Shown: piece after piece, positions 1-64,000 of the stretch | Numbering within the stretch: position 1 is the first letter of the stretch | Layout of the letters: the number at the start of each line of letters is the position of its first letter | Notes under the pieces: model-generated | Told to the model about the DNA's origin: nothing | The model's input: the letters and a program-made list of their open reading frames with translations, nothing else | Database searches by the model: none | Position numbers and translations under genes: made by a program | From: Paraburkholderia ginsengiterrae | GTDB taxonomy: Bacteria > Pseudomonadota > Gammaproteobacteria > Burkholderiales > Burkholderiaceae | Direction: 5' to 3' | DNA length: 64,000 bases | NCBI RefSeq assembly: GCF_001645125.1 | Contig: NZ_LXKA01000265.1 | Location: 1-64,000, forward strand

Positions 1-104
1 GGTGCCGCCCCGCACAGGGGCAACGCTAATAGACCACCGTGAACTCAAGGAAAGGCCAACACCATAAGAGCACAACCAAAAGCGCCGCGCAGGCAAATAA
101 AACC
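1..104. other. Window edge, no gene seen
   Basis: This stretch lies downstream of the cheV-like gene. It is rich in A and C on the + strand, continuing the bias seen in the 3' part of that gene. I see no coding frame, hairpin or RNA gene that I can support. Confidence 0.5.
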
Positions 105-1061
105 TCACCCGCCTAATGCCTCCCGAATAGCCCCCGCCAACTCAGCAGCAGCAAACTTAGCCACATACCCATTCGCCCCGGCATTCTTCACATGGGCCTC
201 ATTCGCCGCCCCAGTCAGAGAAGAATGAATAATGACAGGCACATCCCGCATCCGATCATCGGCCTTAATCTGGCGAGTGAGCATAAACCCATCCATCTCC
301 GGCATCTCAAGATCGGTCAAAACCAGCGCAATCCGATCCTTCACCCGCGTCCCATTAGCCTGCGCTTCACGCGCAACCGTCTGCATGGTCTGCCAGGCCT
401 CTTCCCCGGTCTTGACCATAATGTAATCCGCGCCAATCGCACTCAAAGCCTGTTCAATCAGCTTGCGAGCAAACCCGGAATCATCAGCAGCAAGAATCTT
501 CGCACCCGGCCGAATCCCCAACGCATCGCCCACGGAAGCAGGATCGACACTCGGATGTTGCGACGGAAACACATCGCGCAATACCTGCTCCACGTCAATC
601 ACCTGAGCAAGCCGCGAATCACCTGTATTGCCGTCGATGCGCGCAATGCTGGTCACCAGATTGCCGCCGGCGGCTCCCTCGGCGGACAACACCTGGTTCC
701 ACTCCAGCCGCACGATGTCGTCCACTTCCTCAACGGCAAACGCCTGCGTCGATCGCGCGAATTCCGTCACCAGCAAAATGTTCAGGCCGCGTGTCGGCTC
801 GCAGCCCATCAGCCGGGGTAAATCAATCACGGGAATGATCTGGCCGCGAATGTCCACCGCGCCCATCACGAATGGCGACGAGCCGGCAATCGGCGTGACG
901 GCGGGCATCGTGGAGATTTCACGAACCTTGAATACGTTGATGCCGTAAAGCTCGTGTGCATCGCCGCCAGGCACGGAACCAAGCCGGTACAACAGCAACT
1001 CGAATTTGTTGGAACTCGTCAGGTTGCTGCGTTCATCGTTCGCGCGATGATCTACTGCCAT
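105..1061 (-). CDS. cheV: CheV-type chemotaxis protein (CheW domain plus receiver)
   Basis: This 318-residue protein couples chemoreceptors to the CheA kinase and carries its own phospho-receiver. Residues about 18-170 form a CheW-like domain. Residues about 187-318 form a receiver with acidic residues D193 and D194, the likely phospho-acceptor D250 in a TDLEMPEMDG motif, and the conserved lysine at about K302. The order CheW then receiver is that of CheV, and the length is normal for the family. The start is preceded by a GGAGAG ribosome binding site. It stands alone, with no other chemotaxis gene in the window. The last third of the gene is rich in G and T on its coding strand. Confidence 0.93.
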   Translation of the reverse strand: MAVDHRANDERSNLTSSNKFELLLYRLGSVPGGDAHELYGINVFKVREISTMPAVTPIAGSSPFVMGAVDIRGQIIPVIDLPRLMGCEPTRGLNILLVTEFARSTQAFAVEEVDDIVRLEWNQVLSAEGAAGGNLVTSIARIDGNTGDSRLAQVIDVEQVLRDVFPSQHPSVDPASVGDALGIRPGAKILAADDSGFARKLIEQALSAIGADYIMVKTGEEAWQTMQTVAREAQANGTRVKDRIALVLTDLEMPEMDGFMLTRQIKADDRMRDVPVIIHSSLTGAANEAHVKNAGANGYVAKFAAAELAGAIREALGG

Positions 1062-1484
1062 CGAATCTCTCCAGGATTGCGCTGTGTGTGATGCGCCATG
1101 CCATCGTTAAGTTCGACCCTGGCGCGTGTCCTTCCTTTCTGTTATCGGCGCGGCGCGTGGAAAGTTCAGCTATCCCGCATCGTTTTACTCGCATGCTCCG
1201 CATAACACGCTGGCGCATTCGACGGCGCGAAGTCGGACATCACGCTAGAAGCCCAATACAGGTCCGGCAAGACATTCATATGAAGGTTACCTAAGGTTAC
1301 AGAAGCGACAGCGTCGTATCACATAGCGAGCAGAGTGCCTCCTAGAATGCACTGCAACAAAAGCGTGGCGCCATGAGCGGCTCGCAAGCTGACTGCAAGG
1401 TGTGACCGCAGTCAGCGCAAAGCCTCGTCGTATCCAAAGCGCACACGCATCGCTGTCGTTTCGCTTCCACCTCAAGGAGAACGT
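1062..1484. other. Divergent intergenic region
   Basis: About 420 nt separate the cheV-like gene (leftward) from the DUF4142 gene (rightward), so promoters for both should lie here. I could not single out a convincing -35/-10 pair or operator. Short frames on both strands have no recognisable product. Confidence 0.4.
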
Positions 1485-2051
1485 ATGATTCGCTTGCCTC
1501 TCGCCACCCTCACCAGCGCCTGCATGGCCAGCCTTCTCGTCGTCGCCACGGCGGCCAGCGCCCAGACCGCACCGGCAGCACCCGCCGCGGCGGATGCCGG
1601 CCGTCTGCATGCCGCCGACCAGGCATTTATCGCCGATGGCACCAAGGCTGTTGCGACGCAGCGCGATGCCGCACGCATCGCGACGTCGCGCTCGACCGAT
1701 CGCGACGTGAAGGCCTTCGCCGAGCGTGTGTCGAACGACAACGCGAAAATCACCGATGCACTTCGCGCAGCCAGCCCGCGCGGCGTCGACGTGCCGAAGA
1801 ACGATCCCGACACAGCCGTGCTCGCGAGCATCAACAACCTGCGCGGCGCGGATTTCGACAAGGCCTATATCGAACAGGTCGCACTCGCGGGCGAGCAGAA
1901 AGCGCTCTCGGCATTCCAGGCGGAAATCGCTTCGGGCCGCGACGAGCAGTTGAAGGATGTCGCGAAGAAAGCGCTGCCGACCATTCAGGAGCACTACGCC
2001 ATGGCGCAAGAACTCGCCAAGCGTAAGCATCTGCCGACCGGCGCACAGTAA
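1485..2051 (+). CDS. Exported DUF4142 family protein
   Basis: This 188-residue protein has a signal peptide of about 26 residues, with a hydrophobic core and an ASA cleavage site. The mature part is mostly helical and matches the DUF4142 type, a ferritin-like helical bundle found in many periplasmic proteins of unknown role. Charged helices with a repeating AFAERVSNDNAK-like pattern are visible at about residues 65-95 and 120-180. A clear AAGGAGA ribosome binding site precedes the ATG. It appears to be monocistronic, with a hairpin just downstream. Members are often linked to stress or envelope responses, but no function can be read from this sequence. Confidence 0.85.
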   Translation: MIRLPLATLTSACMASLLVVATAASAQTAPAAPAAADAGRLHAADQAFIADGTKAVATQRDAARIATSRSTDRDVKAFAERVSNDNAKITDALRAASPRGVDVPKNDPDTAVLASINNLRGADFDKAYIEQVALAGEQKALSAFQAEIASGRDEQLKDVAKKALPTIQEHYAMAQELAKRKHLPTGAQ

Positions 2052-2060
2052 GGTGTTTTG

Positions 2061-2088
2061 CGCGCGTCACGCTGCGGCGTGACGCGCG
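2061..2088 (+). terminator. Hairpin after DUF4142 gene
   Basis: A perfect 12-bp inverted repeat (CGCGCGTCACGC and its complement) with a 4-nt loop starts 10 nt after the stop codon. There is no T tract after it, so it may act as a weak or factor-assisted terminator, or only protect the 3' end. Confidence 0.5.
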
Positions 2089-2248
2089 GCAGTTGGAATG
2101 CATTGTTTTCGGCGATAATCGGCTTCGCTCTTTCGAACCCGCTGCGCGAATAATCTCGCGCGATGCAAGGTGAACGAAACCGCTTGCATCACACGCACGC
2201 CTCGAAAGCTCTCACGATTTTCACGCGCATTCCGTCAAAGTGCTCCGC

Positions 2249-3985
2249 ATGAGCAAAGCTGCCAATCTGCCGCAACAGTTGGATCACATGCTTCGGCAAG
2301 CCGTCGCGCTTCAGCAGAACGGCGCATTCACCGAGGCCGAAGAACTCTATCGCGAGATTCTCGAACTCAGGCCTCGCCACTTCGATGCACTGCAATTGCT
2401 GGGTGCGCTGGCGCTGCAGGCGGGCCGTCTGCAAGAAGGCGTCGAGTTGTTGAGCAAGGCCCTCGCTATCAACGCGAAACAGGCGCCCATTCATTCGAAT
2501 CTGGCCTACGCGTTGAATGCGCTGCAGCGTTTCGACGAAGCCCTCGCCAGTGCCGATCGCGCGCTGGCCTTGCAGTCTGGATTCCCCGACGCACTGAACA
2601 ATCGTGGCAACGCCCTGGCGGGTTTGAGCCGGCCGCTCGATGCACTCGGCAGTTTCGATCGCGCTATCGCGCTGATGCCCGATTTCGCCTCGGCCTGGAA
2701 CAAGCGCGCGTGCGTGCTGCGCGACCTGGGCCGTCCCGCCGACGCGCTCGCAAGCTGCGATCACGCGCTGGCACTCCAACCGAATTACCCTGACGCGTGG
2801 AGCAATCGCGGCAATGCGCTCAGCGATCTGAACCGGCCGGACGACGCCGAGCGCAGCTACCGTCGCGCGCTCGAACTGGCTCCTGCGTTCGCCGATGCCT
2901 GGAACAATCTCGGCCTCACGCAGATCGACCTCAACCAGCACGCGCAGGCGCTGTCGAGTTACGAGCGCGCGCTGGCCGTGAACCCCACGGCAGCGGAAAC
3001 GCATTGGAATGAGTCGCTGTGCCTGCTGCAAATGGGGCAGCTCGAAGCCGGTTGGCGGAAATACGAATGGCGCTGGGAACGCAGCCGCATCAAGTCAGGC
3101 CGTCGCAATTTTGCCGAGCCGCTCTGGCGGGGCGATTTTTCAATCGAAGGCAAGACGATCCTGCTGCATGCGGAGCAGGGTCTGGGCGACACGCTGCAGT
3201 TTTGCCGCTATGCCGCGCTCGTGTCGACGCTCGGCGCGAAGGTCGTGCTTGAGGTGCCGTCCGAGTTGATGCGGCTCACGGCCACGCTCGAAGGCGTGGA
3301 CCAGTTGATCGAAGCCGGCCAGCCGCTGCCGCCGTTCGATTGCCACTGTCCGCTGCTGAGTCTGCCGCTCGCATTCAAGACGCGTCTCGATACCATTCCA
3401 TCGGCTACGCCCTATCTATTCGCCGATGCCGAAGCGGCTCATCGATGGCACGAGCGGATTCACGCGCAAGCGGACGGCCAGCTGAAAGTCGGCCTCGTGT
3501 GGGCGGGCGGCAACCGTCCGCACGTCGCGGAGCTGCGCAAGAACGACGCGCGCCGTTCGATGACCTTTGAACGGTTCGCGCCGCTGCTCGACGTGCCGGA
3601 CGTGCAGTTCTTCAGCCTGCAAAAAGGACCGGCGGCGCAACAGCTGGCGGACAGCGAGTGGCGCGCTCGTGTGATCGACTACACGGAAGAGCTCGGCGAC
3701 TTCGCCGATACCGCGGCCCTGGTGGTCAACCTCGATCTGGTGATTTCAGTCGACACGTCCACTGCGCATCTGGCCGGCGCGCTCGACAAGCCCGTGTGGA
3801 TTCTGAACCGCTTCGACACCTGCTGGCGCTGGTTGCTGGAGCGCACCGATACGCCTTGGTATCCGTGCGCGAGGTTGTTCCGGCAGCCGGCGCTGGGCGA
3901 CTGGGACAGCGTGATGCAAGCCGCGCGCGGCGCGCTGGACGCGTTGAGCGGCGCGGTCAGCGCCACGCATTTCCACGGCGATTAA
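2249..3985 (+). CDS. TPR repeat protein with C-terminal GT9-like glycosyltransferase domain
   Basis: This protein of about 578 residues starts at ATG 2249; an upstream in-frame GTG at 2240 is less likely. Residues about 10-265 are a run of 34-residue tetratricopeptide repeats with the usual A-x-N-x-G-x-A-L and D-A-L-x-S-x-x-x-A-L patterns. Residues about 285-575 resemble the ADP-heptose:LPS heptosyltransferase fold (GT9). They carry an EQGLGDTLQF motif near the start and the DTSTAHLAGALDKPVWIL motif near the end, which is typical of GT9 donor binding. Proteins of this build are often annotated as TPR or O-linked GlcNAc transferase-like, but the acceptor and donor sugar cannot be told. A second protein of the same architecture is at 59912-61738. 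Confidence 0.85.
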   Translation: MSKAANLPQQLDHMLRQAVALQQNGAFTEAEELYREILELRPRHFDALQLLGALALQAGRLQEGVELLSKALAINAKQAPIHSNLAYALNALQRFDEALASADRALALQSGFPDALNNRGNALAGLSRPLDALGSFDRAIALMPDFASAWNKRACVLRDLGRPADALASCDHALALQPNYPDAWSNRGNALSDLNRPDDAERSYRRALELAPAFADAWNNLGLTQIDLNQHAQALSSYERALAVNPTAAETHWNESLCLLQMGQLEAGWRKYEWRWERSRIKSGRRNFAEPLWRGDFSIEGKTILLHAEQGLGDTLQFCRYAALVSTLGAKVVLEVPSELMRLTATLEGVDQLIEAGQPLPPFDCHCPLLSLPLAFKTRLDTIPSATPYLFADAEAAHRWHERIHAQADGQLKVGLVWAGGNRPHVAELRKNDARRSMTFERFAPLLDVPDVQFFSLQKGPAAQQLADSEWRARVIDYTEELGDFADTAALVVNLDLVISVDTSTAHLAGALDKPVWILNRFDTCWRWLLERTDTPWYPCARLFRQPALGDWDSVMQAARGALDALSGAVSATHFHGD

Positions 3986-4025
3986 ACCGCGCGATGCCTG
4001 ATGCGCCCGGCGCGGCACAGCGTCA

Positions 4026-4769
4026 TCAAGCAATGCCGCCGTTGGCCCGCAGAATCTGACCATTGACCCAGCCCGCATCCGGACCGGCAAGGAACGCGAC
4101 CACCGAGGCGATATCGTCCGGCTGGCCGAGGCGTTGCAGCGGCGGCATTTTCGCAAAGGTCTCAATCTGTTCTTCGGTCTTGCCGTCGAAGAACAGCGCG
4201 GTCGCGATCGGCCCCGGCGCCACTGCATTGACGGTGATGTTGCGGCCGCGCAATTCCTTCGCGAACACCTGGGTGAATGCTTCGACAGCCGCTTTGGTCG
4301 CGCTATAGATCGCATAGCCCGGCAGCTTCAACGCCAGCACCGTGCTCGAAAAATTGACGATGCGCCCGCCGTTGTTCAGGCGCGCGGCGGCCTCGCGCAA
4401 GGTGTTGAAGGTGCCGCGCACGTTGATGTCGAAGGTCTGGTCGTACAGCGCGTCGCTCGTGTCGGCGAGCGGCATCGTCTTGAGCACGCCGGCGTTGTTG
4501 ACCAGCACGTCCACCTTGCCGAGTTGCTGTTCGACGGTCTCGAACATGCGGCGCACGTCGCCGGCATTCGACACGTCGGCCTTCACCGCAAGGGCGCGGC
4601 CGCCGGCCGACGTGATTTCCGCGGCGAGCGCGTCGGCTTCGGCGGAACTCGACGCATAGTTGATCGCGACGGCGAAGCCTTCCTTCGCGAGACGGCGCGC
4701 AACTGCCGCGTCGATGCCGCGCGATGCGCCTGTGACGATAGCGATTTGAGCGTTTCCGTTGGTGTTCAT
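4026..4769 (-). CDS. SDR family oxidoreductase
   Basis: This 247-residue short-chain dehydrogenase/reductase starts at ATG 4769; a longer frame runs to 4826 but would overlap the divergent promoter. A Rossmann fold begins at residue 9. The NNAG motif, the catalytic serine in the NFSSTV strand and the YSATK motif (YxxxK) are all present, so the catalytic core is intact. The glycine-rich loop reads TGASRGID, so Asp20 stands where the third glycine normally is. The DVSN stretch and the R17 region suggest NADP(H) use. The gene is divergent from a LysR regulator at 4927, the usual sign that the regulator controls it. The substrate is unknown. Confidence 0.9.
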   Translation of the reverse strand: MNTNGNAQIAIVTGASRGIDAAVARRLAKEGFAVAINYASSSAEADALAAEITSAGGRALAVKADVSNAGDVRRMFETVEQQLGKVDVLVNNAGVLKTMPLADTSDALYDQTFDINVRGTFNTLREAAARLNNGGRIVNFSSTVLALKLPGYAIYSATKAAVEAFTQVFAKELRGRNITVNAVAPGPIATALFFDGKTEEQIETFAKMPPLQRLGQPDDIASVVAFLAGPDAGWVNGQILRANGGIA

Positions 4770-4829
4770 GATTCGTTTCCTTGAATGCGGTGAGTGGGTG
4801 AGACGAATCATCGGCGCTTTCCGCATTGA

Positions 4830-4856
4830 GATAATCAGCCGGAATTGGTTATTATC
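4830..4856. promoter_or_regulatory. Inverted repeat in SDR/LysR divergent region
   Basis: GATAAT at 4830-4835 pairs with ATTATC at 4851-4856 in an AT-rich patch between the divergent SDR and LysR genes. The position and the partial dyad fit a LysR-type operator. This is inference from position and symmetry only. Confidence 0.4.
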
Positions 4857-4926
4857 ATTCCATTTGCTTTAATAATTGCCGTGACGTCCACAGCGGCCGC
4901 CGCGGCAACGGAACAAGGCACCGAAC

Positions 4927-5835
4927 ATGGATCGTTTCGAGGAAATGCGGGTTTTCGTGCGGATCGCCGAGCGGCAAAGCTTCACGCGTGCTTCGGACGA
5001 TCTGCAGATTCCGCGCGCCACCGTCACCAATCTGATGAAGCGCATGGAGCAGCGCCTCGGCGCGCGGCTGCTGGAGCGCACCACGCGCACGGTGCGCCTC
5101 ACGCACGACGGCGAGGCGTATTACCGCCGCTGCGTGCGGTTGCTTGCCGACATGGAAGAAGCGGAGGGTTCGTTTTCGAACCTCGCGCCGAAGGGGCTGC
5201 TGCGGTTGAATCTGCAAGGCACGCTGGCGCGCTACTTCGTCGTGCCCGCGCTGCCGGCGTTTCTTGCGCGCTTTCCGGAGATCGAGTTGACCATCGGCGA
5301 GGATGACCGGTTCGTCGATCTGGTGCGCGAGGGGATCGATTGCGTGTTGCGGACGGGGTACCTGCAGGATTCGTCGATGGTCGGGCGGCGCGTCGCCAAC
5401 TTGCCGCAGGTCACGGTGGCGAGTCCGGCGTATCTGGCGGCCTACGGCGAGCCCGCTGATCCGTCGGCGCTGTCCACGCACCGGGCAGTCAACTATGTGT
5501 CGAGCGCGACCGGCAAGGCCATGCCGCTCGAGTTCAGCGTCGGCGGTAAGGTCACGGCCATGGTGCTGCCGTCGGCGGTCTCGGTGACTGGCGCCGAGCT
5601 CTATACCGGCTCGGCGGTCGCCGGGCTCGGCATCGTGCAGGTGCCGCACTACCGGGTCGCGGAGGATCTGGCGGCGGGGCGGCTCAAACGCATTCTCGCG
5701 GACTTTCCGCCGCCGCCCATGCCTGTGTCGGTGCTGTATCCGCAGAACCGGCAGTTGTCGTCGCGCGTGCGCGTGTTTGCGCAGTGGCTGCGCGAACTAT
5801 TCGAAGCGGCCGTGCCACCGGGTGGCGAGCCGTGA
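4927..5835 (+). CDS. LysR family transcriptional regulator
   Basis: This 302-residue regulator has an N-terminal winged helix-turn-helix (about residues 1-60, with the SFTRASDDLQIPRATVTNLM recognition region) followed by a substrate-binding domain of the periplasmic-binding type (about 90-295). The sequence resembles the CrgA/DmlR-like LysR group, whose members commonly sit opposite an SDR gene as here. It probably controls the divergent oxidoreductase at 4026-4769 and itself. Its effector cannot be predicted. Confidence 0.92.
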   Translation: MDRFEEMRVFVRIAERQSFTRASDDLQIPRATVTNLMKRMEQRLGARLLERTTRTVRLTHDGEAYYRRCVRLLADMEEAEGSFSNLAPKGLLRLNLQGTLARYFVVPALPAFLARFPEIELTIGEDDRFVDLVREGIDCVLRTGYLQDSSMVGRRVANLPQVTVASPAYLAAYGEPADPSALSTHRAVNYVSSATGKAMPLEFSVGGKVTAMVLPSAVSVTGAELYTGSAVAGLGIVQVPHYRVAEDLAAGRLKRILADFPPPPMPVSVLYPQNRQLSSRVRVFAQWLRELFEAAVPPGGEP

Positions 5836-5905
5836 CTAACCGGTGGACTAGCACCGGGCGCTTGCCGTAGCATCGTTGCGGCGAACCCGTTCGAAGGAAT
5901 GGAAC

Positions 5906-6829
5906 ATGTTGTCCGAAGAAGAACTGGCCTTGCTCGATGCGATTCGCGAGACCGGCAGCCTGTCGCGCGCGGCGGTGCGGCTCGGCAAGGCGCCGTCCAC
6001 GATCTCGCACGCGGCGCGGCAACTGGAGACGCGTTTCGACGCGTTGCTGTTCGACCGGCGCCGCTACCGGCTGCAACTCACGCCCGCCGGTCAATTGCTG
6101 GCCGACGAAGCGGCGCGCCTCATGCTCGATATGTCGCGCATGACCCAGCGTGTGAAGCAGATCGCGAGCGGTTGGGAGGACCGCCTCTGGGTGGTCACCG
6201 ACGAGGTTCTCGAATTCGAACTGCTAATGCCGGTGGTGCGCGCGTTCGATGCGCTCGATTCCGGCGTCAAGCTGCGCATCACGCACGAAGTCCTGAGCGG
6301 AACATGGGAAGCGCTGCGCGACGGCCGCGCCGATCTGATTGTGGGTGCAACGAATGAGCCGCCGGCGATTCCTGGCCTGCGCTGGTTCGAACTGGGGGTG
6401 ATGGAGTGGGTGTTCGCGGTGTCGCCCCGCCATCCGCTCGCGGCCGTCGAAGGTCCGCTCGGCCGCGAACGGATCCTCGAACATCGCGCGGTGGTGGTGG
6501 CCGATTCATCGCGTACGATGGCGGGCCGCGCTTACGGGGTGATCGGCGGACAGGCGTCGCTTGCCGTCCCCTCCATGCGAGCCAAGATTCTGGCGCAACG
6601 GGACGGCCTCGGCGTGGGCTGGCGGCCGCGCGAGCGGGTGGCGTCGCTATTGAAGCGGGGCGAACTGATCGAGAAGGCAACCGCGGATCCGCGCGAGCCG
6701 AATGTGTTGTACGTTGGATGGCGCGGCGAGCACGAGGGGCGCGCGTTGCAGTGGTGGCTCGAACAGCTGCGGCAACCGCGGCTCGCGAGGCGCCTCGTGC
6801 GCGGGGTGGATATGACGATTGGCAATTGA
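5906..6829 (+). CDS. LysR family transcriptional regulator
   Basis: This regulator has about 307 residues from ATG 5906, which is preceded by a GAAGGAATGG ribosome binding site. The N-terminal helix-turn-helix (residues about 5-62) begins ELALLDAIRETGSLSRAA, and a LysR effector-binding domain covers about 90-290. It ends 11 nt before the SSB-like gene, so the two are probably co-transcribed. The target genes are not obvious from the context. Confidence 0.9.
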   Translation: MLSEEELALLDAIRETGSLSRAAVRLGKAPSTISHAARQLETRFDALLFDRRRYRLQLTPAGQLLADEAARLMLDMSRMTQRVKQIASGWEDRLWVVTDEVLEFELLMPVVRAFDALDSGVKLRITHEVLSGTWEALRDGRADLIVGATNEPPAIPGLRWFELGVMEWVFAVSPRHPLAAVEGPLGRERILEHRAVVVADSSRTMAGRAYGVIGGQASLAVPSMRAKILAQRDGLGVGWRPRERVASLLKRGELIEKATADPREPNVLYVGWRGEHEGRALQWWLEQLRQPRLARRLVRGVDMTIGN

Positions 6830-6840
6830 GGAGCAAGGCG

Positions 6841-7158
6841 ATGATAGAAGGACTGGTGGGCGGGCGGCTGTATGGCGAGGCGCAGATTCGCACGGGACAG
6901 AACGGCAAGCGTTTCGTGACCTGCAAGGTGCGGGCCGTCACGAATGACGGCGATACGATTTTCGTCAACGTGATTGCCTTCGACGACGGCGTGCAGGCCG
7001 CGCTGCTCGCGTTGAGCGACGCGGATAGCGTCGCCTTGAGCGGCACCTTGACACCCAAGGTCTGGACCGACAAGAACGGGCTCGTCAAGCCGGCCATCGA
7101 CATGATTGCCCACAGGCTGCTGACGGCTTACGAGGGGCGCCGCGAAGCCGGCGAATGA
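6841..7158 (+). CDS. SSB-like single-stranded DNA-binding protein
   Basis: This small protein of 105 residues has the OB-fold pattern of single-stranded DNA-binding proteins. A strand-rich GGRLYGEAQIRTGQNGKRFV start leads into a FVNVIAFDD strand and the LSGTLTPKVWTDKNG hairpin. It is much shorter than housekeeping SSB and lacks the acidic C-terminal tail that recruits partner proteins, so it is probably an accessory paralogue. An ATG follows a GAGGAGCAAGGCG stretch that overlaps the end of the preceding LysR gene. It could also be compared with PriB, but the fit to the SSB domain is better. Confidence 0.8.
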   Translation: MIEGLVGGRLYGEAQIRTGQNGKRFVTCKVRAVTNDGDTIFVNVIAFDDGVQAALLALSDADSVALSGTLTPKVWTDKNGLVKPAIDMIAHRLLTAYEGRREAGE

Positions 7159-7318
7159 GCCTGGACCTCACGGGTGGCCGTGCCGCCGCCCCACGAGCGA
7201 ACGTAATGAAATGCGGCTTCGTGGTTAACCCCACGTCATAGTCGGCCGACATAGTGTCATCCTCAGTCGCACAAAGGCCGCCACCAAGGCGGCCAGTAAA
7301 AATGACGGGGAAGTCATC

Positions 7319-8788
7319 ATGAACCGCTATCGTTCGCTCGGCGTAGTAACCGGCGCGGCCCAGCTCGCCAGCGCCGATGTCCTGAGCCGGATAACCGGCG
7401 CGGCACGGCCATTCGATCTCGTTCTGGAGCCACGGTCCTGGCAAGGGCCGGCCTCGCAGAGCGCGGCGAACGCCCAGTTCAAGATTCATGTGTTCGACAC
7501 CATGCGCGCTTTCGAAAAACGCGGTGTCGACGCAATCGTTTTGCCGTGTTTTCTTAGCCACACTTTTATCGACGAGCTTTCGGCGAATGTCGCCGTGCCG
7601 GTTGCCAACATCATGACGGCGCTGCTGGCGCATGTGCGGCAGGCGTTTCCGCTGGTGCGCCGGGTCGGTGTGCTGACGTCGGACGCGATTCGCCACAACG
7701 GCCTCTTCGAGCGTTACTTCGACGCCGCGCGGTTCGACGTGCTGCATCCGCGTCAAGACGCGGGTGTGGACTGCGTGACGAGCGCCGTCTATAGCGACGA
7801 AGGTATCAAGGGCGGCCGTCTCCATGGCCGCCCGGTCGAGTTGCTGCGCGCGGCGTGCGCGGACCTCGTCGCGCAAGGCGCCGAGATCATCCTGCCCGGA
7901 CTCGCCGAAATCGCGCTGGTCACGCGCGCGCTCGGCAAGCTCGAGGTGCCGCTTGTCAACGCCAACCTGGTCTATGCGCGCTATGTCGCGGCAGCTCAAT
8001 ATGCGCAGCCGGAGCGGCGTTTCAAGGTCGGCGTGCTGGGCGGCGTGGGCCCGGCGGCGACCGTCGATTTCATGGCCAAGCTGGTGCGCAACACGCCGGC
8101 CGTGTGCGATCAGGACCATCTCAAGATCATGGTCGAGCAGAACCCGCAGATCCCGGACCGCACCGCCGCGCTGCTCGGCAACGGCGACGACCCGACGCTT
8201 GCGCTGTATGCCGCTTGCAGGACGCTCGAAGAGGGTGGGGCGGATCTGATCGCGATGCCGTGCAATACGGCGCATGCGTTCGTCGATCGGATCCAGCCTT
8301 CGCTGGGGATACCGATCGTCAATATGCTGACCTGTACCGCGGATTATCTGCTGAAGACCTTTGCGGGCTTGCGTGAAGTCGGTGTGCTGGCGACCTCGGG
8401 CACGTTGGCGAGCGGTGTCTACGAGCAGGCGCTCGAGGCACGCGGTTTCGTGCAGGTCGCGCCGGATGAGCCGGCTCAGGCGCGGCTCATGAATGCGATC
8501 TATGGGCCGAAGGGCGCCAAGGCGGGATTCACCACGGGTGAATGTTGCGACGACCTGGCCGCGGCGATCGACGATCTGGTGGCGCAAGGCGTGCGGGTGA
8601 TCGTGCTGGGGTGCACCGAGTTGCCGCTGCTGCTGCGCGATGCGACGCTGGCGCGCGCGGGCGGGCTGGTGGTGCGGCTTGTCGATCCGACCGAGGTGCT
8701 GGCGCGAAGGTGCGTGGCGTACGCGCTCGGCGACAGTGGCGGGCTGCCGGTGGGACGGAGTGTTAAGGTGGAGCGTGCGTATGGGTGA
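7319..8788 (+). CDS. Two-domain aspartate/glutamate racemase family protein
   Basis: This 489-residue protein is a fusion of two Asp/Glu racemase-type domains, where a typical family member has about 230-250 residues. Domain 1 (about 5-230) keeps the first catalytic cysteine position (C77 in VLPCFLSHTF), but the second is replaced by Gly194 (ILPGLAEIAL). Domain 2 (about 235-470) keeps both, C315 in MPCNTAHAF and C432 in LGCTELPLL. A GVLGGVGPAATVDF motif opens domain 2, as in aspartate racemase. Racemisation uses the two cysteines as a proton donor/acceptor pair, so only domain 2 is expected to be active in this way. The substrate is not known, and a hydantoin racemase or maleate isomerase-like role cannot be excluded. 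Confidence 0.88.
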   Translation: MNRYRSLGVVTGAAQLASADVLSRITGAARPFDLVLEPRSWQGPASQSAANAQFKIHVFDTMRAFEKRGVDAIVLPCFLSHTFIDELSANVAVPVANIMTALLAHVRQAFPLVRRVGVLTSDAIRHNGLFERYFDAARFDVLHPRQDAGVDCVTSAVYSDEGIKGGRLHGRPVELLRAACADLVAQGAEIILPGLAEIALVTRALGKLEVPLVNANLVYARYVAAAQYAQPERRFKVGVLGGVGPAATVDFMAKLVRNTPAVCDQDHLKIMVEQNPQIPDRTAALLGNGDDPTLALYAACRTLEEGGADLIAMPCNTAHAFVDRIQPSLGIPIVNMLTCTADYLLKTFAGLREVGVLATSGTLASGVYEQALEARGFVQVAPDEPAQARLMNAIYGPKGAKAGFTTGECCDDLAAAIDDLVAQGVRVIVLGCTELPLLLRDATLARAGGLVVRLVDPTEVLARRCVAYALGDSGGLPVGRSVKVERAYG

Positions 8789-8940
8789 GGGTGGGGCGCG
8801 CCGTGTAATCCTTATGAGAGACCCTTAAGGTTCGCCAAACCACGGTGGCTTCGCGAATATCTCTGCAAGCCACTCGACTAGCACTCGTGTTTTTGCAGGT
8901 TCATGTTTGGGCGCAGATGAACTGAGGGTCAAGCAGCTAC

Positions 8941-9291
8941 TCAGGGACCGGTCCATCCCTCGATAAGCGCGAGAAGCTTGGCAGGCGAATAGGGCTTTCG
9001 AAGAAATGCGGTGGGGTGTACGTCGCTCGGAAAGCCGTCAATTGCCGATAGCAGCAGGAAAGGTATTCGCGAGTAGACGGGATGTGTCGCCAGCGTGCGC
9101 CACAACTCAATACCGCTCATCACGGGCATCATGTTGTCCGAGACTATGACATCTGGAACTTTCGCATGTACCGCGCTCAGTGCAACCGCTCCGTCAATTG
9201 CAATATCTATGGAAAAACCTGCCTGCCGCAGGATTGCATGAAGCGCGGAAAGCAAAGATGGATCGTCATCGACCAGCAGGACAGTTGGCAT
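8941..9291 (-). CDS. Stand-alone response regulator receiver
   Basis: This 116-residue protein consists only of a receiver domain. The acidic pair D8-D10 is followed by the phospho-acceptor D52 in VIVSDNMMPVMSG, the switch serine near S83 and the conserved K98 in LRKPYS. There is no output domain, so it is expected to act through protein contact, in the manner of CheY or Spo0F. No histidine kinase is nearby. It is transcribed away from the ECF sigma gene at 9585. Confidence 0.9.
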   Translation of the reverse strand: MPTVLLVDDDPSLLSALHAILRQAGFSIDIAIDGAVALSAVHAKVPDVIVSDNMMPVMSGIELWRTLATHPVYSRIPFLLLSAIDGFPSDVHPTAFLRKPYSPAKLLALIEGWTGP

Positions 9292-9584
9292 GATTAACCC
9301 GGAAAACCGGCGTCAAGACGCAACAAAGAGTCCCATTCCGGGTATGCAAAGTCATTTTCATTGCACGCGGGAGGCCAGGAAACCTCGTCACCCCATACAG
9401 CAGTAACTAAGAAGGTGCAATTTTCGTTCCCAGCGAGGCTGATACTAAAATCTCGCGCTGCAACGACTTTTACGGCTTCAAGCGAACCGCCAGTTGCTCA
9501 GCAAGAGTTTTTTCGCGCTCGCCACAATATTCGCGTTCCTGAAACGTCTTCAGACGCATGGAACCGCCACCCACCTCGCACACG

Positions 9585-10139
9585 ATGACCGACCGAGACA
9601 GCGACATCACCGCGACCGTGGTGCGTGAGCGGACGAGGCTCATCAATTTCATCCGGCGTCGAATACGCGATCCGGATGATGCCGAGGACATCCTGCAGGA
9701 CGTGTTCCACGAATTTGTGCAGGCTTACCGGCTCCCCGCTCCGATCGAACAAGCGAGCGCGTGGCTTTTCCGTGCCGCACGCAACCGCATCATCGATCGT
9801 TTTCGCAAGAAGAGAGAGCAGCCGCTGACCGATCTGTCTGAGGACGAGGACGACGCCGGCAGTGAATATCGCCTCGACCTCGCCCTGCCGGCGCACGACG
9901 CAGGTCCCGAGGCCCTCTACGCTCGCACTGTATTGCTCAAGGCCTTGCAGGAGGCGCTCGATGAGTTGCCTGCGAATCAACGTGAGGTATTTATCGCGCA
10001 CGAGCTGGAGGGGCGGTCTTTCAAGGACATGGTGGCGGAAAGCGGTGTCACGCTCAATACGCTGCTCGCGCGCAAGCGCTACGCGGTCCTGCATTTGCGC
10101 GCCCGGCTGCAGGCCATATATGACGAACTGGGTATCTAG
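9585..10139 (+). CDS. ECF-type RNA polymerase sigma factor
   Basis: This 184-residue sigma factor starts at ATG 9585; an in-frame ATG at 9558 would give nine more residues. Region 2 lies at about 15-85, with the DPDDAEDILQDVFHEF motif and the RNRIIDRFRKKRE segment. Region 4 lies at about 120-180, with LDELPANQREVFIAHELEGRSFKDMA-type sequence and a helix-turn-helix. The acidic linker between them is rich in D and E. It heads a run with a small membrane protein 16 nt downstream and a ferredoxin. No classical anti-sigma factor is visible unless the small membrane protein plays that part. Confidence 0.92.
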   Translation: MTDRDSDITATVVRERTRLINFIRRRIRDPDDAEDILQDVFHEFVQAYRLPAPIEQASAWLFRAARNRIIDRFRKKREQPLTDLSEDEDDAGSEYRLDLALPAHDAGPEALYARTVLLKALQEALDELPANQREVFIAHELEGRSFKDMVAESGVTLNTLLARKRYAVLHLRARLQAIYDELGI

Positions 10140-10155
10140 ATAGAGGAGTCGACGG

Positions 10156-10464
10156 ATGAAGTTTCGAATCAGATGTGTGGGCAAATTGCTGCTTGTGGTG
10201 GTCGCTATCGGCGTGCTCGGGTTAGTGGTCATGACTCTGTGGAATTGGGTGATTCCGGCGCTATTCGTTGGTGCCCGTTCGATCGACTTCATCCATGCGT
10301 TGGGCTTGCTGGTTTTGAGCCGCATCCTGTTTGGCGGATTCCGTGGGCACGGCGGCTGGCGCGGACAGCGTCACTGGCGCAAATGGGAAGCGATGACGCC
10401 CGAAGAACGGGAGCATTTCCAGACGGCATGGCGATCGCGCCATACCCCGCGCGAGGGAGAGTGA
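10156..10464 (+). CDS. Small membrane protein downstream of sigma factor
   Basis: This 102-residue protein has two hydrophobic segments, about residues 10-37 and 42-60, and a basic, Trp- and Arg-rich C-terminal tail with an EAMTPEEREHF motif. That motif is common in small proteins of sigma-linked and metal-stress loci. It begins 16 nt after the sigma gene behind a GAGGAG ribosome binding site, so it is likely in the same transcript. It could regulate the sigma factor from the membrane, but no anti-sigma domain is recognisable. Confidence 0.75.
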   Translation: MKFRIRCVGKLLLVVVAIGVLGLVVMTLWNWVIPALFVGARSIDFIHALGLLVLSRILFGGFRGHGGWRGQRHWRKWEAMTPEEREHFQTAWRSRHTPREGE

Positions 10465-10466
10465 CC

Positions 10467-10763
10467 ATGCGCGAGAATCTACCGGCCGACTGCAAACAGG
10501 AACCCGGCGTGATTGCGCCAGTCGTCGACCTGAAACGTTGCGAAGGCAAGGGCGATTGCCTCACGGTTTGCCCCGAGAATGTGTTTGAGATCCGGCGCAT
10601 CGACGACGCCGATTATCGCGGCCTCGATTTGATGCATCGCCTCAAGCAACGCGTGCACGGAATGAAGGTTGCCTACACGCCGAACGCCGACGCTTGCCGG
10701 TCGTGCGGCCTTTGCGTGACGGCGTGCCCTGAACGCGCGATCAAGCTGGCCAGAACGGCATAG
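10467..10763 (+). CDS. Dicluster-type ferredoxin
   Basis: This 98-residue electron carrier starts at ATG 10467, just after the preceding stop and a GAGGGAGAGTG ribosome binding site. Two cluster-binding motifs are visible. The second, CRSCGLCVTACP (about residues 76-87), is a full C-x2-C-x2-C-x3-C-P motif for a [4Fe-4S] cluster. The first, CEGKGDCLTVCP (about 22-33), lacks the second cysteine (Lys instead), a pattern compatible with a [3Fe-4S] or alternatively ligated cluster. It lies in line with the sigma factor and the small membrane protein. Confidence 0.85.
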   Translation: MRENLPADCKQEPGVIAPVVDLKRCEGKGDCLTVCPENVFEIRRIDDADYRGLDLMHRLKQRVHGMKVAYTPNADACRSCGLCVTACPERAIKLARTA

Positions 10764-10869
10764 CGTCACACGTTGCCGACGATGGCGGAAGCACAGCACC
10801 GGCCGCGACAACGTAGTGGCCGGTCGTTGGGTACATCACCGGCACTATTGAACTCGTCAAGGAGCGCAC

Positions 10870-11586
10870 ATGGCTTCATCAACCACGGTTCTTCTGCAGC
10901 GTCTTCATGAACAGAGCCAGACAGAAGTGATAGCCCGCGCACGTGCGCAGTTCCAGGGATCGAGCGACGAGTTTCTGACGCTCGCGGAGGATTACGACAC
11001 GCTCGCCCCTCGACTGCGTGGACGCTTTTTCGAAACGCTCGGGCTATCCACCGAAGATTTCGAATTCTCGCAAGGCACGCCTCTATCGTTGGCTGTGTCA
11101 GCGGAAACGGGAAGGTTTTTGCGCAACATGGTGCTTTCGCACAAACCGGCTCGCATCCTCGAACTTGGCAGTTCCTGCGGCGTGTCTACGCTGTATTTCG
11201 CCGACGCCCTTCGCACGTTAGGCGGTGGCATGGTTGTAGCGACTGAACTCGATTCTGCCAGGTGCGCATATCTTCGGGCCCACGTCAGAGCGGCGGGCGT
11301 AGACGCTTATGTCGACCTGCGGGAGGGCGATGTATTCCAGACCGTTTCCGAACTGGACGGCACTTTCGACATGGTGTTTATGGACGTATGGGCCAACACC
11401 TATCTGAATCTGTTCAAGCGGATTGAACGCCTGCTACGCCCGGGATCTATCGTTCTCGCCGACAACATGTACACAGCCGAGGACGCCGTCCGGCCATACA
11501 AGCACTACCTCGACGGCAATCCGCGCTTTTCCACCACGACGCTGGAGTTTGAATCAGGGGTCGAATTTACAGTCGTCGTTTCTTGA
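10870..11586 (+). CDS. SAM-dependent O-methyltransferase-like protein
   Basis: This 238-residue class I methyltransferase resembles the family 3 O-methyltransferases. Motif I is RILELGSSCGVSTLYFAD (about residues 95-112). An acidic residue at the end of the next strand (ATELD) and DMVFMDVW followed by RLLRPGSIVLADNM complete the SAM-binding fold. It starts behind an AAGGAG site. It follows the ferredoxin by about 107 nt in the same direction, and an operon with it is possible but not required. The acceptor substrate is unknown. Confidence 0.85.
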   Translation: MASSTTVLLQRLHEQSQTEVIARARAQFQGSSDEFLTLAEDYDTLAPRLRGRFFETLGLSTEDFEFSQGTPLSLAVSAETGRFLRNMVLSHKPARILELGSSCGVSTLYFADALRTLGGGMVVATELDSARCAYLRAHVRAAGVDAYVDLREGDVFQTVSELDGTFDMVFMDVWANTYLNLFKRIERLLRPGSIVLADNMYTAEDAVRPYKHYLDGNPRFSTTTLEFESGVEFTVVVS

Positions 11587-11761
11587 TCTGGTGAGGAGTG
11601 GACTGCGTCTGCTACGCAGTTCATGTGCCGTACAATCTGGAGGCGACAAAAACCGCATGACCCGCTTGGCCTGGCCAGCGCACGAGCTTCGGCCGACCAA
11701 AGGCCAGAATCAGACGGCAGATAAAAGACTATCTATCTGCTGAACACAGATTGGAGGTTTC

Positions 11762-12262
11762 ATGAGAGACACACAAACTCTTACGCGCTACAAAGCCTGG
11801 GCGGACGATGTATTTCTGTCGGTCGTGGCTTCCCTTCCCGCTGCGGAGCTTACAGCACCGCGACCAATCAGCTTTCGCAGTCTGATCGGGACGCTCAACC
11901 ATTCCTATGCAATGGATTACGTCTGGCAGTGTCATCTGCTTGGCAAACCGCACAATCTGACTACACGCAATCCCCAAGACTGGCCTGCATTCGAAGAATT
12001 AGCAGCCAACCAGCGGAGCATTGACGAGTGGTATGTGAACTACGCCGACGCAGCTACGGAAGCCGAGCTGGCAGAAATCGTCCAGTTTGAATTCATTGGT
12101 GGTGGTACAGGACGCATGACTCGTCGGGACATGGTTTTACATGTCGTCAACCACACCACCTACCATCGTGGTCACGCAGCGGCCATTCTTTACACGCTCG
12201 ACATTTTCCCACCATCCACCGATATGCCGGTGTTTCTGCGGCAGCAGTCGGTGAGTTCCTGA
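11762..12262 (+). CDS. DinB family protein
   Basis: This 166-residue protein has the four-helix DinB/YfiT-like fold. The putative metal-binding histidines are H47 in LNHSYAMD and H131/H135 in HVVNHTTYHRGH, which match the spacing of the DinB triad. Members include damage-inducible proteins and thiol-dependent (bacillithiol or mycothiol type) transferases. The biochemical role here is not known. An ATG with a TGGAGG ribosome binding site gives the start. I do not see a LexA box in front of it. Confidence 0.88.
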   Translation: MRDTQTLTRYKAWADDVFLSVVASLPAAELTAPRPISFRSLIGTLNHSYAMDYVWQCHLLGKPHNLTTRNPQDWPAFEELAANQRSIDEWYVNYADAATEAELAEIVQFEFIGGGTGRMTRRDMVLHVVNHTTYHRGHAAAILYTLDIFPPSTDMPVFLRQQSVSS

Positions 12263-12380
12263 CAGCATGATTGAGTTCGGTGCCGGTCTCTGGTCGAGGG
12301 CCAACGTCTAATGTAAGTGGCGGCGAGCCAGGCGGCGTGGCCGAACGTCCCAAAGTGACTGCGCCGCGCTTCCGCACGCC

Positions 12381-12836
12381 CTACGCGATCCGCTTCACTG
12401 CGCGTTTCGTGCATCCCTCGGATGGTCTTGCTTGCTGTCCAGCCCTGATCGCCGCAAGTTTGTGTTCGAGCGACAGGAGTTCCTTTTGCCGAACCTGCGG
12501 ATCGCCGATCATTTGCAATCGTTCATATTCGGTCTGAATTTCGCCGAACTGACCGACCAGCTTTTTACATTCAGCTTGATGGGCATCGCATTTGAGGCGC
12601 GCGTGCAGGCCTGTTAAGGCAGCGCCCAACACGGCTCCCCAGCCGGCAACGTCAGCGGAAACGAGCGTCGCCTTCGTCACGATCGACAATCCCGATACCA
12701 GAGAAATCACTCCGCCTACGCCAACCAGCATTGCATTTGCAGGCGAAAGCCGCTGAAGCCAGAGTTCATACGCACACCGTTCGCGCTTGCATTCCAGGAT
12801 TCGATCGGCAATGCGGTCGTCGAGCAAGTCTGTCAT
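12381..12836 (-). CDS. Small two-helix membrane protein, SLATT-like
   Basis: This 151-residue protein starts at ATG 12836 behind a strong GGGAGGATT ribosome binding site; the frame extends upstream but without a good start. A short charged N-terminal helix (1-35) is followed by two membrane segments at about 36-56 and 62-80. A long charged helix about 85-140 follows, with an H-x-x-E-C-K-K-L-x-x-x-F-x-x-I-x-x-E-Y-E-R-L pattern. Helix, two TM, then amphipathic helix is the layout of SLATT-type effectors, which form membrane pores in nucleotide-signalled defence. No SMODS or CD-NTase partner is nearby, so this is only a structural resemblance. Confidence 0.65.
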   Translation of the reverse strand: MTDLLDDRIADRILECKRERCAYELWLQRLSPANAMLVGVGGVISLVSGLSIVTKATLVSADVAGWGAVLGAALTGLHARLKCDAHQAECKKLVGQFGEIQTEYERLQMIGDPQVRQKELLSLEHKLAAIRAGQQARPSEGCTKRAVKRIA

Positions 12837-12966
12837 GACAATCCTCCCTGCGGAGCTTCGGATCAACCAGCGGCATTGAAAGTGTGCGTTGCCATCTTCA
12901 ATTGTCGGCAATTCACGAAGGTATGTCGATTCGGCGCATAAGGAGACTACCCCGCGGTCAAAACCC

Positions 12967-14736
12967 TCACGCCGTCGGCGTCCGTCCATACGCCACGGTT
13001 TGCTCTCCCGCACGCACTACATCGAGAGTCTCCTGGTGAAACTCTGCAAGCGATTTGCCGTGCGCGACACTGACAATCGCCCCTTTCGGCAATCGTTCCG
13101 TCAACAGGCGATATAGGTGTGCTTCATTCTCGGTGTCGAGCGCACTGGTTGCTTCGTCCAGGAACACGTAGTCAGGCTTGTGCAGCAGCACGCGTGCGGC
13201 CGCCAGCCGCTGTTGTTCGCCAGGCGAAAGAACGCGCCACCACTGGTCGGATTCATGCAATCGGTCAGCGTAGCCTTCGAGCCGGCACAGACGCATCGTT
13301 TCGCCGCACTCCTCGTCGCTGAATTCGGTGGCCGCCAGGGGGTAGGTGAGCGCAGCCTTCAAGATGCCCGGCGGCAGGTAGCTCTGCTGTGGAATGAACA
13401 TCATGCGCGCGTTCACCGGAGCGTCGATCGAGCCGCTTCCAAACGGCCAGAGACCAGCCAGTGCGCGCAACAGCGTGCTCTTGCCTGAGCCGGACGGCCC
13501 GCACACGAGCCAGCGCGAACCGGGCTTCACGGTGATGTCGCGCACGCTCGCGAGCGTTTCGCCGCTGGGTAGCGCAAGCGTGAGGTTGTGCGTGGCGAGA
13601 TGGGTTTCGTCGACGTAGTGCAGGTTTATGCCGCCATGCTCGGTTGCGGGCGAGACGGACTCTTTCAGATGGGGTAGCTGCATGACGCGCCTGAACTCGC
13701 GCAGACGGTTCACCGTTGCGCGCCACTGGACGAGCGTGTCGTAGTTATTGATGAACCACGAAAGCGATTCGCTCACCGAACTGAATGCGTCACCGATTTG
13801 CATCAGTGTGCCGAAGCTGAACAAACCCGCGAAATAGCGGGGCGATGCCACGACGATCGGGAAAATCTCGGCAAGCTGGCCGTAGAAGTTGAGCACGAAG
13901 TTGTAGCGCCGCGTGTACTGCATCACGCGCCACCAGTTGTCACGAATCCGGCCGAACAGGTCCTGGGCGGTGGATTGCTCGGCGCGCATACCGTTGTAGA
14001 GGGCGATTTGCTCGGCGTTTTCGCGCAGACGGATCAGGCCGAAGCGGAAATCCGCTTCGACGCGCTGTAACTGGTAATTGATCGACACCAGCGGGTGCCC
14101 GACCTTGTTCGTCAGGAGTGAGCCGGCAATCGCGTAGACGATGGCTGCCCAGAGCATGTAGCCGGGAATCTGCACGGGCGTGCCGCCAATCATCACTTGC
14201 AGCGCGCCCGCCGTGCTCCACAGGATGGTCGAGAACCAGACGAGCGTTTCGAGCGTCGAGAGCAGGTCGAGTGTGAGCGAAAGAGTAGTGGTGGCGAATA
14301 GATCGAGGTCGACGGCGATCCGCTGGTCGGGATTGTCGGTGAGACGGTCGCGCTCGATGCGATAGAAGGTGGCGTCGCCCAGCCATTGCTGCAGGTAGCG
14401 CGTGGTGAGCCACTGGCGCCAGCGGAAGCCAAGCATCTGGCGCAGGTAGCGGTTATAGACTGAAATCCCGACGAACGCGAACGCGAGCCCGCTGAAAAGC
14501 AGCATCAACTGGGGGAACTCGCGCACATTCCTGCCTTCCAGTGCGTTGTAGAAATCGCGATTCCACGTGTTCAGCCTGGCGTTGATGCCGACCAGAACCA
14601 GGTCCATGACGATGATCGCGATCAGCAGGCCCCACGCGGTTCTACGTTCCTCGGAGACCCAGTACGGTCGGATCAGGCTCCAGGCCGAGACGCTGTCTGG
14701 TCGCCCGGATGCAAGGCCGGAAGATTGGTTGCTCAT
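12967..14736 (-). CDS. SbmA/BacA-like ABC transporter with fused ATPase (YddA type)
   Basis: This 589-residue protein combines an N-terminal membrane domain of the ABC_membrane_2/SbmA-BacA kind (about 20-340) with a C-terminal ATPase domain (about 370-585). In the membrane part, the RWRQWLTTRYLQQWLGDATFYR and TDNPDQRIAVDLD stretches are typical. The ATPase carries Walker A GPSGSGKSTLL, the signature LSPGEQQRLAAARVLL and Walker B DYVFLDEATSALD. Relatives import peptides, including antimicrobial ones, or cobalamin. It is followed on the same strand, after about 130 nt, by the SLATT-like gene. Confidence 0.9.
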   Translation of the reverse strand: MSNQSSGLASGRPDSVSAWSLIRPYWVSEERRTAWGLLIAIIVMDLVLVGINARLNTWNRDFYNALEGRNVREFPQLMLLFSGLAFAFVGISVYNRYLRQMLGFRWRQWLTTRYLQQWLGDATFYRIERDRLTDNPDQRIAVDLDLFATTTLSLTLDLLSTLETLVWFSTILWSTAGALQVMIGGTPVQIPGYMLWAAIVYAIAGSLLTNKVGHPLVSINYQLQRVEADFRFGLIRLRENAEQIALYNGMRAEQSTAQDLFGRIRDNWWRVMQYTRRYNFVLNFYGQLAEIFPIVVASPRYFAGLFSFGTLMQIGDAFSSVSESLSWFINNYDTLVQWRATVNRLREFRRVMQLPHLKESVSPATEHGGINLHYVDETHLATHNLTLALPSGETLASVRDITVKPGSRWLVCGPSGSGKSTLLRALAGLWPFGSGSIDAPVNARMMFIPQQSYLPPGILKAALTYPLAATEFSDEECGETMRLCRLEGYADRLHESDQWWRVLSPGEQQRLAAARVLLHKPDYVFLDEATSALDTENEAHLYRLLTERLPKGAIVSVAHGKSLAEFHQETLDVVRAGEQTVAYGRTPTA

Positions 14737-14952
14737 GAGTGCCCCTTAACGCGCAGTGAATGCGGACCGGGTGCACGGGGCGATTGTTCGATTCGTGCAT
14801 GTGTGGCGGTCTTGTGGCAGCGGATGCGAGCGCGCGTGTCGAGCCCGGTCAGGTGCACCCTGCGGGCGTGGGGATGATTGTAAGGGGCAACCTGTCCGGC
14901 CGCCTACGTCGCGCGCTGTGTTAGGCCGAGCGCAGCGGCGAACCCGGCGCGA

Positions 14953-15336
14953 TCAACCCAATTGCTCGGCGATCGTCTTCGTCAAAGGCGACTCGACGTC
15001 GCCCGTGTGTTTTGTCTGTACGGGCTCGATCAGCACGAGCCAGCATTCCTCGTCGGCAACCGGGTTGTGCAGCGTGCCGCGCGGCACCACGTGTACCGAA
15101 CCTGCGGGCAAATCGACAACACGCCCGCCTTCGTATTCGATCTTCAGATGCCCGCGCACGACGAAGAAGAGTTCGTCCTCTTGCGCATGGTCGTGCCACA
15201 CGAGTTGGCCGCGTACTTTCGCGACCTTCACGTATTGGTCGTTGACCTGTGCGACAACTTTCGGCGACCAGTATTCCGACACGTCGCCGAACGCGGCTTC
15301 GAGGTCGAACGATTCGGCAAATGGATGGACTGACAC
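14953..15336 (-). CDS. Cupin domain protein
   Basis: This is a single-domain cupin of 127 residues from GTG 15336, chosen because GGAG lies at the right distance upstream. The longer frame upstream to 15468 has no family similarity. Cupin motif 1 is seen in the WHDHAQEDELFFVVRGHL stretch, with two histidines and a glutamate for a metal, and motif 2 around LPAGSVHVVPRGTLHNP. A metal-binding sugar- or small-molecule-related role is possible, but the function is unknown. It is adjacent to a LysR remnant on the opposite strand, which may once have regulated it. Confidence 0.85.
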   Translation of the reverse strand: MSVHPFAESFDLEAAFGDVSEYWSPKVVAQVNDQYVKVAKVRGQLVWHDHAQEDELFFVVRGHLKIEYEGGRVVDLPAGSVHVVPRGTLHNPVADEECWLVLIEPVQTKHTGDVESPLTKTIAEQLG

Positions 15337-15433
15337 GATTGGCTCCAGGTTGGATTGATGGATGCGGCACGACCGAAGCCGTCGGCACCTGTCGCGGCGA
15401 TTGTACCTGCCACTGTACGGATCCCCGCTGCAG

Positions 15434-15577
15434 ATGCTGCGCCTGAACGACGAAATCTGGGCTGACATGACCGCTCAGTCGTTGCAGGGCAGCCTGCGCG
15501 TCGGCCTGCCCTACGATCTCGTGACACCGCTCGCGTCCGCAATCAAAGCATTCGCCGAAGCGCATCCGCGAGCCTGA
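15434..15577 (+). pseudogene. Remnant of a LysR regulator
   Basis: About 47 codons read LNDEIWADMTAQSLQGSLRV and continue with GLPYDLVTPLASAIKAFAEA, ending at a TGA. This is the start of a LysR effector-binding domain, the part just after the linker helix. The DNA-binding domain and the rest of the effector domain are missing. It is therefore a deletion remnant, lying between the cupin gene and the LexA-box promoter of the UvrA gene. Confidence 0.75.
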
Positions 15578-15597
15578 CCGCTCCGCGTCATAGAAAA

Positions 15598-15613
15598 CTG
15601 TATAAATATACAG
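15598..15613 (+). promoter_or_regulatory. LexA (SOS) box upstream of double UvrA
   Basis: CTGTATAAATATACAG is a CTGT-N8-ACAG palindrome, very close to the E. coli LexA consensus; the surrounding 20 bases match it at 18 positions. A possible -10 element TATAGT lies at 15614-15619, directly after it. A bound repressor would therefore cover the promoter. The site is 31 nt before the first possible start of the UvrA-like gene. Confidence 0.88.
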
Positions 15614-15644
15614 TATAGTATCCCGTTGCAAGCCGGCCTTCAGC

Positions 15645-18600
15645 GTGTGCCCCCGAGGGGGCGCACGCCGGCCCGCTTGCGCCGGACTTGCGCGGTCGCG
15701 AGGCGTCCGTGAGAGTGGCCCACTCATTCAGACGGTCGGAAAATTGTCAGCCAACTTGTCAGCCAAGCCGTCAGCCAACGGCATTATCAGGATTCGCGGC
15801 GCGCGCCAGCACAACCTCAAGAACGTCGATCTCGACGTGCGAACCGGCGAAATGACGGTCGTGACCGGTCCGTCCGGTTCCGGCAAATCGAGCCTCGTGT
15901 TCGACACGCTGTATGCGGAAGGCCAGCGGCGCTACGTCGAAACCTTCAGCGCGTATGCGCGGCAGTTTCTGGACCGCATGGACCGGCCGCAGGTCGACCG
16001 TGTCGACGGCGTGCCGCCCGCCATCGCGATCGACCAGACCAATCCGGTGCGCAGCTCGCGTTCCACGGTCGGCACCATGACGGAGCTCAACGACCACCTG
16101 AAGCTGCTCTACGCGCGCGCGGCCGAGCTGTTCGACCGCCAGACGGCGCTGCCGGTGCGTCACGACTCGCCGGAAACGATCTACGCCGAATTGCTCGAAC
16201 GCACCGCGCAAAACGAGCCGCGGCTCGTCGTCACGTTTCCGGTCGAGCTGCCGGAATCCGCTTCGGAGCAGGAAGTGGAGCAATGGCTGTCGGCGAGCGG
16301 CTACACGCGCGTGCAGGCGCAGCGCGAGGTCGATTCGCCTACCGGCAAGCGCAAGCTGCTCGACGTGGTGGCCGACCGCTTCCGGCTGCGCTCGGTCGAC
16401 AAGGCCCGCGTGGTCGTGGCGATCGAGGCGTCGCTCAAGCGGGGCGGCGGGCGCGTCAATATTTATGTACTGCCCGCAGCTGCCGAAGGGCAGGAGAGTC
16501 AAGAAGCCGAACCGCAAATCTGGCGTTTCTCCACCGGTCTGCATAGCCCGGAAAGCGATCTGCGCTACGCCGACCCGCAGCCGGCGCTGTTCTCCTTCAA
16601 CTCGGCCTATGGCGCGTGTGACGTCTGCCGCGGTTTCGGCCGCGTGATCGGCGTCGATCTGGGGCTGGTGATTCCGGACGCGCGCAAGACCTTGCGCGAA
16701 GGCGCGATCAAGCCCATGCAAACGCCGGCCTGGAAGGAATGCCAGGACGATCTGATGCGCTACGCGGCGAAAGCCGAGATTCGCCGCGACACGCCGTGGG
16801 GCGAGCTGACGGAGGCCGAGCGCCATTGGATCATCAACGGTTCGCCGGACTGGAACGGCCAGTGGCAAAAGCACTGGTACGGCGTCAAACGCTTCTTCGA
16901 GTATCTCGAATCGAAAGCGTACAAGATGCATATTCGCGTGCTGCTCTCCAAGTACCGCAGCTACACGCCATGCGAAACCTGCGGCGGCGCGCGTCTGAAA
17001 ACCGAATCGCTGCTGTGGCGCCTGGGCAGCAAGGCGAATGCGGACGAGGTTTTGCCGGCCGCGCAGCGCTTCATGCCACGCGGCGTCGACTGGACGCGTC
17101 AGCAGCTCGAAGCCCTCGCCGGCCTGACCGTGCATGACCTGATGCTGATGCCGATCGAGCGCATCCGGCGCTTCTTCGACGAAATCAGCCTGCCGAGCGC
17201 ATTGCTCGACGACGCGCTCAAGCTGCTGCTCGCCGAGGTGCGCACGCGCCTCAAGTATCTGTGCGACGTCGGCCTCGGCTATCTGACGCTCGACCGGCAG
17301 AGCCGCACGCTGTCGGGCGGCGAGGTGCAGCGGATCAACCTGACCACGGCGCTCGGCACGTCGCTCACCAAAACGCTGTTCGTGCTCGACGAGCCGAGCA
17401 TCGGGCTGCATCCGCGCGATCTGAACCGCATTGTCGAAGCCATGCACCGCCTGCGCGACGCGGGCAATACGCTGGTGGTGGTCGAACACGATCCGTCGGT
17501 CATGCTGGCGGCGGATCGCCTGATCGACATGGGGCCGGGGCCGGGCGAGCGCGGCGGCTCGATCATTTACGACGGCGCGCCCGAGGCGATCCGTTCATCC
17601 GGCACGCTGACCGGCGAGTACCTCGGCGGCCGCCGCCATGTGGCAGACGCGGCGCACTGGTCGCGCCGTCCGGTGGAGGCCGCCACGCCGCGCATCGTGC
17701 TGGAAGGGGCGACGGAGCACAATCTGCGCGACGTCACGGTGGAGATTCCGCTGCAGCGGCTCGTCTGCGTGACGGGGGTGTCGGGTTCCGGCAAGTCCAC
17801 GCTGCTGCAAGATGTGCTGTATCCGGCCATGGCGCGGCACTTCGGTCTTGCCACCGAATCGCCCGGCGCATTCAGAAGCTTGCGCGGCGCCGACCAGGTC
17901 ACGGACGTCGTCTTCGTCGACCAGTCGCCGATCGGCCAGACCGCGCGCTCGAATCCGGCCAGCTATGTCGGCGCGTTCGACGAAATCCGCAAACTGTTCG
18001 CCAAGGCGCCGCTCGCGCAACAGCGCGGTTACGGCCCCGGCATGTTCAGCTTCAATTCGGGCGAGGGCCGGTGCCCGACCTGCGGCGGCTCCGGATTCGA
18101 ACATATCGAAATGCAGTTCCTGAGCGACGTTTACTTGCGCTGCCCGGATTGCGATGGGCGCCGTTATCGCGCGGAATTGCTGGAAGTGAAGATCGAGCGC
18201 GGCGAGCCTGCCCGTGCGTTGAGCATTGCCGACGTGTTGGAACTGACGGTGAGCGAGGCCACCACCTACTTCGCGAAGGATGCCGAAGTATTGCGCGTGC
18301 TGCAGCCCATCGTCGACGTGGGTCTCGAATACGTGAAGCTCGGTCAGCCGGTGCCCACGCTATCCGGTGGCGAGGCGCAACGCCTCAAGCTGGCCGGTTT
18401 CCTCGCGGAGTCGGGCGAGGCGCGCAGCGCGCGAAGTGCGAAGCAGGCCGTCGAAAAGCGTCTGTTCATGTTCGACGAACCCACCACCGGACTGCATTTC
18501 GACGACATCGCCAAGCTGATGCAGGCGTTCGGCAAGCTGCTCGCGAGCGGCCATTCGCTGATCGTGATTGAGCACAATCTCGACGTGATCCGCGCGGCCG

Positions 18601-21600
18601 ACTGGCTGATCGACCTCGGTCCCGAAGGGGGCGACGGTGGCGGCCGGGTGCTGTGCGCCGGCACGCCGGAAGAGGTCCAGCAGTGCGCGGAATCGCACAC
18701 CGGCGAAGCGTTGCGGCAATACGAGCGCGCGATGCTAGCGGCGGCCGAACCGGCGTCGCAAGGCATTCCGCTGCAAAAGGCACTGAGCGTGGCGCGCGCG
18801 CGCCGGGCGGTCGAAGGCGAAGATGTGGTGCGGATCGTCAATGCGCGCGAACACAACCTGAAAGCGCTGCACGTCGATATTCCGCACGGCAAATTCAACG
18901 TGATTACCGGGGTGTCCGGATCGGGCAAGTCCACGCTCGCTTTCGATATTCTGTTCCACGAAGGGCAGCGCCGTTACCTCGAATCGCTGAATGCCTACGC
19001 GCGCTCCATCGTACAGCCGGCCGGGCGCCCGGAGGTCGACGCGGTGTACGGCATTCCGCCGACCGTCGCGATCGAGCAGCGGCTCTCGCGCGGCGGCCGC
19101 AAGAGTACCGTGGCGACCACCTCGGAGGTGTGGCACTTCCTGCGTCTGCTGTATGTGAAACTCGGTCTGCAGCATTGCATCCACGACGGCACGCCGGTCA
19201 CGTCGCAAAGCGTCGAGTCGGTCGCGGCCCAGTTGTTGCGCGATCACAAGGGACAGCATGTCGGCTTTCTCGCGCCGCTGGTCGTGAACCGCAAGGGTGT
19301 GTACACGGACCTTGCGAAGTGGGCGAAAGCGCGTGGCAATACCCACCTGCGCGTGGATGGCGAGTTCGTGCCGGTGGATCCCTGGCCGAAACTCGACCGT
19401 TTCCGCGAGCATACGATCGAACTGCCGGTGGCCGATCTCGTCGTGTCGCCGGACAACGAAGCGGCGCTGCGCGAGGCGCTCGACCAGACGCTGGAAGCGG
19501 GCAAGGGCGTGATGCATCTGCTGGCGCCGCTCGACGGATTGCACGACGCCATCAACGGTGGCCAGTCCACGGCCAGGCTCGGCGCGGTGAAAGTGCTGTC
19601 AACCAAGCGTGCCTGCCCGGTGTGCGGCACGAGCTATCCGGAACTCGACCCGCGCATGTTCTCGTACAACAGCAAGCACGGCTGGTGTACGACCTGCGTC
19701 GGCACGGGCTTGTCGCTCACGCGCGAACAACGCGCTGTGTACGACGACACGATCGTCGTCGACGACAATCGTGGCCGTGAGCAGAGTTTGCCGTCGGAGG
19801 AACAGGAACCGGAAGGACTCGTACACGTGCCTTGTCCGGATTGTTCCGGCACGCGCCTGAACCCCACCGCGCGCGCGGTCACGTTCGACTCGCAGGCTAT
19901 TGTGGACGTCGCGCAGTGGACCGTGTCGGACACGCGCGCGTGGATCGGCTCGCTGGAAATGACAGGGCGCGACGCGGAAATCGCGCGCGACGTGATCAGC
20001 GAAATCGGCAGCCGGCTGCAATTCCTGGAGGAGGTCGGGCTTGGCTATCTGAGTCTCGATCGCGCGGCGCCTAGCCTGTCGGGCGGCGAAGCGCAGCGCA
20101 TCCGGCTCGCCGCGCAACTCGGCAGCAATCTGCAAGGCGTGTGCTACGTACTCGACGAACCGACCATCGGTCTGCATCCGCGCGACAACCAGATTCTGCT
20201 CAATGCATTGCGCAAGCTCGGGGAAAAGGGCAATACGCTGGTGGTGGTCGAGCATGACGAAGACACGATTCGGCGTGCTGATCACATCATCGATATCGGC
20301 CCGGGCGCGGGCAAGCGTGGTGGCACGCTGATCGCGCAGGGCAGCGTGGCCGACCTGTCGGCGCAGCCCGGCTCGCTGACCGGGCAGTTTCTCGCGCAGC
20401 CCATCGCGCACCCGTTGCAGCCGCGCCGTGAAGTGGTCGCGCCGGGCAAACGCGCGGCTGCGGTGCCGGAAAACTGGCTGACGGTGTACGGTGCCAAACT
20501 GCACAACTTGCGCAACGTCACGGTCGGCATTCCGCTGTCGCGGCTGGTCGCGATTACCGGCGTGAGCGGATCCGGCAAGTCGACACTTGCACGCGACGTG
20601 CTCATGACCAATCTGCTGGATGCGGTTGGGCGGTCGGTGCTGTCGTCGCCGGCCACGAGGCGCGCGCGTGCCGCAGCCGAGACAAAACCCGCGGAGAACC
20701 GCCGCTCCAGCGTGCTCGCGCGAACGGCGCCACGCGCGCCGCTGAACGTCACGCATGCATGGCAAGGGTGCGAGTCGATCACCGGCTGGGAAACCATCGA
20801 CCGCGTGCTGGAAGTCGACCAGACACCGATCGGCAAGACGCCGCGTTCGTGTCCCGCCACCTACATCGGCGTATGGGATGCGATCCGCAAGCTGTTCGCG
20901 GGCACGCTCGAAGCGCGTGCGCGGGGCTACACGGCTTCGCGCTTCTCCTTCAATACCGGTGAAGGCCGCTGCCCGGCGTGCGAGGGGCAGGGCGTGCGGA
21001 CCATCGGCATGAGCTTCCTGCCGGACGTGAAGGTGCCGTGCGACGTGTGCCACGGGCAGCGCTTCAATCCGGAGACGCTCGCGGTCACGTGGCGCGGCAA
21101 GAACATCGGCGACGTGCTGACCATGGAAATCGACGAAGCGGTCGAATTCTTCGCGCCCATCACGAACATTGCGCACCCGCTGCAATTGATGAAAGACGTC
21201 GGGCTCGGCTATCTGACGCTGGGGCAGCCTTCGCCCACACTGTCGGGTGGCGAGGCGCAACGTATCAAGCTCGTCACCGAGTTGAGCAAAGTGCGCGACG
21301 ACGTGACACGGCGCGGGCAGAAGCCGCCGCACACGTTATACGTGCTGGATGAGCCCACCGTCGGCCTGCATATGGCGGACGTCGCCAAGCTGATCCGCGT
21401 GCTGCATCGGCTCGCGGATGGCGGCCACAGCGTTGTCGTCATCGAGCACGATCTCGACGTGATCGCGGAGGCGGACTGGATCATCGATCTGGGCCCGGAG
21501 GGCGGCGTAGGCGGCGGAACGATCGTCGCCGCTACGGATCCCGAAGGGCTGGCCCGCGTTGCCGCCAGCCATACCGGTGCAGCGTTGCGGCCGGTGCTCG

Positions 21601-21653
21601 CGCGCGCGCAAAACGGCGGCAATATCGTGGCGAGTGAAGGGACTAACGGATAA
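15645..21653 (+). CDS. uvrA: Tandem double UvrA-like excinuclease ATPase
   Basis: This 2002-residue protein is about twice the size of UvrA and contains two complete UvrA units, so four ABC ATPase sites. Walker A motifs lie at about residues 75, 711, 1089 and 1639 (G-P/V-S-G-S-G-K-S). LSGGE signatures lie near 555, 905, 1477 and 1865, and DEPS/T-x-GLH Walker B motifs follow each. Zinc-finger CxxC pairs such as CETCGG, CPTCGG/CPDCDG, CTTC/CPDCSG and CPACEG/CDVCHG are present in each unit. UvrA recognises DNA damage for nucleotide excision repair. The start is uncertain: GTG 15645 gives the longest form, and TTG 15744 is an alternative just before the conserved GIIRIRGARQHNLKN. An SOS box precedes the gene. 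Confidence 0.9.
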   Translation: MCPRGGARRPACAGLARSRGVRESGPLIQTVGKLSANLSAKPSANGIIRIRGARQHNLKNVDLDVRTGEMTVVTGPSGSGKSSLVFDTLYAEGQRRYVETFSAYARQFLDRMDRPQVDRVDGVPPAIAIDQTNPVRSSRSTVGTMTELNDHLKLLYARAAELFDRQTALPVRHDSPETIYAELLERTAQNEPRLVVTFPVELPESASEQEVEQWLSASGYTRVQAQREVDSPTGKRKLLDVVADRFRLRSVDKARVVVAIEASLKRGGGRVNIYVLPAAAEGQESQEAEPQIWRFSTGLHSPESDLRYADPQPALFSFNSAYGACDVCRGFGRVIGVDLGLVIPDARKTLREGAIKPMQTPAWKECQDDLMRYAAKAEIRRDTPWGELTEAERHWIINGSPDWNGQWQKHWYGVKRFFEYLESKAYKMHIRVLLSKYRSYTPCETCGGARLKTESLLWRLGSKANADEVLPAAQRFMPRGVDWTRQQLEALAGLTVHDLMLMPIERIRRFFDEISLPSALLDDALKLLLAEVRTRLKYLCDVGLGYLTLDRQSRTLSGGEVQRINLTTALGTSLTKTLFVLDEPSIGLHPRDLNRIVEAMHRLRDAGNTLVVVEHDPSVMLAADRLIDMGPGPGERGGSIIYDGAPEAIRSSGTLTGEYLGGRRHVADAAHWSRRPVEAATPRIVLEGATEHNLRDVTVEIPLQRLVCVTGVSGSGKSTLLQDVLYPAMARHFGLATESPGAFRSLRGADQVTDVVFVDQSPIGQTARSNPASYVGAFDEIRKLFAKAPLAQQRGYGPGMFSFNSGEGRCPTCGGSGFEHIEMQFLSDVYLRCPDCDGRRYRAELLEVKIERGEPARALSIADVLELTVSEATTYFAKDAEVLRVLQPIVDVGLEYVKLGQPVPTLSGGEAQRLKLAGFLAESGEARSARSAKQAVEKRLFMFDEPTTGLHFDDIAKLMQAFGKLLASGHSLIVIEHNLDVIRAADWLIDLGPEGGDGGGRVLCAGTPEEVQQCAESHTGEALRQYERAMLAAAEPASQGIPLQKALSVARARRAVEGEDVVRIVNAREHNLKALHVDIPHGKFNVITGVSGSGKSTLAFDILFHEGQRRYLESLNAYARSIVQPAGRPEVDAVYGIPPTVAIEQRLSRGGRKSTVATTSEVWHFLRLLYVKLGLQHCIHDGTPVTSQSVESVAAQLLRDHKGQHVGFLAPLVVNRKGVYTDLAKWAKARGNTHLRVDGEFVPVDPWPKLDRFREHTIELPVADLVVSPDNEAALREALDQTLEAGKGVMHLLAPLDGLHDAINGGQSTARLGAVKVLSTKRACPVCGTSYPELDPRMFSYNSKHGWCTTCVGTGLSLTREQRAVYDDTIVVDDNRGREQSLPSEEQEPEGLVHVPCPDCSGTRLNPTARAVTFDSQAIVDVAQWTVSDTRAWIGSLEMTGRDAEIARDVISEIGSRLQFLEEVGLGYLSLDRAAPSLSGGEAQRIRLAAQLGSNLQGVCYVLDEPTIGLHPRDNQILLNALRKLGEKGNTLVVVEHDEDTIRRADHIIDIGPGAGKRGGTLIAQGSVADLSAQPGSLTGQFLAQPIAHPLQPRREVVAPGKRAAAVPENWLTVYGAKLHNLRNVTVGIPLSRLVAITGVSGSGKSTLARDVLMTNLLDAVGRSVLSSPATRRARAAAETKPAENRRSSVLARTAPRAPLNVTHAWQGCESITGWETIDRVLEVDQTPIGKTPRSCPATYIGVWDAIRKLFAGTLEARARGYTASRFSFNTGEGRCPACEGQGVRTIGMSFLPDVKVPCDVCHGQRFNPETLAVTWRGKNIGDVLTMEIDEAVEFFAPITNIAHPLQLMKDVGLGYLTLGQPSPTLSGGEAQRIKLVTELSKVRDDVTRRGQKPPHTLYVLDEPTVGLHMADVAKLIRVLHRLADGGHSVVVIEHDLDVIAEADWIIDLGPEGGVGGGTIVAATDPEGLARVAASHTGAALRPVLARAQNGGNIVASEGTNG

Positions 21654-21659
21654 AACAGT

Positions 21660-21688
21660 AAATCGGCGCAACCGGGTTGCGCCGATTT
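21660..21688 (+). terminator. Terminator hairpin after double UvrA
   Basis: A perfect 13-bp stem (AAATCGGCGCAAC and its complement) with a 3-nt loop lies 6 nt after the stop codon. It ends in TTT but lacks a long T run. It marks the end of the UvrA transcript. Confidence 0.75.
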
Positions 21689-22145
21689 CAACTCGCATTA
21701 TTTGGGTTGTTGGCTATATGTAATTAATTAGAATGAATTTGTAATTCCGTATAAGGCTTAATTGAAATGTTATTGGATGTGTTGTAAATAGCGCTAAAGA
21801 AGAGCTTCAAACGCTTTTCCCTATTGCTATCTTCCTGCCGTCGGCGACGATCTTTCCCCGGCGTCTGATTGCCACGGCAAACGTGCCGCTCGCGATTCGC
21901 GAAGGCTACCGGCCTGACACGCCGAAACTCCCGTCCAGCGGGCCTTTGGCGCGCCAGATCAACCACCCGGCCAGCGCTTCCGAGTCAACGGATGCGTAGC
22001 GCATGAGGCGGCGGTGTCCTGATTTCAACGCATAAGGCGGCGAATGTTTGTCTGCTCCGCAAGCGCTAATTCTCTTAAAGCGCCGCGATTTTAGGCAGAG
22101 TTAGAGTTTTCTCTCTAAACTTAGTATGCCGCCATCAAAAAAAGT

Positions 22146-22175
22146 TTGACCGTCCATTTTTTGTCCTGCTATCGT
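22146..22175 (+). promoter_or_regulatory. Candidate sigma-70 promoter upstream of tonB
   Basis: TTGACC at 22146-22151 and TATCGT at 22170-22175 are separated by 18 nt. They lie in an AT-rich stretch and point toward tonB. If used, the leader would be about 400 nt long. The call rests on sequence match alone. Confidence 0.35.
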
Positions 22176-22473
22176 TGCCTCCCATGAAACGCATGTGACG
22201 GTCGCGAAAAAAGTTCCTGGCATTGCGACGAGCATCGATCTGGTTGTCTTCAGCGTTCATGCAAGGCGAAAAGCGAGCGGGTCAAATTTATTCTATTAGT
22301 AGTTCTACCTAGTTAGGCCGATCGGCTCGCGTAGTGCGTGTCAGCGGTCTACCGAAGCCTATCCGTGCGAGCGGATCAGGGCGGGGCAGTGTCGCACCAA
22401 TTTTGGACTGCGAATCAATGCCTTGCGGTGAACGAGGTTGACGGCATCGCCAGAAGTAAAGGTTGTTTGCGGT

Positions 22474-22523
22474 CCCAAGGGGGACTTCCCGAGGGGCGCC
22501 CCCCAAAGGGGACTTCCTGCGGG
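22474..22523. repeat. Two GGGGACTTCC repeats before tonB
   Basis: The motif GGGGACTTCC followed by a GC-rich CGAGGGGC or TGCGGGGC occurs twice about 27 nt apart, with CCCC/GGGG stretches that can pair. This gives a structured segment some 55 nt before the tonB start. It may be part of the mRNA leader or a small repeat element. No function is known. Confidence 0.5.
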
Positions 22524-22579
22524 GCATGTGTAAGCGCACTGCTTGAGAGAAATGGACGGCTCACGCCGGAGGAGTAAAG

Positions 22580-23287
22580 GTGGGTACGAAAGTCGAAGGG
22601 CAATTCCCGGCAGCCATGGCCCGGATGGAAAGGCCAGGCCGCCCGCGTGAGTTTGGGCGCAAGCAGCAAAATCCAGTACGCCGCTTTGGCGGCATCGCAG
22701 TCGTTCTGGTCCTGCATATCGTGCTGATCTATGCACTGATCAATGGCCTTGCCACCAAGGTCGTGCAGGTCATCCAGCATCCTATCGAAACGAAAATCAT
22801 CGAGCCGGTGAAGCCGCCGCCTCCGCCGCCTATCCCCACTGTGCAATTGCCGCCGCCCAAGTTCGCGCCGCCGCCGCCGCCGTTCGTGCCGCCGCCGGAG
22901 GTGCAGGTGCAAACGCCGCCGCAGCCGACCATTACGCACCAGGCCGCGCCGGTAGTTTCCGCGCCTGCTGTAGCGCCTCCGCCGCAGGCCGCGCCCGCGC
23001 CGAGCAAGCCGGTGAGCACCGAAGTAGGGGTGGTGTGTCCGAACTCGGATCAGATCCGTTCGTCGATCCGTTACCCGAAGGAAGCACAGGAAAACAACGT
23101 GACGGGTGATGTGCTCATCGAATTCGTTGTCGACCCGCAAGGCCACATTACGAACGAACGTGTTGCCAAGTCTTCAGATGACTCTTCGCTGGATCGTGCG
23201 GCATTCAACGCGGTCAAGCAGTTTTCGTGCGTTTCCCAAGGCCAACCTGTCCGTGTGCAAGTTCCGTTCTCGTTTAACCTGAACTGA
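22580..23287 (+). CDS. tonB: TonB energy transducer
   Basis: This 235-residue protein links the proton motive force to outer membrane receptors. It has a single membrane anchor at about residues 36-56 (GIAVVLVLHIVLIYALINGL) and a long proline-rich periplasmic span (about 73-150, with many PPP runs). The TonB C-terminal domain lies at about 155-235 (SIRYPKEAQENNVTGDVLIE onward). The GTG start at 22580 follows a strong GGAGGAG site. It is the first gene of a tonB-exbB-exbD-exbD-TPR cluster and lies upstream of a TonB-dependent receptor gene. Confidence 0.92.
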   Translation: MGTKVEGQFPAAMARMERPGRPREFGRKQQNPVRRFGGIAVVLVLHIVLIYALINGLATKVVQVIQHPIETKIIEPVKPPPPPPIPTVQLPPPKFAPPPPPFVPPPEVQVQTPPQPTITHQAAPVVSAPAVAPPPQAAPAPSKPVSTEVGVVCPNSDQIRSSIRYPKEAQENNVTGDVLIEFVVDPQGHITNERVAKSSDDSSLDRAAFNAVKQFSCVSQGQPVRVQVPFSFNLN

Positions 23288-23363
23288 CTTCACCGGCTGT
23301 TCGGTACCGGTAGCGATTTATCAGTCTTAGTTTTGAAGTTGTACTAATGAACATGGAGCAGGC

Positions 23364-24269
23364 ATGAAGAAGCGTACTCTCGCCGCACTGGCGGCAAGCA
23401 TGTTGATCGCCGTAACCACGGTGGATACCTTTGTGGCGCCGAATATGGCCCATGCACAGGCCAGCGACGTCACCGCGTCGGCCGCCGCGCCGGCCACCGC
23501 CGCGCCGCAAACCGCGGGCTCGGCCACCGACGAAGCCACTCCGCCGCCCATGCCGGCCACGTCTGAATCGGTCACTAACCCTTACGGCCTGAGCGCACTG
23601 TGGAAGAACGGCGACTTCGTCGCACGCTTCGTGCTGATTCTGCTTGTGATCATGTCGATGGGCAGCTGGTACATCATGATCACCAAGTTCTTCGAGCAGT
23701 TCCGTGCGAACCGCCGTGCGAAGAGCGCGGACGAGCAGCTGTGGACCGCGCCGTCGCTGGCCGAAGGCGCGAAGATGCTCGACGAATCGTCGCCGTTCCG
23801 CTTCATCGCCGAAACGGCCATCGAAGCCGGCGAACATCACGACGAAGCGCTGCTGGAAGCGGTCGACCGCAACACCTGGATCGATACCTCGGTCGAGCGC
23901 GCGATCACCAATGTCTCGAATCGTCTGCAAGACGGTCTGGCGTTCCTCGGCACGGTCGGCTCGACGGCTCCGTTCGTCGGTCTGTTCGGCACGGTGTGGG
24001 GGATTTATCACGCGCTGACGGCAATCGGCATTGCCGGCCAGGCTTCGATCGACAAGGTCGCGGGTCCGGTGGGTGAAGCGCTGATCATGACCGCAATCGG
24101 TCTGGCGGTCGCCGTGCCGGCGGTGCTCGGCTACAACTTCCTGGTTCGCCGTAACAAGTCGGTGATGGAGCGTGTGCGTGCGTTCGGCGCACAACTGCAC
24201 ACGGTCCTGCTGGCAGGCAGCCGCCGTCCGGCACGCGCTTCGGTTCGCGAAGCATCGCTGGTCCAATAA
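23364..24269 (+). CDS. exbB: ExbB/TolQ-type proton channel subunit
   Basis: This 301-residue member of the MotA/TolQ/ExbB family has a cleavable-looking N-terminal signal (about 1-32, ending AHA) followed by an Ala/Pro-rich stretch. The first membrane helix lies near 84-106. Two C-terminal membrane helices lie in the GTVGSTAPFVGLFGTVWGIY and AIGLAVAVPAVLGYNFLVRR segments. The extended N-terminus with signal peptide matches the long form of ExbB. It lies 76 nt after tonB and 12 nt before the first exbD. Confidence 0.92.
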   Translation: MKKRTLAALAASMLIAVTTVDTFVAPNMAHAQASDVTASAAAPATAAPQTAGSATDEATPPPMPATSESVTNPYGLSALWKNGDFVARFVLILLVIMSMGSWYIMITKFFEQFRANRRAKSADEQLWTAPSLAEGAKMLDESSPFRFIAETAIEAGEHHDEALLEAVDRNTWIDTSVERAITNVSNRLQDGLAFLGTVGSTAPFVGLFGTVWGIYHALTAIGIAGQASIDKVAGPVGEALIMTAIGLAVAVPAVLGYNFLVRRNKSVMERVRAFGAQLHTVLLAGSRRPARASVREASLVQ

Positions 24270-24281
24270 GCGGAGTCCGTC

Positions 24282-24704
24282 ATGGCAATGAGCGTTGGGC
24301 AGGAAGACAACGACGAGGTCATCTCCAGCATCAACACCACGCCGCTCGTCGACGTGATGCTGGTTCTGCTGATCATCTTTCTGATCACGATTCCGGTGGT
24401 GACGCATACGGTGCCGGTGCAATTGCCGAAGGAGACGATCCAGCCGCTGCAGACGACGCCGAAGAGCATCGTCATCGCGGTCAACCGCGATGGCGACTTC
24501 TTCTGGAACGAGAAGCAGGTCGACGCGCCTACGCTGCTGGCACGCCTGAAGACGGTGTCGGTCCAGACGCCGCAGCCGGAAGTGCATGTGCGCGGCGATC
24601 AGGCCACGCGTTATGAGTTCATCGGCCGGGTCATTACCGAGTGCGAGCGCGCCGGTATCGCCAAGGTTTCGTTTATCACCGAGCCGCCCGCACGCGGCGG
24701 CTGA
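24282..24704 (+). CDS. exbD: ExbD biopolymer transport protein (first copy)
   Basis: This 140-residue ExbD/TolR protein has a short cytoplasmic N-terminus and one membrane helix with the proton-path aspartate D24 in INTTPLVDVMLVLL. A periplasmic domain about 50-140 follows. It forms the ExbB-ExbD motor with the upstream gene. The second copy, 107 nt downstream, shares the INTTPL motif but has a different periplasmic part. Confidence 0.92.
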   Translation: MAMSVGQEDNDEVISSINTTPLVDVMLVLLIIFLITIPVVTHTVPVQLPKETIQPLQTTPKSIVIAVNRDGDFFWNEKQVDAPTLLARLKTVSVQTPQPEVHVRGDQATRYEFIGRVITECERAGIAKVSFITEPPARGG

Positions 24705-24715
24705 GCGTTGCATGG

Positions 24716-24797
24716 GACCAGAGTAAGTGCTTTGCACCAACTCTGGTCGACAGCTTTGCATGGGACCGGAGTAGGTGCTAAAGCAACAACTCCGATC
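24716..24797 (+). repeat. Tandem pair of hairpin-forming repeats between exbD copies
   Basis: Two copies of a GCATGGGACC...GTGCT...GATCGACAG-like unit lie between the two exbD genes. In the first, GACCAGAGT (24716-24724) pairs perfectly with ACTCTGGTC (24740-24748), with an inner GTGC/GCAC stem. In the second, GACCGGAGT (24764-24772) pairs with ACTCCGATC (24789-24797) with one mismatch. One base pair differs in a compensating way (A-T in the first, G-C in the second), which suggests that the folded form matters. Confidence 0.7.
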
Positions 24798-24811
24798 GAC
24801 AGGAGTCGAAA

Positions 24812-25240
24812 ATGGGAATGAACGTATCGTCGGGCGGCGGCAGTGAACCGGATGTGATGGTGGACATCAACACCACGCCGCTGATCGACGTGATGCTGGT
24901 GCTGCTGATCATGCTGATCATTACGATCCCGATTCAGACGCATGCCATCAAAATGAATTTGCCCGTCGGCAATCCGCCGCCGCCGCTCACTCAGCCTGAA
25001 GTGGTGCAGATCGATATCGACTTCGACGGCACCACGACCTGGAACGGCCAGCCTGTGCCGACCCGGGCGGCGCTGGAATCGAGGCTGGCTCAGGTGGCGG
25101 CCGAACCGGTGCAGGCTGAAATCCATCTGCGGCCGAACAAGCTGGTGCCGTACAAGGATGTCGCCGAGGTCATGGCGTCCGCGCAACGACTGGGCGCGAC
25201 GAAGATCGGCCTGATCGGCAACGAGCAGTACATGCAATAA
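24812..25240 (+). CDS. exbD: ExbD biopolymer transport protein (second copy)
   Basis: This 142-residue ExbD has a Gly/Ser-rich N-terminus, a membrane helix with D26 in INTTPLIDVMLVLL, and a periplasmic domain. An AGGAG site precedes the ATG. Two ExbD copies behind one ExbB are known from some proteobacteria such as Xanthomonas, where the second is needed only for certain substrates; that comparison is from general knowledge. It is separated from the first copy by the hairpin repeats. Confidence 0.92.
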   Translation: MGMNVSSGGGSEPDVMVDINTTPLIDVMLVLLIMLIITIPIQTHAIKMNLPVGNPPPPLTQPEVVQIDIDFDGTTTWNGQPVPTRAALESRLAQVAAEPVQAEIHLRPNKLVPYKDVAEVMASAQRLGATKIGLIGNEQYMQ

Positions 25241-25249
25241 GGAAGGGCA

Positions 25250-26434
25250 ATGCAGATGATTCATCAACGGTTCAAGCGCGCGGTGATTGCGGCCGCCATC
25301 GTGCTGCCGCTCGCGTCTCACGCCGCGGATAGTTTGCGGCCGGATGTGGCCAAGCCACTGAATGCCGCCCAGGATCTGTACCGCGCGCACAAGTACAAGG
25401 ACGCGCTGGCGAAGATCGATCAGGCAGCGGCCGTGCCGGGCAAGACGCCGTACGAAAGCACGATGATCGAAGAGATGCGCGGCGCGGCCGCGGCGGCGGC
25501 GGGCGAGTCCGGTGTCGCGGCGCAGGCGTACGAAACGTTGCTGAGTTCCGGCAAGCTGAGCGGTGCGGACGAACAGCGCACCACCTCGGCGCTGGCGGGC
25601 ATCTACTTCCAGGAAAAGAATTACGCGCAGGCGGCGAAGGTTGCGCAGCGCTATCTGAAGTCGGGTGGCGGCGATCCTGACATGCGCACGCTGCTGGTTC
25701 AGTCTTACTACCTGTCGAACGATTGCGCGAGTGTGGTGGGTGTGCTCAAGCCGAGCGTCGATGCGCAGGTGCATGCCGGCCACGCGCCCGACGAATCGCA
25801 ACTGCAATTGCTCGCGACCTGCGCACAGCGCACGAAGGACGACGCGACGTATCGTGGCGCGCTCGAAAAGCTGGTTGCCTACCATCCGAAGCAATCGTAC
25901 TGGGACGACCTGTTCGCAGCTATTCGCAACAAGCCGGGCTATTCGTCCGCACTCGATATCGACACGTATCGTCTGCGCCGCGCCACCGGTTCGCTGACCA
26001 GCGTCGACGACTACATGGAGATGACCCAGCTCTCGATCGTGGCGGGCACCACGGCCGAAGGCAAACAGGTGATCGATCAGGGCTTTGCCTCGGGCGTGCT
26101 GGGGCACGACGCGCAGGCCGATCGCGAGAAGCGCCTGCAGGCACTCGCGGCGAAACGGGCGCAAGCGCCGGCTGATCCGGCGAACCCTGTTGCGCCGGTC
26201 AACGTCGCGTTCAATCAGGTGTTCGCGGGGCAAGCGAAACAAGGGCTGGCGGCGATGGATGCCGCGATCGCCAAGGGCGGCCTCGACCACCCGGACCAGG
26301 CGCAGCTGCATCTCGGCGAGGCCTACTACGTGGCCGGCGACAAGGTTCGCGCGGTGCAAACCTTCCGTGCCGTGAAGGGGGCCGACGGTTCGGCCGATCT
26401 CGCCCGCTTGTGGGTGCTGGTCGCGTCGAAGTAA
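25250..26434 (+). CDS. Exported repeat protein of the TonB cluster
   Basis: This 394-residue protein has a signal peptide (about 1-26, ending SHA) and a helical, TPR-like mature part. Motifs such as A-x-x-L-Y-R-A-H-K-Y-K-D-A-L-A-K-I and L-x-x-A-Y-Y-V-A-G-D-K recur. It begins 9 nt after the second exbD behind GGAAGGG, so it belongs to the same operon. A periplasmic scaffold for the TonB system is possible. No enzyme motif is visible. Confidence 0.8.
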   Translation: MQMIHQRFKRAVIAAAIVLPLASHAADSLRPDVAKPLNAAQDLYRAHKYKDALAKIDQAAAVPGKTPYESTMIEEMRGAAAAAAGESGVAAQAYETLLSSGKLSGADEQRTTSALAGIYFQEKNYAQAAKVAQRYLKSGGGDPDMRTLLVQSYYLSNDCASVVGVLKPSVDAQVHAGHAPDESQLQLLATCAQRTKDDATYRGALEKLVAYHPKQSYWDDLFAAIRNKPGYSSALDIDTYRLRRATGSLTSVDDYMEMTQLSIVAGTTAEGKQVIDQGFASGVLGHDAQADREKRLQALAAKRAQAPADPANPVAPVNVAFNQVFAGQAKQGLAAMDAAIAKGGLDHPDQAQLHLGEAYYVAGDKVRAVQTFRAVKGADGSADLARLWVLVASK

Positions 26435-26476
26435 GCAGCCCCTGTTTCCTTGACGAACTTGCGTGATTCGTGAAGA

Positions 26477-26501
26477 CACCCTGGCCGTTATCGCCAGGGT
26501 G
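26477..26501 (+). terminator. Terminator hairpin after TonB cluster
   Basis: CACCCTGGC and GCCAGGGTG form a perfect 9-bp stem with a 7-nt loop, 42 nt after the stop of the repeat protein gene. Only a short CTCTT follows. It probably ends the tonB-exbB-exbD transcript. Confidence 0.7.
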
Positions 26502-26580
26502 CTCTTAGGAGGATGTTGTTTTTGACGAAACTTAATTAGCTTTTATCAAACTATTTTTGACTAGGGGATTCTGTCTTGCT

Positions 26581-27156
26581 ATGGTTTTGCCACTCGATAA
26601 CAAGGCACACGTTGCAGTCGCTATAGGAAGCAAAGTTCGCGCGCTTCGCCAACGGCTCAAGCGCACGCTGGATGAAGTGGCAACAACCGCCGGGATTTCC
26701 AAGCCTTTTCTGTCGCAAGTTGAACGGGGTCACGCAACACCATCGATTACATCGCTAGTCGGTATTGCTCGAGCTTTAGGCGTCACGGTGCAGTACTTCG
26801 TCGACACGCCGACTGAAGACAAGTCGGTGCGTCGAGGAAGTGATTTGAAGTACTTCGGCTTTGACGGTAGCGCCAATCTTTTTGGCCGGCTCACGAATCT
26901 GTCGGTCGGCAGCCAGCTGGAAGTCATTCTCGTCAAGATGCCGGTGGGGCAGAACCCATCGGAGGTCACGACGCACGCGGGAGAAGAGTTTCTGTACGTG
27001 ATGAGCGGCCAGATCTCGCTCACGCTAGAAGGTACAACGTTCGTATTGCAGGCGGGTGACACGGCTCATTACGAGTCCACGGTACCGCACGCCTGGCATA
27101 ACACGGCCCGCGAAGAAGCAGTGCTTGTTTGGGTGGGCACGCCAAGATTGTTCTAG
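26581..27156 (+). CDS. XRE-type regulator with C-terminal cupin
   Basis: This 191-residue regulator starts at ATG 26581, 10 nt after AGGGG; a TTG at 26557 is a weaker option. The helix-turn-helix covers about 18-72 (LDEVATTAGISKPFLSQVER, then HATPSITSLVGIARALG). The cupin covers about 115-188 (THAGEEFLYVMSGQ and GDTAHYESTVPHAWHN). In this family the cupin senses a small ligand. It sits between the TonB cluster and the TonB-dependent receptor on the same strand, so the receptor is its most likely target. Confidence 0.9.
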   Translation: MVLPLDNKAHVAVAIGSKVRALRQRLKRTLDEVATTAGISKPFLSQVERGHATPSITSLVGIARALGVTVQYFVDTPTEDKSVRRGSDLKYFGFDGSANLFGRLTNLSVGSQLEVILVKMPVGQNPSEVTTHAGEEFLYVMSGQISLTLEGTTFVLQAGDTAHYESTVPHAWHNTAREEAVLVWVGTPRLF

Positions 27157-27537
27157 TGCCGTACTCCCTGTTTTTTTCGTGAGAGCGGTCGTTTCACATT
27201 TGTAAGCATTACTTAATGTTCGGCCGGATGTTTGAGCTGCAAAGGCTGCGCGTTGTCCTTCGTATCTGATGCAGCACAGCAGATGAAATTAGTTTGAAGG
27301 TGTTTTGATATTAATTTGTAATAAATTAGTAGTCCGATTTTGATCGACATGAAGAGCTCCGTCTATCTGGCTGTGATTGATATGCCGGCATGCCGTTGGC
27401 CGGTTTGACGAGCAGAAAAGAACACGGGGCGGCTTTGACGGAGCGCGGCGCGAAAGCGCCGTTTTTCAAGTGGAGAGGTTCATAAGACCTCTCTTCACAT
27501 ACTGCTGTGGCCTTACTGACGAGCGAGAAGGGGAAAA
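27157..27537. other. Leader and promoter region of the TonB-dependent receptor
   Basis: About 380 nt, with an AT-rich part at 27180-27340 likely to hold the promoter. It is followed by a terminator-like hairpin with a T run (27446-27466) and a second 7-bp hairpin (27473-27493). The ribosome binding site AAGGGG lies just before the ATG at 27538. Confidence 0.5.
27446..27466 (+). terminator. Terminator-like hairpin in receptor leader
   Basis: CGGCGC and GCGCCG form a perfect 6-bp stem around a GAAA tetraloop and are followed by TTTTT. This is a canonical intrinsic terminator form. It lies 71 nt upstream of the receptor start, so it may either end upstream transcription or act as an attenuator. 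Confidence 0.6.
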
Positions 27538-30285
27538 ATGAAACAAAGGGCATTGGCGCTGGCCATCAAAAGAATAATCTGGGCTGAACTGGCGTTGTCG
27601 GCCGCAATCGCCGTTCCGGCGTTTGCGCAAAGCCAGCCGGCCACGACCGGAGATGCAGCGGCCGCGACGACGACGGAAAGCAAACCCGCTGCTGCGGCTG
27701 CGGCTCCGGCAGCCGCATCGGGCGCCGCAGCGACTTCCGCGGAAGGCAGCGCTGCTGGCACCACGGGCAAGGGGAACGTCCAGCAACTGAAGAAGTTTGA
27801 AGTGACCGGCTCGCTGATTCGCAGCTCCGACAAGGTCGGCTTCAATCAGGTTCAGACGGTTTCCCAGAAAGAAATTCAGAACAGCGGTGCCACGACGGTT
27901 GCAGACTTCCTGCGCGACACCGCCGCCAACTCCGCCAATAGCTGGAGCGAAGGCCAGGCCGGCAACTTTGCCGCGGGCGCGGCGGGTATCGCCCTGCGCG
28001 GCCTCAGCGAAAAGTACACGCTGGTGCTGGTGGACGGACAGCGCGCGGCGCCGTTCGCGTTCTTCTCGAACAGCGTCGACTCGTTCTTCGACCTGAACAC
28101 GCTGCCGCTGAACTCGATCGACCGGATCGAAATCGTGAAGACCGGTGCAGTGTCGCAGTACGGCTCGGACGCCGTCGCGGGCGTGGTCAACATCATCACG
28201 AAACACAACTACCAGGGGCTGACGCTCGACGGCAGCTACGGCAGCGCCATCAACGGCGGCGGCGGCGCGGGCGCGACCAAGTTCAGCGCACTGGGCGGCT
28301 TCGGCGACCTCAACTCCGATCGCTTCAACGTGACGGCGGCGGCCAGCTACTACAAGTCGAACGGCATCACGCTCGCGGACCGCGACTCGACGCGCAACCA
28401 GGACTTCACGAATCAGGCAGGCGGGTTCTCGCTGCTCGGGCCGTCGTACTGGAACCTGCCTGGCGGCGGGGTGCAGGCGCTAAACAACTGCCCGTTTGGC
28501 GGCTCGGTGCGTCCGGCAGCCACCAACTCGCTGACGGCGGGATCGGCCGGCACGGTCTGCGGCTTGAACACCGCCGAAGGCACGTCCATCGCGCCGATGA
28601 TGGACCGTCTGAACGCGAAGATTCACGCTGACTTCAAGATCAACGATCAGACCACCGCGTTCGCGGACTTCCTCGTCAGCGACAACCACACCACCACGAA
28701 CGATGGTCTGTGGGGCAACGTTGTCGGCAATCCGCAAGCCCCCGCGCTGGTGTATAACCCGCAGACGAAGCTGCTGAGCCCGTTCAACTTCACTGTGCCG
28801 GCGGGCAATCCGTACAACCCGTTCGGTGTGGCCACGCCGCTCACGTATGCCTTCCCGAATACGATCGCGGAGAAGACGGATTCCGTGTACTGGCGCGCGT
28901 CTACGGGCGTCAAGGGATCGTTTAACCTGCCGAACGGTGAATGGGATTGGGCGTCGTCGATCAGCCATTCGCAAAGCACGGTTTCGAACACCTACACGAA
29001 CCAGATCAATTCCTCCGTCCTGAATGACATCTACCAGAACGGCACGCTGAATTTCGCGAATCCGGCCGCTACGCCGAACGCGTTCAACGGGCTGTACATG
29101 GACGCGAACAACCTGGGTATCTCGAAGCTCGATACGGTCGACGCAACGCTGTCGACACCGGAACTCTTCCATCTGCCGGCGGGTGACGTGGGTCTCGGCT
29201 TCGGTGCGCAGTTCACGCACCAGAGCGAAACGATGAATCCGGGTGGGGCGTTCGCAGACGGCCTCGTCATCAACCCGAATCTCCAGACGGTGGACGGCCA
29301 GCGCAACGTTGCGGCTGTGTACTACCAGGTCGACGTTCCAATCATCCACAACCTGACGTTCAGCCAGTCGGGCCGTTACGACCACTACAGCGATGTCGGT
29401 GGTGCGTTCTCGCCGCGCTTCGCGCTGCGTTATCAACCGGTTCAGGCGCTGACGATGTACACGTCGTACAGCCGCGGCTTCCGCGCACCGACGTTCGTCG
29501 AGAACAGCAAGTCGCAAACGATCGGTCTCCAGGTGGATCCGGCCACTGGCCAGAACTACACGTCGATCACGGAGGGCAACCCGAACCTGTCGCCGGAGCG
29601 CACGAAGAACTTCAACATCGGCTTCGAACTGTCGCCGACGCGTACGACCGATGTGGGCTTCGACTGGTACAAGATCCGCGTGGATAACGTGATCGGCCAG
29701 GGTACGCCTTCGCAGATCGTCACGGACGCCAACGGCAACCTCCTGTACAAGGTGATTCCGTATTCGAACCTGGGCTACCTCGACACGAACGGTTTTGAAG
29801 GCACGTTCCGCCAGGCACTGCCGACGAAGACCGCCGGTACGTTCACCCTGTCGGCCGACTGGGCGTATGTGGACAGCTTCAAGATCGGCTTCCCGGGTGC
29901 AGCTCCGGTGAATGGCGCGGGTAACAACTTCACCATCACTCAGCCGTTCGGCGGCAGCTTCCCGCGCTGGAGAGGCAACACCACGCTGGACTGGACGTAT
30001 CACAAGTTCGACGCAGCGCTCACCTGGCAGTTCACGGGTCCGTACGCGCAGAACCTGTTGCCCCAGCCGAACAAAGTGGGTTCGTACAGCCAGTTCAACC
30101 TGATGATGACGTACACCGGCATCAAGAACTGGACGATCTATGGCGGCATCAACAACATCTTCAACCGTACGCCGCCGTACGATCCGATCTTCGCGAACGG
30201 TACGCTGAATCAGACGGGCTACGACGAGTCGCTGTATTCGTACATCGGCCGTTTCGCCCAGATCGGCGCAACCTACAAGTTCTAA
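27538..30285 (+). CDS. TonB-dependent outer membrane receptor
   Basis: This 915-residue receptor has a signal peptide (about 1-30, ending AFAQ) and an Ala/Thr-rich linker (about 33-80). A TonB-box-like FEVTGS segment at about 85 is followed by the plug domain with LRGLSEKYTLVLVDGQRAAP and SAVAGVVNIIT-type motifs (about 95-220). A large beta-barrel follows, ending in the aromatic C-terminal TYKF typical of outer membrane proteins. The barrel resembles the large oligosaccharide/peptide-type TonB receptors rather than classical siderophore receptors. It lies just upstream of a peptide ABC importer, TldD/E and acetyltransferases, which hints at a peptide-like substrate. Confidence 0.93.
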   Translation: MKQRALALAIKRIIWAELALSAAIAVPAFAQSQPATTGDAAAATTTESKPAAAAAAPAAASGAAATSAEGSAAGTTGKGNVQQLKKFEVTGSLIRSSDKVGFNQVQTVSQKEIQNSGATTVADFLRDTAANSANSWSEGQAGNFAAGAAGIALRGLSEKYTLVLVDGQRAAPFAFFSNSVDSFFDLNTLPLNSIDRIEIVKTGAVSQYGSDAVAGVVNIITKHNYQGLTLDGSYGSAINGGGGAGATKFSALGGFGDLNSDRFNVTAAASYYKSNGITLADRDSTRNQDFTNQAGGFSLLGPSYWNLPGGGVQALNNCPFGGSVRPAATNSLTAGSAGTVCGLNTAEGTSIAPMMDRLNAKIHADFKINDQTTAFADFLVSDNHTTTNDGLWGNVVGNPQAPALVYNPQTKLLSPFNFTVPAGNPYNPFGVATPLTYAFPNTIAEKTDSVYWRASTGVKGSFNLPNGEWDWASSISHSQSTVSNTYTNQINSSVLNDIYQNGTLNFANPAATPNAFNGLYMDANNLGISKLDTVDATLSTPELFHLPAGDVGLGFGAQFTHQSETMNPGGAFADGLVINPNLQTVDGQRNVAAVYYQVDVPIIHNLTFSQSGRYDHYSDVGGAFSPRFALRYQPVQALTMYTSYSRGFRAPTFVENSKSQTIGLQVDPATGQNYTSITEGNPNLSPERTKNFNIGFELSPTRTTDVGFDWYKIRVDNVIGQGTPSQIVTDANGNLLYKVIPYSNLGYLDTNGFEGTFRQALPTKTAGTFTLSADWAYVDSFKIGFPGAAPVNGAGNNFTITQPFGGSFPRWRGNTTLDWTYHKFDAALTWQFTGPYAQNLLPQPNKVGSYSQFNLMMTYTGIKNWTIYGGINNIFNRTPPYDPIFANGTLNQTGYDESLYSYIGRFAQIGATYKF

Positions 30286-30313
30286 CGCCTGCCTGATTGG
30301 GCTGAAGAGTGCG

Positions 30314-30358
30314 CCGCTCCGGTTCCATGCAAGTTGGGAACCGGAGCGGTGTTTTTTT
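30314..30358 (+). terminator. Strong intrinsic terminator after the receptor gene
   Basis: A 13-bp stem (30314-30326 with 30337-30349; CCGCTCCGGTTCC and its complement) is followed by GT and seven T. This is the best intrinsic terminator in the window. It separates the receptor from yejA, so the transporter operon needs its own promoter or read-through. Confidence 0.9.
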
Positions 30359-30396
30359 GGCGACGCATCATAGTGCGGTAGTGCAGGCCGGCTGCC

Positions 30397-32364
30397 GTGG
30401 CAATGAACCGATGCGCACCGTATGAGCTGATGAAAAGAATGATGAATTCCGGACCGCTGCGCGCGCACGACGCCGTCAGATGCTTATTCGTCGCGGTGCG
30501 CCGCGCCATGAGCATCGCATTGGCCGCCGCGCCTGGCGCACTGGCGGCGTTCGGTGCGATACCGGTGGCCGTGCAGGCCAGCCCGTCCATCGCGCAGTAT
30601 GACCAACCGAAATACCCCGCCGATTTCACGCATTTCGATTACGCGAATCCCGACGCGCCGGCCAACGGCACGATGAGTTTCGAGAACTACAACGAACTGC
30701 AAACCTACGATTCACTGAATCCGTTTCTGGTGCGTGGCGCACCCGCGCCGGACATCCAGAATCTGATGTTCGATACGCTGATGCAGCGTAGCTGGGATGA
30801 ACTGGCCTCCGAGTATCCGTTGATCGCGGACGACGTGGAGGTGGCCGCCGACCTGAATTCGGCGACATTCCATATCAATCCCGCCGCGCGCTTTTCCAAT
30901 GGCGACCCGATCACCGCCGCGGACGTCAAATATTCGTTCGAAACGCTGACGAGTCCGCAGGCCTCGCCGCTTTTCAATGCGCAGTTCTCGGTGATCAAAA
31001 GTGCGACCGTGATCGACAAGAACACGATTCGCTTCGATTTCAAGCGGGCAGAGCGCGACGCGCCGCTGATTGCAGGCGATCTGCCGATTTTCTCGCCGAA
31101 GTGGGGCATGCAGCCCAATGGAAAGCGCTTGCCGTTCGACCAGATCGCCACCATGCCGCCGATCAGCAGCGGTGCCTATCTGATCGAAGAGCGCAAGAAC
31201 GACAAGCAGATCGCGTATCGCCGCAATCCTGACTACTGGGCGGCGAACTTGCCGTCGCGGCGCGGCATGTTCCGCTTCGAGCGCATTACGTTCAAGCTGT
31301 ATCGCGACCATTACACGCAACTCGAAGCGTTCAAGGCGGGTGACGCGGACACTATCGTCGAATACAGCGCGACGCAATGGGCGCGCAAATACGTCGGCAA
31401 GAACTTCGACAATGGTATGTTGAAGAAAGGCGACTTCGCCGATGGTCCCGCGCAGATGCAAGGCATGCTGATGAATCTGCGCAAGCCGATGTTCCAGGAC
31501 CCGCGTGTGCGCCACGCGTTGACCATGGCGTTCGACTACGACTGGATGAACCGGATGATGTTCTACGGTCAATACCGGCGCACCAGCAGCTATTTCGAAG
31601 CGAGTCCGTTCGGCGCGACCGGCATGCCGAGCCCGAAGGAATTGGCGTTGCTCGAGCCGTTAAGAGGCAGCGTGCCGCCGGAAGTGTTCGGCCCGATGCT
31701 GAAGCAGCCCGACACGATCGCACCGAATTCGTTGCGCGGCAATCTGCGGGTAGCGCGCGATCTGCTGGCGCAAGCCGGCTGGCACTATCGCGACGGCGCA
31801 TTGCGCGACGCCAACGGTACGCCGATGACAATCGAGATCATGGACGATCAGCCCGGCATGGACCGGCTGATTCTGCCGTACATGCAGGCGCTCGGCATGC
31901 TCGGCATCCAGGCGCACATGCGCGAGATCGACAGCGCGCTATACCAGAAGCGCCTCGACAATTTCGAATACGACATGACCACTTTCATCTACCCGCCGGT
32001 GACGATTCCCGGCGCGGAGTTGACGCGCCGCTTCGGCAGTGCGGCTGCGTCGGAAGTCGGATCTGAAAACTATCCGGGCATCCGCTCGAAAGCCGTCGAC
32101 TCGCTGATTCATTCCGCCCTGTCCGCCAACACGCTCGACGATCTGGAAGCGGCAACCCGCGCGCTGGATCGCGTGCTGATCAACTCGTTCTACCTCGTGC
32201 CGGAGTACTACGCACCGGGCGCGCGGATCGGCTACAAATCGACGCTCGGCTATCCGTCCAAGGTGCCGATGTCCTATCAATACGAAGACTGGGTCATCGA
32301 TTACTGGTACGACAAGGCGCCGCCTGCCCAGACCGCATCTTCCACCCCGGCTACGGCCCATTGA
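30397..32364 (+). CDS. yejA: Peptide/microcin C-type ABC transporter substrate-binding protein
   Basis: This solute-binding protein of up to 655 residues belongs to family 5 (peptide/nickel binding) and is closest to YejA. After a long leader ending in an AVQA signal cleavage site (about residue 60), the mature protein begins PSIAQYDQPKYPADFTHFDY. It includes the typical YDSLNPFLVRG, ADVKYSFETL and RVRHALTMAFDYDWMN motifs. The GTG at 30397 gives the longest form; internal ATGs at 30403, 30430 and 30439 are possible. YejA-type proteins deliver peptides, including microcin C and other peptide antibiotics, to the inner membrane importer. The permease gene follows 8 nt later. Confidence 0.9.
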   Translation: MAMNRCAPYELMKRMMNSGPLRAHDAVRCLFVAVRRAMSIALAAAPGALAAFGAIPVAVQASPSIAQYDQPKYPADFTHFDYANPDAPANGTMSFENYNELQTYDSLNPFLVRGAPAPDIQNLMFDTLMQRSWDELASEYPLIADDVEVAADLNSATFHINPAARFSNGDPITAADVKYSFETLTSPQASPLFNAQFSVIKSATVIDKNTIRFDFKRAERDAPLIAGDLPIFSPKWGMQPNGKRLPFDQIATMPPISSGAYLIEERKNDKQIAYRRNPDYWAANLPSRRGMFRFERITFKLYRDHYTQLEAFKAGDADTIVEYSATQWARKYVGKNFDNGMLKKGDFADGPAQMQGMLMNLRKPMFQDPRVRHALTMAFDYDWMNRMMFYGQYRRTSSYFEASPFGATGMPSPKELALLEPLRGSVPPEVFGPMLKQPDTIAPNSLRGNLRVARDLLAQAGWHYRDGALRDANGTPMTIEIMDDQPGMDRLILPYMQALGMLGIQAHMREIDSALYQKRLDNFEYDMTTFIYPPVTIPGAELTRRFGSAAASEVGSENYPGIRSKAVDSLIHSALSANTLDDLEAATRALDRVLINSFYLVPEYYAPGARIGYKSTLGYPSKVPMSYQYEDWVIDYWYDKAPPAQTASSTPATAH

Positions 32365-32372
32365 GGCTCAGC

Positions 32373-33425
32373 ATGCTTGCCTACATTCTCAGACGTTTGC
32401 TATTGATGGTGCCGACTCTGCTCGGCGTCGTGACCCTGACCTTTGTCGTCACGCAGTTCGTGCCGGGTGGGCCGGTCGAACAGGTGATGACGCAACTCCG
32501 CCACGGCACTGGCCGTGGCGGAGAGGCGGGGGCGGGTGGCGGCGGTTATCACGGCAGCCAGGGCGTCGATCCGCAGCAGATCGAGCAGATCAAGAAGCAG
32601 TTCGGCTTCGACAAGCCGCCGCTCGAACGCTACGTGCTGATGCTCAAGCATTACGCGACTTTCGATCTCGGCCAGTCCTACTACCAGCACGAAAGCGTGT
32701 GGGCCGTCATCAAATCGAAGCTTCCGGTGTCGATCACGCTCGGCTTATGGACGGTGATGCTCACCTATCTGATATCGGTGCCGCTGGGCATCGCGAAAGC
32801 GGTGCGCAACGGTTCACGCTTCGATACCGTCACGAGTGTTCTGGTGCTTGCCGGCTATGCGATTCCTGGTTTCGTGCTCGGCGTGCTGCTCCTGATGCTC
32901 TTTGGCGGCGGCACGTTCTGGCAGGTGTTTCCCATGCGCGGCCTGACGTCGGATAACTTCAACGACCTCAGCGTGTTCGGCAAGGTACTCGACTATCTCT
33001 GGCACATCGTGCTGCCGGTCACGGCCTCGGTGGTGGGCAACTTTGCGATCGTGACGATTCTGACCAAGAACACCTTTCTCGAAGAGATCGGCCGCCAGTA
33101 CGTGCTGACCGCGCGCGCCAAGGGCGCGCCGGAGCGAGACGTGCTGTGGAAGCACGTGCTGCGCAATGCCGCGATTCCCTTGCTGACCGGTTTGCCGGCG
33201 GCCTTCGTCGGGGCGTTCCTGAACGGCAATCTGCTGATCGAAACGCTGTTCTCGCTCGACGGCATGGGCCAACTGTCATACGACTCGGTGATTCGCCGCG
33301 ATTATCCGGTCGTGCTGGGTTCGTTGTTTCTGTTCACGCTGATTGCCCTCGTAACCAAACTCATTGCTGACGTCTGCTATGTCCTCGTCGACCCCCGCAT
33401 CCAATTCAACCGCCTGGACCACTGA
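32373..33425 (+). CDS. yejB: ABC transporter permease YejB-type
   Basis: This 350-residue inner membrane permease of the peptide importer class starts at ATG 32373. It has about six membrane helices, starting MLAYILRRLLLMVPTLLGVV, and a binding-protein-dependent transport motif (EEIGRQYVLTARAKGAPERD). A Gly-rich insertion lies at about 45-65, as in YejB relatives. It works with the YejE-type permease and YejF ATPase. Its 3' end overlaps the next gene by 47 nt. Confidence 0.92.
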   Translation: MLAYILRRLLLMVPTLLGVVTLTFVVTQFVPGGPVEQVMTQLRHGTGRGGEAGAGGGGYHGSQGVDPQQIEQIKKQFGFDKPPLERYVLMLKHYATFDLGQSYYQHESVWAVIKSKLPVSITLGLWTVMLTYLISVPLGIAKAVRNGSRFDTVTSVLVLAGYAIPGFVLGVLLLMLFGGGTFWQVFPMRGLTSDNFNDLSVFGKVLDYLWHIVLPVTASVVGNFAIVTILTKNTFLEEIGRQYVLTARAKGAPERDVLWKHVLRNAAIPLLTGLPAAFVGAFLNGNLLIETLFSLDGMGQLSYDSVIRRDYPVVLGSLFLFTLIALVTKLIADVCYVLVDPRIQFNRLDH

Positions 33426-34494
33426 GTCGTCCGGCGTGGCGCACGCGGCATCGCCGTCGCCGTGGCGGCGTACGTGGCTGCGCTTCAAGCAGCAGCGTCT
33501 GGGCTACTGGAGCCTCGTGATCTTCGTGTCGCTCTTCGCCATCAGCCTGCTTGGCGAAGTGCTGTCCAACGACCGGCCTCTGGTCGTCCGTTACAACGGG
33601 CAGTACTATTTCCCGATTGTGAAGGACTACTCCGAGACGCTGTTCGGCGGAGATTTTCCGGCACGAGCGAATTACCTCGACCCGTATATCCGTTCGCGGC
33701 TCGAGTCGAATGGCAACTTCGCGATCTATCCGCCGAATCATTTCCACTACGACACGATCGACTACTTCGCCGCCCATCCGTATCCGGCACCTCCCACTAC
33801 GAGCAACTGGCTCGGCACGGACCAGTTTGGCCGCGATGTGCTCGCGCGGCTGCTGTATGGCTTCCGGTTGTCCGTGCTGATGGCGTTGGCGCTCACTGTC
33901 TCCGGTGTATTGGTCGGCGTGCTGACCGGCGCGGTGCAGGGCTTTTACGGCGGGCGCACCGATCTGATCGGCCAGCGCTTGTGTGAAATCTGGAGCTCGA
34001 TGCCCGACCTGTATCTGCTGATCATCTTCGCATCGATCTTCGAGCCGACGCTGTGGCTGCTATTCATTCTTCTGTCGATGTTCGGCTGGCTCGCGTTGTC
34101 GGACTACGTGCGCGCCGAATTCCTGCGCAACCGTTCGCTCGATTACGTGAAGGCGGCACGCACCATGGGTCTGAGCAACTGGCAGATCATGTGGCACCAC
34201 GTGTTGCCCAACAGCCTGACGCCGGTGATTACCTTCCTGCCATTCCGCATGAGCGCTGCGATTCTCTCGCTGACCAGCCTTGACTTTCTGGGTCTAGGTG
34301 TACCGCCGCCCACGCCGAGCCTCGGCGAACTGCTTCAGGAGGGCAAGAACAATCTCGACGCGTGGTGGATCTCGATCTCGGCATTCGCCGCGCTGGTGAT
34401 CACGCTGTTGCTGTTGACGTTCATGGGCGACGCATTGCGCAATGCGCTCGATACGCGCTCGCGTGGTTCGGCTTTTGGCGGAGGTCCGCGATGA
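33379..34494 (+). CDS. yejE: ABC transporter permease YejE-type
   Basis: This 371-residue second permease starts at ATG 33379, inside the end of yejB (47-nt overlap). A Ser/Pro-rich N-terminus leads into the first membrane helix near 36-57. A large periplasmic loop (about 60-150) follows, then about five more helices with the DYVKAARTMGLSNWQIMWHHV coupling motif. The translational start could be a little further downstream, for example before WRRTWLRFKQQRLGYWSLVI. It overlaps the ATPase gene by ATGA. Confidence 0.92.
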   Translation: MSSSTPASNSTAWTTESSGVAHAASPSPWRRTWLRFKQQRLGYWSLVIFVSLFAISLLGEVLSNDRPLVVRYNGQYYFPIVKDYSETLFGGDFPARANYLDPYIRSRLESNGNFAIYPPNHFHYDTIDYFAAHPYPAPPTTSNWLGTDQFGRDVLARLLYGFRLSVLMALALTVSGVLVGVLTGAVQGFYGGRTDLIGQRLCEIWSSMPDLYLLIIFASIFEPTLWLLFILLSMFGWLALSDYVRAEFLRNRSLDYVKAARTMGLSNWQIMWHHVLPNSLTPVITFLPFRMSAAILSLTSLDFLGLGVPPPTPSLGELLQEGKNNLDAWWISISAFAALVITLLLLTFMGDALRNALDTRSRGSAFGGGPR

Positions 34495-36131
34495 TCTCGA
34501 AGCAGAAAACAGACGGCCGGCCCTTGCTGGAAATCGACCGTTTCTCGGTGCGTTTCGGCGAGAAGGTCGCCGTGCACGAACTCAGCCTCTCGATTGCGCG
34601 CGGCGAGCGCGTGGCGCTGGTCGGCGAATCCGGTTCAGGTAAGAGCGTGACGGCGTTATCCATTCTGCGCCTCGTCGAGCATGCGCAATTGAGCGGGCGG
34701 ATGCTGCTCGACGGCGAAGACCTGTTGCAGAAAACCGAGCAGCAGATGCGCGGACTGCGCGGCGCCGACGTCGCGATGGTGTTTCAGGAGCCGATGACGG
34801 CGCTCAATCCGCTCTTCACGATCGGCAAGCAGATTGCAGAGAGCCTGCGCCTGCACGAGGGCTTGCGGCCGAACGAGGCGCGCACGCGTGGCATCGAACT
34901 GCTCCGGCGTACCGGCATTCCCGAGCCGGAGCGGCGCATCGACAGTTTTCCGCACCAGTTGTCCGGTGGCCAGCGCCAGCGCGCGATGATCGCGATGGCG
35001 CTCGCGTGCCGTCCGCGTCTGTTGCTTGCCGACGAACCCACCACTGCGCTCGACGTCACCGTGCGCCAGCAAATTGTCGACCTGCTAATCGAGTTGCAGG
35101 AACAGGAGGCCGCCGAGCGCGGCATGGCTGTGTTGCTGATTACGCACGACCTCAACCTGGTGAGGCGCTTCGCGCAACGCGTCGCGGTGATGGAGAAGGG
35201 CGTGCTGGTGGAAACCAACACCACCGAGGAACTCTTCACCCGCCCGCAGCATCCGTACACGCAACGCCTGCTGGATAGCGAACCGCGCCGGGCGGTCGAG
35301 CCCGTCGAGGCGGATGCGCCCACGCTGCTGGACGTGCAGGGCCTCGCGGTCGACTACCGCACCTCCGCGAAAGGCTGGCGGTCCATGTTTGGCCGCTCCA
35401 CGTTTCGCGCGGTGCATGACGTCGATCTGAGTTTGCGGCGCGGCGAAACGCTCGGCATTGTCGGCGAATCCGGCTCGGGCAAGTCGACGCTCGCGGCGAC
35501 CGTGCTCGGCTTGCAGAGGCCAGCGGCCGGTCAAATTCACATCGACGAACTGCCGCTTGCCACGCTGAAGACGGCGCGCACGCGCCGGGCGCTGTATTCG
35601 CGTATGCAGGTCGTGTTTCAGGACCCGTTCGGCTCGCTGTCGCCGCGCATGACCGTGGAGCAGATCATCGGCGAAGGGCTTGCGGTGCATCGGCCGGACG
35701 TGGATGCGAAGGCGCGGCGCGGCCGCATTGGCAGCCTGCTCGAGGAAGTCGGCATGCCCGCCGACGCGATGCTGCGCTATCCGCATGAGTTCTCCGGCGG
35801 CCAGCGCCAGCGCATTGCGATTGCGCGGGCGCTCGCGGTCGAGCCTGAACTGCTGGTGCTCGATGAGCCGACCAGCGCGCTCGACGTCTCGATTCAGAAA
35901 CAGGTGCTGAATCTACTGACAAAACTGCAGAAAAAGTACAAGCTAAGCTATTTGTTCATTACGCACGACCTCGCGGTGATGCGAGCCATGGCGCATCGTG
36001 TGATCGTCATGAAGTCGGGGCGCATTGTCGAAGCCGGCGACACGCTCGACGTGTTGCACGCGCCTTCGCATCCGTACACCCGTTCGCTGCTGGCGGCCTC
36101 GCTCGACGCGTCGCAAGTGGATGCTGCGTAG
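34491..36131 (+). CDS. yejF: Double ATPase of the Yej-type peptide importer
   Basis: This protein of about 546 residues contains two ABC ATPase domains. Domain 1 (about 8-265) has GESGSGKSVTAL, LSGGQRQRAMIAMALACRP and DEPTTALDVT. Domain 2 (about 280-535) has GESGSGKSTLAATV, FSGGQRQRIAIARALA and DEPTSALDVS. The fused arrangement is that of YejF, where one chain powers both permeases. The start at ATG 34491 overlaps the yejE stop. It is followed 17 nt later by the TldD-like gene. Confidence 0.93.
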   Translation: MISKQKTDGRPLLEIDRFSVRFGEKVAVHELSLSIARGERVALVGESGSGKSVTALSILRLVEHAQLSGRMLLDGEDLLQKTEQQMRGLRGADVAMVFQEPMTALNPLFTIGKQIAESLRLHEGLRPNEARTRGIELLRRTGIPEPERRIDSFPHQLSGGQRQRAMIAMALACRPRLLLADEPTTALDVTVRQQIVDLLIELQEQEAAERGMAVLLITHDLNLVRRFAQRVAVMEKGVLVETNTTEELFTRPQHPYTQRLLDSEPRRAVEPVEADAPTLLDVQGLAVDYRTSAKGWRSMFGRSTFRAVHDVDLSLRRGETLGIVGESGSGKSTLAATVLGLQRPAAGQIHIDELPLATLKTARTRRALYSRMQVVFQDPFGSLSPRMTVEQIIGEGLAVHRPDVDAKARRGRIGSLLEEVGMPADAMLRYPHEFSGGQRQRIAIARALAVEPELLVLDEPTSALDVSIQKQVLNLLTKLQKKYKLSYLFITHDLAVMRAMAHRVIVMKSGRIVEAGDTLDVLHAPSHPYTRSLLAASLDASQVDAA

Positions 36132-36148
36132 ACTCATATGGGAAGAGC

Positions 36149-37585
36149 ATGATTGACGAACGTTGGGCGCAAGCCGCCCGCACGCTGACAAGCCGCGCAT
36201 CGTTCTGGTCGCTGCGCATCGTCGACGAACAGATCGACGATCACGAAGTGCGCAACGACATCGCCCAGCCGTTGCGTACCGTGCGCGATCGCGGCGCCAT
36301 GCTGATCGCTTGGGTGGGTGCGGGGGCCGGCTATGCGGCCACCGCGAATCTGTCGGCAGCGGGCTTGCAGGCGGCGCTCGATATCGCCACCGCGCGAGCG
36401 GAAGCCAGCGCCGCCTGGTCGCTGATCGATCATCGCGAAGTGGCGCGGCCCGTGGCGAGCGGGCACTATGAGTCGCCGAATGCGCAGCACGCGCTGCCGA
36501 GCCGCGCCGAATGGCTCGACCGCCTCAGCGTGGAGTGCGCCGGTGCGAATCTCGATGCGAAGATTGTCGAGCGCGTCGCGGCTGTGCAGATCACGCATAC
36601 GGATCAGCTTTACATGACCGGCGACGGCGTGCGCATCGACCAGCAATTCCGCTTTGTCATGCCGCAGTTGAGCGTGGCGGCACATGCCAATGGCGACACC
36701 CAGGTCCGCACGCTCGGCGGCAATTACGGCACGCTCGGACAGGGCGGGATGGAAATCCTCGCGCGCTTCGGCTTCGACGGTTCGGGTGCGCGCGTCGCCA
36801 ACGAAGCGCTGCAATTGCTCGCCGCGCCGAATTGTCCTTCGGGCAAGCGCGATCTGCTGCTCATGCCCGATCAGATGATGCTGCAGATTCACGAGTCGAT
36901 TGGCCACCCGCTCGAACTCGACCGGATTCTCGGCGACGAGCGCAACTTCGCGGGCTGGAGTTTCGTGAAGCAGGACATGTTCGGCTCGTACCAGTACGGC
37001 TCGGAACTGCTGAACGTGACATTCGATCCGGAGCTGCGCGAAGAAGCCGCGGCCTATGCGTTCGACGACGACGGCACCGCGGCGCACAAGCAATATCTGA
37101 TACGCAACGGCGTGCTCGAACGTCCGCTCGGCGGCGCGCTGTCGCAGCAACGCGCGCATATGTCCGGCGTCGCGAATTCGCGCGCGTCGAACTGGAATCG
37201 TCCGCCGATCGACCGCATGGCGAATCTGAATATCGAACCCGGCGAGCAGTCACTGGAGGAGATGATCGGCAACATCGAACATGGCATTCTGATGCGCACC
37301 AATACGTCGTGGTCGATCGACGACCATCGCAACAAGTTTCAGTTCGGCTGCGAATTCGGCCACCTGATCGAGAACGGCAAGCTCACGCAGGTGGTCAAGC
37401 AGCCGAACTATCGCGGCATTTCCGCGAACTTCTGGCGCAGCCTGAGCGCGGTGGGCAATGCCGCCACCCGCGAGGTGTACGGCACCTCCATGTGCGGCAA
37501 AGGTGAACCGGCGCAGATCATTCGTGTCGGGCATGCGTCGCCGGCTTGCGTGTTCAGCAATATCGACGTGTTCGGAGGCGCATGA
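36149..37585 (+). CDS. TldD-like metallopeptidase
   Basis: This 478-residue protein of the TldD/PmbA family carries the metal-binding HExxxH motif (MLQIHESIGHPLELDR, near residues 248-253), the zinc site of the active TldD subunit. TldD/TldE pairs digest peptides and mature or release modified peptides such as microcin B17. This protein is divergent from housekeeping TldD and is encoded directly behind a peptide importer. The next gene overlaps it by ATGA and lacks the motif, fitting an active/inactive heterodimer. Confidence 0.88.
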   Translation: MIDERWAQAARTLTSRASFWSLRIVDEQIDDHEVRNDIAQPLRTVRDRGAMLIAWVGAGAGYAATANLSAAGLQAALDIATARAEASAAWSLIDHREVARPVASGHYESPNAQHALPSRAEWLDRLSVECAGANLDAKIVERVAAVQITHTDQLYMTGDGVRIDQQFRFVMPQLSVAAHANGDTQVRTLGGNYGTLGQGGMEILARFGFDGSGARVANEALQLLAAPNCPSGKRDLLLMPDQMMLQIHESIGHPLELDRILGDERNFAGWSFVKQDMFGSYQYGSELLNVTFDPELREEAAAYAFDDDGTAAHKQYLIRNGVLERPLGGALSQQRAHMSGVANSRASNWNRPPIDRMANLNIEPGEQSLEEMIGNIEHGILMRTNTSWSIDDHRNKFQFGCEFGHLIENGKLTQVVKQPNYRGISANFWRSLSAVGNAATREVYGTSMCGKGEPAQIIRVGHASPACVFSNIDVFGGA

Positions 37586-38946
37586 TGAGCCAGTTCATCT
37601 CGACGCGCGCCGCTACGTCGGTGGATTGGCAGCGGCACTTCACGTCGCTCGCCGAGGCTATCGAGCGTTTGCAGCAGGGGAGTGAAATCACGCTCAGTTC
37701 GTTTGCCGGCGAGCAGTCCGATTTCATCCGCTTCAATGCGGGCAAGGTGCGGCAGACCGGCAGCGTGGCGCAGGGCAAGTTGACCTTGCGTTTGATCGAC
37801 GGCGCACGTCAGGCTTATTCCACACTTACCGTGTGCGGCGATCTGCAACAGGACCTCGACGAGGTGCGCGCCGCGCTCGCCACGTTGCGTGACGGATTGC
37901 GCGATGCAGCGGACGATCCGCATCTGCTGTTCGACACGTCGAAATGGGAGCGCACCACGCAGCGCTCCGGCAAGTTGCCGGACCCCGAGAGCCTCACGCG
38001 CGTCGTCGCGGAATGTGCGCGAGGCCTCGATTTCGTGGGCTTTTACGCCGGCGGCACGATTGTGCGCGGCTTTGCCTCGACGAGCGGCAGCCGCGGCTGG
38101 TACGAGGTGGACAACTTCAATTTCAGCTGGTCGCTGTACGACCCAAGCGGCCGCGCCATCAAAACGAGCTATGCCGGCGACGACTGGAGCGACACGGTAT
38201 TCGCGCGCAAAGTCGAGCAGGCCGCTGCGCGGCTCGCGGTGCTCGCACGCACGCCGCGCGCGTTGGCGCCGGGGCGTTACCGTTCGTATCTGGCACCCGC
38301 CGCGCTCTCGGAACTGCTCGGCGTTGCGGCATGGAGCGGCTTTTCCGCGCGGGCCCAGGCGAGTTCGCGCAGCGAGTTGTACAAGCTGCATGTGGGAGAA
38401 ATCGTAGTCGACCCGCGCGTGACGATCAGCGAAGATCTGACACTCGGCATCACCCCCGGCTTCAACGACGACGGCTATCTGCGCGAAAGCGTTCCACTGA
38501 TCGAAGCCGGCCGCAGCGCCGAGCGCCTCACCAATGCGCGCAGCGCGCGCGAGTACGGCTTGACGCCGAATGGCGCGCTGGCAAGCGAGTCGCCGGCCGC
38601 GCTGTCCATGCTCGCGGGCGATCTGCCGGAAGAAGAGATACTGGCGAAACTCGGTACCGGCCTTTATATCGGCAACCTCTGGTACGTGAACTTCTCTGAC
38701 CGGATGAATTGCCGCCTCACCGGCATGACGCGTTTCGCGACCTTCTGGGTCGAGAACGGCGAGATCGTCGCACCGCTCGAAGCCATGCGTTTCGACGACA
38801 GCCTGTACAGGTTGCTCGGCAGCGAACTGGAACAACTCGGCGCACAAGCCGAACTGCTATTGAGCGACTCGACATGGGGCGAGCGTGCCACGGGTGGCAT
38901 GCAATTGCCCGGCATTCTGGTGAGGTCGTTCGAATTGACGTTATGA
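37582..38946 (+). CDS. TldE/PmbA-like partner protein
   Basis: This 454-residue TldD/PmbA family protein starts at ATG 37582, or at ATG 37585 immediately after. No HExxxH is seen, as in the TldE subunit, which completes the active site and channel of the TldD/E protease. C-terminal features such as ITPGFNDDGY, GLYIGNLWYVNFSDRMNCR and TRFATFWVENGEIVAPL are typical of the family. Overlap with the TldD-like gene indicates coupled translation and complex formation. Confidence 0.87.
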   Translation: MMSQFISTRAATSVDWQRHFTSLAEAIERLQQGSEITLSSFAGEQSDFIRFNAGKVRQTGSVAQGKLTLRLIDGARQAYSTLTVCGDLQQDLDEVRAALATLRDGLRDAADDPHLLFDTSKWERTTQRSGKLPDPESLTRVVAECARGLDFVGFYAGGTIVRGFASTSGSRGWYEVDNFNFSWSLYDPSGRAIKTSYAGDDWSDTVFARKVEQAAARLAVLARTPRALAPGRYRSYLAPAALSELLGVAAWSGFSARAQASSRSELYKLHVGEIVVDPRVTISEDLTLGITPGFNDDGYLRESVPLIEAGRSAERLTNARSAREYGLTPNGALASESPAALSMLAGDLPEEEILAKLGTGLYIGNLWYVNFSDRMNCRLTGMTRFATFWVENGEIVAPLEAMRFDDSLYRLLGSELEQLGAQAELLLSDSTWGERATGGMQLPGILVRSFELTL

Positions 38947-38950
38947 GCCT

Positions 38951-39532
38951 ATGGATCGATACGAAAATACCAAGCCGGAATCTGAGAGCTTGCCCGAGGG
39001 ACTGACACTGCGTACGTTGCACGTGTCGGACGCAGAGCAATACCACGCCTTGCATGAGTTGCCGATGGTGGTGAACGGCAATCCGCACGTGCCGTTTCGG
39101 CCGATTGCCAGCACACGCGAGTACATCGAGAAACTCGCGCCCCCGGAAATCGCGTTGGTGGCAACGATCGGCGATACGCTGGTCGGCGCCGCGGAGCTCA
39201 CCCCTTTCAAGGGGCGCCGTGCGCATGCCGCATCGCTTGGCCTTGGCGTGCACGACGCATGGCACCGGCGCGGCATCGGCCGTGCGTTGATGGCCGAACT
39301 GATCGATCTGGCGGACAACTGGCTCGGTCTGCGCCGTCTCGAACTCCACGTCTTCACGGATAACCACGCGGCGCTCGCGCTATACCGCAAGTTCGGCTTC
39401 GAGATCGAAGCGCACCAGCGTGGCGCGGCGTTGCGCCGCGGCGTGCTGATCGACTGCTATTTCATGGCGCGGCTGCGTGAAGCTGCGCCGTGGATGTCGC
39501 CGCCTTCGGCAACCCATCTTGCAGCGGAATAG
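38951..39532 (+). CDS. GNAT family N-acetyltransferase (first of a tandem pair)
   Basis: This 193-residue acetyltransferase begins 4 nt after the TldE-like gene. The acetyl-CoA loop is seen in WHRRGIGRALMAELIDLA (about residues 98-116). A GLRRLELHVFTDNHAALALY stretch and YRKFGFE complete the fold. It is clearly related to the next gene, with about the same order of motifs throughout. In microcin C-like systems an acetyltransferase detoxifies the processed drug; that analogy is an inference from the neighbours. Confidence 0.88.
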   Translation: MDRYENTKPESESLPEGLTLRTLHVSDAEQYHALHELPMVVNGNPHVPFRPIASTREYIEKLAPPEIALVATIGDTLVGAAELTPFKGRRAHAASLGLGVHDAWHRRGIGRALMAELIDLADNWLGLRRLELHVFTDNHAALALYRKFGFEIEAHQRGAALRRGVLIDCYFMARLREAAPWMSPPSATHLAAE

Positions 39533-39536
39533 GACC

Positions 39537-40085
39537 ATGAACGCAGAAACGTTGCCAGACGGCCTTGCGCTCGACAATCGTATTACGGTTCGAGCCCTCG
39601 AATCGTCCGACATGGACGCCTTCGCCGAAATCATGAGCCTGCCCGGCGTGCGGCGCGGCACGCTGTCGCTCGGCTACCGCAACCCCGTTCAGCTCAAGGC
39701 GTGGTGCGAACAGCGCCTCAAGCACGGCGTGAGCGTCTGCGCGACCATTGGCGGACGCATGGTCGGCCACGCCGGGCTGGGGATTCACGAGCGGAGCCGC
39801 GCGCACGGCGCGGATTTAGGCGTGGCGGTGCACGACGCGTATCACGGGCGAGGTGTCGGCTCTGCGCTTCTGCAAGCACTGATCGATTGCGCCGATGCGT
39901 CGCTCGGCTTGCGCCGAATCGAGCTCACGGTCTTTATCGACAATGAGCCGGCCATTGCGCTGTATCGCAAGTTCGGCTTTGTCGAAGAAGGACGCTCGCG
40001 CGGTTTTGCCATGCGCGACGGCGTGCTGGCGGACTGCTTGCATATGGCCCGCCTGGTCGATGCGCCGCGGCTCCAGACAAACTGA
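39537..40085 (+). CDS. GNAT family N-acetyltransferase (second of a tandem pair)
   Basis: This 182-residue acetyltransferase starts at ATG 39537, 4 nt after the previous stop. The acetyl-CoA motif is YHGRGVGSALLQALIDCA, followed by LGLRRIELTVFIDNEPAIAL and YRKFGFVEEG. It is a paralogue of the gene just upstream, probably by tandem duplication and divergence. The N-terminal halves, which shape the acceptor site, differ more than the C-terminal halves, so the two may act on different amines. Confidence 0.88.
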   Translation: MNAETLPDGLALDNRITVRALESSDMDAFAEIMSLPGVRRGTLSLGYRNPVQLKAWCEQRLKHGVSVCATIGGRMVGHAGLGIHERSRAHGADLGVAVHDAYHGRGVGSALLQALIDCADASLGLRRIELTVFIDNEPAIALYRKFGFVEEGRSRGFAMRDGVLADCLHMARLVDAPRLQTN

Positions 40086-40098
40086 ACGGATGATCTGA

Positions 40099-43000
40099 GT
40101 GCCATTTTTCTTCATCGACCGCCCGGTCTTTGCCTGGATCGTCGCGCTCGCCATTGTCGTGGCGGGCGCGCTGGCTATTCCGCAACTGCCGGTGGCGCAG
40201 TATCCGCGCCTCGCGCCACCGCGCATCGTGATTTCCACCACGTATCCAGGGGCGTCGACCGAAGTGGTGGATGCCAACGTCGGCAGCATTATCGAGGAGA
40301 GTCTCGATGGCGCCGACAATATGCTGTACTACGAAACAACCAGCGACAACCTCGGCGAACTTGAAATCGACGCGACGTTCGCGCCCGGCACCAATCCCGA
40401 TCTCGCGCTGGTCGACATCCAGAACCGCCTCAAGCAGGTCGAGTCGCGTTTGCCGCAGCAGGTCGTGCAGCAGGGCATCACGGTCTTCAAGGCGGCCAAC
40501 ACGTTCCTGATGCTGGTCGCGCTCACCTCGACTGATGGCTCGCGCGATTCCGTGCAATTGAGCGACTATCTGAGCCGCTATGTGTTGCGAGAACTGAAGC
40601 GGGCGCCGGGCGTCGGCGCGGCCGAACTGTGGGACGCCGACGAGGCGCTGCGCATCTGGCTCGACCCGATGAAGTTGCGCGAATACAACCTCGGCGCGGC
40701 CGACGTGAACGCCGCCATCGCCGCGCAGAACGCCACCGTCACGGCGGGCACGCTGGGCGATGCGCCGTTCGTGCCGGGGCAGCAATTGACCGCGTCGGTG
40801 AGCGTGAAGGGCCAGCTCATCTCGCCGGAGGAGTTCGGCCAGATCGTGCTGAAAGCGCTGCCGGACGGTTCGGCCGTGCGCTTGCGCGACGTCGCGCGGG
40901 TCGAACTTGGGCGCGACAATTACTCATTTTATTCGCGCCTGAACGGCAAGGCGGCGGCCACGGTCGGCATTCAGCTCGGGCCGCGCGGCAATGCGCTCGA
41001 AACGTCGAATGCGATTCGCGCGCGGTTGGCCGAGTTGTCGAAAGGACTGCCGCCGGGCGTGTCCGTTGAAATCCCCTTCGATAACGCGCATTTCGTGCAG
41101 ATCGCCATTCGTGAAGTGCTGGTCACGCTCGCGGAGGCGGTCGTGCTGGTGTTCTTCGTGATGTGGCTGTTCCTGCGCGACCTGCGCTACACGCTGGTGC
41201 CGACTGTCGTGATTCCCGTCACGCTGATGGGCGCGTTTCTCGCCATGTATGTATGCGGGCTGTCGATCAACGTGTTCACGATGTTCGGACTCGTGCTCGC
41301 CATCGGGATTCTCGTCGACGATGCGATCGTGGTGGTGGAGAGCGTGCATCGCGTGATGGAAGAGGAGGGCCTGCCGCCGCGCGAGGCCACTCGCAAGGCG
41401 ATGACGCAGATCGGCGGCGCGATTGTCGGCGTGACCGCGGTGCTCACCGCCGTGTTCGTGCCCATGGCCTTCTTTCCCGGCGGCGTGGGCGGCATCTACC
41501 GGCAATTCGCGGTGGCGATGATTGCGTCGATGCTGGTGTCGTCGTTCATGGCCTTGTCGTTGACGCCTGCGTTGTGCGCGAATCTGCTGAAAGCGCACAC
41601 GCATTCGGTACGTGAACGCGATGCGCGCCGGGGCGTGTTGGGTTTCGCGGCGCGCGCGGCAAGCCGTTTCACCTCCGGCTTCGATCACGCCGCGCGTGGC
41701 TATCGCGGCATGACCGCGCGCACGCTGCGCCGCATCGGCCCAATGCTGGCGGTCTACGCCGTGCTGGTGGGCGTGTGCGGTGTGCTCTACTGGCAGATGC
41801 CCGGCGGGTTTCTGCCGAGCGAAGATGAAGGCCAATTGCAGGTCATGATGCAGTTGCCGGCGGGCGCCACGCAGGCGCGTTCCCAGGCCGTGGTGCAACG
41901 CGTGGAAAAGATTCTGCACATGGAGCCTGCCATCGCCAATGTGACGAGTGTGGTCGGCTGGAGTTTCGCCGGCAGCGGTCAGAACGTGGCCATGTGTTTC
42001 GTCGAACTGAAAGACTGGGGCAAGCGCGACACTGACGCGCAGGCCCTGCGCGACCGGCTCAACGAGCAGTTCGAGAAGATCATCGAGGGCGACGTGGAGG
42101 CGCAACTGCCGCCGTCGGTGCCGGGTATCGGCCATTCGGACGGTTTCGTGTTCCGCCTGGAAGATCGCGGCGGCGTGGGGCTCGCTGCGCTGAAGGCCGC
42201 ACGCGAGCAATTGTTCACGCAGGCCAAAGCGAGTCCGGTGCTGACCTCCGTGCACTCCGAAGACCTGCCAGACGCGCCGCGCGTCGAACTGACCATCGAC
42301 CGCGCGAAAGCGTATGCGCTCGGCGTGCCGTTCGAACGTATCGCCGACGTGCTCGGCAGCACCTTCGGATCGACCTATATCGACGATTTCCCGACCGGTG
42401 GCCGCATGCGCCGCGTGGTGATCGCCGCCGACGCCGCCACGCGCATGACCGACGACGATCTGCTGAAGCTCGCCGTGCCCAATACCAGCGGCGGCATGGT
42501 GCCGCTTTCGGCGATCGCGGCGCGCAAGTGGACCATCGGTCCGGTGATGCTGACGCGCTACAACGGCTATCCGTCGCTCGACGTGAGCGGCCACGCGGCG
42601 CCGGGCTACAGTTCGGGCGCGGCTATGGCGGAAATGGAGCGACTTGCCGCTTCGTTGCCGGTCGGCGTCCAGTATGACTGGGTCGACGCCGCACGCGAGG
42701 AAACCGCGGCGGCGAAGCTCACGCCGCTCCTGATCGGCCTCTCGCTGCTGGCCGTGTTCATGGCGCTGGCCGCGCTGTACGAGAGCTGGACCATCCCGCT
42801 CGCGGTGCTGATGGTCGTGCCGCTCGGTGTGATCGGTGCGGTCGCCGCGGTGCTCCTACGCGGCATGCCCAACGACGTGTACTTCAAGGTCGGCATGATC
42901 ACGGTGATCGGTCTCGCGGCGAAGAACGCGATTCTGATCGTCGAGTTCGCGCGCGATCTGTACCGGCGCGGCCTGCCGTTGACGCGCGCGGTGACCGAAG

Positions 43001-43305
43001 CCGCGGGTGCGCGTTTCCGCCCGATCGTGATGACCTCGGCGGCGTTTCTGCTCGGCGTCGTGCCGCTCGTGGTGTCGAGCGGCGCCGGCGCGGAAAGCCG
43101 GCGCTCGATCGGCACTGGCGTCTTCGGCGGCGTGCTGGCGGCCACGCTGTTCGGGCTGGTGTTCGCGCCGGTCGCGTTCCACGCGGTCGCTTCGCTCACG
43201 CACGGCCGGCGGCGGCTGGCCGAACTGCGCCGCAAGCGCGACGCGCGGCGGGCCCGCCGTGCCGAGGTCGAAACCGCGTCGTTCGACGAATCGCCGATGG
43301 CATGA
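40099..43305 (+). CDS. RND efflux permease (HAE1-like)
   Basis: This 1068-residue inner membrane RND transporter starts at GTG 40099. It has twelve expected membrane helices and two large periplasmic loops. The proton relay residues line up with AcrB: D407 and D408 in LVDDAIVVVE, and K942 in AAKNAILIVEFA. No membrane fusion protein or outer membrane channel gene is adjacent, so it must borrow partners or act alone. It is the last gene of the Yej-TldDE-GNAT run, 13 nt after the second acetyltransferase, and is closed by a strong hairpin. Confidence 0.93.
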   Translation: MPFFFIDRPVFAWIVALAIVVAGALAIPQLPVAQYPRLAPPRIVISTTYPGASTEVVDANVGSIIEESLDGADNMLYYETTSDNLGELEIDATFAPGTNPDLALVDIQNRLKQVESRLPQQVVQQGITVFKAANTFLMLVALTSTDGSRDSVQLSDYLSRYVLRELKRAPGVGAAELWDADEALRIWLDPMKLREYNLGAADVNAAIAAQNATVTAGTLGDAPFVPGQQLTASVSVKGQLISPEEFGQIVLKALPDGSAVRLRDVARVELGRDNYSFYSRLNGKAAATVGIQLGPRGNALETSNAIRARLAELSKGLPPGVSVEIPFDNAHFVQIAIREVLVTLAEAVVLVFFVMWLFLRDLRYTLVPTVVIPVTLMGAFLAMYVCGLSINVFTMFGLVLAIGILVDDAIVVVESVHRVMEEEGLPPREATRKAMTQIGGAIVGVTAVLTAVFVPMAFFPGGVGGIYRQFAVAMIASMLVSSFMALSLTPALCANLLKAHTHSVRERDARRGVLGFAARAASRFTSGFDHAARGYRGMTARTLRRIGPMLAVYAVLVGVCGVLYWQMPGGFLPSEDEGQLQVMMQLPAGATQARSQAVVQRVEKILHMEPAIANVTSVVGWSFAGSGQNVAMCFVELKDWGKRDTDAQALRDRLNEQFEKIIEGDVEAQLPPSVPGIGHSDGFVFRLEDRGGVGLAALKAAREQLFTQAKASPVLTSVHSEDLPDAPRVELTIDRAKAYALGVPFERIADVLGSTFGSTYIDDFPTGGRMRRVVIAADAATRMTDDDLLKLAVPNTSGGMVPLSAIAARKWTIGPVMLTRYNGYPSLDVSGHAAPGYSSGAAMAEMERLAASLPVGVQYDWVDAAREETAAAKLTPLLIGLSLLAVFMALAALYESWTIPLAVLMVVPLGVIGAVAAVLLRGMPNDVYFKVGMITVIGLAAKNAILIVEFARDLYRRGLPLTRAVTEAAGARFRPIVMTSAAFLLGVVPLVVSSGAGAESRRSIGTGVFGGVLAATLFGLVFAPVAFHAVASLTHGRRRLAELRRKRDARRARRAEVETASFDESPMA

Positions 43306-44006
43306 CGGCGCAGCGCCGCCGTCACGCTCAACCGGCGGGCTGATTCGCCGCTTGAGCGGGGACGCCGCTCAAGCGGTTATTAAATCGTCTGATCTTTAAA
43401 TCCGGTCGCACCAGACGACCGGTTAAGTCATACAAATAAAAACCTGATGTTTCAATATAGAAACATTTTTCAAATGTTCGAGAAATGCGATTCGAAATTG
43501 TTAATTTGAATTGGCTCGATAAATCGCAATGAAATTGCATTGGATGAACAGATAAATTCCCGGTTTGCGAATAAAAGGTCTATTGATCGGTCATTATCCG
43601 GGAGGTTCGAAGTTCAAGTTTGAAACACTTTCGACACCAGTTCGGCTTACGATTCTCACAAACCGGGACTCATCCCGGCGCATTTGACTGACCCGCTGGA
43701 ACGCTTCAGGATTGAGGCTGCACAACGGTTTGCGGATTGTATCCGAGAGTGCTTCCGGTATGAATTGCCGTTTCACCACACTTGTCGCGTGTTGCCATGT
43801 GAAACGCGCTATATCGGTTTTCTTCATACCTTGCATTTCTTGACGAAAACTTCTTTTTTCAAATTTACTATAGCGAAGCATTCCGTTAGCATCACACATA
43901 ATACGTTAAGTGGCGGGTCGGAGAAATCTGCCGCGATAATCCAATCCGTTCATGTCGGCTGCTAACGGGAAACGGGGCTCACAACGTACGACATTAGGGA
44001 AAGATC
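43306..44006. other. AT-rich intergenic region before glxA-like gene
   Basis: About 700 nt, much richer in A and T than its neighbours. It starts with the hairpin at 43348-43376. Short frames exist on both strands (about 100 codons at 43594-43899 minus), but none has recognisable features or a good ribosome binding site. The promoter of the GlxA-type regulator should lie near its right end. Confidence 0.45.
43348..43376 (+). terminator. Hairpin ending the RND operon
   Basis: CCGCTTGAGCGG and CCGCTCAAGCGG form a perfect 12-bp stem with a 5-nt loop, 42 nt after the RND stop codon. TTATTAAAT follows rather than a pure T run. It is likely the end of the long peptide-handling transcript. Confidence 0.75.
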
Positions 44007-45002
44007 ATGCCGCACACGCACCTTGATACTGCGAGGATCACCTGGTTACATACGCCGACGCTGAATATGCTCAGTGCAAAGCGGCGCATCGGCGTGTTGC
44101 TGTTCGACGGATTCTGGCTGCTCGGCCCGGGCACGGTGGTCGAGATGTTCCAGACGGCCAACGAACTGTCGGGATCGCGAGCCGGTGACGAACAGCCTTA
44201 CGAAGTGCAGTTCCTTTCGATAGACGGCGGCAGCATCGCCAGCTCCTCTTCAGCTCGTATCTGGACCGACCGCATCGACACGCGCTTTGGCGGCGGTTTC
44301 GACGTGCTGTACATTGCCGGCGGCTACGGCGCACATGCGGCCGCGCGCGACGAACGGCTGCTCGGCTGGCTGCGCTCGGTGCGCTCGCGCACCCGGGCAG
44401 TCGAAGCGATCTGCGAAGGCCGGCTTGTGTTGGAGGCCGCTTGCCCGACCACACTCGATAGTCTGCAGGTCAGCCGTTATCCCAGCAGTGTCGCGAACGA
44501 AGTCGCGCTGAGTGCGGCCGACGAGCGCAACGATTGCGCACGCAGCGCGCTGATGGTCATCAAGCGCGATCTCGGTGCCGAGATCGCCCGTAGCGTCGCC
44601 GACCGCGTGATGCCAGGCATGGCCGCCACATGGGTCCCGCTGCCGGCGGAAGGCGGCACGCTCAGCGTGGCCGAGAAGATCCGCGCCGCGGCTCACTGGA
44701 TGGAAGTCAACAGCGACCGGTCGATTTCGGTAGCCGACGCCGCGCAGGTGGCGGCCATGAGCGAGCGCAATTTCCTGCGGCGCTTCAAGCATGAAATGCG
44801 GGTCACGCCGTCGGATTACCTGCTGCAGGTCCGGCTGCGTGTGGCCTGCAACTTCCTCACCGAAACCGAGTTGCCGGTGGACAAGATCGCACGCCGCAGC
44901 GGCACGGGTAACGGCGATCGTCTCGCGAAGATCTTCCGCAAGCACATGGCGCAGTCGCCCACGGAATATCGCGCGCGCAGCCGGCAGGCCGCGCAGACGT
45001 AG
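44007..45002 (+). CDS. GlxA-type AraC regulator with DJ-1/PfpI domain
   Basis: This 331-residue regulator has an N-terminal DJ-1/PfpI-like domain (about 28-190, beginning RRIGVLLFDGFWLLGPGTVV) and a C-terminal AraC double helix-turn-helix (about 225-325). The latter contains ISVADAAQVAAMSERNFLRR, then VTPSDYLLQVRLRVACNFL and a PTEYRA end. A cysteine sits in the EAICEG elbow. The region after it is poorly conserved compared with typical members, so the DJ-1 part is probably a sensor only. An AGGGAAAG site precedes ATG 44007. The target genes are not apparent. Confidence 0.88.
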   Translation: MPHTHLDTARITWLHTPTLNMLSAKRRIGVLLFDGFWLLGPGTVVEMFQTANELSGSRAGDEQPYEVQFLSIDGGSIASSSSARIWTDRIDTRFGGGFDVLYIAGGYGAHAAARDERLLGWLRSVRSRTRAVEAICEGRLVLEAACPTTLDSLQVSRYPSSVANEVALSAADERNDCARSALMVIKRDLGAEIARSVADRVMPGMAATWVPLPAEGGTLSVAEKIRAAAHWMEVNSDRSISVADAAQVAAMSERNFLRRFKHEMRVTPSDYLLQVRLRVACNFLTETELPVDKIARRSGTGNGDRLAKIFRKHMAQSPTEYRARSRQAAQT

Positions 45003-45007
45003 CATCC

Positions 45008-45044
45008 GCGCGGGCGCCCGTGGCGACGGCGGCGCGCTTTTTTT
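45008..45044 (+). terminator. Terminator after GlxA-type regulator
   Basis: A GC-rich imperfect inverted repeat (GCGCGGGCGCC against GGCGGCGCGC) is followed by seven T at 45038-45044. It starts a few bases after the stop codon and fits an intrinsic terminator. Confidence 0.65.
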
Positions 45045-45103
45045 GACAGCTGGAAGCGGCCGCCGCGGCGGCCGTGTTGGCGTCTGGCAGGCTTCATACG
45101 AGC

Positions 45104-45664
45104 ATGACGGCAATGGGCAACAAGGTGATCGCGACGGCGCTGCCGGAGGTGAAGCTCATCGAGCCCGAGGTCTTCTGCGACGAATTTGGCTTCTGCTTCG
45201 AAAGCTTTAGCGCGGACGAGTTTGTCGACGACATCGCGCAAAGTTATCAGTTCGTGCAAGACCGCCATTCGCGTTCCGTGCGCGGCGTGCTGCGCGAGCT
45301 GCACTATCAGGTGCAGCGTCCCCAGGGCCGGCTCATGCGGGTCGTGGTGGGCGAGGTGTTCAGCGTTGCCGTGGACGTGCGGCTCAACTCGCCGAATTTC
45401 GGCAAGTGGTGCGGCGCATATCTGAGCGCGGCCAATCATCAGCAGATCTGGGTGCCGCCGGGCTTCGCGCACGGCTTCGTGGTGCTGTCCAACTTTGCCG
45501 AGTGCCTGTGGAAGACCACGGAGTACTGGTTTCCCGAACTCGAGCGCTGCATCTTGTGGTGCGATCCCGACATCGGCATTGAGTGGCCGATCGATTTCGA
45601 GCCTTCTCTGGGCGCGAAGGACGCCGCGGGGCGGCGTCTCTATGAAGCGGAAAACCTCGCCTGA
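45104..45664 (+). CDS. rfbC: dTDP-4-dehydrorhamnose 3,5-epimerase-like protein
   Basis: This protein of about 186 residues matches RmlC/RfbC along its length: EVFCDEFGFCFESFS, then QDRHSRSVRGVLRELHYQVQ, VAVDVRLNSPNFGKW-type and WVPPGFAHGFVVLSNFAECL stretches. The catalytic His in LHYQ and the Tyr in TTEYWF are present. The family makes dTDP-L-rhamnose precursors for LPS. The usual rfbA, rfbB and rfbD genes are not nearby, so it stands alone and may serve a different sugar. The start could be ATG 45104 or 45113. Confidence 0.87.
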   Translation: MTAMGNKVIATALPEVKLIEPEVFCDEFGFCFESFSADEFVDDIAQSYQFVQDRHSRSVRGVLRELHYQVQRPQGRLMRVVVGEVFSVAVDVRLNSPNFGKWCGAYLSAANHQQIWVPPGFAHGFVVLSNFAECLWKTTEYWFPELERCILWCDPDIGIEWPIDFEPSLGAKDAAGRRLYEAENLA

Positions 45665-45714
45665 GCGTAATGACTCGCGGCGCCGCCGCGTTGCGCCTAG
45701 CGGCGCGATGCCGC

Positions 45715-46620
45715 TCAGCGCTTCGCCATCACGGCGCCGACGCTCGCGGTCACCACCAGCAGCGTGCCCGCGATCTGCAAGCCGTTCATGGGCTGATGCA
45801 GAACGATGAAGCCAGCCAGTGCGCCGATCGCCGGCTCCACACTCATCAGGATGCCGAACGATGCGGCGGGCATGTGCCGCAACGCCACCATTTCCAGTGC
45901 ATACGGCAGCAGCGGAACGAGCAGCGCGAGCCCGGCCGTTGCCGCGATCTGTCCCGCGGCGATGTGCGGGCCGCTTTGTGCCAGCCCGAACGGCGTGGCG
46001 ACGAGCGCGGCGGCGAGCAGCGACACCGACAGCCCTTCCAGTCCCGCGAACAGGGTGCCGGTCTTTTTCATCAACACGATATAGCTGCCCCAGCCGAGCG
46101 CCGCGCAGCAGGCGAGCAACACGCCGAGCGGCTCGCCGATCCAGCCGGCGCGATCGCGCGAGAGCAGCACCACGCCGGCAATCGCGAGGGCAGGCCACAG
46201 CAGCGCTCGCGCGCGGCGCGTAGCGAAGGTCGCCACTGCCAGCGGTCCGAGAAAGTCGATCGCGACGGCAAGTCCCAACGGAATGCGCTGCAGCGCCGTG
46301 AAAAAGCACAAGGTCATACCGGCCATGGCCGCGCCGAGCGCGCCGGCGGCCAGCCAGTGCGAACGCGAGTAGGTGGACAAGCGCGGCCGCACCAGCACGG
46401 CGAGCACCACGGCGGCCCAGCACAGCCGCAGCCATGTGGTGCTGAGCGAGCCGTAGGCGTCCATGGTCGGCGCGGACAGCGCGGCGCCGAATTGCACGCT
46501 CGACATGGACAGCACGCACAGCAGCACGGCGCCGGCCGCGGTTCGGGAGGCGGGATTGGGGCTGTTTTTAACAGGGGCTGGCGCCGGATTCAGCTTGGGG
46601 GCGAGGGTGGTGTCCTGCAT
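45715..46620 (-). CDS. EamA family (DMT) transporter
   Basis: This 301-residue drug/metabolite transporter has two EamA repeats and about ten hydrophobic helices. The first begins after an N-terminal LNPAPAPVKN region and the second after about residue 155. It resembles the RhtA-type exporters of amino acids (threonine and homoserine). It is divergent from a LysR gene at 46732, whose operator-like half-sites lie between them, so regulated export is likely. The substrate is unknown. Confidence 0.9.
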   Translation of the reverse strand: MQDTTLAPKLNPAPAPVKNSPNPASRTAAGAVLLCVLSMSSVQFGAALSAPTMDAYGSLSTTWLRLCWAAVVLAVLVRPRLSTYSRSHWLAAGALGAAMAGMTLCFFTALQRIPLGLAVAIDFLGPLAVATFATRRARALLWPALAIAGVVLLSRDRAGWIGEPLGVLLACCAALGWGSYIVLMKKTGTLFAGLEGLSVSLLAAALVATPFGLAQSGPHIAAGQIAATAGLALLVPLLPYALEMVALRHMPAASFGILMSVEPAIGALAGFIVLHQPMNGLQIAGTLLVVTASVGAVMAKR

Positions 46621-46669
46621 GGTCGTCTGGCCGCGGTTCGATCTGGATTGGATGATTGGGTGAAGCTAT

Positions 46670-46712
46670 CTTATCCGCACCGGCGGTATTAAGATAAGTT
46701 GATATTTCTTAT
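46670..46712. promoter_or_regulatory. CTTATC/GATAAG half-sites between EamA and LysR genes
   Basis: CTTATC (46670-46675), GATAAG (46693-46698) and CTTAT (46708-46712) form spaced inverted half-sites in the short divergent region. This is a plausible LysR binding array over both promoters. The call rests on symmetry and position. Confidence 0.5.
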
Positions 46713-46731
46713 GCCGGTTTAAAGAAACTTG

Positions 46732-47637
46732 ATGACCCGAGATCTCGACAGCAGCCTCTTGCGCGCCTTCGTCACCGTGGCGGAAACCGGTGCGGTGGGC
46801 GTGGCGGCGGCCCGCCTCGCGCGCACCCAGGCTGCGGTGAGCATGCAATTGCGCCGCCTCGAGGAAGACCTTGGGCAGCGCTTGCTCGATCGCTCGCCGC
46901 GTGGCGTGCAGTTGACCGAAGCGGGCCATCTGCTGCTGCCCTATGCGCATGCGATTCTCGGCGCGGGCGCCGACGCGCGCCGCGCGCTGAGCGCCGGGCA
47001 GGTGTCCGGCACGGTGCGGCTCGGCATGCTGGAGGACATCGCGGTCGGCCGCCTGCCGCGCGCCTTGCGGCGCTTTTCGATTGCGTATCCGCAAGTGGCG
47101 CTGGAGATCGTCGTCGATACCAGCGTGGCGTTGTCGAACCGGCTCGCGGACGGCAGCCTCGACGTGGTGGTCGGCGATCCCGCGCTGGTCGATTCGGCGC
47201 CGCTCCTGACGTGGACTCAGCCGCTCTTCTGGGTCGGCGCGCGCGGGTTCGGCCGCGACGCGCAGGCGCCCCTGCCGGTGGTGGCGTTCGGCGGCGCATG
47301 CCTGTGGCAGCAGCAGGTGCTGACGGCGTTGCGCCGCGCCGGCATTGCCTGGCGCATCGTCTGCACCAGCACGAGTTTGCCGGCCGTGCAGTCGGCGGTG
47401 GAGGCGGGTCTTGGCGTGTCGGTGCTGCTCGACGGCAACATTCGCCCGGAGTCGATGCGCGTGCTCGGTCAGGCCGACGGTTTGCCCGACGCGCCCACGG
47501 CCGATTTCGGGCTCTTCATGCGGCCGGTGGCAGGCAGCCAGGCGGCGGCCGTGCACACCTTGCAGACGTTTCTCTGCGAGGAGTTGCATCTTGGCAGGTG
47601 TGAAAGCGATACGCCGTCTGTGGCGGCCCTTGGATGA
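46732..47637 (+). CDS. LysR family transcriptional regulator next to EamA exporter
   Basis: This regulator has about 301 residues from ATG 46732; a TTG at 46729 is one codon earlier. The helix-turn-helix lies at about 5-62 (SLLRAFVTVAETGAVGVAAA), followed by the effector domain. It is transcribed away from the EamA transporter with about 110 nt between them, the usual arrangement for a local regulator of an exporter. Confidence 0.92.
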   Translation: MTRDLDSSLLRAFVTVAETGAVGVAAARLARTQAAVSMQLRRLEEDLGQRLLDRSPRGVQLTEAGHLLLPYAHAILGAGADARRALSAGQVSGTVRLGMLEDIAVGRLPRALRRFSIAYPQVALEIVVDTSVALSNRLADGSLDVVVGDPALVDSAPLLTWTQPLFWVGARGFGRDAQAPLPVVAFGGACLWQQQVLTALRRAGIAWRIVCTSTSLPAVQSAVEAGLGVSVLLDGNIRPESMRVLGQADGLPDAPTADFGLFMRPVAGSQAAAVHTLQTFLCEELHLGRCESDTPSVAALG

Positions 47638-47756
47638 AGCGCGGGCTGCGATCCTCTGTGAGTTTTTACGACATTTTTTCTTGAGACGCACCCGCGCCAA
47701 ATCTACACTTTGGGCATCTTGATACCACGAAGTCCCCAAGGGATTTCCTTCGAGGC

Positions 47757-48395
47757 GTGCTCAACGTGAAACGACGTGCAACGACACAACTACCCGCTCG
47801 TATCGACTATGTATGCCACGGCCTCGGCCGTGTCGAATTGCGCCGCTTCGATCCGGCGCGCGATTCGTATGTCGCGTTGACGGCGTTGTTGCATCGGGCA
47901 TTCTCGCCGCTCGGCGCAATGGACCTCAATTGCACGTGTGTGGATCAAACGGTCGAGACGACACGCTTGCGGGCCGCGCGCGGCGATTGCTACGTGGTGG
48001 CGTGTGATGGCCGCATCGTCGGCACGATGACGCTCAACGCGCCGGACCGTGAATCGGCTTGCGAGCTGTACCGTCGCGACGATATCGCCACCTTGCGGCA
48101 ATTCGCGGTCGAGCCCGTATGGCAGGCGCGCGGCATCGGCACGTTGCTGATCGCATTCGCCGACCACTGGGCCGCGACGCGCGGCTACGCGGAGCTTGCG
48201 CTCGATACGCCGCAACCCGCCACGCACCTGATCGCGTTTTATCGCGGACAGGGGTTCCGTATCGTCGATTTCATGCGCTTCGACGGCAAGCGCTACGACA
48301 GCGCGATCCTGAGCAAGCTGCCTACGGCGACGCGCACGCTCGCCAACTGGTCGCGTCGATTGAGTGTGCGCGCACCGATTGCACGGGCGGCGTAA
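47757..48395 (+). CDS. GNAT family N-acetyltransferase
   Basis: This 212-residue acetyltransferase has the motif A region VEPVWQARGIGTLLIAFADH (about 118-137) and the downstream FYRGQGFRIV segment. GTG 47757 is the first in-frame start; a GTG nine bases later (47766) is an alternative. It is unlinked to the tandem pair at 38951-40085 and is less similar to them than they are to each other. Its substrate is unknown. Confidence 0.82.
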   Translation: MLNVKRRATTQLPARIDYVCHGLGRVELRRFDPARDSYVALTALLHRAFSPLGAMDLNCTCVDQTVETTRLRAARGDCYVVACDGRIVGTMTLNAPDRESACELYRRDDIATLRQFAVEPVWQARGIGTLLIAFADHWAATRGYAELALDTPQPATHLIAFYRGQGFRIVDFMRFDGKRYDSAILSKLPTATRTLANWSRRLSVRAPIARAA

Positions 48396-48578
48396 CAAGC
48401 AACGACGGGCCTCGAAGGAGGGCCGACGTGCGCTACGCAGGAAATCATGCAAGGCCGTTCGCCACTCGGTGGCGTGCGGCAATCAGGGGCTGCGCATCGC
48501 TACCAAGGGGTGCCCCTGATCGGCCACTGGGGCGTGTGCTGCTACCATCGCGGCTTGTCGATCTTCGCCTCCTTCGCC

Positions 48579-49556
48579 ATGCAAGCCAATCCGCTCAGCG
48601 AGATTTCGCTCATCCGCAAGCTGAAGCTCAATCAGCTGATGATCTTCGAACGCGTGCTGGAAACGCGCTCGGTCGTGCGCGCGGCCAATGAAATGCGGCT
48701 GACCCAGCCGGCCGTCACCAAGGTCATTCACGAACTCGAATCCTGTTTCGACGGCGCGTTGTTCGCCCGCTCGAATCGCGGCGTCGTGCCCACGGATCTA
48801 GGGCTGCTGCTCGGCCGCCGCGTCAAGTCGCTGATGGCGGAGCTGCGCTATATGACCGACGAGCTCAACGATTTCCGGCTCGGCACCAGCGGGCACGTGA
48901 TCGTCGGCACGCTCATCTCGGCATCGGCGCGGCTGTTGCCCGAGGCGATCGGCATGCTGAAGGCGCGCACGCCGAACGTGCTGGTGACGGTGCGCGAGGG
49001 CACGACCGCCCATCTCTTTCCGGCGCTGGCCACCGGCGACCTCGATATCGTCGTCGGGCGCCTGCCCGAGCGCGAACTGCCGATTGCCAGCGCATTTCCG
49101 CTGACCCACGAGGCGCTCTTCGACGAATCGATGTGCGTGGTGGTCGGCAAAGGCTATGGGCCGGCGCCCGCGGGTGTGACGCATCTGTCGGAGCTGGTGG
49201 GCTCGCCCTGGATCCTGCCCACGCCCGATTCGCCCGCGCGGCTCTCGGCGGAACACCTGTTTCGCGCGGCGGGATTGCCGTTGCCGACGGACATCGTGGA
49301 GTCGCTCTCGCTGCTCACGAACATCGGCCTGCTGCTCGATACGCCGCGCATTGCGCTAATGCCGCGCGTCGCCGCCCGGCAGTTCGAGGAAGCGGGCCTG
49401 CTGCGGATTCTGGACTTGCCCGAGAGCGGGGCGTTCGGCACGGTCGGCTTTTCCGTGCGCTCGCATAAGGAGCAGAGCGCGGCGTGCCAGGCGTTTGTCG
49501 AGTGCCTGCGCGAGGCGGTCAAGGTGGCCGCGCCCGGGCACGACGTCCCCGCGTAA
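48579..49556 (+). CDS. LysR regulator of the 3-hydroxyanthranilate cluster
   Basis: This 325-residue LysR protein starts at ATG 48579 and resembles PcaQ/GbpR-like regulators of aromatic catabolism. The helix-turn-helix is LNQLMIFERVLETRSVVRAA to LTQPAVTKVIHELE (about 15-70). The effector domain follows. It lies 109 nt upstream of the catabolic operon on the same strand and is the obvious candidate activator. The frame continues upstream to 48447 without similarity, so the shorter start is preferred. Confidence 0.9.
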   Translation: MQANPLSEISLIRKLKLNQLMIFERVLETRSVVRAANEMRLTQPAVTKVIHELESCFDGALFARSNRGVVPTDLGLLLGRRVKSLMAELRYMTDELNDFRLGTSGHVIVGTLISASARLLPEAIGMLKARTPNVLVTVREGTTAHLFPALATGDLDIVVGRLPERELPIASAFPLTHEALFDESMCVVVGKGYGPAPAGVTHLSELVGSPWILPTPDSPARLSAEHLFRAAGLPLPTDIVESLSLLTNIGLLLDTPRIALMPRVAARQFEEAGLLRILDLPESGAFGTVGFSVRSHKEQSAACQAFVECLREAVKVAAPGHDVPA

Positions 49557-49665
49557 AGGATTCTGGTATTCCCCTTTAGCATATCCAACGCTCAATCTTT
49601 GATTACCGCCGTGCGAAGTCCCGATCGTAGACTCCTTCCAACACTTCAATTGGGCAGGAGATATC

Positions 49666-51156
49666 GTGACTTCCACCGTGGCCGCGACACAGCGCGCTCA
49701 ACCGTTACTTCGCCATTACGTCAACGGCGAATTCGTCGCAACGGCGACCACCTTCCCCAATCTCAGCCCGGTTGACGGCAGCGTTCTCGCGCAGGTTTGC
49801 GAGGCCGACGCCGCCACGGTCGACGCCGCCGTGCGTGCCGCCGCCGCCGCGCAGCGCGCCGGCTGGCGCAACACCACGCCGGCGCAGCGCGCGGACTGGC
49901 TGCACAAGATCGCCGACGGCATCGAAGCGCGTTTCGACGAGTTCGTCGCCGCGGAAGTGGCCGACACCGGACGCCCGCTCGAGCAGGCCCGCACGCTCGA
50001 TATCGCGCGTGGCATTGCGAACTTCCGCACCTTTGGCGATCTGATCCGCACCGCGAACAGCGAGTTCTTCGAAACACACGCGGCCGACGGCAGTGAGCTG
50101 ATCAACTACGTGACGCGCAAACCGCTCGGCGTGATCGGCATCATCTCGCCGTGGAATCTGCCGCTGCTGCTGTTCACCTGGAAAGTCGCCCCGGCACTCG
50201 CCATGGGCAATTGCGTGGTCGCCAAGCCTTCGGAAGAAACACCGGGCTCGGCCACGCTGCTTGCCGAAGTGATGCATGACATCGGCCTGCCGCCAGGCGT
50301 GTTCAATCTGATCCACGGTCACGGCCCGAACGCGGCGGGCGAGTTCCTCACGCGGCATCCGGACATTAGCGCGATTACGTTTACAGGCGAGTCGCGCACC
50401 GGCAGCACGATCATGAAGACCGTTGCCGACGGCGTGAAGGAAATCTCGTTCGAACTCGGCGGCAAGAATGCCGCGGTCGTATTCGCCGATGCGGACTTCG
50501 ACGCCGCGGTGGCCGGCGTATTGAAGTCGAGCTTCACGAATGCCGGACAGGTGTGTCTGTGCAGCGAACGCGTGTACGTCGAGCGGCCGATCTTCGAGCG
50601 CTTCGTGGCCGCGCTGAAGGACAAGACCGAAGCGCTGCAAGTCGGTGCGCCGCATGATCCCGCCACCACGATGGGCCCGCTGATCTCGCGCGGGCATCGC
50701 GAGAAGGTGCTGTCGTATTTCCGGCTCGCGGTCGACGAGGGCGCCACGGTCGTGACGGGCGGGCGCGTCCCGCAGTTCGGCGACGAGCGCGATCAGGGCG
50801 CGTTTGTCATGCCGACCATCTGGACCGGTCTTGCCGACAGCGCGCGCTGCGTAAAGGAAGAAATCTTCGGACCTGTCTGCCATATCGCACCGTTCGACAG
50901 CGAAGACGAAGTGATCGGGCGGGTGAACGACAGCGCCTACGGCCTCGCCGCCAGCATCTGGACGACGCAGCTGGCGCGCGGGCATCGCGTCGCGCGTCAG
51001 ATCGAAACGGGCATCGTGTGGGTCAATGCGTGGTTTGTGCGCGATCTGCGCACGCCGTTCGGCGGCGCCAAGCTGTCAGGTATCGGCCGGGAAGGCGGGC
51101 GTCACTCGCTCGATTTCTATTCGGAGCTGACCAACGTTTGCGTGAGGATCGCATGA
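49666..51156 (+). CDS. nbaE: 2-aminomuconate 6-semialdehyde dehydrogenase
   Basis: This 496-residue NAD-dependent aldehyde dehydrogenase oxidises aminomuconate semialdehyde to 2-aminomuconate in the meta-cleavage route from 3-hydroxyanthranilate. The catalytic Cys297 lies in [14 protein letters not shown] and the general base Glu263 in [10 protein letters not shown]. The closely related hydroxymuconic semialdehyde dehydrogenases cannot be separated by motif alone, but the gene neighbourhood supports the amino form. The GTG start at 49666 follows GGAGATATC. It is the first gene of the operon. Confidence 0.92.
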
Positions 51157-51974
51157 GCGGAATCGATCTGAATGCCGCGCGCGACATTGCCGACGCGCTG
51201 TGGCAGGCGCAACGCGATGGCGCGCCGATCGCACCGGTTCGCACCGCGATCGCGGAACTCGGCGGTGACGCGCTCGAAGCCGCTTACGCGGTGCAGCGCC
51301 TGAACACCGAGCGTCACCTGGCCGCGGGCCGCCGGCTGGTGGGCCGCAAGATCGGCCTGACCTCGAAAGCCGTGCAGACGCAGCTCGGCGTCGATCAACC
51401 GGACTTCGGCATGCTGTTCGACGACATGTCGATCGCCGACGGCGAGGAGATCGCCCTGTCGCGTACGCAGCAACCCAAGGTAGAAGCGGAAATCGCGCTG
51501 GTGCTCGCACACGATCTGCCGCATGAGCGCCACACGATCGCCGATCTGATCGGCGCGACCGCATATGCGCTGCCGGCGATTGAAATTGTCGGCAGCCGGA
51601 TTGCCAACTGGGATATCCGCCTGAGCGACACGGTGGCCGACAACGCATCCAGCGGTCTGTTCGTGCTTGGCAACCGGCCCGTCAAGCTCGACGGGTTCGA
51701 CGTCATCCAATGCGGCATGGTGATGGAGCGGCGCGGCGAGCAGGTGAGCGTGGGGGTCGGCGCGGCCTGCCTCGGCAATCCGCTGTACGCGGCGCTCTGG
51801 CTCGCCAACACGATGACGCGCGTCGGCGCGCCACTGAAGGCCGGCGACATCGTGCTGACCGGCGCGCTCGGGCCCATGGCCGCCGTGCAGGCCGGCGACG
51901 TCTTCACCGCCCATATCGAAGGACTCGGCTCCGTGAGCGCGAGTTTTGCCCACCAATCCGAATCCACGTCGTGA
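51153..51974 (+). CDS. 2-oxopent-4-enoate hydratase
   Basis: This 273-residue enzyme of the fumarylacetoacetase-like hydratase/decarboxylase family would hydrate 2-oxopent-4-enoate to 4-hydroxy-2-oxovalerate. It starts at ATG 51153, overlapping the dehydrogenase stop by ATGA. The conserved [32 protein letters not shown] and [10 protein letters not shown] segments are present. It pairs with the related decarboxylase at 53993, which catalyses the preceding step. Confidence 0.92.
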
Positions 51975-51985
51975 CCGGGAGCGTC

Positions 51986-52930
51986 ATGCAAGATCAACAA
52001 GACAAGCAGGCCGTCGCCATTATCGGCTCTGGCAACATCGGCACCGATCTGATGATCAAGGTGCTGCGCCACGGCAAGCACCTGGAAATGGGCGCGATGG
52101 TTGGCATCGACCCAGCCTCCGACGGGCTCGCACGCGCCGAAAGGCTCGGCGTGCCGACAACGGCGCAAGGCATCGAAGGACTCGTCAGGATGCCGAACTT
52201 CGGCTCGATCCGCATCGCGTTCGATGCGACGTCGGCCGGTGCGCATCATCGGCATGCGGCGGTGCTGCGGGAACACGGCATTACCGTGATCGACTTGACG
52301 CCGGCCGCTATCGGGCCGTTCGTCGTGCCGGTCGTGAATCTGTTCGCGCATCTCGATGCACCGAACCTGAATATGGTGACCTGCGGCGGCCAGGCGACGA
52401 TTCCGATCGTGCATGCGGTGTCGCGCGTGGCGCCGGTGCGTTACGCGGAAATCGTTGCGTCGATCGCCAGCCGTTCGGCGGGTCCCGGCACCCGCGCCAA
52501 TATCGACGAGTTCACCGAGACGACCTCGAAGGCGATCGAGACCGTGGGCGGCGCGGCGCGCGGCAAGGCGATCATCGTGCTGAACCCGGCCGAGCCGCCG
52601 TTGATGATGCGCGACACCGTCTACTGCTTCACGGATGAAGATGCCGATACCGATGCCATCGAAAGCTCGATTCACGCGATGGTCAACGCCGTGGCGAGCT
52701 ACGTGCCTGGCTACCGGCTGAAGCAGGCCGTGCAGTTCGACCGCTATACCGAGGCGAGCCCGCTCGCGCTGCATGCGAACGAGCGCCGTGCCGGCCTGAA
52801 GGTGAGCGTGTTCCTCGAAGTGGAAGGCGCCGCGCACTACCTGCCTTCGTATGCGGGGAATCTCGACATCATGACCTCGGCGGCGCTGGCCGCGGCCGAG
52901 CAGATCGCGGCGAGCCGCGTGACAGCGTGA
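51986..52930 (+). CDS. mhpF: Acetaldehyde dehydrogenase (acetylating)
   Basis: This 314-residue DmpF/MhpF-type enzyme converts acetaldehyde, CoA and NAD to acetyl-CoA. It starts at ATG 51986. The Rossmann motif [15 protein letters not shown] is near the N-terminus and the catalytic Cys133 is in [11 protein letters not shown]. It forms a channelling complex with the aldolase encoded 22 nt downstream, which passes acetaldehyde directly. Confidence 0.95.
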
Positions 52931-52952
52931 CGAAGACGCAAGGACAAACACC

Positions 52953-53996
52953 ATGAGCGGCAGCAACAAGAAAATCTACGTATCGGACGTGACGCTGCGC
53001 GATGGCATGCACGCGATCCGCCATCAGTACTCTTTGGCGCAAGCGGTAGCGATTGCGCGGGCACTCGACGACGCCGGGGTGGACAGCATCGAAGTCGCGC
53101 ACGGCGACGGCCTTGCGGGGTCGAGCTTCAACTACGGCTTCGGCGCGCACACCGATCTCGAATGGATCGAAGCGGTCGCCGCCACGGTAAAGCGCGCGCA
53201 AGTCGCCACGCTGCTGTTGCCCGGCATCGGTACGGTTCACGATCTGCGCGCGGCATACGACGCCGGCGCGCGCGTGGTGCGGATCGCCACGCACTGCACG
53301 GAGGCCGATATCTCGAAGCAGCATATCGAGTACGCGCGTTCGCTCGGCATGGACACGGTCGGCTTCCTGATGATGTCGCATATGACATCGCCCGATGCAC
53401 TCGCCAGGCAGGCCAAGCTGATGGAAAGCTACGGCGCGCAATGCGTGTATGTGGTCGATTCGGGCGGCGCGCTGAACATGCGCGACGTCGCCGAACGCTT
53501 CGACGCGTTCAAGGCGGTGCTCGATCCTGCGACGCAAACGGGCATGCATGCCCACCATAATCTGTCGCTGGGAGTGGCGAATTCGATTGTCGCGCTCGAA
53601 CATGGCTGCGATCGTATCGACGCATCGCTGACCGGCATGGGCGCGGGTGCGGGCAACGCACCGCTCGAAGTGTTTATCGCCGCCGTGGACCGCATGAAGG
53701 CGGAACATGGCTGCGACGTGAAGAAGCTGATCGACGCTGCCGAAGACATCGTGCGCCCGTTGCAGGAACGGCCGGTGCGCGTGGATCGCGAAACGCTCGC
53801 GCTCGGTTACGCCGGCGTGTATTCGAGCTTCCTGCGGCACACGGAAGCCGCCGCTGCGAAGTATGGTTTGTCGGCGTTCGACATCATGGTCGAACTCGGC
53901 AAGCGCCGCATGGTCGGCGGCCAGGAAGACATGATCGTCGACGTGGCGCTGGATATGCTGAAAGCGCGCGAGCTGGCGCAAAAGGCGGCCGCATGA
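52953..53996 (+). CDS. dmpG: 4-hydroxy-2-oxovalerate aldolase
   Basis: This 347-residue class II, DmpG-type aldolase splits 4-hydroxy-2-oxovalerate into pyruvate and acetaldehyde. The N-terminal TIM-barrel motif [14 protein letters not shown] holds the Asp that binds the divalent metal. The [13 protein letters not shown] stretch (about 198-210) supplies the metal-binding histidines. The C-terminal helices contact the dehydrogenase partner. Its stop overlaps the next start by ATGA. Confidence 0.95.
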
Positions 53997-54766
53997 TCGC
54001 CCTCGACGCCATTGCTGGGCGTATCGACGACGCCGCGCGCCACGCCGAACCGATCGCACAGCTCACCACGTCCGCGCCGTTTTCGCTGGATGAGGCCTAT
54101 GCGATCCAACGCGCTTCGATCGAGCGGCGCATTCATCGCGGCGAAAGCACGGTCGGCGTGAAGCTCGGTTTCACCAGCCGCGCGAAGATGATACAGATGG
54201 GCGTGGACAGCCTGATCTGGGGTTGGTTGACCGATGCCATGCTCGATGAAGACGGTGGCCGCGTTGCGCTCGATCGCTTCATTCATCCGCGCGTGGAGCC
54301 TGAAGTCTGCTTTCTGACGAGCCGCGAGATCGATCGTCCGCTGACGCTGCTCGAGGCCGCGTCCTATCTCGAAGCGGTGGCGCCCGCGATGGAGATCATC
54401 GATTCGCGCTATCGCGACTTCAAATTCACGCTTGAAGACGTGGTCGCCGACAACTGTTCGTCGGCTGGACTCGTGGTCGGGCCGTGGACGAAGCGCTTCG
54501 ACGGTTTGCGCAATGCCGGGGTCACGATGCGGATCGACGGCCGGCTTGTTCAAGCCGGCTCGACCGCGGCGATTCTCGGCGACCCGCTGCGCTCGATCGT
54601 GCAGGTCTCACGCCTGATTTCGCACAGCGGCCTGGTGCTGCCGGCCGGCTCGCTGATCATGGCGGGCGCGGCGACGGCAGCGCAACCATTGCCCGTCGGC
54701 GCGCACGTGCAGTGCGTCGTCAACGGCCTCGGCAGTACTGAATTCACGACCTATCGACTCTCATGA
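53993..54766 (+). CDS. 2-oxo-3-hexenedioate (4-oxalocrotonate) decarboxylase
   Basis: This 257-residue member of the same fold as the hydratase at 51153 removes CO2 from 2-oxohex-3-enedioate to give 2-oxopent-4-enoate. Motifs include [45 protein letters not shown] and [14 protein letters not shown]. It overlaps both neighbours by ATGA-type junctions, so it is in the same operon. Hydratase and decarboxylase form a complex in related pathways. Confidence 0.92.
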
Positions 54767-55194
54767 CTACCGATTCGACCATTCAGGGGCGCATCGTGCC
54801 CGGCAAAGCCAAACCGCGCGGCCGTTTTCCGCATGTGACGCGGGCAGGCGACTTTCTGTTCGTCTCCGGGACGAGCTCGCGCCGTCCCGACAATACGATT
54901 GCGGGCGCCTCGGCGGACGAACTTGGCACCGTGCAGCTCGACATTCGTGAGCAGACGCGCGTGGTCATCGAGAACATTCGCGATATTCTTCAGAGTGAAG
55001 GGGCGGATCTGTCCAACCTCGTCGAGATCTCGTCGTTCCTCGTCAACATGAACGACTTCGGCGGCTACAACGCCGTGTATGGCGAGTATTTCGATGAAAG
55101 CGGGCCGACGCGCACGACCGTCGCCGTGCATCAATTGCCGCATCCGCATCTGCTGATCGAGATGAAGGCGATTGCATACGCGCCCAGACAATAG
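54763..55194 (+). CDS. 2-aminomuconate deaminase (RidA family)
   Basis: This 143-residue RidA/YjgF-type protein fits the aminomuconate deaminase step, which releases ammonia from 2-aminomuconate to give 4-oxalocrotonate. The family features [33 protein letters not shown] and the C-terminal [10 protein letters not shown]-x-P-x-L-L-I-E-M-K-A stretch are present. The operon context is the main reason for the specific call; RidA-type imine deaminases are otherwise broad. Confidence 0.88.
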
Positions 55195-55202
55195 ACACGT
55201 AA

Positions 55203-55748
<546 letters not shown>

Positions 55749-55763
55749 ACCAACAGAATCTGT

Positions 55764-56786
55764 ATGACACTTCGAATCGACATGCATTCCCACTTCTTTC
55801 CGCGCATCACGCGGGAAGAAGCCGCGCGCCTCGACGCGGACCACGCGCCCTGGCTGAAGATCGACGCGGACGGCGTACACGGCATGATCATGACCGGCGA
55901 CAAGAGCTTCCGGCCGGTGTATCGCGCGCTGTGGGATCCGGCGGCACGCATTGCCGAGATGGACGCGCTCGGCGTCGACATTCAACTGATGTGCGCGACA
56001 CCCGTGATGTTCGGCTATCGCCATGATGCCGCAACCACGCACGATTGGGCCGCGCGCATGAACGACCAGGCGCTCGAACTCTGCGCCTATGCGCCGCAGC
56101 GCCTGATGGCGCTCGCTCAGGTGCCGCTGCAGGACGTCGAGCTGGCGTGCCGCGAGGCGACGCGCGCGCATCGCGCCGGCCATCGCGGCGTGCAGATCGG
56201 CAACCACCTGGGCCCGCGCGATCTCGACGATGAACACCTCGTGACTTTCCTCACGCACTGCGCGAACGAAGGGATTCCGGTGCTCGTGCACCCGTGGGAC
56301 ATGATGACCGACGGCCGCATGAAGAAATGGATGCTGCCGTGGCTCGTGGCGATGCCCGCGGAAACGCAGTTGAGCATGGTGTCGCTGATACTGTCCGGCG
56401 CATTCGAGCGGATTCCGAAGTCGCTCAAGCTGTGTTTTGCGCACGGCGGCGGCAGTTTTGCGTTCCTGCTCGGCCGCGTGCAGAACGCGTGGGAGCAGCG
56501 CGACATCGTGCGCGAGGACTGCCCGAATCCGCCGGTGTCGTATCTCGAGCGCTTTCACGTGGACAGCGCGGTGTTCGACCAGGGCGCATTGCGGTTACTC
56601 GTCGAAACGATGGGCGAGGACCATGTGCTGCTCGGCTCCGACTATCCGTTCCCGCTTGGCGAACTGAAGATCGGCGATCTCGTTGCGCATCATCCGCAAT
56701 TGAGCGACACGGCCAAAGTGAAGATTCTCGGCGCCAATGCGCAACGGTTCTTCGATTTGCCGATGAACGTCGCACGCGCGGCTTAA
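55764..56786 (+). CDS. nbaD: 2-amino-3-carboxymuconate-6-semialdehyde decarboxylase
   Basis: This 340-residue ACMSD of the amidohydrolase superfamily decarboxylates the unstable dioxygenase product, diverting it from quinolinate formation. The metal ligands H8 and H10 (DMHSHFFP), H176 (VLVHPWDM) and D293 ([11 protein letters not shown]), and catalytic H227 (FAHGGGS), are all present. The length matches the family. It follows the dioxygenase directly. Confidence 0.96.
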
Positions 56787-56836
56787 ACCGGCTCGGACAA
56801 CGCGCGTCACGTGTCATTGCCGCGTGCCGCTTTTTC

Positions 56837-56854
56837 GTTGTCGTTGTCGTTGTC
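56837..56854 (+). repeat. GTTGTC hexanucleotide repeat, three copies
   Basis: Three perfect copies of GTTGTC lie in the 103-nt gap between the decarboxylase and kynureninase genes, about 36 nt before the kynU start. A short A-rich stretch follows. The repeat could vary in copy number and change the leader length. Confidence 0.6.
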
Positions 56855-56889
56855 ATTTCAACAAAAAAACACAGGGAAAAATAATTCAG

Positions 56890-58119
56890 ATGATCACCCG
56901 GGAACACTGCGCCGCGCTCGACGCTGCCGACACCTTGGCCCATTGCCGCGCGCGTTTCGATTTGCCTGCCGATACGATTTACCTCGACGGCAACTCGCTG
57001 GGCGCGATGCCCGCCAATGTGCCCACGCGCATCGAACAGGCCTTGAAGCAGGAGTGGGCACATGGCCTGATCCGTTCGTGGAACGATGCCGACTGGTATC
57101 CGGCGCCGCAGCGCACCGGCAACAAGATCGCCAAACTGATCGGCGCCGGACAGGACGAAGTGATCGTCGCTGATTCGACCTCGGTGAATCTGTTCAAGGT
57201 GCTGGTGGCGGCGACGCGCATGCGCCCGGGCCGCAAAGTGATTCTTGCCGAACGCACCAACTTTCCGACGGATGTGTATATCGCGTCGAGCGTCGCGGAG
57301 ATGGCTGGTTGCGAGCTGCGTTGCGTCGACCCGGACGAGATCGTGGCGGCGATCGACGATAGCGTGGCCATCGTCTCGCTCACGCACGTCAACTATAAAA
57401 CCGGCAAGCGCTACGACATGGAAGCCGTGACGTGCCAGGCGCATGAGGCCGGCGCGTTGATCGTGTGGGACCTGTGCCATTCGGCGGGCGCGATGCCGGT
57501 GAACCTGAACCGCTGCGGCGCCGACTTCGCGGTGGGGTGCGGCTACAAGTATCTGAATGGGGGGCCGGGCGCACCGGCATTCGTGTTCGTTGCAGCGCGG
57601 CACATCGAGGCGGTGCGCCAGCCGCTGACGGGTTGGCACGGACATGCGAAGCCCTTCGATTTCACGCACGATTACGCGCCGCATCCGGGCATTGACCGCA
57701 TGCTGACCGGGACCGCGCCGCAGCTCGGCGTGATTGCGCTGGAGAGCGCGCTCGAGGCTTTCGACGGTGTCGATCTCGACGTGCTGCGCGACAAGAGCGT
57801 GGCGCTTGGCAATCTGTTCATCGAGCTAAGCGATCAGGAACTGGAGGGCCTCGGCTGTACGCTGGCTTCGCCGCGCGACGCGGAACGACGCGGCAGCCAG
57901 GTGTCGCTGGCGCATGCGCAAGGTTACGCGATCATGCAGGCGCTGATTGCACGCAACGTGATTGGCGACTTCCGCGCACCGGACATTCTGCGCTTCGGCT
58001 TTGCGCCGCTCTACGTGCGCTACGTGGATATCTGGGACACCATCGCGCAACTCAAGGACATTATCGCGACCGATGCGTGGAATACCGAGGAATTCAAAGC
58101 GCGCAAATCGGTCACGTAA
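56890..58119 (+). CDS. kynU: Kynureninase
   Basis: This 409-residue PLP enzyme cleaves kynurenine or 3-hydroxykynurenine to anthranilate or 3-hydroxyanthranilate plus alanine. The PLP lysine is K220 in VGCGYKYLNGGPGAPAF. TIYLDGNSLG, VADSTSVNLFK, LTHVNYKTGKRYDM and DLCHSAGAMP are family motifs. The start at ATG 56890 fits the family; a longer frame to 56824 includes the hexanucleotide repeat and looks non-coding. The gene feeds the 3-hydroxyanthranilate pathway encoded upstream, although kynA, kynB and a kynurenine hydroxylase are not in the window. Confidence 0.95.
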   Translation: MITREHCAALDAADTLAHCRARFDLPADTIYLDGNSLGAMPANVPTRIEQALKQEWAHGLIRSWNDADWYPAPQRTGNKIAKLIGAGQDEVIVADSTSVNLFKVLVAATRMRPGRKVILAERTNFPTDVYIASSVAEMAGCELRCVDPDEIVAAIDDSVAIVSLTHVNYKTGKRYDMEAVTCQAHEAGALIVWDLCHSAGAMPVNLNRCGADFAVGCGYKYLNGGPGAPAFVFVAARHIEAVRQPLTGWHGHAKPFDFTHDYAPHPGIDRMLTGTAPQLGVIALESALEAFDGVDLDVLRDKSVALGNLFIELSDQELEGLGCTLASPRDAERRGSQVSLAHAQGYAIMQALIARNVIGDFRAPDILRFGFAPLYVRYVDIWDTIAQLKDIIATDAWNTEEFKARKSVT

Positions 58120-58152
58120 AAGAACGCAAGTGCATCCAGGAGGAGACAGAAG

Positions 58153-59547
58153 ATGACACAGGATCAGACAGGCTTCGACACGATTGTCGAACGTGAGAAG
58201 GGGCTGCATCGCGGATTGTCGACGGGGCAGTTGTCGATGATCGCGATTGGCGGCGCGATTGGCACGGGTCTTTTTCTCGGCAGTGGATTCGCGATCGGTT
58301 TTGCCGGACCGAGCGTGCTGGTGAGTTATGCGATCGGCGCGCTGATCGCCTTGCTGCTGATGGGATGTCTCGCGGAGATGACCGTCGCGCATCCCACGTC
58401 CGGTTCATTCGGTGCGTATGCCGAGCACTATATTGCGCCGTGGGTGGGATTTCTGGTGCGCTACGCGTACTGGTCGTCGATCGTGTTTGCGGTAGGTACC
58501 GAGGTGACGGCGATTGCGGTGTATATGAAGTACTGGTTTCCGGCGGTGCCTGGCTGGTACTGGATCGTCGGATTTTCGGCGGCGCTGATTGGCGTCAATT
58601 CGGTGAGTGTGAAGGTATTCGGCGCGGTGGAGTATGTGTTTTCGATGCTGAAGATCGTCGCGATTGTCGGTTTCATTTTGCTCGGCGCGTATGTGGTGTT
58701 CGGCGCGCCGGCCGAGTCGACGATTGGGTTTGCCAATTACACGTCGCACGGCGGATTCTTTCCGAAGGGCGTGTGGGGCATGTGGGTTGCGGTGATCGTG
58801 TCGATTTTCAGCTATTTGAGCATCGAAATGATCGCGGTGGCGGCGGGTGAGGCGCGCGATCCGCAGAAGGCGATTACCCGGGCGTTTCGCGCAACGATGT
58901 TCAGGCTCGTGTTTTTCTATTTGCTGACGTTGGCGTTGATGCTGGCGATCGTGCCGTGGAATGCGGCCGGCACCGATGAGAGTCCTTTCGTGCGGGTGAT
59001 GGCTGCGACCCATGTGCCGGGTGCTGCTGGTGTGATCAACTTTGTGATTCTGGTGGCGGCGTTGTCGGCGATGAATAGCCAGCTCTATATTACGACGCGG
59101 ATGATGTTCAGTTTGTCGCGGGCGGGATATGCGCCGCGGCGGCTGGGTGCGCTGAGTGGGAGAGGTGTGCCGGTTGCGGCGTTGTGGCTTTCCACTATCG
59201 GGATTGCGTTGGCTGCTGTGCTGAATGTGGTTTATCCCGATGCTTCGTTTGTTTTGATGATGTCGGTTTCCATGTTTGGGGCGATGTTTACCTGGTTGAT
59301 GATTTTTGTCACGCATCTGTTTTTTCGGCGAGCGCATCAAGGGAAGGTGCTTGCTTTCAGGATGTGGGGGTATCCCGGGACTTCTCTTCTTGGCGCTGGG
59401 TTGATGATTGGGGCGCTTTTGACGACCTGGTTCACCAGGGAGTTTCGGATGACTCTTGTTATTGGTGTGCCGTTTGTTGTTGGGTTGTTGGTTGTTTATT
59501 TTGTTTGGTATCGGGGGAGGGGGGCTGCGGAGGTTGAGTTGGCCTGA
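58153..59547 (+). CDS. APC family amino acid permease
   Basis: This 464-residue permease has twelve expected membrane helices and the AAT-type start LSMIAIGGAIGTGLFLGSGF. EMTVAHPTSGSFGAYAEHYI and a conserved AVAAGEARDPQKAITRAF stretch also fit. It lies 33 nt after kynU behind GGAGG and probably imports the amino acid whose breakdown the cluster serves, such as kynurenine or tryptophan; that is inferred from position. The last third of the gene turns markedly G+T-rich on the coding strand. Confidence 0.9.
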   Translation: MTQDQTGFDTIVEREKGLHRGLSTGQLSMIAIGGAIGTGLFLGSGFAIGFAGPSVLVSYAIGALIALLLMGCLAEMTVAHPTSGSFGAYAEHYIAPWVGFLVRYAYWSSIVFAVGTEVTAIAVYMKYWFPAVPGWYWIVGFSAALIGVNSVSVKVFGAVEYVFSMLKIVAIVGFILLGAYVVFGAPAESTIGFANYTSHGGFFPKGVWGMWVAVIVSIFSYLSIEMIAVAAGEARDPQKAITRAFRATMFRLVFFYLLTLALMLAIVPWNAAGTDESPFVRVMAATHVPGAAGVINFVILVAALSAMNSQLYITTRMMFSLSRAGYAPRRLGALSGRGVPVAALWLSTIGIALAAVLNVVYPDASFVLMMSVSMFGAMFTWLMIFVTHLFFRRAHQGKVLAFRMWGYPGTSLLGAGLMIGALLTTWFTREFRMTLVIGVPFVVGLLVVYFVWYRGRGAAEVELA

Positions 59548-59911
59548 TGGTTTTGGGGTTTGTCTTCCTTAGGTGTTGGTCGTTCCTTGACTTGTTAGTG
59601 GTCTATTCGCGTTGCTTGTGCGAGGCGGCAGAAGCACGAAGCCGAAAGACTGAAGCCAATCGATGGCTTGAACGCAAGCGAGACAGAGGACGAGTTGATC
59701 AGGCGGGGGCAGGTTCCAGGAAGGGCCTGGACCTGAAAGAAAAGGGAACCACGCACATCTTCAGGATCAAACGCGCCAGGCGAACGGAATTCGGCCTCGC
59801 AGTTGATCGGCGATTGCCTATTCACGGAGCCCCGATCTGTTCTGACGACCCGCCGTCTGGCGGGCTCCTTGTCGAGCCTGGATCACGCCTGGCGGACGCG
59901 ATGCGCGACCA
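59548..59911. other. Intergenic region between permease and TPR gene
   Basis: This gap between convergent genes begins with a G+T-rich tail and then becomes purine-rich around 59620-59780. An overlapping frame continues on the + strand into the next gene but resembles nothing I recognise. A hairpin lies at 59849-59864. Confidence 0.45.
59849..59864 (-). terminator. Short hairpin between convergent genes
   Basis: CCCGCC and GGCGGG pair across GTCT. The position, about 50 nt after the stop of the minus-strand TPR gene, suits a terminator, but no clear T run follows in either direction. Confidence 0.35.
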
Positions 59912-61738
59912 CTACGTGGTCATCTCATCGCGCCATTCGACCAGGGCTTCCCGAACTTCAGCGATTACTGGCGCCCACTCTCCAAGCCAGCGTTGGCGGA
60001 ACAGCCTCATCGATGGATACCACGGACTGTCCGCTCTGTCGGTAAGCCAGCGCAACTCTGCATACGCGGGCAAGAGTACCCAAACAGGGAGGTTGGCCGC
60101 ACCGGCAAGATGCGCAGCAGCCGTATCAACGGTAATGAGCAGGTCAAGCGTCTCAAGTATGGCAAGCGTATCGGTGAAGTCTTCGATAGCTGGTCCGAGC
60201 GTGTGCAAATCGAACTGATCCGACAGTGCGTCGCTGTCGCGTTCATGCTCGCCTTTCTGAACCGAAAACCATGTCGTTTCAGGATGTGACAAAAGGGGGT
60301 TCAGCGCTTCAAGACTAATCGAACGGAATCGATCGAGAGCGGTGTGGGGACCACCGGCCCACACCAGACCGATTCTTGCGTTTTTCCTTCGCGTGGCTAA
60401 CGGTGAGACTGCGTCGACGCGGGTCCGCCATTGGTCAACATGGCGCGGCGATGCCGAGATGTATGGCATTTTGATTGGCAGCATTGGCAGATCAAGCTTC
60501 ATATGCTCTGGCATCCTTAGCATATGGCTCCAGTAGTCGTAAGGTCCTGGCGGGGTTCTGGTAAAAACTGACCGGACACCCGTCATACTACCCGCGATTT
60601 TTGCGACAGGTTGGCTGACCAGTACATCGACAATTGCGCCTCGCTCGTACAGCCATTCGGCGAAACGGATGAACTGGATTTCGTCGCCACGCCCCTGCTC
60701 ACCAACAAGCAGGAATCGGCAACCCGCAACCGGCTCACCATGCCACATCGGGAAACCTGGAAAAACCAATGTGGAACGCGCCAGCTGCGTGGTGTAAGTC
60801 ACATTACGACGCGCCCAGCCATTCTTATAGTCACCTTGGCTCAATTCGAGACTCGCAAGTTGGCACTGCATAACCTGGTCATCAGGTGCGAGCCGTACAG
60901 CTTCCCTGCTGTGAACAATCGCCTCCGTAACCCTGCCGCGTACGCTCAGGGCATGTGCGGCGTAGTGGTGCAGCGTGACGCGCTGGGGATCAAGGTTTAG
61001 GCCCTGTCGCGCGACACCCAGCATGTCGGCGAAACGGTCAATCGTATACAGCGCGAGACAAAGCGCCTGCAATGCCTCGGCATTGTCGGCCTCCCGGTTT
61101 CTGATTTGTGCAACCGCTTGGTCAACGAGCGCGTTCCGCTTCGCCTTTGCTAGTGCACTGATCAATTCGAGCCCGTCTTGCAGGGAAGACGAGTCAAGCG
61201 CCCACGCGCATAGCCAGTAATCGGCAGCGTCATCAGCGTCTCCGAGTTCAACACTTATGCGCGCAATGGCGCGCATCGCATGATGGAGGTTCGGACTTTT
61301 GGAAAGAGCCTCTTTGTATTGCACTTTCGCCTCGGCGAGGCGCCCGCCCAGCCGCAGACAATCAGCAAGATTGCGATGCAATGTTGCGGTGCTTCCAGAG
61401 AGGCCCATCGCCCGACGATAGTGGGCTTCCGAACGGATGTAGTCGCCATTCAGAGCAGCAATCAATCCCGCGTGTTCCCACAGATGCGCGCGCGCAGGAT
61501 CGGCCTGTAGAGCACGCTCGAGGTATGTATCTGCTTCTGCCGTTTTATTCAGGTGCACGCAAACCAATCCCATACGATGCAGTGCATGGACATCGCACGG
61601 GCTTAGTGTCAATGCCCTAAGGTATCCGCTCGCCGCATCGGTCATGCGTAACGCGAGAAAATCGGCGTCTGCATGAGCGATTAGGATGTTCAGGTCCAGA
61701 ACGTCGGAATTACAGGTCGTTGCGTTGGATTTTTTCAA
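59912..61738 (-). CDS. TPR repeat protein with GT9-like C-terminal domain
   Basis: This 608-residue protein has TPR repeats over about 20-300 (for example SGYLRALTLSPCDVHALHRM and AEAKVQYKEALSKSPNLHHA). Its C-terminal region resembles the GT9 heptosyltransferase fold, with GEQGRGDEIQFIRFAEW and DTAAAHLAGAANLPVWVL motifs. The architecture matches the gene at 2249-3985, but the sequences have diverged. It follows the broken protease gene on the same strand by about 80 nt. Its base composition is less GC-rich than most of the window. Confidence 0.85.
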   Translation of the reverse strand: MKKSNATTCNSDVLDLNILIAHADADFLALRMTDAASGYLRALTLSPCDVHALHRMGLVCVHLNKTAEADTYLERALQADPARAHLWEHAGLIAALNGDYIRSEAHYRRAMGLSGSTATLHRNLADCLRLGGRLAEAKVQYKEALSKSPNLHHAMRAIARISVELGDADDAADYWLCAWALDSSSLQDGLELISALAKAKRNALVDQAVAQIRNREADNAEALQALCLALYTIDRFADMLGVARQGLNLDPQRVTLHHYAAHALSVRGRVTEAIVHSREAVRLAPDDQVMQCQLASLELSQGDYKNGWARRNVTYTTQLARSTLVFPGFPMWHGEPVAGCRFLLVGEQGRGDEIQFIRFAEWLYERGAIVDVLVSQPVAKIAGSMTGVRSVFTRTPPGPYDYWSHMLRMPEHMKLDLPMLPIKMPYISASPRHVDQWRTRVDAVSPLATRRKNARIGLVWAGGPHTALDRFRSISLEALNPLLSHPETTWFSVQKGEHERDSDALSDQFDLHTLGPAIEDFTDTLAILETLDLLITVDTAAAHLAGAANLPVWVLLPAYAELRWLTDRADSPWYPSMRLFRQRWLGEWAPVIAEVREALVEWRDEMTT

Positions 61739-61817
61739 AAATACCTAGCCAGTTGTCGGAAGAGTTTTGCTTCTGCGCGCCGCAGAAGCTTTTCGCATAC
61801 CAAACACCTTATGGCGA

Positions 61818-63996
61818 TTAATTAGTAATAGAGGCGAAAATTACGTCATCAACAAGGTTCGTTTTAGGGCTCAATGTAATGTAATAAGTCCCAGCTGCCG
61901 GCTTCGACAGGTAGCACATGGCGCCAGTACCTTCAGCAAAGGTTTGTGCGCACGGCGCATTCAACGTAGTAGGTGAACCCGCCCTGAGATACATCAATCC
62001 CGACTCAAGGCTCGATCGGTTCGAGAGAGCCACCCTCAAGTATTGCGCGCCAGCCGGCACGTTCAGCTTGTAATACTTCATGACGTTCGCTGTCGCAGCA
62101 AACAAAAGATTGTCATCGAAATTCAAGTCGGTTGAGTCAGGGGCAACGACCGTAGTTGGCCGCGTTACCTTGCTTGTCGCCCCTTTGGTGTCGGTGGTCG
62201 TTAACGTGATGTTGTAAGTCCCAGGATATTCGTAGTTGTTGGTCGGATTCACTGTTTGCGTGCTTGTCATATCAACTTGATTGCCGGAGCCGAAATTCCA
62301 GGCCCATGACGTGATCTTCGCAGAACCTCTCGCGGTCGATAGGTCCGTACACGTCACCAGCATCCCCGCCGTACTTTGCGAACATTTGAAATCTGCCGCT
62401 GCTGGAATATCTCCGGCTTTCGCCGCGGCAACCGCCGCCGCCGCGTCGAGAATTCCTGATCCCAGCGGGTGATCCAGTTGTTTGGGGAACGGTTGCGCGT
62501 GCTGCGTGATCAGATGTGCGCATCTCCGCCGTGCTTAGGGGCTTCGGTGCGACTGACTGCATGAGAGCAGCGACGCCGCTAACCATTGGTGTAGCCATTG
62601 ACGTGCCTGAATCGTAAGCATAACTTTCATTGCCTAACGACTGACCGCCATCGTTATAGGTTGAGTAAATTTTAGTGCCCGGAGCAGCGATATCAACAAC
62701 CGGCCCGTAGTTCGATAAATACCCACGCGCACCGTCTTCTTGGGTATTGCCAACGGCAATAACACTGTATCAATTTGCAGGTTGGTAACTTGATGTGTCG
62801 TCGTCGTTATTTCCGGCCGCAACAGCGACGACCACGCCATGACTGGTCGCGTAATCAACTGAGTCCTGCATTGATTTTGAACATTGACCGGGACCGCCAA
62901 GGCTTAGATTGATAACGCTCGCGGGGTGAGTGTTAGCCGGAAGTCCCGGAACTGACCCGCCTGAGGCCCACATTACCGCGTCTGATGCTGAGGACATCAA
63001 GCCAGTACCACATCCATTAAGCACCCGCGCGGAAAGGACCTATGCAGACGGCGCGACGCCTGAAATCCCGACGCCATTATTCATCACGGCGGCCATGATG
63101 CCTGCAACGTGAGTGCCGTGATACGTGACGTAACCGCACCCTCCTGCTTTGCCTGGATTTGAGCCTCCCGGTGGACCGAGATAGGTAAAATCAAAACCTT
63201 GCGGGATGATATTCGCGTCCAGGTCACTATGGCTTGTTACGCCGTTGTCTACAAGTGCGATGGTAATGCCTAAGCCAGTGGCGATATTCCACGCGTTGGC
63301 CGCGCGAATTCCCGCGCTGGACTGACCGGGGTCGAGGTTTGAGAAGAGCCCCCACTGAAGGTTGTAGTACGGGTCATTGGGAATCGAGCTTGCGGATATC
63401 GGCACATCCGGTTCCACGTATTCAACGTTCGGGTCCGCTGCAATGGCGCGCATGAACGCTTTCGCTTCCTTGCTGGTTAGTTTTCGCTCGGTCGTCACCA
63501 CATCTGCGTCGATGCCCATTCGATGAGATTGATGCGCTCTCGCCGGAAAGGTGCTTGCAAGCTTGTCAAGTTTCAACTGCACCGCCGAAGCAGAACCACG
63601 TTCAGCAGTACCAGCTTTGTACTTGATGATGAAACGATCCGTCTGCGAGTCCGCTGAAACGCTGCTTGTGTTCATTTTCAACGACAAAGCGGGCGGAACC
63701 ACCGTGGAACTTGCATCGCTCGCAGCTGCAGCCACCTCCGACTTGTCGCTGGCCATCGGCGTTACGTCAGAAGGACTGTTACTGCCACTGCACGCGGCTA
63801 ACGCCACCGCCAGTGTGACGCCTGCCATACCTCTGCCAACCAGACGTATAGATATTTCTGACCAGTTTTCTGTTGTCCTTGCCATCGCGTTTCGAAAACC
63901 AAGTAGTGCGGTTTTCGATCTCTCATCCTTCTTCGTCATATCGTCTCTGATTTCGTTTAGCAGTTCGCTTTTAAGAATGGAACCGCGCCTCAACAT
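61818..63996 (-). pseudogene. Inactivated subtilisin-family lipoprotein protease
   Basis: The reading frame encodes an S8 serine protease of about 720 residues, including a lipobox-type signal (ALAACSGS), an inhibitor-like propeptide and a subtilase domain. A PKD domain (SWAWNFGSGN) and a pre-peptidase C-terminal domain follow. The catalytic Asp (IALVDNGVTSHSD), His (YHGTHVAGIMA) and Ser (GTSMATPMVSG) are all encoded. The frame is broken by TAG at 63040-63042 and TGA at 62770-62772, both in frame with the rest, and by an extra base near 62514. The start may be ATG 63939; the frame runs back to 63996 near the window edge. Confidence 0.85.
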
Positions 63997-64000
63997 CGCA

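Follow-up and report, generated by a model that had tools for sequence, protein, structure and literature searches.

Gene content and packing of the island

The window analysed here is a stretch of 64,000 nucleotides of DNA from the soil bacterium Paraburkholderia ginsengiterrae (assembly GCF_001645125.1, contig NZ_LXKA01000265.1, positions 1 to 64,000). A Pfam search recovered all ten genes that the initial annotation had placed in a run from a TonB-dependent receptor (TBDT) to an RND pump, at the positions given there, but the true block begins approximately 5 kb further upstream. A TonB-ExbB-ExbD-ExbD set, a TPR protein and an XRE-cupin regulator lie directly upstream of the receptor and had been missed, as had an RNA leader. 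The run forms the right-hand portion of a larger, 16-gene island (22580-43305), in which the XRE-cupin gene is followed from left to right by the TBDT, YejABEF, a TldD/TldE pair, two GNAT acetyltransferases and a solitary RND pump. The features of the island are as follows.

22580..23287, + strand: TonB energy transducer, 235 aa (PF03544, 5.5e-18; TIGR01352, 61.5 bits, cut-off 27.1)
23364..24269, + strand: ExbB/TolQ-type proton channel, 301 aa (PF01618, 1.1e-32)
24282..24704, + strand: first ExbD, 140 aa (PF02472, 1.1e-28)
24812..25240, + strand: second ExbD, 142 aa (PF02472, 9.1e-26)
25250..26434, + strand: TPR protein with a signal-like N-terminus, 394 aa (PF13432, 4.6e-9), co-occurring with the TonB set
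26581..27156, + strand: XRE-cupin transcription regulator, 191 aa, open frame from 26557 (PF01381, 8.7e-13; PF07883, 3.8e-17)
27441..27537, + strand: structured RNA leader, two hairpins followed by a conserved segment reaching the receptor start codon (27-row alignment)
27538..30285, + strand: TonB-dependent outer-membrane receptor, 915 aa (PF07715, 4.2e-19; PF00593, 9.4e-42)
30314..30349, + strand: terminator stem between receptor and yejA (13-bp perfect stem), then a T-run
30430..32364, + strand: YejA-family peptide-binding protein (PF00496, 2e-64; E. coli YejA 7z6f, 4.1e-98)
32373..33425, + strand: YejB permease (NF011712, 430.7 bits, cut-off 445)
33379..34494, + strand: YejE permease (NF011596, 392.4 bits, cut-off 439)
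34491..36131, + strand: YejF double ATPase (NF011713, 621.9 bits, cut-off 834)
36149..37585, + strand: TldD-like metalloprotease subunit with HESIGH and CGKG (PF19289, 1.2e-31; PF01523, 1.5e-4; 5nj5, 2.9e-24)
37582..38946, + strand: TldE-like partner without the metal motif, no HExxxH (PF19289, 1e-27; 5nj5_B, 4.2e-4)
38951..39532, + strand: GNAT acetyltransferase 1 (PF00583, 3.4e-20)
39537..40085, + strand: GNAT acetyltransferase 2, 45% identical to the first (PF00583, 4.2e-20)
40099..43305, + strand: RND permease of AcrB/AcrD type (PF00873, 1079.5 bits; NF000282, 1330.7 bits, cut-off 1250)

Junctions computed with the likeliest starts bear out the reported packing, in which adjacent genes overlap or lie no more than 17 nt apart. 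The yejA and yejB genes are 8 nt apart, yejB and yejE overlap by 47 nt, yejE and yejF overlap by 4 nt, a gap of 17 nt separates yejF from tldD, and tldD and tldE overlap by 4 nt. Gaps of 4, 4 and 13 nt follow between tldE and gnat1, gnat1 and gnat2, and gnat2 and the RND gene. The proposal in the initial annotation was made to depend on conservation of the gene order, and related genomes retain that order, which argues that the run is not due to chance.

The strong terminator described after the receptor is present in the window but is not a fixed feature, since a minority of related loci have such a signal (18/49 in a loose scan and 6/44 in a strict scan). In the window it may separate the receptor and yejA transcripts, which counts against reading the island as a single system. 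A closing hairpin is likewise present, at 43351-43373, but it has no T-run and is therefore not a typical intrinsic terminator. AT-rich palindromes occur at 27309-27331 and 43446-43467.

Protein families

The receptor has both plug and barrel domains and is accompanied by TonB, ExbB and ExbD, the complement of a TBDT with its motor. Its similarity to receptors of solved structure lies mostly in the plug. No sigma/anti-sigma pair was found among the 16 island genes, where the regulator is the XRE-cupin protein. Regulators of this type are described as local repressors, and PsdR represses dipeptide uptake and a metallodipeptidase (PMC7901475).

The SBP5-type binding protein, two permeases and double ATPase follow the order A-B-E-F and thus share their number and order with YejABEF of E. 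coli and S. meliloti. Unlike those known systems, the island's YejABEF is a second Yej, linked to TBDT and TonB-motor genes, and its YejB, YejE-type permease and YejF do not reach the NCBIfam cut-offs. Among the family genomes listed, the island-type Yej sits beside a more distant Yej (YejA 49-55% identical). The YejA-like protein is approximately as close to the methanobactin-binding MbnE (5icq, 1.3e-96) as to YejA proteins.

The TldD-like protein aligns to E. coli TldD and has both the HExxxH motif and the C-terminal cysteine, and its partner is of the same family and lacks HExxxH. HESIGH and CGKG are intact in 100/100 TldD rows kept (some genomes appear twice). E. coli TldD/TldE, which processes microcin B17, is described with the same features, an HExxxH motif and C-terminal cysteine beside a motif-free partner (PMC5810440). 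The island pair differs from it in being linked to import genes and in falling far below the TldD/PmbA NCBIfam equivalog cut-offs (93.1 vs 635, 80.4 vs 513 and 18.3 vs 438 bits). By these sequence scores, we assign the pair to the TldD/TldE family and not to the TldD/PmbA equivalogs.

The best model for both GNATs is YhhY (PRK10140, 107 bits, below the cut-off of 236), and the next best for GNAT2 is the arsinothricin-resistance protein ArsN1a (62 bits, below the cut-off of 170). Neither an RND adaptor nor an outer-membrane channel was found among the island's predicted genes, and the pump is thus not a complete tripartite system. The proton-relay residues DDA are present in 72/72 RND rows kept (some genomes twice), and a second, strict pattern for the lysine is unmatched in 33/72, so that it gives no verdict on that residue in those rows.

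A covarying leader and exchange of receptors

The leader alignment (27 rows) has 98.0% of cells paired, and six of its 11 pairs have changed on both sides. This covariation was matched by 0/500 shuffles. The leader occurs once in its own genome. We considered whether its palindrome could be an operator for the XRE-cupin protein, but an RNA hairpin fits better because both arms vary in compensatory fashion. Pairing of the leader with the ribosome-binding site, seen in a single-sequence fold, was also rejected, as the CCTT-AAGG pairing is lost in several rows (alignment by eye).

Receptors have been swapped among close relatives while the leader stays put. The counts for receptor exchange and for the protein motifs cover genes at 85-115% of the length of the window protein, with some genomes under two locus numbers, and one scan covered 45 of the 60 regions L114-L173. 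The exchange suggests that the receptor's ligand is probably strain-specific and the inner machinery constant.

Distribution and probable separate assembly

Of 300 genomes drawn from the family, 61 carry the second Yej (Yej2). Among the 60 Yej2 regions fetched, a TBDT is present in 59 and at least one TonB, ExbB or ExbD gene in 58; the linkage is missing from L138 and from L150, at a contig end. The TonB/Exb genes are of the window type in 51 of the 58 regions and of an unrelated type in seven. The motor has thus been replaced by a non-homologous one that nevertheless stays next to Yej, which argues that it is needed.

A TldD-like gene was found in 32/61 genomes with Yej2 vs 9/239 without (Fisher 2e-18, a value that ignores kinship), and is missing from the other 29/61. 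It stands without Yej in 24/25 gammaproteobacterial regions (25 of 26 chosen, L193 being left out), several of which are short contigs, in 20/20 Pseudomonas regions and in 22/80 loci of another set. This suggests that the TldD-like protein is inessential to uptake and has another job when alone.

After removal of 30 loci with too little downstream sequence from 96 distinct loci, TldDE, GNAT and RND occur together in 40/66, a set partly chosen through TldD, and GNAT and RND are both absent from 8/66. A tree-aware test, which kept 64/66, gave nothing significant for GNAT with TldD (4 independent pairs; 1.1 the same way, 0 the other) or for RND with TldD (4 independent pairs; 2.0 vs 1.0). The acetylation and efflux functions proposed initially thus belong to the set in many genomes but are each missing elsewhere, and GNAT and RND are therefore add-ons. 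TldD/E, the GNATs and RND are optional parts.

A P. aeruginosa plasmid carries TldD-TldE-ABC-TonB-ExbB-ExbD-TBDT-YejABEF-MFP-RND-GNAT on one strand and, unlike the window's island, encodes an RND adaptor. Its YejB groups with Pseudomonas Yej and the window's YejB falls in a Burkholderiaceae Yej clade. The presence of this complement around a Pseudomonas Yej points to separate assembly, and such seemingly separate assembly of nearly the same set in a distant bacterium suggests that the parts cooperate. The gammaproteobacterium L229 has TonB-TBDT-SBP5-permeases-ATPase-TldD-TldE-M20 peptidase, and P. japonica (L277) has a smaller TBDT-Yej unit, as do members (L280-L282) of a third Yej clade from Burkholderia/Paraburkholderia. 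A POT di/tripeptide carrier follows yejF in L129 and L134, at the place otherwise held by RND. As predicted from sequence, this carrier and the M20 peptidase of L229 share a peptide theme and support peptide import.

A candidate peptide import and digestion system

We favour, with somewhat more confidence than doubt, the interpretation that the island is a self-contained TonB-driven system that imports and digests long extracellular peptides. Its basis is the predicted parts, operon-like packing, conserved linkage and intact TldD motifs. That peptide uptake and processing belong to one set, as the initial annotation proposed, is supported by the conserved linkage in related genomes. The TonB-ExbB-ExbD-ExbD-TPR motor would power the receptor, which would let peptides of a size that porins exclude enter the periplasm, where the YejA protein would bind them and YejBEF would carry them to the cytosol. 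E. coli YejA is reported to have a cavity of 8253 A^3 with an undecapeptide inside (PMC10924461). The TldD/TldE pair would then trim unfolded peptides from the N-terminus; TldD/E is described as cutting unfolded peptides independently of sequence (PMC5810440). The GNATs would N-acetylate amino groups of released products otherwise harmful to the cell, and the RND pump, with an adaptor and outer-membrane channel borrowed from elsewhere, would expel unwanted peptides or products. Repression of the set by the XRE-cupin protein would be lifted once its cupin is occupied by a peptide or a degradation product, and the structured leader in the receptor mRNA would add control of the receptor. A counter-point is that plain nutrition needs neither two GNATs nor an RND pump.

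A broader model, which we put forward tentatively, is a modular import machine in which a swappable TBDT under its own leader RNA gates YejABEF, while TldD/E, GNATs and RND are an accessory module for the digestion, capping and export of imported toxic peptides, the whole design having been assembled separately in Burkholderiaceae and Pseudomonas.

Alternative explanations

The processing genes might instead defend against Trojan-horse peptides, with TldD/E cutting the toxic import, the GNATs acetylating a warhead amino acid and RND expelling it, so that the cell resists or scavenges an antibiotic made by a competitor. YejABEF is linked to microcin C sensitivity (PMC10924461) and is reported to admit phazolicin (PMC10128002), YhhY and ArsN1a are the best-scoring GNAT models (none reaching its cut-off), many TldDE islands carry GNAT and RND in addition, as does the P. 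aeruginosa island, and receptor exchange is expected from an arms race. A strain seeking immunity only would hardly retain a TonB-driven importer, however, both add-ons are absent from eight islands, and nothing biosynthetic-looking was found among the 16 island genes; we regard this explanation as unlikely. Import of a peptide siderophore or another metallophore appears improbable; in that scheme the metal would be freed through cleavage by TldD/E or acetylation by the GNATs, and RND would recycle the carrier. Such uptake would account for the TonB motor and TBDT and for the nearness of the YejA-like protein to MbnE, and methanobactin is reported to enter by MbnT and be bound by MbnE (PMC7558416). 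Against it, the regulator is an XRE-cupin protein in place of a sigma/anti-sigma pair, and Fur-like matches do not exceed those of shuffles in the three gaps before tonB, the XRE gene and the TBDT gene. The best Fur-like match before the TBDT gene was 11/19 (shuffle mean 11.0), and those in the other four gaps, unshuffled, were 8 to 12 of 19. The consensus was the strict E. coli one, which at up to three mismatches gives one site in the whole genome; there is therefore no positive control and the test is weak.

It is very improbable, in our judgement, that a TonB/TBDT island, a second Yej and a stand-alone TldD/E merely share a favourable site with no joint function. TldD/E does occupy that same chromosomal site, flanked by uvrA2 and AraC, with no Yej beside it in L050 and L051, and it also stands apart from Yej in other genera. 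Mere neighbourhood is at odds with the tight, overlapping packing, the near-universal presence of TBDT and TonB/Exb genes in Yej2 regions, and the recurrence of a like combination around a different Yej on the P. aeruginosa plasmid and, in part, in L229.

Two further candidates were rejected. The initial annotation had drawn a link to microcin C, which Yej and GNAT together suggested, and this link is not supported: no adenylylating enzyme was found among the 16 island genes, to which the search was confined, and the RimL model gives GNAT2 20.2 bits vs a cut-off of 184, with GNAT1 not among the RimL matches listed. RiPP maturation by TldD/E was discarded because stand-alone pairs share no biosynthetic neighbour (open frames inspected by eye in L050, L083, L108, L109, L208, L217, L245 and L255). 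The plasmid copy in B. stagnalis has a radical-SAM/P450 stretch downstream, and such genes are absent from the same place in the window.

Relation to known systems

Three described systems resemble the island in part. MbnT-MbnE methanobactin uptake, as described, joins a TBDT to a YejA-family protein that binds a peptide ligand (PMC7558416), but the island has in addition a complete YejBEF, its own TonB set, a protease, GNATs and RND. PsdR-DppA3-MdpA of P. aeruginosa likewise has an XRE-cupin regulator neighbouring a metallopeptidase and one component of a peptide transporter (PMC7901475). It handles di- and tripeptides, and no TBDT or TldD/E is named for the PsdR unit in the available part of that source (PMC7901475). 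RagAB of Porphyromonas gingivalis, reported in several alleles, is a likeness in TonB-dependent peptide or protein import; it differs in pairing its receptor with a lid protein and in belonging to another phylum, and the available part of the source reports no Yej partner (PMC11817032). We found no description of an island of such composition in the literature searched at title and abstract level, subscription papers being outside the scope.

According to a 2024 structural study of YejA, ligands of approximately 11 residues exceed porins, so that they would be of periplasmic origin or enter by an undiscovered outer-membrane import system (PMC10924461). The island offers one candidate route by which large YejA ligands might pass the outer membrane. 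The coupling of a TonB-driven receptor to Yej recurs, in separate lineages, and the question of YejA-ligand entry is therefore open to a deletion test. If the import and digestion reading is true, TldD/E would act in the breakdown of imported peptides, a natural way into the cell would be indicated for peptides, and outer-membrane receptors would have a new candidate cis-regulatory RNA. The covarying leader before the TBDT gene and the exchange of receptors behind a constant leader are two unexpected features of the island.

Extent and gene order of the island

The initial annotation described ten genes, from a TonB-dependent receptor (TBDT) through yejA, yejB, yejE, yejF, a TldD-like gene, a TldE-like gene and two GNAT genes to an RND pump. 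This observation is confirmed: all ten were found in place, and the reported gaps of at most 17 nt or overlaps correspond to junctions of 8, -47, -4, 17, -4, 4, 4 and 13 nt between likely start codons and the preceding genes. The block is also enlarged upstream, where six further genes directly precede the run, so that 16 genes, from TonB through RND, share a single direction in this 8.53 Mb genome.

Genes directly upstream of the run, and flanks of the island
15645-21653, flank: 2002-aa open frame with repeated UvrA domains
22580-23287, TonB
23364-24269, ExbB
24282-24704, ExbD 1
24812-25240, ExbD 2
25250-26434, TPR protein
about 26581-27156, XRE-cupin regulator
44007-45002, flank: AraC-type regulator

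The usual UvrA is roughly half the length of the flanking frame. The strong terminator proposed after the receptor is present in the window, but a loose scan saw it in no more than 18 of 49 related loci and a strict one in 6 of 44, and the hairpin proposed to close the run exists but has no T-run. An AT-rich palindrome, a possible operator, lies between the RND and AraC genes (43446-43467). About 8 kb from the island, an SbmA/BacA-like transporter with a fused ATPase (12967-14736, minus strand) is another likely peptide importer, and genes at 49666-58119 resemble, by eye, those of tryptophan/kynurenine degradation (hydroxyanthranilate dioxygenase, kynureninase).

Conservation of the gene set

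A scan with the TldD-like protein, whose nearest named relatives among the matches listed are from Paraburkholderia, showed Yej genes adjoining the TldD-like gene in 58 of 80 loci (among the matches listed). Merging by identical yejB left 96 distinct loci with a second, island-type Yej, 66 of them with enough downstream sequence. TldDE, GNAT and RND occurred together in 40 of these 66, TldDE with RND in 11, TldDE alone in six and RND alone in six, with single cases of TldDE with GNAT, of a POT-family carrier and of none of these; the TldD share is inflated because the loci were picked partly via TldD.

A family draw of 300 genomes provided a less biased sample. YejA matched at 1e-60 in 273 of the 300; a close YejA (at least 69% identity) was present in 61, and the more distant copies were 49-55% identical among the matches listed. 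A TldD-like gene was found in 41 genomes, 32 of which also had the second Yej. We fetched 60 second-Yej regions, one from each of the 60 genomes other than the window's own (31 with and 29 without a TldD-like gene). The TBDT was present in 59 and at least one gene of the TonB/Exb motor set in 58, seven of which carry an unrelated set replacing the usual one; the two regions in which no motor was seen are L138, which has Yej but neither TBDT nor motor, and L150, at a contig end. The XRE-cupin regulator was found in 47 of the 60. In four of the other 13 (L151, L154, L155 and L170) it lies downstream of the fetched stretch, as seen in the same contigs (L069, L072, L073 and L063), and none was found in the seven regions with the unrelated motor. 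Where TldD is absent (29 regions), 19 regions have RND, two have POT and one has GNAT. In L129 and L134, a POT-family di/tripeptide carrier follows yejF at the usual place of the RND pump.

The TldD/TldE pair

The TldD-like protein has the motifs HESIGH and CGKG, which line up with the motif of E. coli TldD, in all 100 rows kept (85-115% of the length of the window protein); the window's TldE-like protein has no HESIGH-type motif. Of the 25 gammaproteobacterial regions examined, several of which are short contigs, 24 have TldD/TldE but no Yej, and the same holds for all 20 Pseudomonas regions. A TldD-like gene was found in 175 of 199 genomes of the examined Pseudomonas group and in 27 of 369 genomes of a class-wide draw, counting the window's own. 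TldD/TldE therefore appears to be a widespread module that was recruited to peptide-import islands. L050 and L051 have the pair between the same flanks, uvrA2 and AraC, but lack Yej and the other island genes.

A structured leader before the receptor gene

The 97 nt preceding the receptor start (27441-27537) contain two hairpins. In an alignment of 27 loci, standard pairs made up 98.0% of base-pair cells and six of 11 pairs had changes on both sides. None of 500 shuffles matched any of the five measures used, and pairing fell to 44-51% when the partner was slid by 1-3 columns. Rfam gave no match at the leader; its single sub-threshold hit lies at 32496. Run on 45 of the regions L114-L173, a covariance model found the leader in 37 (missing it in L129, L132, L134, L136, L137, L159, L160 and L166), including 23 of 28 searched regions without TldD, none of which had been used to build the model. 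Outside the window, 38 of 39 hits stop no more than 3 nt from the start codon of a same-family receptor (the exception is L173), and these receptors are only 51-83% identical to that of the window. Most of the Burkholderiaceae receptors of this family that we searched are preceded by the leader. Whole-genome searches found the leader exactly once in each of six same-genus genomes and one to three times in four genomes of other genera, where extra hits were weak except for a second strong one in G130; a region of that genome, L153, holds two receptors of that type. We infer that the leader controls receptor synthesis.

Probable exchange of receptor types

We compared 181 pairs of loci whose YejB proteins share 97% identity or more, a set in which some genomes occur twice. 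Their receptor identities were bimodal, with 37 pairs at 55-65%, 144 at 85% or more and none between; in these pairs RND did not drop below 89%, TldD below 90% or YejA below 82%. At 70% identity, 97 receptor rows formed nine types, the largest of which (61 rows) includes sources from Paraburkholderia and Burkholderia. Between L041 and L043 (YejB 97%), receptor residues 1-60 share 87% identity, against 32-77% in the blocks that follow; the signal peptide is conserved in this pair and the body is not. Among close relatives (window receptor, 27538-30285, and L034-L173), leader and signal peptide are kept while the body differs. The simplest reading of these comparisons is that receptor alleles have been swapped by recombination.

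A similar island in Pseudomonas aeruginosa

A P. aeruginosa plasmid (CP124675.1, 252220-273755; L178) carries a like functional set on one strand over 21.5 kb, in the order TldD, TldE, an ABC exporter-type protein, TonB, ExbB, ExbD, TBDT, YejA, YejB, YejE, YejF, an adaptor, RND and GNAT. Compared with the window's proteins, identity is 56% for TldD, 46% for TldE, 52% for YejB, 35% for YejA, 46% for RND, 29% for TBDT and 25 and 32% for the GNATs. An identical TldD is found on two further P. aeruginosa plasmids. The leader was not found by the covariance model in this island or in L229, described below. The CP124675.1 island lies near a mercury-resistance operon.

In a YejB tree of 29 rows (quick method, SH-aLRT support only), the plasmid copy falls with Pseudomonas Yej (97 for five rows, 100 for eight), and 13 Burkholderiaceae island copies form one group (97) within a 21-row Burkholderiaceae clade (100) of island copies, housekeeping copies and a third clade; the tree gives no branching order among these three groups. 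This points to the Burkholderiaceae and P. aeruginosa islands having been built separately around local Yej genes. A gammaproteobacterial locus, L229, has in a row TonB, TBDT, an SBP5 protein, permeases and ATPase, TldD, TldE and an M20 peptidase (TonB, TBDT, SBP5 and M20 called by Pfam, the rest by tblastn and open frames). P. japonica (L277) has a smaller TBDT-Yej unit, and so have members of the third Burkholderia/Paraburkholderia Yej clade (L280, L281 and L282, the last with ExbB).

Predicted function

The best solved relatives of the YejA-like protein are YejA-type proteins and MbnE. A study that crystallised E. coli YejA together with an undecapeptide describes the protein's cavity as very large and raises the question of how ligands of such size pass the outer membrane (PMC10924461). 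E. coli TldD/E is described as trimming unfolded peptides regardless of sequence (PMC5810440). Pseudomonas XRE-cupin regulators are reported to repress adjoining metabolic genes: PsdR represses dipeptide uptake and a metallodipeptidase, and PA1884 a GNAT gene (PMC7901475). The GNATs here are a tandem pair, 45% identical to each other and below the cut-off of every NCBIfam model listed. From the TldD motifs, the YejA relatives, the XRE-cupin precedents and the GNAT data, we therefore consider it rather probable that the island imports and digests peptides. Acetylation of the products by the GNATs and their expulsion by efflux would follow, less surely. The joint uptake, processing, acetylation and efflux system initially proposed is supported in part: the island would join TonB-dependent peptide import to YejABEF, with digestion, acetylation and efflux as optional additions.

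The strongest points overall are the likely convergent assembly, the motor replacement and the leader RNA. A Trojan-horse defence would account for the GNATs, the RND pump and the swapping of receptors but would not explain why the cell bears the cost of an importer driven by a motor, and we regard it as unlikely. Metallophore uptake, which would suit TonB and the MbnE likeness of the YejA-like protein, seems more doubtful still; no Fur box was seen with the E. coli consensus, a search without a positive control in this genome. Peptidoglycan recycling is performed in Agrobacterium by YejBEF-YepA, according to PMC9790009, but would not need an outer-membrane receptor.
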